Made by a program: the position numbers and the translations under genes
From: a virus
Direction: 5' to 3' (one strand)
Virus record (IMG/VR): IMGVR_UViG_3300025138_000278
Location: 1 to 27,094 of that record
DNA length: 27,094 nt
Notes under the pieces: generated by a model
Seen by the model: only the letters and a program-made list of their open reading frames with translations
What the model was told of the DNA's origin: nothing
Database searches by the model: none
Shown: positions 1 to 27,094 of the stretch, piece by piece
How positions within the stretch are numbered: position 1 is the first letter of the stretch
Layout: the number at the start of each line of letters is the position of its first letter

Positions 1-882
1 ACCTGATCCACCACCTGAACCTTCAGCACCTTTTTCTCCTTCTGTACCTTGAGTACCTGTTCCTGTTATACCTTGAACACCTTGTGCACCATCATTACCT
101 GTAGTACCTTGAGCACCATCTGCACCTTTTTCACCTACTGTTCCTTGTGCTCCATCTACTCCTTGAGCACCTAAATCACCTTTTTCTCCTGCTCCTGTTG
201 CACCTTGTGCACCCTCATTACCTGTAGTACCTTGAGCACCATTAGTACCATCTACACCTTTTTCACCAGTTATACCTTGTAATCCTGTTGTACCTTGAAC
301 TCCAACTTCACCTTTTTGGCCTATTTCACCTTTTTCTCCTTGTTCACCTTTTAAACCTGTAGTACCTTGTATACCTGTTGTACCTTGAACACCTATATCA
401 CCATCTGTTCCTTGAGCACCTTGTTCTCCTTTTTGTCCTTTAGCACCCTCTGTACCTTGTGCTCCTGCTCCTGTTTCACCTTTAGTACCATCTGTACCTT
501 GAACACCATCTGTACCTTGAGTACCTGTTATACCTTGAGCACCACCTGCACCATCTTCACCTTTTTCACCAGCACTTCCTTGAGCACCTTCTGAACCATC
601 GTTACCTGCATTACCTTTTTCTCCTGCTGTACCTTGAGCACCTGCAGCACCATCTACACCTTTTTCTCCATTTCCACCTTTTTCACCAATATCACCTTTT
701 ACACCATTTGCTCCTTGTGTTCCTTCAGCTCCTTTTTCACCTGTAGTACCTTGAGCACCACCTGTACCTGTATTACCTACAGCTCCTTGAGCACCTTCAG
801 CACCTTGTGTTCCGGTAGCTGATGTACCTTGAGCACCTGCAGAACCGTCTTCACCTTTTTCACCAGCAGCTCCTTGAGCTCC
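1..882 (-). repeat. Gly-X-Y coding repeat (9-nt periodicity)
   Basis: On the minus strand, GGN recurs every third codon across this stretch, giving a degenerate 9-nt tandem repeat with blocks such as GGTGCTCAAGGT and GGTGAAAAAGGT. Synonymous third positions vary (GGT/GGA, GCT/GCA), so the repeat is kept at the protein level rather than by recent exact duplication. Open frames of about 60-75 codons on the plus strand here are antisense artefacts, rich in Cys, Thr, Ser and Phe. Confidence 0.9.
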
Positions 883-1146
883 TACTGAAGATGAACCAGA
901 ATATAGTCTACCGTCTACGTCAATCATTACAGCACCTAATTGGTTACTTGCTGTTGCTGGAGTATTTACTAATTGTTTAAAAAATACAGATCCTGTTTGA
1001 AGTAAAGATCCTGTTAATGTAAGTGAACCCGAAATGGTAATGTCGTAGTCTTTCGCTCCTGTGAACGCGTCTACAGACTGAGAAACCTGTAAGGCTTCTA
1101 CTGTTTGTCCGGTTACTATACCTGTGTTTGATAATTGATTTGCCAT
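1..1146 (-). CDS. Collagen-like tail fibre protein, C-terminus beyond window edge
   Basis: The frame is open from an ATG at 1146 to base 1 (382 codons, no stop), so the C-terminus is missing. Residues 1-88 form a non-repetitive head (begins MANQLSNTGIVTGQ) that probably attaches to the virion. From residue 89 the protein is Gly-X-Y collagen repeat for at least 294 residues, rich in GAQ, GEK, GTT and GTD triplets. There are a few interruptions, such as GTSAT, GAGAQ and GTGTQ. I see no proline in the repeat, so a triple helix would depend on Lys-Glu/Asp pairs and Gln/Thr. Phage fibres often use collagen-like shafts, with the receptor-binding or trimerisation domain at the end that is missing here. 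It is the last gene of the structural block, where fibres usually lie. A TATTTATAA motif and an A-rich leader precede the start. Collagen-like structure is near certain; the fibre role is inferred. Confidence 0.88.
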   Translation of the reverse strand, partial: MANQLSNTGIVTGQTVEALQVSQSVDAFTGAKDYDITISGSLTLTGSLLQTGSVFFKQLVNTPATASNQLGAVMIDVDGRLYSGSSSVGAQGAAGEKGEDGSAGAQGTSATGTQGAEGAQGAVGNTGTGGAQGTTGEKGAEGTQGANGVKGDIGEKGGNGEKGVDGAAGAQGTAGEKGNAGNDGSEGAQGSAGEKGEDGAGGAQGITGTQGTDGVQGTDGTKGETGAGAQGTEGAKGQKGEQGAQGTDGDIGVQGTTGIQGTTGLKGEQGEKGEIGQKGEVGVQGTTGLQGITGEKGVDGTNGAQGTTGNEGAQGATGAGEKGDLGAQGVDGAQGTVGEKGADGAQGTTGNDGAQGVQGITGTGTQGTEGEKGAEGSGGGSG

Positions 1147-1164
1147 GGTGTTTGGAATATTTTA

Positions 1165-1173
1165 TTATAAATA
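1165..1173 (-). promoter_or_regulatory. TATTTATAA motif upstream of the collagen-fibre gene
   Basis: The sense strand reads TATTTATAA 18 nt before the fibre start codon, in a 36-nt gap between genes. It is followed by TAAAATATTCC and AAACACC. It is one of five copies of the 9-mer, all just upstream of late-gene starts. It is a candidate late promoter element by position and recurrence only. Confidence 0.45.
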
Positions 1174-1182
1174 TATAAAGTT

Positions 1183-2247
1183 TTATTGTCTGTCAATGTT
1201 TACTAAAATTGTTGTATCAGTTGTTTTAGATGTTGGTAAAGGCTGTGCCATTTTTCCTACAGCTAATAATTCCTGATTATTATTATATAAACCTACTGTT
1301 GTAACATAGGGATCAAAATATGATGCTGTAGCAAAAGAACGCATTGCTCCTATATTAGAACCCGAGTTTATCATTGTTGGATTTAGTGTATAATTAAATT
1401 CACTTTCTCCTATTGTGCATTTATATTGCGTCTCATAAATAGTAAAAGAAGATGAAAATGAACAAGTAATGTTAGTTGTTTCTGCGAAGTTTAAAGAATC
1501 ATTGTTACCAACAGTTCTACCGCCATAAAAACCAGATCCATACTCAGCATCACCATAAGATCCAGTTAATCCTGTTCCTTCTTGTCTTGTACCTCCTGTA
1601 AATATAACTATACCATGTTCGTAAATAATATTACCTACTGTAATACTATCTTGAACACTAGAACTTGGAGTAGACATTTGTAATCTACCTTCTCCATCAT
1701 CAAAATAACTACCACTATCAGTTGTAATTCTTAATGATTTTGGAATAATATAATCTCCATATAATGCTCTAGGAATAGACATTGTAGAAATTTTTGGTTC
1801 AAATATTGAAATACCATAAACGGTATCACCATATTCTACTGTACCATATCCGTCTCCTGTTAATGAAGCTGCTGAATATGAACTTGTAAGCCAAAAACGT
1901 TGTGGTAATAAATCTGTTGGAATAAAATTTTCAAAAGCATTTGATGCTATTTTACCTGTAGTAGTACCATCAACATTTATTTTTAGTATATTTGCTTTTT
2001 GAACATTACCATTACTACTAGATATAAAATTAGAGTAGTATAGTTGTTGTGTTTGAAAATATATAGCTGATTGTGAGTATTCTGTTATATAACCTGTAGA
2101 ATCTTGAAGGGCAAACTTATTACCTATATATCTATCTATAGCTACATTAGACGCAGTTAAAGCATTACCCTCAAAGGAGAATCCTTTACTTACTTCTAGT
2201 GGAGATATTATTATATCTTGTGAATTTAGTGTTTTGTATGCCGCCAT
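1183..2247 (-). CDS. Virion structural protein with SEFNY C-terminal module (354 aa)
   Basis: Probable baseplate or fibre-associated virion protein. Its C-terminal 75 residues (about 281-354: SEFNYTLNP, then YVTTVGLYNNNQELLAVGK) match the end of the adjacent 344-aa protein (SEFNYSENP, YITTVGMYNDSNELIAVAK). The two are therefore paralogues, or share an assembly module. Two tyrosine-glycine segments occur at about 133-145 (GYGTVEYGDTVYG) and 230-242 (SYGDAEYGSGFYG). The rest is beta-rich and Ser/Thr/Gly/Asn-heavy, with no signal peptide or membrane segment. It starts 6 nt after the 344-aa gene's stop, so the two are probably co-transcribed, and it lies just upstream of the collagen fibre gene. 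It may be a fibre connector or an accessory wedge protein. I recognise this module as a type seen in marine myovirus structural regions, but know no assigned function. Confidence 0.72.
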   Translation of the reverse strand: MAAYKTLNSQDIIISPLEVSKGFSFEGNALTASNVAIDRYIGNKFALQDSTGYITEYSQSAIYFQTQQLYYSNFISSSNGNVQKANILKINVDGTTTGKIASNAFENFIPTDLLPQRFWLTSSYSAASLTGDGYGTVEYGDTVYGISIFEPKISTMSIPRALYGDYIIPKSLRITTDSGSYFDDGEGRLQMSTPSSSVQDSITVGNIIYEHGIVIFTGGTRQEGTGLTGSYGDAEYGSGFYGGRTVGNNDSLNFAETTNITCSFSSSFTIYETQYKCTIGESEFNYTLNPTMINSGSNIGAMRSFATASYFDPYVTTVGLYNNNQELLAVGKMAQPLPTSKTTDTTILVNIDRQ

Positions 2248-2253
2248 CCATTC

Positions 2254-3288
2254 TTAGAAATCTAATTTAACTCTAATAAGTGCTTCTTTTGTAAAGTCCT
2301 TATTTAGAGGTTTTGATAATTTTGCTACTGCAATTAATTCGTTACTATCATTATACATTCCTACTGTTGTAATATATGTTTGTGGGTTATTAATAAAATA
2401 ATCGTAAATAACTTCACCAGTTGATCCTGAAATATATGATGGGTTTTCTGAATAGTTAAATTCTGAGTTTCTTGCTCTAATAAATACAAAATCTGAAGTA
2501 ATTGTTTCTTCTGAATTTAATCCAAAATTAGAACCTGATTGTACAGTACCTAATAATCTTAATGGATTATCTCCATTTGTATTACTTGTAGTAATAGTTC
2601 CTAAATTTAACCCTTCAGCTGAGTTTAAATCTAAAGCATCTCCATTTAATAATACAGTACCAATATCTGGTAAGAATAAACCATATGACCCACTACTTAC
2701 AGTGTATCCTGATCCACCTGAACCTGAATTATATGAATAACCATCTGATCCACTAATTACTTGATATGCTCTCATTGTACCATAATAAGTTGGTACATTA
2801 ACCATATTTGAATCATCAGTTAATTTTAATGTTGTATTACCGGCTCCAATTGAACTACTTAATGTTAAGTTCAAAGATCCTGGGAATAATGCTTGTTTAT
2901 AAGCTGATCTTTCTATACTTAAAGCATAAATAGAACTTCCTGTTACACCACCAAATACAAAATCTGAATTTTCATCTTCTAATACTAATGTTCTATATTG
3001 ACCATAGATTGTTGAAGCTGGAGATACACCTGGAGCTGCGTTTTGGTTAAAGGCTAATGCCCCACCACCAGTTGAATTACCATAAGCAATTTCAAATTGT
3101 GCTGCAGCTGCACTTCCTGTTGGGTTTTGATCAAATACTGTTACATAATATTTACCTGTTTCTGTTGAAATCTGATTTGATTGTGTAAAGAAACTTGTTA
3201 ATACAGGTAAATTATTTGTCCAGCAAGTTTGAGTTTGTGCCTGTGCACTTACTACAAAATCATCTGCTTCTAATCTATTAAATGACAT
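2254..3288 (-). CDS. Virion structural protein with SEFNY C-terminal module (344 aa)
   Basis: Second of two adjacent structural proteins that share a C-terminal module. The last 75 residues contain NSEFNYSENPSYI, then TYITTVGMYNDSNELIAVAK, ending in IRVKLDF. The N-terminal part (MSFNRLEADDFVVSAQAQTQ) has no similarity I can see to the 354-aa neighbour, so the pair shares a tail rather than being a whole-gene duplicate. A glycine/serine-rich central stretch (SGSGGSGYTVSSGSYG) is probably a flexible loop or linker. There is no signal peptide or membrane helix. It lies 10 nt after the 221-aa gene and 6 nt before the 354-aa gene. An outer baseplate or fibre-attachment role is inferred from the surrounding genes. 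Confidence 0.72.
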   Translation of the reverse strand: MSFNRLEADDFVVSAQAQTQTCWTNNLPVLTSFFTQSNQISTETGKYYVTVFDQNPTGSAAAAQFEIAYGNSTGGGALAFNQNAAPGVSPASTIYGQYRTLVLEDENSDFVFGGVTGSSIYALSIERSAYKQALFPGSLNLTLSSSIGAGNTTLKLTDDSNMVNVPTYYGTMRAYQVISGSDGYSYNSGSGGSGYTVSSGSYGLFLPDIGTVLLNGDALDLNSAEGLNLGTITTSNTNGDNPLRLLGTVQSGSNFGLNSEETITSDFVFIRARNSEFNYSENPSYISGSTGEVIYDYFINNPQTYITTVGMYNDSNELIAVAKLSKPLNKDFTKEALIRVKLDF

Positions 3289-3298
3289 ATGTTTATTT

Positions 3299-3964
3299 TT
3301 ATGTTGTTGACTTAGTTATTGTAATTGGAATAGTAATTCTAGCTCCACTATCTAATCCATTGAACGTCAATGTACTTACAAGAGTTGAATTAGACCCGAA
3401 TAATGTATTTACTGTTGTAGCTCTCAATGTAAATTGAGTACCTGTAATAGTAGATGATACGTTAGTTCCAATTGTTTGTGTTGATGTTAAATTAGATGTA
3501 CTAGCAGCTACTGTATTAATACCCGTTGCTTCAAATTGATTTAACAATCTAATATCTGATACAGTACAACTATATCCTGCTGTTTCAAATACTTGGTCGT
3601 TACCTAAGTAATTTAATGTTTGAGGTGTAATTGCTAAAGTAGCTCCTTGTTGTAATGTTACTGCGTTGTATCCTACATTTAAGATAGGTAACTTTGCAGT
3701 TCCTCTTGGTAGTGTTACTAACTTGTATTTCATAATTTGGGATTCTTCTGGAAATGCTTCTAATAAAGGCATTCCATCTACAGCTTCACCGTAGAATGCT
3801 GAACCAGATGGATGATTTACATTATATAGTGTATAATCGATTTCATCATCTGCTAGTGCAAATTGTGTTATTCTAAAAGAACCATCATTCGCCGCTAATA
3901 ACTCTCTACCTTTAGTAGTAAGTATTGCGTCGATTGTCATTACTGAATTATTTAAATATCCCAT
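3299..3964 (-). CDS. Conserved phage structural-block protein (221 aa)
   Basis: The N-terminal half has a recognisable phage-type sequence: MGYLNNSVMTIDAILTTKGR, then about residues 23-45 with FRITQFALADDEIDYTLYN, then NHPSGSAFYGEA and MKYKLVTLPRGTAKLPIL. I recognise this block as recurring in structural regions of marine tailed phages, but its function is not established. After about residue 130 it becomes Thr/Ser/Asn-rich (STSNLTSTQTIGTNVSSTIT) and ends in what looks like a beta-sandwich (SGARITIPITITKSTT). It may be a compact adaptor in which the conserved N-terminus docks on the baseplate and a variable beta domain faces out. It is the first gene after a TATTTATAA motif and a shared 15-nt leader, so it may begin a transcript that includes the 344- and 354-aa genes. 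Confidence 0.7.
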   Translation of the reverse strand: MGYLNNSVMTIDAILTTKGRELLAANDGSFRITQFALADDEIDYTLYNVNHPSGSAFYGEAVDGMPLLEAFPEESQIMKYKLVTLPRGTAKLPILNVGYNAVTLQQGATLAITPQTLNYLGNDQVFETAGYSCTVSDIRLLNQFEATGINTVAASTSNLTSTQTIGTNVSSTITGTQFTLRATTVNTLFGSNSTLVSTLTFNGLDSGARITIPITITKSTT

Positions 3965-3965
3965 T

Positions 3966-3980
3966 GTGTGTTTTATTATA
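3966..3980 (-). promoter_or_regulatory. Shared 15-nt leader before ATGGG (copy 1)
   Basis: The sense strand reads TATAATAAAACACAC, then one base, then ATGGG. The identical 15-mer precedes the start at 22163. There is no Shine-Dalgarno sequence, so this A-rich leader may be the translation-initiation region, or it may include a -10-like TATAAT. Confidence 0.5.
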
Positions 3981-3984
3981 TATG

Positions 3985-3993
3985 TTATAAATA
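3985..3993 (-). promoter_or_regulatory. TATTTATAA motif upstream of the 221-aa gene
   Basis: The 9-mer lies 20 nt before the start codon, in the 31-nt gap after the 1458-aa gene. The sense context is ACATATTTATAACATAT. Its recurrence at other late-gene starts makes it a candidate promoter core. Confidence 0.5.
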
Positions 3994-3995
3994 TG

Positions 3996-6900
3996 TTAAG
4001 TTATTAGTTTGTTGTCCCTTAGTTGAGTTATTACTTTATCTGGTTCGAGTTCTATTAAAGCTGTTGGGAACTCTGGAAATAATATACCCGTTGGTGTATT
4101 ATCTTTTTTAGATAGAGGTCTTTCAACGTATTCAAAAGATGGAGTTACTGAACTAGTTGATGCCATAGATTGTGTATAAACATCATTTCCATTTGCTACT
4201 GGATCTCCATTTTGATCATAAAATTGTGTTATAGCATCTGTATTAGTTTGGTCAGTTTCTACTTGATCAACTTTTAATCCACCATAAGGGAATAAACTGT
4301 TTAATATTACTGTATTAGGTGAGTATCTAAATCTTCTAAGTATAAAGAAATCTTTCTGAATAGAAGCTGGTACTTGTCTATCTAATTTTAATACTAATCT
4401 ATTATCTACTGTGTTTTCTGGAGGTGTAATTTCTAAAATAGTATATACCTGTTGTTCAGTGTTTTGAAATTTTATTTCATCCCCTACTTCTACTGTCCAA
4501 GGTATGTTATACGCTGGAATATTAGTATCTCTTGGTTCTATTCCTCCTGGGAATTGAGAATTTTCTGATGCTGTATATGGTAGGTATTTTTGATAAAAAT
4601 CTCCACCATAATTTACATTACCATTTGGTGAAATTAAAGCTAAAGCATCTCTTACCTCATTACCTGCGGATGATGAGAATCCCCAATATGGAACATTTAA
4701 AGCACCATCTACATTACTAGAAACTCCTTGTTCACTTTCAACTCTAACAGTTAAATATGGTCCATTACCAGCGGCAGCTGGTAGAGTTCCACCACCTAAA
4801 TATATAGGTTTTGTATTAGGGTTCCAATAATTTCTTTCTGGTTCTAAATTTTCTTGAGTATAGTATTGATAAGCTACAAATTTATATCTTCTGTTAGCTC
4901 TAATTTCTCCTTGAGGTTTTATATTAAATATAAATGAACAATAATCAGCATTTGTATGTGAAATACCTTGGCTTGCGTACGCATTTTTAATACTAGTAGG
5001 ATTAATTTTTACCCAACATTGTGTATTATTATTTTTTAATCCAGCATTTGATGAACCCATAGTATCAATTAAATTAAGATCTATTATTTGGTTGTTACCA
5101 AAATAACCTCTTAATATAGGATCTTCAATCATAGTAATTGGTGCATTAACCCATCCTGAATCACTAGTACCTGAAACATCAGTATATTGACATTTTACAT
5201 ATATTTCTCCAATATTTGTTTTATTATAATCAGAACTATCATTCCAACCACCATTATCTGTTTTATAAAATTTAGGCATTGTAGATGGAAATTCCATTAA
5301 TGCTGAAATTTCATAAACATCTGATAATTGATTACCACTTAAATAATCATATCCTGGAGGGGTATCTGTACTACCATTAATAGCAAAATAATCTCGATTA
5401 AAATATAATTCTCCAGTATTAGCATATTGTGCTACTACGTTTGCACCAGCTCCTGTTCCTCCATTTCCATTTGGAGCTGTTGATTCTATAGAAACAACTG
5501 ATGATGAAGCTTCACTTGGAAAACCTGAAGATATAAATCCATATCTTGATGATGTAGAGAATGTAAATAAACCTGCTGTTGCTGATTGATCTAAAACATT
5601 GTATTCTGGGACTACTTTATCATTTTGGTTATTTGCAGAATAATTTCTACCTTGAACTGTCATATTATAACTTAAAAACGAAGAAGTAAATGTTGATACT
5701 ATACCTGGTGCACCTGCTAATGGAAGGTCTGTTCTAAAAGTATTAGCACCTGTTTGTGACCATAATACTGCTACTGGTTCTTTAGCAACAAATTTTACTG
5801 GTTGTATCCCATTTAATTGATCGTATTGAGATGAACCTGATATTTGGTTAATACCTACTCTAGCATTTTGATTTTCAGTCCAACTTCCTTCAACATCATA
5901 AGCAGTATAAGGGGATAAATTAGGTTGTAAAGCATCACCACTATCATTTATTAAATATTTTAAGTTAAATTGTGTTACGTTATTTACTAATGGATAAGGA
6001 TCTATTACCTGATCACAATAAGCAAAATATGCTGTTTGGTAATCAATTACAGGTAAAGTACCAAATCCTCCTTCTGTTCCATCAGGTCTAGTAAATAAAT
6101 CTATACCACCTAAACCCTTAATTGTATTTACACCTGCAGCTGTTGTTCTACTACCTTGGTATTTGTTATTAATACTAGCTAATTGAGTATAATTTGATTC
6201 TGGTACTGTTGATTTTTCAGCAGAACCAGATAATATTTGGTTAAAATTTAATGGTTGGTAACCACCATACCCTGAGGCTGTTGGCACTTGTTCTACTAAT
6301 TGTATTCTTCTATTTTCTCTTTCCTGAAAAACATTATTAAATAAAGGTTGACAATCAACTGTATTGCTAAATCCTAATGTTCCAGAGAATGCGTTTTCTA
6401 TAAGTGTAGGTACTCTACCATCACCTTGTCCACTTTGGGTAGGTGTAAAGAATTCTAAACTATAATTTCTTACTACTAATGAATTTTCTACTGATTCAGA
6501 AGTGTAAGACCCTGATGATACAGCTAATGCCATAGATAAACAATCTTTAATTGCTATAGATTCTGATGGTATTGTAAAGCTCATTGTAAATGGAACACCT
6601 GCACTTTGAGTATGAATAAATGCACTTTCGTATATTGATTCTGTTAAAAATGCATTTGTTGTATTTGGTACACTAGTTGGATAACTACCTGTATAAATTC
6701 TTAATGATGCTGTCATCCATGTTGGTCCTTCTCCTGTTTCTCCTTCACCATACTCTGCACTTGCATAATCATCAACACCATATTTTGAACCGGAATCACT
6801 ACCTGTCCAAGGTGCTAATAATACAGAAGCAGTTACTTGAATATCATTTTGTGGTATTTGGTTAAATACATATAAACCATCTAAAGAAGATGATAATGAT

Positions 6901-8372
6901 GATGAAAATGAAATGTATGTATCTTCCCACCTTGTAGAAAAAATATCGTTTGGTGCTACACCTGGTCTAGAAGGATTTGTAATTTCTGAACTAAATCTAG
7001 TTCCTATATATTCACCCGTATTTAATCTAGTAGTATTATTTGGTAATGTATCAGAGGAAGTTGGGCTACCAACTAATGCTGTAATTATAGAAGCACTATT
7101 TGGTGATAATGTTATAAATCTCGCGTCTTGTGAACCACCATCCCCAATAAAATCTACTGTAATATCTGATTGTGCTGCAGGTCCTATATATTCAAATCTA
7201 TAAGCAGCATAAATATCATAATCAGCATATAGCCCAAACATTGTTGAACCTGAAGCTGGATTATTGTTATTATCGACTTGTGTAAATGCACTACTGGTAT
7301 ATGAATAGCTACCTGTAGAAAAAGTAACGGTATCATTTACTTGTGGAACCAAATTAAGTACATAACTTTGTTGCTGTTCAAGATCAGTTTGCCTTTGTGG
7401 GTAATTATTTAAATCCATTTGTACAGACTCCCCATTTGTAAATCCTGAAAATCCAGAACTTGGAGTAGCTCCCGTTACTCCTATAGTATAATAACTACCT
7501 TGTGTAGAAACACTTTGTATTGTATAATCAATAAAATCATCTGATACTGCTGGATCTGGTTGTATTCTAATAGTACCTGGTATTAAACCATCTGCTATAA
7601 CTGAAATTAAGGGGCCAAAAATTTGCCCGGTTGCTGATGTTGTATAAAAATATATTGAATTAGCTGATGCTGGACTTGTATTATTAAACATTAATTGCCC
7701 AGAAGTAATTGAATTTGGATTAGTATTTGTACTATAACTAAATCCTGTAAAATTAGCATCTAAATTTTGTTTGTATATAGAAACCCCTGCTCCTACTGCT
7801 GGTGGGTTTCCTAAAGTTGTATATTGAGTCCATATAAATGGGTGTACATCTCTTGTATCATCATATATAATAAATGAACCACTACTTGCTAATGGGGATA
7901 ATCCTGATATGTTACCTATAATATCTAATCTACCTTCTACATATTTTCCTGGAATATCAAATCCTGGTCCTGTGCCTAAAGCAGTTACATTTAAAGAACT
8001 TCCTGTAGGTGCATATGGATAACCTGGTATACCAGAACCTGTTTCGGTTAAAATATATGCTTTATATCCTCTATGAGCATGGGGGTTATATCTATAAGTT
8101 AAACCATCTCCACCATCTGTATTATATCCTCTATATACCCATAATTCTTGATTATCAGCAATAGGAATTATTGTATCTGAAAGTTGTTGGTTTTGAACTA
8201 CATAACTTGTGTTCATCCCTAAAGTAGAAATTTTAGATGTTAAATTAGGATCAAATACCGCAGCATTATTTTTACTTGACGTTAAAAGAGCATTCATCCC
8301 ATCTCTAGTTGTTGAACCAGAAACAAGAATTTGATTGTTATCCTCTTTTAAGTAATATTGTATTGTTGGCAT
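3996..8372 (-). CDS. Large virion structural protein (1458 aa)
   Basis: Very large Ser/Thr/Asn/Gly/Tyr-rich protein without a signal peptide or membrane segment, beginning MPTIQYYLKEDNNQILVSGS. Composition and position indicate a virion component, probably outer baseplate wedge or fibre-network protein, made after the gp6/gpI-like genes. Visible features: a tyrosine-glycine stretch near the middle (KYGVDDYASAEYGEGETGEG); many Gly/Ser-Gly-Ser turns typical of beta-rich fibre proteins; and a C-terminal beta region (VGDEIKFQNTEQQVYTILEI, then LVLKLDRQVP). The acidic-basic tail is TALIELEPDKVITQLRDNKL. I cannot assign a named family. The ATG used lies only 3 nt after a TATTTATAA motif. If that motif were a -10-like element, the transcript would be almost leaderless, or Met26 (RDGMNALL) would be used instead. 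The gene follows the 1874-aa gene after 48 nt. Confidence 0.75.
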   Translation of the reverse strand: MPTIQYYLKEDNNQILVSGSTTRDGMNALLTSSKNNAAVFDPNLTSKISTLGMNTSYVVQNQQLSDTIIPIADNQELWVYRGYNTDGGDGLTYRYNPHAHRGYKAYILTETGSGIPGYPYAPTGSSLNVTALGTGPGFDIPGKYVEGRLDIIGNISGLSPLASSGSFIIYDDTRDVHPFIWTQYTTLGNPPAVGAGVSIYKQNLDANFTGFSYSTNTNPNSITSGQLMFNNTSPASANSIYFYTTSATGQIFGPLISVIADGLIPGTIRIQPDPAVSDDFIDYTIQSVSTQGSYYTIGVTGATPSSGFSGFTNGESVQMDLNNYPQRQTDLEQQQSYVLNLVPQVNDTVTFSTGSYSYTSSAFTQVDNNNNPASGSTMFGLYADYDIYAAYRFEYIGPAAQSDITVDFIGDGGSQDARFITLSPNSASIITALVGSPTSSDTLPNNTTRLNTGEYIGTRFSSEITNPSRPGVAPNDIFSTRWEDTYISFSSSLSSSLDGLYVFNQIPQNDIQVTASVLLAPWTGSDSGSKYGVDDYASAEYGEGETGEGPTWMTASLRIYTGSYPTSVPNTTNAFLTESIYESAFIHTQSAGVPFTMSFTIPSESIAIKDCLSMALAVSSGSYTSESVENSLVVRNYSLEFFTPTQSGQGDGRVPTLIENAFSGTLGFSNTVDCQPLFNNVFQERENRRIQLVEQVPTASGYGGYQPLNFNQILSGSAEKSTVPESNYTQLASINNKYQGSRTTAAGVNTIKGLGGIDLFTRPDGTEGGFGTLPVIDYQTAYFAYCDQVIDPYPLVNNVTQFNLKYLINDSGDALQPNLSPYTAYDVEGSWTENQNARVGINQISGSSQYDQLNGIQPVKFVAKEPVAVLWSQTGANTFRTDLPLAGAPGIVSTFTSSFLSYNMTVQGRNYSANNQNDKVVPEYNVLDQSATAGLFTFSTSSRYGFISSGFPSEASSSVVSIESTAPNGNGGTGAGANVVAQYANTGELYFNRDYFAINGSTDTPPGYDYLSGNQLSDVYEISALMEFPSTMPKFYKTDNGGWNDSSDYNKTNIGEIYVKCQYTDVSGTSDSGWVNAPITMIEDPILRGYFGNNQIIDLNLIDTMGSSNAGLKNNNTQCWVKINPTSIKNAYASQGISHTNADYCSFIFNIKPQGEIRANRRYKFVAYQYYTQENLEPERNYWNPNTKPIYLGGGTLPAAAGNGPYLTVRVESEQGVSSNVDGALNVPYWGFSSSAGNEVRDALALISPNGNVNYGGDFYQKYLPYTASENSQFPGGIEPRDTNIPAYNIPWTVEVGDEIKFQNTEQQVYTILEITPPENTVDNRLVLKLDRQVPASIQKDFFILRRFRYSPNTVILNSLFPYGGLKVDQVETDQTNTDAITQFYDQNGDPVANGNDVYTQSMASTSSVTPSFEYVERPLSKKDNTPTGILFPEFPTALIELEPDKVITQLRDNKLIT

Positions 8373-8375
8373 ATG

Positions 8376-8384
8376 TTATAAATA
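8376..8384 (-). promoter_or_regulatory. TATTTATAA motif upstream of the 1458-aa gene
   Basis: The 9-mer (sense context ACATTATTTATAACAT) sits only 3 nt before the annotated ATG, in the 48-nt gap after the 1874-aa gene. The short spacing weakens a simple promoter reading unless the mRNA is nearly leaderless or translation starts at a later Met. Confidence 0.35.
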
Positions 8385-8420
8385 ATGTAATAAAATATTT
8401 TTAATATTCCTAATTTTTTT

Positions 8421-11400
8421 CTATGGATTATATCCTGTATTACTATATACTTGTTGTTGAATCGTACAAACAGGATTTTGACTTGATTGTGCTACTGTCA
8501 TAATCGTAACATTAGCACTTCTGGATGATAATGGAAAAGATCCTAATGCTAAATTTGGATCATTAGCAACCGTAACTTGAATCGATGTAGTTCCTGTTCC
8601 AAAATAAGAACTTAAAGTAACCCACCCAGCACCATCTGCATAATTTACTATTGCAAACCAAGTTGCTGTTTGATCTGCAAATGTTAGTTGTATTATTCCT
8701 GGGGAGTAATTAACTTGTGAAAATCCATTTAAACCAATTCCACAACTTAAAGTAAATGCATTATTAGTATTATTGTTATTTAAAACTAATGGGAAAACAG
8801 GTGAATCGGATACTACAGGAGTTGGTGTTGTTAATGTTGTAAATGCAGGGCCAATTGGTACAGCAGACGCTGTAATTGAACCTGTATACAATTGTAAATC
8901 TTTAGCTCCTAAATTACCTACTAATGAGGATGCACTTAATATCTGAAGTGTACTAGCAGCGGTATTCATAAACCATGGGGATGTACTAGTACCTCCTGAA
9001 TGGATAGAATCAGCATCAAATTCTGTTGATCCTGTATTAAAGTTTCCTAATATATCACTATTAAACCCACTACCTGAGGATACTCTATAAACTGTTCCAT
9101 CAGCATTTCCTTCAAAATAATTTGCTTTATCCCATCCTCTAAAAAATGATTCAGTTGGGAATGTTGGTACTGGAGGAAAATATCCTTGTGCTACTGATTG
9201 AGTAACTCCTATACTAGGTATTACATTTGGATCCTCTCCTGAGGCAGTAGAATAATATGAATAAACTCCACTTGCACTAAAAGATAAATCATAAAATGCA
9301 CTATCATATGAATTAACAGCATCTGATGATGGTGCTTGATTTACAATTATTAATGTAGCGTTTTCTGTACTTGGGTTATTATCATCTTGTACTGATACAT
9401 TTGAAATGAACCATGTTTGAAATCCTTGAATTAAATTACCTAAATAATCAGATGCACCAGTTAAATTAAATGTTACATAGTCTGAATCTGTTATAAATGG
9501 AACAATTGAAACACCGTTTACATCAACATTAGACATTTTCATGTATTTTACTTTGTTTGATGTTGAAGATGTAATTGTTCTAATATCACCTGATTGTATA
9601 TCAACTACTAATGGTTGATCAAGAACTGGTTTTATAAACCCTGCTGTATCTAGTGATAATTGTGTATATGATACTGTATCTCCTCCTACATATCCTGATC
9701 CAGTTGATTCTATATAAACTTCTATTCCAACTAATGGTCCTGCTCCTATAAAACTTTGTGTTATACCTAAAACAAGTCCTGTACCTGTTCCTGATGTAGA
9801 AGTAGGAGTTAAACTAGCTGTTATTGGGGGTGAACCTTGTGAATTAGTTACTGCGGTAGGGTATGTTGAATATGGTTGTTGTGAAATAGTTAATGGTTCC
9901 CCCTCTGCTAACCCTGTAGTTGAACTACCTGAAACATCTGTCCACATCCAAACGTTACCTGCTAAAGGTAAAATATTTGGACTTAAGAAACTATCTTCAG
10001 CAAAATTATCCGCTGTAAACCATTGTATTCTAAAGAAATAATCTATAATAGAATCTTGCCCAAAAAATGCATCACATATTTCATTCATTCCTACTGGTAT
10101 TGGGCTACCAAATTCACCATTATAAAATTCTCTTTGATCAATTCTTTCTACTCTAACTGGAGGTACTTGATTTGATCCTGTTTTATTTTGTTCATATATA
10201 GGTGTTATACCTAAACCTGGTACAAATTTTTCTTCCCATGATTGTTGAAAATCCGGAAATTGTTCCCACAATGCTGATGCTGAAACTTCAGATGCTGTTT
10301 TACCACTATATGGTCTTCCATTTATAGTGAAACATATATCTATTTCATCTAAACTTATAAATGGATTATTTAAACCCTGTGAATTATCTGATACGGTTAA
10401 ATAAAATTCAAACATATTATTATAATCACCATAAGGGGCTATACCATAATCATCAGTACCATAACCATCAAAATATAATGTTTTATCTATTTGATGTGTA
10501 ATACTAAGTGATGCAGAAGAAACTGTAACAAATACTTCTCCTTCTATAGATGCTGTATGTACTAAACTTAAAAAATCAGTATAGTTTTGTCCTGTAGTTC
10601 CTTCAACATTAATACTCATTGTATTATTTGAATTACCTATATTAGTATTAAATACTGTCTCACCTGGAGTGTTTTGTGGTTCTAATAAATCTGTTGATGA
10701 TGTAAAGAAATAACCTAATAAACAAGTTGTTTCACTTGAAGCACTTATAGGTGCTGCATATATACTATTATATGGTTCAAATACACCACCAGTTCCACCT
10801 CTAAATACTTGAATAGAAGATCCACTAATAATTGAATCTTGTGGGTATGAACTACTTGAATTTGGTACTTGATAATCTCTAGCAAATGACTTAACTGAAC
10901 CTGAATAGGTTACATTACCATAAGACATTGATGGTGGAGATTGTACATTTCTTTCTAATAAATTCTGTTTAATTACTACACCTGAACTTAACGTTGTTCT
11001 AGCAGGTGTAAAATCTTCTATCATTTTAAATAATGAATTATCAAAGAATTTAATTAATCTAATAAAATCATTTACATCATAACTGTCAATATATTTATTA
11101 AAATAATCATCTCTTAAAGCATCTAATTGTGGGTAAGATGTTTTAGATTCTGAAATTTGTCTAGGATCACCTATATAATCACCTAAATTAAATGCACCTA
11201 TTTGTGCTATAATATCATCATTAGTTTGATCTGTAGGTGAAAATGCTACTTCTAAATAATTTATACTTGGGCTACTTCCACTTGGATAAGTAGATTGTTG
11301 TATTGATCTGTATGGACTTAAAGTAGAACCTGTTGGTAATACTTCTTGGTCTATTTTTATTTTATCTGTAATTCTATTTTTAATACCTCCTGGTACTTGA

Positions 11401-14045
11401 TTTAAATAGATACTTTCTGTGTTTTGTATAAATGAACCTGATACGTAGAAACTACTATCAAACCCATTAAATGAAGCAGTTGGAACCCAAGATCCTGTTA
11501 CTTTAGGGTGAATGGAAGTTCTACTACCAGTATTTAATTCTGTTCCTAAATCTGCTCTAAATACTAAAGTATCTGGAGATGAATTTATTGTATTACCTTG
11601 TGTTGAATATGGATTTACTACATAATCATAAAATAAGCTTTCACTTAATGGCACATCCCAATATCTTACTTCTTGTAAAGCACCCGTTAATGGTAAGTAA
11701 GTAACTGTATCTACTACTAAACCACTAGCACTTGGAATTTGCATTTCTGTAGCTGATCTCCAATATTGAGTAACAGCACCTACTGAATCAGAACCAGAGA
11801 ATCCAATTTGATCTCCTATTCTGTTTGCAGCAAATAATGAACCCGTATTTAATTGATCATAATCAATTGTTGCCATTGCTGACCACCAACCACCATCAAA
11901 GAATGGTAAAGTTATACTTGCAGTAACATCTGAACTATTGTTTCCATCAGGGTAAAATCTTAAAGTACCATAAGCATTGCTTTGAGATGGTACTGATCCT
12001 GAATATGAACCACTATCCATTCCTGAACCTGTGTATTCTAGAGTTACATAAAATTTGTTTTGATCACCTACTAAAATATTATAGTATGCTGAAGATGTTG
12101 GTACACCTGGTGTTTTAAATCTCCATTGTATTGATTTAGGAGTTTTTTCTGTAGCCGAGTATTCAGGCCATGATATATTTGTTAAGAATGAAGATGTAAT
12201 TTGAGAATTTTCTCCATCTAATTCTAAAGCATAATTAAATACATTTTGTGTATAATCCCAATCTTGGAAATTATCTCTATCTTTACCTCCAAATTCGTTT
12301 ATTCTTAATATAGTATCAGGAACTCCATATGAAGTAATTAATGCTCTTAATCCTGATAATGTACCTTTTGTTTTAAGTAAATATGGCACATTATGGTAAA
12401 TTCGTTTATATAATGACTTATTAACATTGTCTAATGGTACTATGTCATCCGATGCTGATATTTCAGTATTCACGTATTCAAACCCAGAAGGCGTTGGGAA
12501 ACTGCCTGTCATATCTGGAAAAGGGAATGAACTACCAGATGGTGTTAATCCTAAAAATGCTGTATATAAATCGTTACTATTAAAATTATTTGAATATAAT
12601 TTAATACCAAAATCTCTAATAGCATCTGCTACTAAATCTTTAGAAATACCAAAGTCTAACCTATTATCTGCATCAAATCTTGTTGTTATATTTTTAACAT
12701 ATTGCCAACTATTATCATATTGTTGAGCAACCATATCAACAAATAACATATATTTTTGATTATCAGAATCGTCTCTTAAATATTCAGGTATAGACCAATA
12801 AAGATAATTTTGGTTATCCTGATCATAATTGGAAGCTGTTAATGCTAGTCCACCATATTCAACATTATCGGGATCTGCACTACCTAACCATTCTACAACT
12901 GCAGTACTTGATGTTGGGGCTAAAATATAAGGGGGTTCTGTATTTGTTTTTGGGTAGGAATATTCTGATCCACTATTGTAGTATAAGAAATATTCGTAAC
13001 CATCAAAATTCTCTATAATACCATCTATACTAGTAGTTAACCCTGCTTTACTAGAACTGTAAGTTGCACTATTTTGTGGTAAATTTACTATTTCATTACT
13101 TGAAGATTGAATTAAACCTACTTTATAATAAAAGTTTTCTAATCTAGTTAATGCAGAAGAAAAATATATAAAGTCATTATATTTAGTATAATCGACACTT
13201 ATATCAATTTCTTTTCTTTTTAATATATTTCGAAGTTGTGCTGTAGAACTAGTTATTTCACTATTTAATAAAGTATCAAAACTAACTTCTTCACTTGCTT
13301 CTCCGGTTTGTTGTGTTACTTGTATACTATAATTTGGCCCACTTATATATTGAAAATCCTCTGGTTCAAATACTATAGGTGGAAATGTTACTCTATAAGC
13401 CTGTGATATAGATATTTCTTCTACCACCCATAACTCAGTTTTTAATTCAATATTTACAGGGAGTGGTTCATATAATTTTATTAATACAGAAGGGTCTGCA
13501 CCTGATAAGTCTAATTGTAAGTTATTTGATATACATTGAACATCATTTCCAAAATTAAGATAAAAATCAACAAAATAACTTTGAGTTGCTCTATAATCAA
13601 TAAACTCCTTACTTGAACTTATTACTGTATTTGCATCAATAACACTACTTTTTAACCTAACTTCGGTTCTATCAGTACTAATTTGATCAATATAATACCA
13701 TTCTCTTCTAGGACCAGAGTTTAATCTTTTTCTATAAAAATTATATGTTGAAAAAAATATACCTTGATCATAACCTAAATTTAATAAATCATCCTTAGGA
13801 TAAAGAGTTACATCTCCATTATAAACACTGTAGTTGCTATTGATATTAATCTCAACGTCATCATTAGGAATAAGCATATTTTGATTTCTATCATATGCAT
13901 AATATTCTATATAATCTGTTGAGGATGTAAAAGCCGTATCATAAAAACTCCCAGACAATAAATTTTTGTCTTTTTGGTCATAATTTTGATATTCAAAGTT
14001 TACTGGGGAAACTTGTAAAATTTCTACGTTATCTTGTTCTTCCAT
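8421..14045 (-). CDS. Giant baseplate/fibre structural protein with gpI-like, LamG-like and BACON-like regions (1874 aa)
   Basis: Largest protein in the window and clearly multidomain. Residues 545-590 contain YLLKTKGTLSGLRALI followed by SYGVPDTILRINEFGG. This resembles the KGT...AL...G motif of the P2 gpI tail protein family, and the gene follows gp25 and gp6 as gpI follows W and J in P2. Residues about 605-860 look like a concanavalin/LamG-type lectin domain (ALELDGENSQITSSF, then GALQEVRYWDVPLSES). A tyrosine-glycine stretch is at 1193-1206. Residues about 1418-1470 carry a GTGTG...GSGYVGGD module also found in the 495-aa protein. Residues about 1775-1865 resemble a BACON domain, with tryptophans in TATWFAIV and GAGWVTLSS, alternating SIQVTV strands, SRSANVTI and a terminal TIQQQ. 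There is no membrane helix. It is probably a gp7/gpI-type wedge protein extended by carbohydrate-binding domains. The structural role is secure; the domain names are by eye. Confidence 0.75.
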   Translation of the reverse strand: MEEQDNVEILQVSPVNFEYQNYDQKDKNLLSGSFYDTAFTSSTDYIEYYAYDRNQNMLIPNDDVEININSNYSVYNGDVTLYPKDDLLNLGYDQGIFFSTYNFYRKRLNSGPRREWYYIDQISTDRTEVRLKSSVIDANTVISSSKEFIDYRATQSYFVDFYLNFGNDVQCISNNLQLDLSGADPSVLIKLYEPLPVNIELKTELWVVEEISISQAYRVTFPPIVFEPEDFQYISGPNYSIQVTQQTGEASEEVSFDTLLNSEITSSTAQLRNILKRKEIDISVDYTKYNDFIYFSSALTRLENFYYKVGLIQSSSNEIVNLPQNSATYSSSKAGLTTSIDGIIENFDGYEYFLYYNSGSEYSYPKTNTEPPYILAPTSSTAVVEWLGSADPDNVEYGGLALTASNYDQDNQNYLYWSIPEYLRDDSDNQKYMLFVDMVAQQYDNSWQYVKNITTRFDADNRLDFGISKDLVADAIRDFGIKLYSNNFNSNDLYTAFLGLTPSGSSFPFPDMTGSFPTPSGFEYVNTEISASDDIVPLDNVNKSLYKRIYHNVPYLLKTKGTLSGLRALITSYGVPDTILRINEFGGKDRDNFQDWDYTQNVFNYALELDGENSQITSSFLTNISWPEYSATEKTPKSIQWRFKTPGVPTSSAYYNILVGDQNKFYVTLEYTGSGMDSGSYSGSVPSQSNAYGTLRFYPDGNNSSDVTASITLPFFDGGWWSAMATIDYDQLNTGSLFAANRIGDQIGFSGSDSVGAVTQYWRSATEMQIPSASGLVVDTVTYLPLTGALQEVRYWDVPLSESLFYDYVVNPYSTQGNTINSSPDTLVFRADLGTELNTGSRTSIHPKVTGSWVPTASFNGFDSSFYVSGSFIQNTESIYLNQVPGGIKNRITDKIKIDQEVLPTGSTLSPYRSIQQSTYPSGSSPSINYLEVAFSPTDQTNDDIIAQIGAFNLGDYIGDPRQISESKTSYPQLDALRDDYFNKYIDSYDVNDFIRLIKFFDNSLFKMIEDFTPARTTLSSGVVIKQNLLERNVQSPPSMSYGNVTYSGSVKSFARDYQVPNSSSSYPQDSIISGSSIQVFRGGTGGVFEPYNSIYAAPISASSETTCLLGYFFTSSTDLLEPQNTPGETVFNTNIGNSNNTMSINVEGTTGQNYTDFLSLVHTASIEGEVFVTVSSASLSITHQIDKTLYFDGYGTDDYGIAPYGDYNNMFEFYLTVSDNSQGLNNPFISLDEIDICFTINGRPYSGKTASEVSASALWEQFPDFQQSWEEKFVPGLGITPIYEQNKTGSNQVPPVRVERIDQREFYNGEFGSPIPVGMNEICDAFFGQDSIIDYFFRIQWFTADNFAEDSFLSPNILPLAGNVWMWTDVSGSSTTGLAEGEPLTISQQPYSTYPTAVTNSQGSPPITASLTPTSTSGTGTGLVLGITQSFIGAGPLVGIEVYIESTGSGYVGGDTVSYTQLSLDTAGFIKPVLDQPLVVDIQSGDIRTITSSTSNKVKYMKMSNVDVNGVSIVPFITDSDYVTFNLTGASDYLGNLIQGFQTWFISNVSVQDDNNPSTENATLIIVNQAPSSDAVNSYDSAFYDLSFSASGVYSYYSTASGEDPNVIPSIGVTQSVAQGYFPPVPTFPTESFFRGWDKANYFEGNADGTVYRVSSGSGFNSDILGNFNTGSTEFDADSIHSGGTSTSPWFMNTAASTLQILSASSLVGNLGAKDLQLYTGSITASAVPIGPAFTTLTTPTPVVSDSPVFPLVLNNNNTNNAFTLSCGIGLNGFSQVNYSPGIIQLTFADQTATWFAIVNYADGAGWVTLSSYFGTGTTSIQVTVANDPNLALGSFPLSSRSANVTIMTVAQSSQNPVCTIQQQVYSNTGYNP

Positions 14046-14048
14046 ATA

Positions 14049-14591
14049 TTAATATCCTCCACCTGAACTACCTCCACCTCCAGATGTACTGCTTGAGTTA
14101 CCTGATGTATTTGAAGTTCCTGTTGTATTTGTTGTATTTGCTTCTGTTGGGCTTGTAGGTACATTACCTAAATTTTTCATTATTTTAGAAAATTCATCAT
14201 TATCTGCTAATGCCTCATTATTTATTGAATTTACATCTATACCAAGCTTCTCACCTGTAAGTGCTTCTGCTGTTGCTACTTGTGCCTCAAGAAGTTGTCT
14301 TCTTAAATCTGTAATTTCTGCTCTTAATGCTGTTATTTCATCTTGATTAGCATCAAAATCTATATATTCAGCACTTGTTTCAATTAAGTATTGATGTGAG
14401 TTAATATCCCCATAAGAAGGTATTTCATAAAATAAACTGTTATATAAATCAAAAAACTCGTTTGTAGTAGGAGTAGTGTCTATCTGTTCATTAATAGATA
14501 TAGTCCCTAATTCATTAAATTTTGTATCAATGATTCTTGGGTAGTTTATATCTGAGTAGACTTCTTTTTTTAAATCTATTTTTGTTTGCAT
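14049..14591 (-). CDS. Coiled-coil structural protein with Ser/Thr/Gly-rich tail (180 aa)
   Basis: I do not recognise the family. The N-terminal 75 residues are mixed alpha/beta (MQTKIDLKKEVYSDINYPRI). Residues about 83-112 form a likely coiled coil with heptad-like spacing (DEITALRAEITDLRRQLLEA). The last 35 or so residues are low-complexity Thr/Asn/Ser/Gly, ending in GGGGSSGGGY. The shape suggests a small oligomeric connector or chaperone-like protein with a flexible tail, produced between two large structural proteins. It starts 5 nt after the 495-aa gene's stop and ends 3 nt before the 1874-aa gene, so co-translation is likely. The GGAGG near 14050-14060 on the sense strand comes from the terminal Gly-Gly-Tyr codons, so I do not count it as evidence for a ribosome binding site. 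Confidence 0.65.
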   Translation of the reverse strand: MQTKIDLKKEVYSDINYPRIIDTKFNELGTISINEQIDTTPTTNEFFDLYNSLFYEIPSYGDINSHQYLIETSAEYIDFDANQDEITALRAEITDLRRQLLEAQVATAEALTGEKLGIDVNSINNEALADNDEFSKIMKNLGNVPTSPTEANTTNTTGTSNTSGNSSSTSGGGGSSGGGY

Positions 14592-14596
14592 AATTT

Positions 14597-16084
14597 TTAC
14601 CCGTTTACTACTTTAAAATAATAATTTTCATCCATTACTATAGTTTGTCCATCAATTTCTGTTTGGATTAGTATATTATAATACCTTTCTGGTTCCAAAC
14701 CATTCATATAAACAGTAAAATAACTTGATGTAGGATCACAGCTTATTTGTGTGAATTCTTTATCAAAATCAATTACAAATTCGTTTGTATCTAAATCTTT
14801 TATAGCATAATAAGATGCAGAAGGCAAAGCAAAATTGGTTGTGTATAGTGATGATGTCTGGAATGTACGAACTGGAAATTCAGGACGCACGTTTAATCTA
14901 AAGTCATTTATACTTTCACTGTAAAATACTCCAGCATTATTATCTAAAGCAACATATAAATCGGGTGTTGCAATAACATTAAGTTGTTGAATATCAAAGG
15001 TTGATATTGTAACTACTGAATCTGTTCCACCTGATGTAATTCCAGGTAAAGCATCTATTTGAGCAGTACTCCATGTTAATTGATCTCCTGCTTTGTAACC
15101 ACTTCCTATATCTTTAACGAATACATTTATCATATTTGGCTCATTAAATGTAGCTCCAAATGTAGCTCCAGTACCTGTTCCACTATTAACAGTAGGTGTA
15201 GGTAATGATTGAGTAAATGAACATGATATGTTTGTTACTAATGCTGTAGAGTAATTTGAACCTGTTAATGTTCTTTGTAATTTAAAATCTCCACTACTAG
15301 TTGAATATGTAAAATCTCTCCATTTAATTTCTAATTCTGGAGGGTATATTGTATTTGTATCTACGGAATAGTAACTTAATTGAGGTGATACAGCACTTGA
15401 AGTAACAAATTCTTGAGCATCAGCCCATTTTAATAAAAATCCGTTATTAGCTATATCAATTTGTCCTGCATTTATATCTTTAGAAGATGAATACCATACT
15501 TTTACTATATCAGTAACATTCATTTCTAGATCCTTAGTACTACGTAAATTATATGATTGAGATACGCCCATATTAGCGTTATTAACGTTAGTATATGTAC
15601 CAGAACCTGTATACCATACACCTCCACCAGCATTATTACTTCCTGAATATGATCCCGTAGTTAACGGAACAAATCCAGCTGTAGGCCATTGATATGAACC
15701 TGAATAATCTGAGTATTCCCAACTTATTCCATTAGTTCCTTGTTTATTATCTAAATATTGTCCTGTTCCATTATTCCATGATCCTGAAAGTGGCCATGCT
15801 TCAACGTATGAATTTATAATTACATTACTTGCTTTAGCAACATTAAGTTTTAAACTACTTGACCAGTTATTAAATTCTGATCCTGTTACTTTTGCTATTG
15901 TATCAATAACATTTTCAACTTCACTTTGATCAAATTGAACCACTGATCTAGCTACTTGTGCTACAGGGTTAAATTCTGTGACGAAATTAGCTATATCCAA
16001 TATAGGATCAAGTCCAGTATTCATAGAGCGATAAGCACTATAAATCGAGGCATCTTGAGAAGGAAATAATTTATATATTGCCAT
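14597..16084 (-). CDS. Virion structural protein, DNRLRE-like N-terminus and GSGY module (495 aa)
   Basis: The N-terminal 250 residues resemble a DNRLRE/carbohydrate-binding-type beta-sandwich: KLFPSQDASIYSAYRS, an ARSVVQFD strand, LKLNVAKA, then VEAWPLSGSWNNGTGQ and a DIVKVWYSS strand. This is a pattern match only. Residues about 295-350 contain a GTGTGATFGATF...DIGSGYKAGDQLTW module that recurs in the 1874-aa protein. The C-terminal 130 residues look like further beta domains ending in ENYYFKVVNG. There is no signal peptide. It starts 2 nt after the gp6 gene, in the same transcription unit. A wedge-associated or fibre role is inferred, possibly filling a slot between the gpJ- and gpI-like proteins. 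The hypothetical-structural call is strong; the DNRLRE label is moderate. Confidence 0.7.
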   Translation of the reverse strand: MAIYKLFPSQDASIYSAYRSMNTGLDPILDIANFVTEFNPVAQVARSVVQFDQSEVENVIDTIAKVTGSEFNNWSSSLKLNVAKASNVIINSYVEAWPLSGSWNNGTGQYLDNKQGTNGISWEYSDYSGSYQWPTAGFVPLTTGSYSGSNNAGGGVWYTGSGTYTNVNNANMGVSQSYNLRSTKDLEMNVTDIVKVWYSSSKDINAGQIDIANNGFLLKWADAQEFVTSSAVSPQLSYYSVDTNTIYPPELEIKWRDFTYSTSSGDFKLQRTLTGSNYSTALVTNISCSFTQSLPTPTVNSGTGTGATFGATFNEPNMINVFVKDIGSGYKAGDQLTWSTAQIDALPGITSGGTDSVVTISTFDIQQLNVIATPDLYVALDNNAGVFYSESINDFRLNVRPEFPVRTFQTSSLYTTNFALPSASYYAIKDLDTNEFVIDFDKEFTQISCDPTSSYFTVYMNGLEPERYYNILIQTEIDGQTIVMDENYYFKVVNG

Positions 16085-16086
16085 AA

Positions 16087-17928
16087 TTATAAGTTTACAA
16101 CACGTCCTTTTATGTCAGTGTTTGGATATCTAATTTCAAAAATACTTGGGTCTAATGATGGGAATATTGTTCCATTTTGATTAGCACCCTTCATATCGTA
16201 AGCCCATTGAGAATATCCTTTTGTTGTTCCTGTTTTATTATTTATAAAAACATTTTTTACTGTTTGTACCCCATCTAATTGATCTAATAATACAAATAAA
16301 TCTGGGATTATAATAGGTTGTGATATTTGCCACCTATTTGTATCAAAATAAGTTTGTAAAGATCTAATACATACTTCTAATACTTGATTACTATTAAAAT
16401 TTGGGTAAGTAATGATTTCAAAATCTACACTAAAGTTTATTACAAAAGCATCTTTAATACTTATTGTATCCCCTATCATTCTATATTGTTCTATATATTT
16501 TTTTAGATTATTTTTTATAGTATCTGATGCTACTGTTAGTTTATTATTAGCATCTTCTGTTAATACATAAAGATCTAATGTTGTATTTGCTTCATCTGCT
16601 TTTGGTTTTTGAGTATGTGCCTTAGATACTTTACCATATCTAGATGGCATACTAAGTGCTCTTACTAAATAATCATCTGCAGTAACATTTCTTAATTGAG
16701 TAGTAAAATTGGAAATTGAATTTTGTCTAATTTCTTCTACAGTATCTCCATCTTTTCCTCCTGATGCTCCAAAGGGGTTGTTTGATGCTAATGAATCAAA
16801 AACATATTGTGCTGTATTTGAATTAAGTCCTCCTTGTATAAATTTAATACCTCCAGTATTTAAATTAGTTGTAGTATTAGCTAAAACATTAGATTGTACC
16901 CCACCTCCAGTATAATATCTTACTGTAAGTGTAGTATTAGTTGGTGAAACTCCATAAGTATTTGTAAATATAAAATTTGTTGGAGAATATGCTGCTGTTA
17001 ACTTATTTTGTTCAAAAGGTAATCCTAAACCTACATTAAATGGGTTTGGAATAACTTCTTCAGTTGTATCCGCTGGGTTACCTGCTCCAAATTGTAATTG
17101 TAGAGTTGTTGAATTTAAAAATCTTGTAGCAAATCTATTTTGTACTTGTTTTGTTTGTAATAAAAATGGAGCGTCAGTATCTAAAGAAGTATTAGGATCA
17201 TTTACATTAGTATTTCTTAAACTATCATATATTAATTCTTGACCTAAATAATCTACTTCGTACCATATATTCCCATTACTATCTACAACATCTAATATAC
17301 CTGCTATGTTACTATCAGTAATATTAAATGTAAGGAATTCTTGTGGATCACCAACTGAAAATGTTGTAGTAGCAATAGTTCCTGAGTATGTTTTTCTTGT
17401 TTTTTTCAATAAATAATAAGAAGGTATACCTAGGGAAAGTGCTGCTACCGTTTCAAAAGTTTGATCTAATGAACTTGATATAGAAAAATCTATAGGGTCT
17501 TGGGTTGTAAAATTAACTATACTTCCTCCTGTTGTAGATACCTGTGTATTAGCAGGGAGGTATAAAGCATAATCATAATCGGGTACATATTCTGAACCTG
17601 ATAATTTTGCTGGTACTTGTTGATAAAAATCAATATCAACTTCCGCTAGACCTGTAGTTTTAGGTTTGTAACCATACATATATGCCATATCATATAAGTT
17701 ATCGGGTTGTCTAGCGTATTGTAAGAAATTTTCTTGGATTTGATTATCCATATAAAAAGATAAAACATCTCCAATATATGCTGCTTGTTCAATAAACATC
17801 ATACCTACAGAAGAATTAGTAAAATCTGTGTAAGTAGATGGAAAATACGTTTGAGAATAATTTATTAGTTGGTTTCTAAACTCACCAAAATCTTTATTTA
17901 TATAATTTATGTTTCTTCTTACTGCCAT
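16087..17928 (-). CDS. Baseplate wedge protein, gp6/gpJ family (613 aa)
   Basis: Baseplate wedge component that in T4-type phages dimerises to tie wedges into the baseplate ring. The N-terminus is characteristic: INYINKDFGEFRNQLINYSQ, then FTNSSVGMMFIEQAAYIGDV and LQYARQPDNLYDMAYMYGYK. The conserved core lies at about residues 385-445, with GGKDGDTVEEIRQNSISNF and TADDYLVRALSMPSRYGKVS, the usual gp6/gpJ signature. The C-terminus carries INFSVDFEIITYPNFNSN and a late beta segment. At 613 aa it is close to the length of T4 gp6. Its ATG overlaps the gp25 stop by one base (TAATG), and gp25-gp6 adjacency is a hallmark of contractile-tail baseplate operons. I am confident of the family; equivalence to T4 gp6 in detail is inferred. 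Confidence 0.9.
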   Translation of the reverse strand: MAVRRNINYINKDFGEFRNQLINYSQTYFPSTYTDFTNSSVGMMFIEQAAYIGDVLSFYMDNQIQENFLQYARQPDNLYDMAYMYGYKPKTTGLAEVDIDFYQQVPAKLSGSEYVPDYDYALYLPANTQVSTTGGSIVNFTTQDPIDFSISSSLDQTFETVAALSLGIPSYYLLKKTRKTYSGTIATTTFSVGDPQEFLTFNITDSNIAGILDVVDSNGNIWYEVDYLGQELIYDSLRNTNVNDPNTSLDTDAPFLLQTKQVQNRFATRFLNSTTLQLQFGAGNPADTTEEVIPNPFNVGLGLPFEQNKLTAAYSPTNFIFTNTYGVSPTNTTLTVRYYTGGGVQSNVLANTTTNLNTGGIKFIQGGLNSNTAQYVFDSLASNNPFGASGGKDGDTVEEIRQNSISNFTTQLRNVTADDYLVRALSMPSRYGKVSKAHTQKPKADEANTTLDLYVLTEDANNKLTVASDTIKNNLKKYIEQYRMIGDTISIKDAFVINFSVDFEIITYPNFNSNQVLEVCIRSLQTYFDTNRWQISQPIIIPDLFVLLDQLDGVQTVKNVFINNKTGTTKGYSQWAYDMKGANQNGTIFPSLDPSIFEIRYPNTDIKGRVVNL

Positions 17929-18335
17929 TATGCAAAATTTAGTGTTACTTCGTCTTCTATATTAGTGTCTATTATAGCATAAAATATTGCAACAGATACT
18001 TCATTATTATCTGGGTTATTTGTTACATTTAGTTCTTGTACATCCACGTTAGGAAATTCTCTACTTATTTTAGATTGGATATCTTCTTTTAAAAATTCTG
18101 TAGATTGCTGATTTATTTGGGAAAATATAAAATCTCTTAATCCTCCACCAAATTCTGGGTTTCCTATTCTTTCACCGGGGTTTGTTAAGAAGAAATTTAT
18201 TAAATTATATCTAGTAGCTTCTGCTGTTGTATAATTGGAGGTAAATCCCGTCCCCTCAGCAAGGGGTAAATTAATACCTATACCTACTCGAGGTCTTAAA
18301 TCATTAGGTTGTATATTTACTGCTCCAAACGCCAT
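17928..18335 (-). CDS. Baseplate wedge protein, GPW/gp25 family (135 aa)
   Basis: Small lysozyme-like-fold wedge protein that nucleates the sheath and contacts gp6 in contractile machines. The family signature is visible at residues about 43-70, NLINFFLTNPGERIGNPEFG followed by GGLRDFIF, which contains the conserved GER and FG/GL core. A helix (TEFLKEDIQSKISREFP) and a C-terminal beta pair (SVAIFYAIIDT) complete the fold. Length is typical for the family. The gene couples to gp6 by a TAATG overlap and follows the 117-aa gene after 10 nt. Despite the fold name, this family is structural and not an active muramidase. Confidence 0.93.
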   Translation of the reverse strand: MAFGAVNIQPNDLRPRVGIGINLPLAEGTGFTSNYTTAEATRYNLINFFLTNPGERIGNPEFGGGLRDFIFSQINQQSTEFLKEDIQSKISREFPNVDVQELNVTNNPDNNEVSVAIFYAIIDTNIEDEVTLNFA

Positions 18336-18345
18336 ATTTTAATTT

Positions 18346-18699
18346 TTATTTACTCTTCATTAATCCCATAATCATATCCATAGGTACATTTCCTTGTGGT
18401 AATTGACCATTAGCTGATGTTGTATCACCACTACCCATTTGTAAAGGCATATCTGCTGTTGTAGCACTTAATGTGCCTTGAGCGTTAGGTCTCATACTGT
18501 CTAAAACACCCATCATGTTTTCTCTTAATTTCATTTTATCATTTTCTGGTAATGGAGTATTTGCAACAGGAGTCGATTGTATCTCTGAAACTACAGCCTT
18601 AGGAACGCGTACAGCTTCTAAAAGGATGTCTTTCATTTCTTCTTGTATTGCCTCTTTTACGGCTTCTTTTACAATAGTTTTTAATTGACTTAATTTCAT
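18346..18699 (-). CDS. Small helical protein in the baseplate block (117 aa)
   Basis: Unrecognised. The first 30 residues form a strongly amphipathic, charged helix (MKLSQLKTIVKEAVKEAIQE), probably a coiled coil. The rest is flexible and rich in Met, Pro, Gln, Ser and Thr, ending in MDMIMGLMKSK. It has no catalytic motif, signal peptide or membrane helix. It sits between the 590-aa protein and gp25, and its start is preceded by a TATTTATAA motif 15 nt upstream, so it may open a transcript carrying gp25 and gp6. It may be an assembly chaperone or small baseplate linker, but that is only suggested by context. Confidence 0.65.
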   Translation of the reverse strand: MKLSQLKTIVKEAVKEAIQEEMKDILLEAVRVPKAVVSEIQSTPVANTPLPENDKMKLRENMMGVLDSMRPNAQGTLSATTADMPLQMGSGDTTSANGQLPQGNVPMDMIMGLMKSK

Positions 18700-18714
18700 T
18701 ATATTATTGTTTAG

Positions 18715-18723
18715 TTATAAATA
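18715..18723 (-). promoter_or_regulatory. TATTTATAA motif upstream of the 117-aa gene and gp25-gp6
   Basis: The 9-mer is in the 29-nt gap after the 590-aa gene, 15 nt before the start codon (sense context TCTAATATTTATAACTAAAC). It would place a candidate late promoter directly ahead of the inner-wedge genes. Confidence 0.5.
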
Positions 18724-18728
18724 TTAGA

Positions 18729-20501
18729 TTAATCTGCTTTTAAATTATTTATTTGTATATAAAATGATAATTCATCGATTAGTATTTGATCTTCAGCACT
18801 AAATGATGGTTCACCTTTTAAAATTGTAATTCCTTTAGAGTTTTTAGCAATAGCTTGTCTTCTAGGCAATTCCCCTACTTGAGCTTTATCTACTACTTCA
18901 ACTGACATATTAAACCCATTTACTATTTTTTCTTGGGGTTCTCCTTGTTCGGTAGCTTGCGCACTCAATGCTAATAGTTCAGCATTTATTGCTACTAAAT
19001 TTCCTGTACTTTCACATCCTTCTATTAACTTATCAATTGTTTTTAAATATCTTAATATTATAATAAGAGAAATTATTAAAAATATTAATGATATTATTAG
19101 TTGTTTTTTTAATTCTTTATTAACGTCTCCTAGTTTGTTTAAAGCCTCTTTTATACCTTCTAATTTGCTAATTACAGAAAATGGTATACCAACACCCCCA
19201 ACAGCTGTAGGGAAATTTAAATTTTCAATAATTTTTGAAATTCCTACTAAAAATCTACTTAAATATTCAAATAAAAATGCTAATGCTACATTTGAGATTA
19301 TAATAATGAATATATTATTTATTTGTTTTACTATTGAATTTCTTTTTCTTATAATATCTTTTAATCTTTCATTACTGGGACATTTGCTTTGTAATTGATT
19401 GGCTTGTTCTTCTTTAGCAATACCAAAGAAAATCATTAATTCGAATGCTAAAGGTAATAGTTTTGTTTGAACTACAGTAGCAGGTTTTAGTACCGATTTT
19501 CTTAAATTGTTTAAAAATGTTGCTGGGATATCAAAGTATGGGTCAATTTCCTTAATTACAAATTGATTAACTTCTTCAACAGCTTTATCTTTTGCTATTT
19601 CTGCTGCTTTTTCTATGTTATATAAAGCATGTATATTAAGTTCAGAAGGAATTTCTCCATTTTGTGTAACAATTGCTTGAATAGAAGGGGCATATGTTGA
19701 TCCTTTAAATTCACCTGTTTTGGATTCTTCAACATCTGTTATTGTTTGAGCTCTATCATCATCATCTACATAAGCAACAAAAGGTGGGGTTTTAGGAGGG
19801 GTTAAAGTTCTAGTAGGTTGAGCATCTAAAACAGGTAAACCAATTGTAATTGTATATTCACCTTGATCATCCGTCTTAGTATAAAATGCGCCTAATTCAT
19901 TAGTATCTCGACCAATCTCAGGATATGAATTTTTTGGGTCTAATTGATCAGCATCCCTAACACTTTGAAATAAATTGTTACCTTCTTTATCAAGTAATTC
20001 TTGTTTTGTAATTCTATTTTGTCTAATAACTGATGAATATGACCCAAAATCACGAATATCAGTTCCATAAATCGCTGGGTCGTTACTTACAGGGAAAATA
20101 CAAAGTTGAGGGTATACTTTTATACCCTCTATAGGGTCTTTAGAAAATTCATCATATACTTTACCTTTTACAGTAAACTTCTGGATGTAAGGTTCGTATT
20201 TACCTATTTCCTGTCCAGCTCTTTCTTTTCCTTCTGCTTTTAACCTATCATATTCTTCAGAAATTACCTCATTTCTTGATTCTCTTCTTATTTCTTTTAA
20301 TCGTTCCTTTTCTTCCTTTGTAAGATTTATTCCTCCAGGTTTAACAACATCATTTGTTCCAACTATGTTTGATTGTTGGGCTAATTTAATAGCTTCAGTT
20401 ACTTTATTGATATTATCAATATCAAGTTTTTCTAATAATTTTATACCTTGAGGGGTTGATAAAAATTGATTTGCGGCATTTAATATAATGTTAACCTCCA
20501 T
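18729..20501 (-). CDS. Baseplate-locus protein with carboxypeptidase-regulatory-like domain and hydrophobic helices (590 aa)
   Basis: No family is recognised for the whole protein. Residues 60-105 are a highly charged helix (KEEKERLKEIRRESRNEVIS). Residues about 108-270 look like a CarboxypepD_reg/transthyretin-type beta domain: FTVKGKVYDEFSKDPIEGIK opens the domain and TKTDDQGEYTITIG is the usual turn before the last strands. It is enlarged by an insertion between these two segments. Residues 347-362 are hydrophobic. Residues about 396-425 (NNIFIIIISNVALAFLFEYL) and 467-485 (LIISLIFLIISLIIILRYL) look like genuine membrane-spanning helices. The gene lies 1 nt after the spike gene and before gp25, so a tail role is likely. 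Membrane helices are odd in a virion protein: it could be tucked in the tail lumen and released into the host envelope, or be a membrane-bound assembly factor. Confidence 0.65.
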   Translation of the reverse strand: MEVNIILNAANQFLSTPQGIKLLEKLDIDNINKVTEAIKLAQQSNIVGTNDVVKPGGINLTKEEKERLKEIRRESRNEVISEEYDRLKAEGKERAGQEIGKYEPYIQKFTVKGKVYDEFSKDPIEGIKVYPQLCIFPVSNDPAIYGTDIRDFGSYSSVIRQNRITKQELLDKEGNNLFQSVRDADQLDPKNSYPEIGRDTNELGAFYTKTDDQGEYTITIGLPVLDAQPTRTLTPPKTPPFVAYVDDDDRAQTITDVEESKTGEFKGSTYAPSIQAIVTQNGEIPSELNIHALYNIEKAAEIAKDKAVEEVNQFVIKEIDPYFDIPATFLNNLRKSVLKPATVVQTKLLPLAFELMIFFGIAKEEQANQLQSKCPSNERLKDIIRKRNSIVKQINNIFIIIISNVALAFLFEYLSRFLVGISKIIENLNFPTAVGGVGIPFSVISKLEGIKEALNKLGDVNKELKKQLIISLIFLIISLIIILRYLKTIDKLIEGCESTGNLVAINAELLALSAQATEQGEPQEKIVNGFNMSVEVVDKAQVGELPRRQAIAKNSKGITILKGEPSFSAEDQILIDELSFYIQINNLKAD

Positions 20502-20502
20502 A

Positions 20503-21804
20503 CTAGCTTACTTTTACTCTTCTTGATAACATTCGTTTCATTTCTTCTCTAAGGGTTTTAATTTGAACATCATACGACACAAAAGCAAAACTCGCTGCTA
20601 GTGATAATGTAGGTTCCTTAGACAATGTTTGTAAAAGTTGTCCATATGAACCTAAGAAAAGGTCAAATTTTTCCATAAAAGAACTTCCTAATATAACTGC
20701 TTCCCTAGCATTAGGTTTTCCTAGTGACACCTTTCCTTCAGGTGCTAAAATATTAACATTCCCTTTTTTAGATCTTATAGCAGAATCTGCATTAGAATCT
20801 AAAATTGTTGATTTAGCTGAAGATAAAATTATACTATCCTCAGATGAATTAAGTAATAATCTATTAGAATTTAATATTATTTGAGGGTTATTATAAGATG
20901 TTGGAGATATTGGGGTCTTTTTAACCATCCTTGAAAAAGGAACAGTAATACCTTCACCTGATTTTACTTCAGTTGTTGAAACTAAAATTGGGATTTGTTG
21001 GTTTGAAGTTAAATATATAGAAGAAGGATCTAAGTTTATGTCTTCCGTAGTTGGAAGAAAACCAGGTCCTGTAATAGAAGCATTTTGTCCGTTTTTTAAT
21101 ATAGTAATAGCACTACCTTCTTGTCCACTTCTAGACCAATTATTTGTTATATCTCCTTCAGTTTTAGCTGTTGCTCCTAATCTAATACTATTCCCAAATC
21201 TACCTTCAAATATTCTATCTCCTGCAAAGGGTAAAACAGCTTGTATGTTTCCATTTTCTGTAAAATTACCTCCTGAAGTACCATTAAGGTTTATTTCAAT
21301 AGGGGTTTGGATTGCTTCCATGTCAGCACCAGCTTCTATTTCACTATAAGTTTTATTACTTTGTGGTGTGTTATTTTCAGCAACAGATAAAGGATCGGGG
21401 GAAGCATTTTGTTCATTATCATTCCATAGTTTTAAGCTTACATAATAATATATAGGATCTGTACCTGGACCAGGATCTGTAATAGAAGGGCCTAGGAATA
21501 GTAAAACATACTCATTTACTAAAGGAAATTCTTTAATAAAAGGTTGTAGTGGGGTTGCTGTAGAATAGCTTGATTGCTTAGTTGCATTACTAGTAGTAAT
21601 TTTTACATCTTCCCATTTTATAGCACCTATACCAAAATACTCACCATTAGTTAAAAACATTTCAGAATTGGTATTTAGACATACATCTTTTACCCTTCCA
21701 ACTAAAATATTATTACCTAACTGTGAAAGTTGATTTGATAAATTACCTGGTGATGGGGTAGAGTTACCTTTTCTTATTTGACTAATTCCTGCTCTAGTAG
21801 CCAT
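20503..21804 (-). CDS. Baseplate hub/spike protein, gp5/gpV-like (433 aa)
   Basis: Probable central spike, which punctures the outer membrane at the tip of the tail tube. Residues about 33-125 look like the OB-fold seen at the start of gp5/gpV/VgrG proteins (NILVGRVKDVCLN, then PLVNEYVLLFLGP and YYYVSLKLW). Residues about 192-211 contain FAGDRIFEGRFGNSIRLG, a strand pattern I associate with phage gp5-like proteins. Residues about 308-362 are short repeating strands (IILNSNRLLLNSSEDSIILS, then GNVNILAPEGKVSLG), as in the spike beta-helix. I see no lysozyme domain insert, unlike T4 gp5, and no PAAR tip. The C-terminus is helical and basic. The start overlaps the 119-aa gene's stop by one base (TAATG), and its own TAG stop lies 1 nt before the 590-aa gene. 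Confidence 0.75.
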   Translation of the reverse strand: MATRAGISQIRKGNSTPSPGNLSNQLSQLGNNILVGRVKDVCLNTNSEMFLTNGEYFGIGAIKWEDVKITTSNATKQSSYSTATPLQPFIKEFPLVNEYVLLFLGPSITDPGPGTDPIYYYVSLKLWNDNEQNASPDPLSVAENNTPQSNKTYSEIEAGADMEAIQTPIEINLNGTSGGNFTENGNIQAVLPFAGDRIFEGRFGNSIRLGATAKTEGDITNNWSRSGQEGSAITILKNGQNASITGPGFLPTTEDINLDPSSIYLTSNQQIPILVSTTEVKSGEGITVPFSRMVKKTPISPTSYNNPQIILNSNRLLLNSSEDSIILSSAKSTILDSNADSAIRSKKGNVNILAPEGKVSLGKPNAREAVILGSSFMEKFDLFLGSYGQLLQTLSKEPTLSLAASFAFVSYDVQIKTLREEMKRMLSRRVKVS

Positions 21805-22163
21805 TACTTATCTTTTTTCTTTTCTTCTTTATATGCGTTTTGGATATTATCTAACTCAGCAAGTAATTCATCTTTTTCAGCATCAGTAATTCCTGATTCA
21901 TCACCGGTATTTTGATTATTTACTACACGTTGAATAATAGTTGCCATCTTAATTAGTTGTTCATCATTACGAACACCTATTTCTAAATATTCCTTAATTA
22001 AAGGTACAATTAATGTAGCATCACCTATATCCGATATAAGTGGTTTTAATTCAGAAATTAATCCTGTAATTTGTGTTTCTTTTTTCTTTTGATTGTCGTA
22101 AATTTCGCTTAGTATATCTGAAAATTTCTTAGTTCCAAATATTACATTGTCTAATGCTCCCAT
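21804..22163 (-). CDS. Small helical protein at the head of the baseplate block (119 aa)
   Basis: Not recognised. It is predicted mostly helical and charged: MGALDNVIFGTKKFSDILSE, then about residues 67-85 (NDEQLIKMATIIQRVV), and a Lys/Glu-rich C-terminal helix ending in NAYKEEKKKDK. It has no signal peptide, membrane helix or catalytic motif. It is the first gene after the sigma factor and opens the baseplate run, coupled to the spike gene by a TAATG overlap. It has both the TATTTATAA motif and the shared 15-nt leader upstream, so it is a good candidate for the first cistron of a late transcript. A tail or baseplate assembly function is possible by context only. Confidence 0.68.
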   Translation of the reverse strand: MGALDNVIFGTKKFSDILSEIYDNQKKKETQITGLISELKPLISDIGDATLIVPLIKEYLEIGVRNDEQLIKMATIIQRVVNNQNTGDESGITDAEKDELLAELDNIQNAYKEEKKKDK

Positions 22164-22164
22164 A

Positions 22165-22179
22165 GTGTGTTTTATTATA
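22165..22179 (-). promoter_or_regulatory. Shared 15-nt leader before ATGGG (copy 2)
   Basis: The sense strand reads TATAATAAAACACAC, then one base, then ATGGG, identical over 15 nt to the leader of the 221-aa gene more than 18 kb away. Here it overlaps the end of the TATTTATAA motif. Confidence 0.5.
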
Positions 22180-22183
22180 AATA
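22175..22183 (-). promoter_or_regulatory. TATTTATAA motif at the head of the baseplate block
   Basis: The 9-mer lies 11 nt before the 119-aa gene's ATG, in the 33-nt gap after the sigma-factor gene (sense context TCCATATTTATAATAAAA). It is the candidate late promoter for spike and downstream genes. Confidence 0.5.
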
Positions 22184-22196
22184 TGGATACAAAAAA

Positions 22197-22925
22197 TTAT
22201 TTGAATTTAGCGTAACCATGTTCTAAATAATGAACATATTCACTTTTAAATATACCGTGAAGTTTATCTGCTATTTTTGTAATTTTTGGAGTCTTAACAT
22301 CTACTATTTCACGAATATATATGTATAATGCTTTTTTATTAAATACTTCTATTGTTTCTCTTTTCCTAAATAACTCAAGTATGGCATCTGCTATTTGGGC
22401 ATCATTTTTCTTTGGAAATAATTCAAAAATATTTTCTGTAACATGATCAACAAATATATCAATGTATTTATATAATTCATCTACTGGCCCCGTTGATTCT
22501 TCGAAATTATAAGTGTGAGTTGATTTATCACCCATTAAAACATCAACGTCTACCTTTTTAATTTTTTTACTATAATTTTTTGTATTATATAATATTAACC
22601 AACGTTTTACTATAGTACCAAAATACGAATAAGCCTTAGCTCCTCGTGTTGGGTCAAATAAATGTATTTTAGAGAGCAAGAACACAATTATTTCATGTTG
22701 TAAATGTTCTAAATTATCAACTTCTGTATGGTAAAACTTGAATGTGTGGATGATATTCTGAGTAAGTTTGAAGAATGGATAGTGTATCTCTTTATCGTAG
22801 ATACTACTTCGTAATTTTTCATCCTCTATAGAATCAAGGCCATTATATCTAACAATAGCTAGTTCTGTGTCATGTGTGAAGTAATTCTTAGATTTCTTCC
22901 TTCTTTTCCTAATAGGTGGTTGCAT
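22197..22925 (-). CDS. Late sigma factor, gp55-like (242 aa)
   Basis: Probable phage-encoded sigma factor that directs host RNA polymerase to late promoters. Sigma-70 region 2 is visible at residues about 69-113: VDNLEHLQHEIIVFLLSKI, then FDPTRGAKAYSYFGTIVKRW. This matches the usual DL.QE, FDP.RG and S.Y sequence of promoter-melting helices. The C-terminal part (about 195-235: KKALYIYIREIVDV, then PKITKIADKLHGIFKSEY) could be a reduced region-4-like helix-turn-helix. The N-terminus is strongly basic (IRKRRKKSKNY). At 242 aa it is slightly longer than T4 gp55. It lies directly before the spike and wedge genes, and is the last gene ahead of the first TATTTATAA motif of the late block. I am fairly confident of the sigma assignment; gp55 equivalence is inferred from context. 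Confidence 0.8.
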   Translation of the reverse strand: MQPPIRKRRKKSKNYFTHDTELAIVRYNGLDSIEDEKLRSSIYDKEIHYPFFKLTQNIIHTFKFYHTEVDNLEHLQHEIIVFLLSKIHLFDPTRGAKAYSYFGTIVKRWLILYNTKNYSKKIKKVDVDVLMGDKSTHTYNFEESTGPVDELYKYIDIFVDHVTENIFELFPKKNDAQIADAILELFRKRETIEVFNKKALYIYIREIVDVKTPKITKIADKLHGIFKSEYVHYLEHGYAKFK

Positions 22926-22931
22926 ATAATG

Positions 22932-23213
22932 TTATTGGTTCTGTTTAAATCTAGATAAGTCATTTTGCAACCCTTTTAAATTTTTAAAAAAATAACCAAT
23001 TTCATCATCGCTTTTAAATAGATCTTTTTCGTCTATTTCTTTTAAGCGTTTGTCTGCAATGTCTAATTGTTTGCTATATTCATCTATAAATGTTCCATAA
23101 TTAATAATAATATCTTCTTGTTTCTCGGTTTTCGAGAGGAGATTCCATGTTGTAAACCCTAAGATTACTACAAGTACTCCCAATATTGATATAATAATTA
23201 ATTCTACACCCAT
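22932..23213 (-). CDS. Single-pass membrane protein with coiled coil (93 aa)
   Basis: Unrecognised family. Residues 2-24 (GVELIIISILGVLVVILGFT) form one transmembrane helix at the N-terminus. They are followed by a charged, probably coiled-coil cytoplasmic region (SKTEKQEDIIINYGTFIDEY, then KQLDIADKRLKEIDEKD) and a short basic C-terminus. There is no cleavable signal or lipobox, so it is probably N-out, C-in, anchored in the inner membrane. The start overlaps the HD-hydrolase stop by one base (TAATG), and the sigma-factor gene follows after 6 nt. Small membrane proteins of this shape can be spanins, holin-like, exclusion or anchoring proteins. It lacks the second partner expected of a spanin pair, so I leave the function open. 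Confidence 0.68.
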   Translation of the reverse strand: MGVELIIISILGVLVVILGFTTWNLLSKTEKQEDIIINYGTFIDEYSKQLDIADKRLKEIDEKDLFKSDDEIGYFFKNLKGLQNDLSRFKQNQ

Positions 23214-23992
23214 TATAAACTATCTAACATATTTTTTAATCCTTCGCTTTTAATACCTCCTAAGGCCTTAGCTTTTGCTTTGGTCTTATGAGCATTATCC
23301 GACAATGTATAATTCTTTTTTGGCGCCGCCACGCTATTTTGAGTAAACTTTGGCAACCATTCTATTTCAAATTCAATACGTGCGGCCATCATATCAGCTT
23401 GGTGCAAGATAAATGGCAATGATGTGCGAGGTTTTGTTTCTGGCATAAATGATTTTAAATATTTCTCATTAGCCGAATCATATAAACCATCATGTGTTTG
23501 AATAGCCACCATTTCATTGAATGTATATTTAATATCGTGTTCCTGTAGTAAAAATAACCCACGGTCTGGTACAGCAGCAAATGCAATTTTTTTATTATGC
23601 ATATATTCTTCACCTAATTTATCACGTCTCCATTGGTCAGTTTGAGGGATGTAAGATTCATGTTCCGAATCACCCATTTTACCTAAATCATGATTGATAG
23701 CTGAAAATACTAATTCTTCAATAGTAAATGTAGAGGTATCCATACCAAATTGTTCCCATACACCATACATTTTAAGTGATGCTTCAACAACTCTATTTAC
23801 ATGGTCAACATAACCACCAGGAAATGCTGAATGGTATTCTTTCTTATGCGACGCTGGCATTAGAATAATACGGTCTTCGAATTTTTTATAGAAATCAAGT
23901 AACTTTTGTTTACGATCTCCAGTGATATGTTCTTCAATATTATTATTAAACTCAACCCAATTTGATTGGATTTGTTCCGCGGATAATTTCAT
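23213..23992 (-). CDS. HD-domain metal-dependent phosphohydrolase (259 aa)
   Basis: HD superfamily hydrolase. The metal-binding residues are visible in order: His54 and His64 in YHSAFPGGYVDHVNRVVE, the His101-Asp102 pair in SAINHDLGKMG, His167-Asp168 in AIQTHDGLYD, and His197/Asp200 in LHQADMMAARIE. The AFPGG..DH arrangement recalls the YhaM-type exoribonuclease HD domain, but there is no N-terminal OB domain. Nucleotide or nucleic-acid hydrolysis is plausible and the substrate is unknown. The C-terminus (about 225-255) is Lys/Ala-rich and may bind nucleic acid. The start is preceded by an A-run (AAAAAAAAATAAAAGTT) rather than a Shine-Dalgarno sequence. It is coupled to the membrane coiled-coil protein by TAATG, then the sigma factor, so it may act in the middle-to-late transition or nucleotide metabolism. 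Confidence 0.82.
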   Translation of the reverse strand: MKLSAEQIQSNWVEFNNNIEEHITGDRKQKLLDFYKKFEDRIILMPASHKKEYHSAFPGGYVDHVNRVVEASLKMYGVWEQFGMDTSTFTIEELVFSAINHDLGKMGDSEHESYIPQTDQWRRDKLGEEYMHNKKIAFAAVPDRGLFLLQEHDIKYTFNEMVAIQTHDGLYDSANEKYLKSFMPETKPRTSLPFILHQADMMAARIEFEIEWLPKFTQNSVAAPKKNYTLSDNAHKTKAKAKALGGIKSEGLKNMLDSL

Positions 23993-24007
23993 AACTTTTA
24001 TTTTTTT

Positions 24008-24178
24008 TTAATTTTCGTTTTCTACGTAACTTTCTAATTCGGCTACAATGTTAGAACCTTTATCTACTTGACCCTTAATTTCACCTTTTGGTGCATTCAT
24101 ATTAATACCATTTCTTACAGCATTAAATATAGCATCTAATTGTTCTAATCTTTTTTGGAATAACTGTTTATTTCTCAT
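24008..24178 (-). CDS. Small protein (56 aa)
   Basis: A complete 57-codon frame with ATG and TAA, translating as MRNKQLFQKRLEQLDAIFNA, VRNGINMNAPKGEIKGQVDK, GSNIVAELESYVENEN. The first 25 residues look like an amphipathic helix, and the C-terminus is acidic. There is no family I recognise, no membrane segment and no signal. It is supported by normal amino-acid composition, its fit in an otherwise empty 300-nt stretch, same-strand orientation and a 15-nt gap to the HD-hydrolase gene. The upstream sequence is ATAAATAAATT before the ATG, without a Shine-Dalgarno sequence. It may be a small regulator or binding partner, but nothing in the sequence shows which. Confidence 0.6.
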   Translation of the reverse strand: MRNKQLFQKRLEQLDAIFNAVRNGINMNAPKGEIKGQVDKGSNIVAELESYVENEN

Positions 24179-24305
24179 AATTTATTTATTGTGGGATCGT
24201 TGTTAATAACAGGGTGTCCCTTAACCCCTTTGTTGCCTTTGTTTCAATTCGTTTTGTATACCCTTTTTTTCCCAAAACCCGTGTTATCAATCTACGGAGA
24301 GGATT
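24179..24305 (-). other. G-run-rich intergenic region (127 nt)
   Basis: This is the longest clear intergenic gap. On the sense strand it holds GGG-TTTT-GGG-AAAAAAA-GGG (24280 to 24261), then 32 nt later GGGG-TTAA-GGG (24228 to 24218), then ACACCC and a TATTAAC arm that can pair with GTTAA. It ends in AAATAAATT just before the 56-aa gene. Clustered G-runs stand out in this AT-rich DNA. It could be an untranslated leader, a small structured RNA or a promoter region. A plus-strand open frame through it has poor composition and overlaps the 150-aa gene, so I treat it as spurious. Confidence 0.45.
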
Positions 24306-24758
24306 TTACATAGGCACGTCTTTTTCAAGAGCTTTTTTAGTTTCTTTTATTTCGTGTAATTTTGCACATTTTTCATATTCTTCTGTTGTTTCAAAATATA
24401 AAATACCTAACATAAGTGACTTTAATAATGGTTTAGAATTAAAATCCCATACAGCATCAATATGCTCTGAGTTTTCCATATCTAAATGTTTGATATATGA
24501 ATATGCTCTATTAAATACAGCGAATGAAGATGCTTCCTTAGTTTCTTTAGCATTAAAAGATGTTTTTTCTTGTTGAAAGAATTTTTTTAATTTAGCATGA
24601 AATACCTCATGGTTATGTACCATTTTAGTAAACATACCTAACTTAGCTGTTGGACTTTTTAGAAAATCGGTTTCAGCTGTAATTAGCTCTTCAATATTTT
24701 CCGGTTCTTTACCTTTCTCGCCCCCAAATAATTCAAAAATTCTATCCTTGTCTATCAT
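24306..24758 (-). CDS. Hypothetical phage protein (150 aa)
   Basis: I do not recognise the family. It appears all-helical and charged: MIDKDRIFELFGGEKGKEPE, a middle helix KMVHNHEVFHAKLKKFFQQE, then SSFAVFNRAYSYIKHLDMEN and a Leu-rich helix (KPLLKSLMLGILYFE). There are several histidines (NHEVFH, IKHL, SEHIDAV, KLHEIK) but no recognised metal motif order. It has no signal peptide. The gene lies 28 nt after the 69-aa gene and just before the G-run intergenic region, in the block of small non-structural genes. A DNA-metabolism or host-takeover role fits the surroundings, but nothing in the sequence shows it directly. Confidence 0.68.
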   Translation of the reverse strand: MIDKDRIFELFGGEKGKEPENIEELITAETDFLKSPTAKLGMFTKMVHNHEVFHAKLKKFFQQEKTSFNAKETKEASSFAVFNRAYSYIKHLDMENSEHIDAVWDFNSKPLLKSLMLGILYFETTEEYEKCAKLHEIKETKKALEKDVPM

Positions 24759-24786
24759 TTTGATAATTTAATTCGATTATACATAT

Positions 24787-24996
24787 CTAATTATCTAATT
24801 CATCCAGCTCTGCTGTTATATCTTTTTCTATTTGAATTAAAATGTCATACTCTTTTTCAACATCCTTTTTATTTGGGTTATCTGGATGGTATCTCCAAAG
24901 CTCTTCCTTAACGGTAGCTGTTGATAACAAATCCTCCATTAATTCTGAATATTTTTGATCTCTAATTTGTTCTGGGGTGTATTTAATTTCTTTCAT
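24787..24996 (-). CDS. Small acidic helical protein with HPD tripeptide (69 aa)
   Basis: Complete small frame, mostly helical: IKYTPEQIRDQKYSELMEDL, then KEELWRYHPDNPNKKDVEKE, then DILIQIEKDITAELDELDN. The centre has the HPD tripeptide followed by NPN and a charged helix, as at the helix II-loop-helix III turn of DnaJ J-domains. It lacks a recognisable helix I and the usual basic helix II, so I do not call it a J-domain. It starts 1 nt after the nuclease gene's stop, so it is probably translationally coupled. It may be a small binding protein or inhibitor. The coding call is fair, the function unknown. Confidence 0.65.
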   Translation of the reverse strand: MKEIKYTPEQIRDQKYSELMEDLLSTATVKEELWRYHPDNPNKKDVEKEYDILIQIEKDITAELDELDN

Positions 24997-24997
24997 A

Positions 24998-25462
24998 TTA
25001 TTTATGGTTTTTACCTATGTTACTTATTATTTCTTTTGCTGTTTCTATATCAATTGAGAAAAATTCTCTTTGGTTATTTACGCGATATTTACTAAGCGCA
25101 TGATGTACTTCGCCTTCTAATAGTTCGCCGTTAAAACAACGGTATGCCCATGCTACTTCGTATGGTAATGGCACACCCGTAGCACTAGAAATTTGTCTTG
25201 CTCGCTCATCTGGTGTTAATTTTGTATATCCTATTTTTAACATTCCCGGTTGAGCAAGGTTTTTTAATACATAAACCCATTGATCACCTTCACCTTGTTT
25301 GTTATAAATTCCTCGTTTTCTAGCAGTATAGTAAGTAACTTTTTCCCAACCATCTTTAGCTGGGGTTAAAGTAAAATATGAAGCTGCTGTAACGGCTGTA
25401 TCTGAATAGTTTTCTTTTAAGGGAATATATTCTTCTGCTTGTATTGTTGTTATTCTTTCCAT
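24998..25462 (-). CDS. GIY-YIG-type nuclease, T5orf172-like (154 aa)
   Basis: Small protein with a GIY-YIG superfamily core of the T5orf172/MUG113 type. The tyrosine strand is WVYVLKNLAQPG (about 62-73), then LKIGYTKLTPDERARQIS (about 75-92), corresponding to the YIG strand with its downstream arginine (Arg88). The catalytic glutamate helix is probably LLEGEVHHALSKY (Glu118), followed by REFFSIDIE. All expected active-site types (Tyr, Gly-Tyr, Arg, Glu) appear present. The N-terminal 60 residues are unassigned and basic near KVTYYTARKRG. Such nucleases can be homing-type or host-DNA-degrading enzymes. It starts at the TAATG overlap with the lipoprotein gene. I see no split gene nearby that would suggest homing. 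Confidence 0.8.
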   Translation of the reverse strand: MERITTIQAEEYIPLKENYSDTAVTAASYFTLTPAKDGWEKVTYYTARKRGIYNKQGEGDQWVYVLKNLAQPGMLKIGYTKLTPDERARQISSATGVPLPYEVAWAYRCFNGELLEGEVHHALSKYRVNNQREFFSIDIETAKEIISNIGKNHK

Positions 25463-26100
25463 TATTCTACAATTATTTTAAATGATTGCTCTCTAATTTC
25501 TCTAGGGCCTATATCTGTGTTAAATATGGTCTTAGTAAACACTTGTAAGGTATCACCTACCATTTCATTATCCAAGTAAAATTGTTGACGAGGTGCATAA
25601 TTATATTTAGATCTTGTACCTAATAATGTTTCAGCATATGGACACTCAAAACAAAAATTCTTCTGTATCTGGTAACCAGCGATATTTAAGGGTGGTTGTA
25701 TTTGTGCTAAATCAGTTAATGTATATTCAATCTCCCCTACAGGAACTGGGTTATTAAAACCACCACCTGTGAACCAACTTAATACTGAATAAGTAGGTAC
25801 TGTAAATTGTATACTATCAAATGCAACCCAATAATCTGAGTCATATATTGTTTCAACTAATGGGACTCCATTTACCTCATGTAAAATTTCATCAATTTCC
25901 CCTCTGATAGTAAAGTATTTAGGGCCATAAAACTTTATATGCCAGTAACCATTAGCATCTTCATAAGCATCGGGCTGTACTAATTCATCTATAAAATATT
26001 GTGAATCACAATTACCATCTAAACACACTCCCGTGTTTAATTCCTCTGGGCTACATGCCCAGAAGAATATAGGTATTAATATGTAGATTATATTTTTCAT
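25462..26100 (-). CDS. Predicted lipoprotein (212 aa)
   Basis: The N-terminus MKNIIYILIPIFFWACSPEE is a short signal peptide: one Lys, a hydrophobic core and a lipobox-like FWAC at residues 13-16, so Cys16 is the likely lipidated residue. The -3 position is Phe rather than the usual Leu, so the match is imperfect. The mature part is acidic and beta-rich, with further cysteines at 26, 31 and in NFCFECPY that could form disulphides. It is therefore predicted to be anchored in the outer or inner membrane facing the periplasm. It overlaps DUF932 and the nuclease gene by one base each (TAATG), so all three are made together. Phage lipoproteins often block superinfection or DNA entry; that is the leading idea here, but the sequence does not prove it. 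A host-derived gene is another possibility. Confidence 0.78.
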   Translation of the reverse strand: MKNIIYILIPIFFWACSPEELNTGVCLDGNCDSQYFIDELVQPDAYEDANGYWHIKFYGPKYFTIRGEIDEILHEVNGVPLVETIYDSDYWVAFDSIQFTVPTYSVLSWFTGGGFNNPVPVGEIEYTLTDLAQIQPPLNIAGYQIQKNFCFECPYAETLLGTRSKYNYAPRQQFYLDNEMVGDTLQVFTKTIFNTDIGPREIREQSFKIIVE

Positions 26101-26909
26101 TATGCTACGAATTCTAAAGCTTTACTAAACATTTTTTTATTTACATCTTGGTCTTGCTTAAAATTCTTAATAATTCTAGCTTGACGTACTTTCCCTGATG
26201 GTGTTTTATATTGGAAATTACCTTCAATAATATTCTCTTGAACTCTATTAAAAACTTCCCAAAGCATCTCACCTTCATCCTTTTTACGTTGAGCATTTAA
26301 AACATCCTCAATTGCTTGACTATCAAAAGTATTTTGCGTACCTTCTACTCTAATATCAAGAAACGATTTAGCAAGATTAAACATTTCTTCTTCCTTTAAT
26401 TCAACTGCCTTCATTTTATTCATTGCTTCTACTGTTAAAGGTAATTTCTCAACCATACCTCTAATTAATACTTGTAAATCCTCAAACGTATAACCCATAT
26501 GACGCATTTTTAAATCTGCAAATTCATCTGTAGCTATAATTAAACCATTTTCACAAATCATTCTAAACAATCCTGCGGTAAATTGAAAGGCATTTTTACC
26601 ATCATGAGAATTAGTAATTAATATTTGAGGATAAACTGTATCTCCATCTTCTCCATTAATTACAACATCATCATTTCTAAATACCAGCATGTGTTTTTGA
26701 ACACCTTGTGTATTTTTAGTTCTTGCTTGAACTTCTTTAGCATCAACTGGTTTCCAACCTAATAACTCCATATCATCAATCACTCTTTCCGTAGGAATAT
26801 GTGTATACTTTTCTGATACTTCATTTGAAGGTGTCATTGTGAAAATACTTGGAGCCATTTCACTTAACTCTTTTTTACTTAAAAATTTACTTGCGTTTAA
26901 ATCTAACAT
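26100..26909 (-). CDS. DUF932 phage/plasmid-type protein (269 aa)
   Basis: Matches the DUF932 family found in many phages and plasmids, of unknown biochemical function. The recognisable core is ILITNSHDGKNAFQFTAGLF (about 96-115), followed by RMICENGLIIATDEF and MRHMGYTFEDLQVLIRGM. The region before it (RVIDDMELLGWKPVDAKEVQ, then QKHMLVFRNDDVV) fits the family layout. The C-terminal third is helical and charged. At 269 aa it is within the usual range. The ATG is preceded by AAAAAGG three bases upstream, which gives mild ribosome-binding support; this is unusual here. It lies after the hairpin at 26963-26981 and starts the cassette with the lipoprotein and nuclease. A role in DNA replication or host takeover is commonly suggested for the family and is not shown here. 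Confidence 0.85.
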   Translation of the reverse strand: MLDLNASKFLSKKELSEMAPSIFTMTPSNEVSEKYTHIPTERVIDDMELLGWKPVDAKEVQARTKNTQGVQKHMLVFRNDDVVINGEDGDTVYPQILITNSHDGKNAFQFTAGLFRMICENGLIIATDEFADLKMRHMGYTFEDLQVLIRGMVEKLPLTVEAMNKMKAVELKEEEMFNLAKSFLDIRVEGTQNTFDSQAIEDVLNAQRKKDEGEMLWEVFNRVQENIIEGNFQYKTPSGKVRQARIIKNFKQDQDVNKKMFSKALEFVA

Positions 26910-26962
26910 AACCTTTTTGTGTTTTAAATTATTAATATACCGTGAATATACGAAAGATAGCC

Positions 26963-26981
26963 CGGGAAGCCAAGCTTCCCG
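26963..26981 (-). terminator. GC-rich perfect hairpin, probable terminator
   Basis: Perfect 8-bp stem CGGGAAGC / GCTTCCCG with a 3-nt loop, conspicuous in AT-rich DNA. It begins 15 nt after the stop codon of the gene ending at 26996 and lies before the DUF932 start, where a terminator is expected. It is not followed by a long U-run on the sense strand (only CTATCTTTC), so it may instead be an mRNA-stabilising or attenuating structure. Confidence 0.55.
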
Positions 26982-26995
26982 TGCATTACTTTTAA

Positions 26996-27094
26996 TTACT
27001 TTTTAACTAATAAACTTGGTGAAACTCTAAACCCAGCACCATCTGAATCAGTAACTTTAATATTTTTACTGTTTATCTTAGTAATAGTAAATAT
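26996..27094 (-). CDS. C-terminal end of an unidentified gene (32 codons visible)
   Basis: An open frame runs in from the right edge and ends at TAA (26996-26998), translating as IFTITKINSKNIKVTDSDGA, GFRVSPSLLVKK. It has ordinary composition and the same strand as its neighbours, and it ends just before the GC-rich hairpin. The short fragment looks beta-rich. I cannot assign a family and the start lies beyond the window. Confidence 0.6.
   Translation of the reverse strand: MFTITKINSKNIKVTDSDGAGFRVSPSLLVKK

Follow-up and report, generated by a model that had tools for sequence, protein, structure and literature searches.

Among T4 relatives, late promoters have been described in those that infect Proteobacteria and cyanobacteria; in T4 itself they are served by the gp55/gp33/gp45 system, and RNA synthesis starts about 6 nt after the promoter box. 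The T4 late box, TATAAATA, occupies positions -13 to -6 (PMC1524935); it has no accompanying -35 element, and the DNA downstream of it is AT-rich (PMC2988020). In the T4-related phage Aeh1, the late box is CTAAATA, starting from -12, and was altered together with a diverged gp55 (PMC1524935). On the host side, the primary promoter of Flavobacterium johnsoniae contains a -7 element, TAHHTTTG, which spans -12 to -5 (PMC6847099). In the open-licence literature, we found no description of late promoters in T4-related phages of Bacteroidota, or of the word TATTTATA(A) that is analyzed here.

The window, i.e., the whole analyzed stretch of 27,094 nucleotides, is IMG/VR record IMGVR_UViG_3300025138_000278, a fragment of its genome. 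Structural genes of a T4-related myovirus, including those for gp25-like and gp6-like baseplate proteins, form a module in it that runs in one direction on the minus strand; the window has no nucleotide similarity to phage records. A sequence-only reading of this DNA had placed the nine-mer TATTTATAA at five sense positions, each in a small gap before a late gene, with no further minus-strand copy within genes. An exact search of the window recovered all five minus-strand (sense) copies, at 1165-1173, 3985-3993, 8376-8384, 18715-18723 and 22175-22183, each in a gap before a structural gene; the absence of other minus-strand copies was also correct, the lone extra copy (plus strand, 16239-16247) being a chance antisense occurrence inside the gp6-like baseplate gene (16087-17928). 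The comparison with shuffled sequences that the same reading had suggested gave a divided answer: the total of six copies in the window is ordinary (3.4 +/- 2.0 in shuffles, with 14 of 100 shuffles reaching six), whereas the placement in sense gaps is not, with five copies in 582 bp of gaps versus 0.12 expected, none of 1000 gap-wise shuffles reaching five, and rank 1 among the 126 nine-mers of the same composition. Only five gaps of at least 29 nt precede structural genes; each contains exactly one copy, and the shorter gaps contain none. The genes that carry a box are operon-initial only. The T4 word TATAAATA does not occur in the sense gaps of the window, and TATTTATA, which differs at two of eight bases, is found there instead.

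In coordinate order, the boxes stand 18, 20, 3, 15 and 11 nt before the ATG; the first three distances had been given correctly, and the last two had been interchanged. The box at 1165-1173 lies 18 nt before the ATG of a collagen-like tail-fibre gene (1-1146), an exact match in the gap, and would head predicted late operon 5 (1-1146), which continues past the window edge. This tail-fibre protein consists mostly of collagen-like GXX repeats and has a profile resemblance to bacterial collagen-like adhesins. The box at 3985-3993, in front of predicted late operon 4 (1183-3964, three genes), is 20 nt from the ATG of gene 3299-3964 (MGYLNNS...), and in Flavobacterium phage immuto, the orthologue of this gene (gp107) is likewise preceded by the box, at 18 nt from its ATG. 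At 8376-8384, the box is 3 nt from the ATG of gene 3996-8372, the single large gene of predicted late operon 3, and is one of the short-spacing sites for which leaderless transcripts are predicted; no relatives were found when the N-terminal portion of this gene was used for a scan, and therefore this site has no orthologue comparison. The box at 18715-18723 is 15 nt from the ATG of gene 18346-18699 (MKLSQLK..., the MKL gene), the beginning of predicted late operon 2 (8421-18699), which includes the gp25-like, gp6-like and further structural genes; dozens of relatives have orthologous boxes, at 2-18 nt from the ATG. The box at 22175-22183, directly after a sigma-like gene (22197-22925), is 11 nt from the ATG of gene 21804-22163 and precedes predicted late operon 1 (18729-22163, three genes), defined by the gene layout. 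A degenerate box, TATGTATAA, at 24777-24785, lies 18 nt before the ATG of gene 24306-24758 (MIDKDRIF...), and the exact box stands in front of the orthologues of this gene in four relatives (L015, L024, L033 and L066). All these features are on the minus strand, as is an early-type, putatively promoter-like stretch, TATCTTTCGTATATTCACGGTATATTAATAATTTAAAACAC, at 26919-26959, which precedes a DUF932 gene and resembles a non-late motif of immuto. The block upstream of the sigma-like gene also encodes a T5orf172/MUG113 domain protein (24998-25462), the counterpart of which in immuto, gp123, has a similar place.

Using the sigma-like protein as a query, we matched hundreds of IMG/VR stretches (at least 600 fit the patterns of one query) and, in deposited phage records, immuto (44% identity), LR756508 (41%) and Microcystis phage Mel-JY01 (37%); a scan with the Mel-JY01 sigma as the query found no relatives. 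Alignment of the upstream regions of related phages, which had been proposed as a check, showed that the exact box is kept at orthologous sites, and 31 of 33 distinct IMG/VR relatives retain an unaltered copy at the position following the sigma-like gene (22175-22183). Across the window-like loci (36 after dereplication), where noncoding DNA constitutes 4.5%, 81 of the 104 copies are noncoding and in sense orientation before a gene, with 2 other noncoding, 14 coding-sense and 7 coding-antisense copies; the corresponding numbers for the 58 copies in 67 immuto-like loci are 42, 7, 4 and 5. In total, more than a hundred relatives of the phage carry the box ahead of virion-gene operons. In the aligned sites, which were picked by the box itself and are thus informative for the flanks only, an A or C precedes the box and an A-rich tail follows it; the core is invariant and the flanks drift. 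No -35-like block common to the window-like and immuto-like families was seen in the aligned upstream regions; a strong G at -28 in the immuto-like sites is probably carried by one orthologous site. Most relatives also share TATATCCA directly before the box at the 22175-22196 site; it is absent from the other listed sites and is specific to this one. The 484-kb phage LR756508 is the only related record in which the TATTTATA box seems to be missing; in the small part of it that was examined, no enrichment of the box was seen.

The complete genome of immuto makes it possible to relate the box to gene class. Sense gaps of immuto contain 15 copies of TATTTATA versus 1.2 expected, and none of 1000 shuffles reaches 15; the genes headed by the box include those for portal, terminase, sheath, tube, hub, tape-measure and fibre proteins. 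Of the 42 gaps in structural (late) regions, 17 contain the box, versus 7 of 85 gaps elsewhere (P = 5e-5, which is indicative because the regions were set from annotation after the motif map had been seen, "late" being assumed from gene function). A different motif, TATATTTAGGTATCAATAATTAAAA, has the opposite distribution (1 of 42 late-region gaps versus 22 of 85 other gaps). The same division holds between the two phages: the late box precedes the gp117-like and MGYL genes in immuto and the window alike, and the DUF932 gene has the non-late upstream type in both. Two observations in immuto speak against a late promoter: seven gaps outside the late regions carry the box, and the major capsid gene lacks one immediately before it, so that it must be read from a box farther upstream. 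It should be noted that a longer motif, TTCGTATATTTAGGTATCAATAATTAAAAC, precedes many small immuto genes outside the late regions, mainly at 67-76 kb of the record, and resembles an early promoter akin to the host -7 element. Another observation concerns immuto gp126 (24474-24992 of immuto stretch L082), the annotated start of which seems too early: an internal TATTTATA followed by an ATG 4 nt on (MKKLNSDDLF) fits the start of the orthologues in relatives.

Mel-JY01, reported from a cyanobacterium, provides a more distant comparison. Its late gaps contain 13 copies of the core ATATTTAT versus 1.4 expected (0 of 500 shuffles), and no copies of TATAAATA. Genes of Mel-JY01 are preceded by SD-like GGAG sequences, and most of its ATATTTAT boxes are located tens of nucleotides upstream of the ATG, ahead of a separate SD. 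Because the distance between the box and the ATG changes with the phage while the core stays, the box is more likely to be a transcription signal than a translation signal. The sense gaps of Mel-JY01 are also enriched for repeated words around AGTTCTTGCATAC and for a TCTCTCT run, possibly its early signals.

The 3-nt spacing at 8376-8384 had been called awkward, and the relatives show that it is no anomaly: TATTTATA lies 3-5 nt from the ATG at 54 sites, 6-8 nt at one site and 9-25 nt at about 145 sites. Several unrelated genes have the 3-5 nt spacing, and many immuto-like phages have a constant 3 nt before the MKL gene; 11 T4 late sites measured in the same manner are 17-73 nt from the ATG. 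With the T4 or the Flavobacterium -7 geometry, the RNA start in the short class would fall on the A of the AUG or at most 2 nt from it; with strict T4 geometry, the start at the shortest spacings would fall 1-2 nt inside the AUG, and therefore must be nearer to the box than in T4. The 3-5 nt class thus predicts leaderless late mRNAs, which may account for the short class as well as for the nearly empty 6-8 nt interval. Most F. johnsoniae mRNAs carry leaders (PMC6847099), so that leaderless late mRNA is a prediction rather than a known habit of the host.

The protein of 242 aa encoded at 22197-22925 had been described as a gp55-like sigma factor. Profile and structure comparisons agree with a divergent sigma-like protein, and the kinship to gp55 is remote only. 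In comparisons based on database record X01804 and its relatives, the protein matched the gp55 family with E = 1.2e-4, and with E = 0.0045 when the larger profile A4 was used (hhalign); the best match to the PHROG late sigma had E = 0.03. Sigma70_r2 was weakly detected in 6 of 10 family members, below the cut-off, as were several other sigma models, and PDB sequence searches with sigma profiles gave nothing useful. A first structure model had a pLDDT of 69, and a second, built from 53 sequences, 74; the PDB structure matches were mostly sigma factors, none at E <= 0.001, and those in a viral structure library were also mostly sigma factors, the best (E = 2e-4) being unnamed. The resemblance is to the sigma fold and sigma region 2, and the model contains an additional C-terminal helical domain without a counterpart in gp55. 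The gp45 clamp (PF02916, PF09116) was found in T4 and was not detected by Pfam in immuto, Mel-JY01 and two 160-kb IMG/VR records, although these relatives may have a diverged clamp.

Position, strand, conservation and gene class of the box, together with the sigma-fold resemblance, are observed; the promoter role, the reader and the RNA start position are inferred from them. We propose, with a probability of about 0.78, that TATTTATA(A) is a -10-type late promoter box of a large group of T4-related Bacteroidota phages, read by the phage sigma-like protein. The host RNA polymerase core with this protein would bind the single box without a conserved -35, melt the AT-rich DNA downstream and begin RNA about 4-6 nt past the 8-mer, such that each of the five boxes of the window would head one late operon. 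Where the ATG is 3-5 nt away, RNA synthesis would start on the AUG or beside it, giving a leaderless message; other spacings would give a short leader. The proposed link between the sigma-like protein and the box rests on co-occurrence. The sigma gene is located just upstream of operon 1, in a block beginning with the early-type sequence near 26959, and this gene order suggests a cascade in which an early promoter would yield the sigma, which would then act on the late promoters. A bolder reading, somewhat less likely than not, is a lineage-wide recast of the late system, with a TT centre, gp45 absent, a C-terminal domain gained by the sigma and many late mRNAs leaderless at the AUG, as the SD-independent host ribosomes would allow.

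The most serious alternative, albeit an unlikely one, is that the host primary sigma uses the box as a variant promoter, without a phage sigma. Indeed, TATTTATA fits T-12, A-11, T-8 and T-6 of the F. johnsoniae element (PMC6847099), and TATATTTATAA, which overlaps the early-type TATATTTAGG, is seen at a few sites in immuto. However, the box has A at the host T-7 and at G-5, the exact box is kept between orthologues, and immuto has a separate host-like motif with the opposite gene distribution. The same core is also kept in Mel-JY01, which was reported from a cyanobacterium.

Less probable still is an AU-rich translation enhancer or ribosome signal before highly expressed genes: the box is always upstream of the ATG, and Bacteroidota lack SD signals and favor A-rich upstream sequence (PMC6847099), but the bimodal spacing, from 2 to more than 20 nt, the location of most Mel-JY01 boxes tens of nucleotides upstream, before a separate SD, and the rarity of the box outside the immuto late region, with only operon-initial genes marked in the window, argue against such a signal. 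We give a similarly low probability to an mRNA processing site that makes late 5' ends from longer transcripts. A cut and a start are indistinguishable by sequence alone, and the T4 literature cautions about the same confusion (PMC2988020); nevertheless, there is no conserved element beyond the box, the box is similar to the T4 late box, a sigma-like gene is present in the same genomes, and the core persists across very different hosts. Finally, the ordinary whole-window count would suit a chance AT-rich word in AT-rich gaps, an explanation made extremely improbable by the gap-wise shuffles (0 of 1000), the first rank among 126 words of the same composition and the conservation of orthologous sites in relatives.

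T4-related phages of Bacteroidota are a very common group in IMG/VR, and the late-promoter box would provide a ready map of late operons for hundreds of uncultured genomes. The sigma and the box are a natural pair for studying the shift in sigma region 2 specificity between TATAAATA and TATTTATA, and, because its distances to the ATG fall into two classes, the box allows leaderless late mRNA to be tested directly in immuto, a phage in culture.

The sequence-only reading had suggested a T4-related late promoter with changed orientation or consensus. Conservation, location and gene class point to a changed consensus. A changed orientation is unnecessary: on the same strand, TATTTATA equals TATAAATA at 6 of 8 positions, with only the two central bases different. 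Given the symmetric form TAT-NN-ATA, reverse complementation yields the same-strand word with the central AA replaced by TT, and the reverse-complement relation to the T4 promoter noted in that reading is therefore the same fact. With the Bacteroidota primary promoter, the box shares TA at the upstream end and a similar distance to the start; however, it lacks the TTTG block and the G at -5, and the host-like motif marks other genes. Aeh1-like divergent late promoters likewise combine a changed T4-type late box with a diverged gp55, the putative counterpart here being the remotely gp55-like sigma, but the changes in Aeh1 are at the upstream end, with the central AAATA retained, whereas here the centre is altered. 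Compared to T4, the centre is TT rather than AA, the boxes are mostly 3-25 nt from the ATG versus 17-73 nt at the T4 sites checked, no gp45 clamp was found by Pfam in four relatives, and the sigma has an extra C-terminal domain. Shared with the T4 late promoter are a single 8-bp TATA-type box without a conserved -35, AT-rich downstream DNA, the position at the head of virion-gene operons and, probably, a phage-encoded protein with remote kinship to sigma region 2. The box is a real conserved element, and its most likely role is that of a late promoter that departs from the T4 type at two bases.
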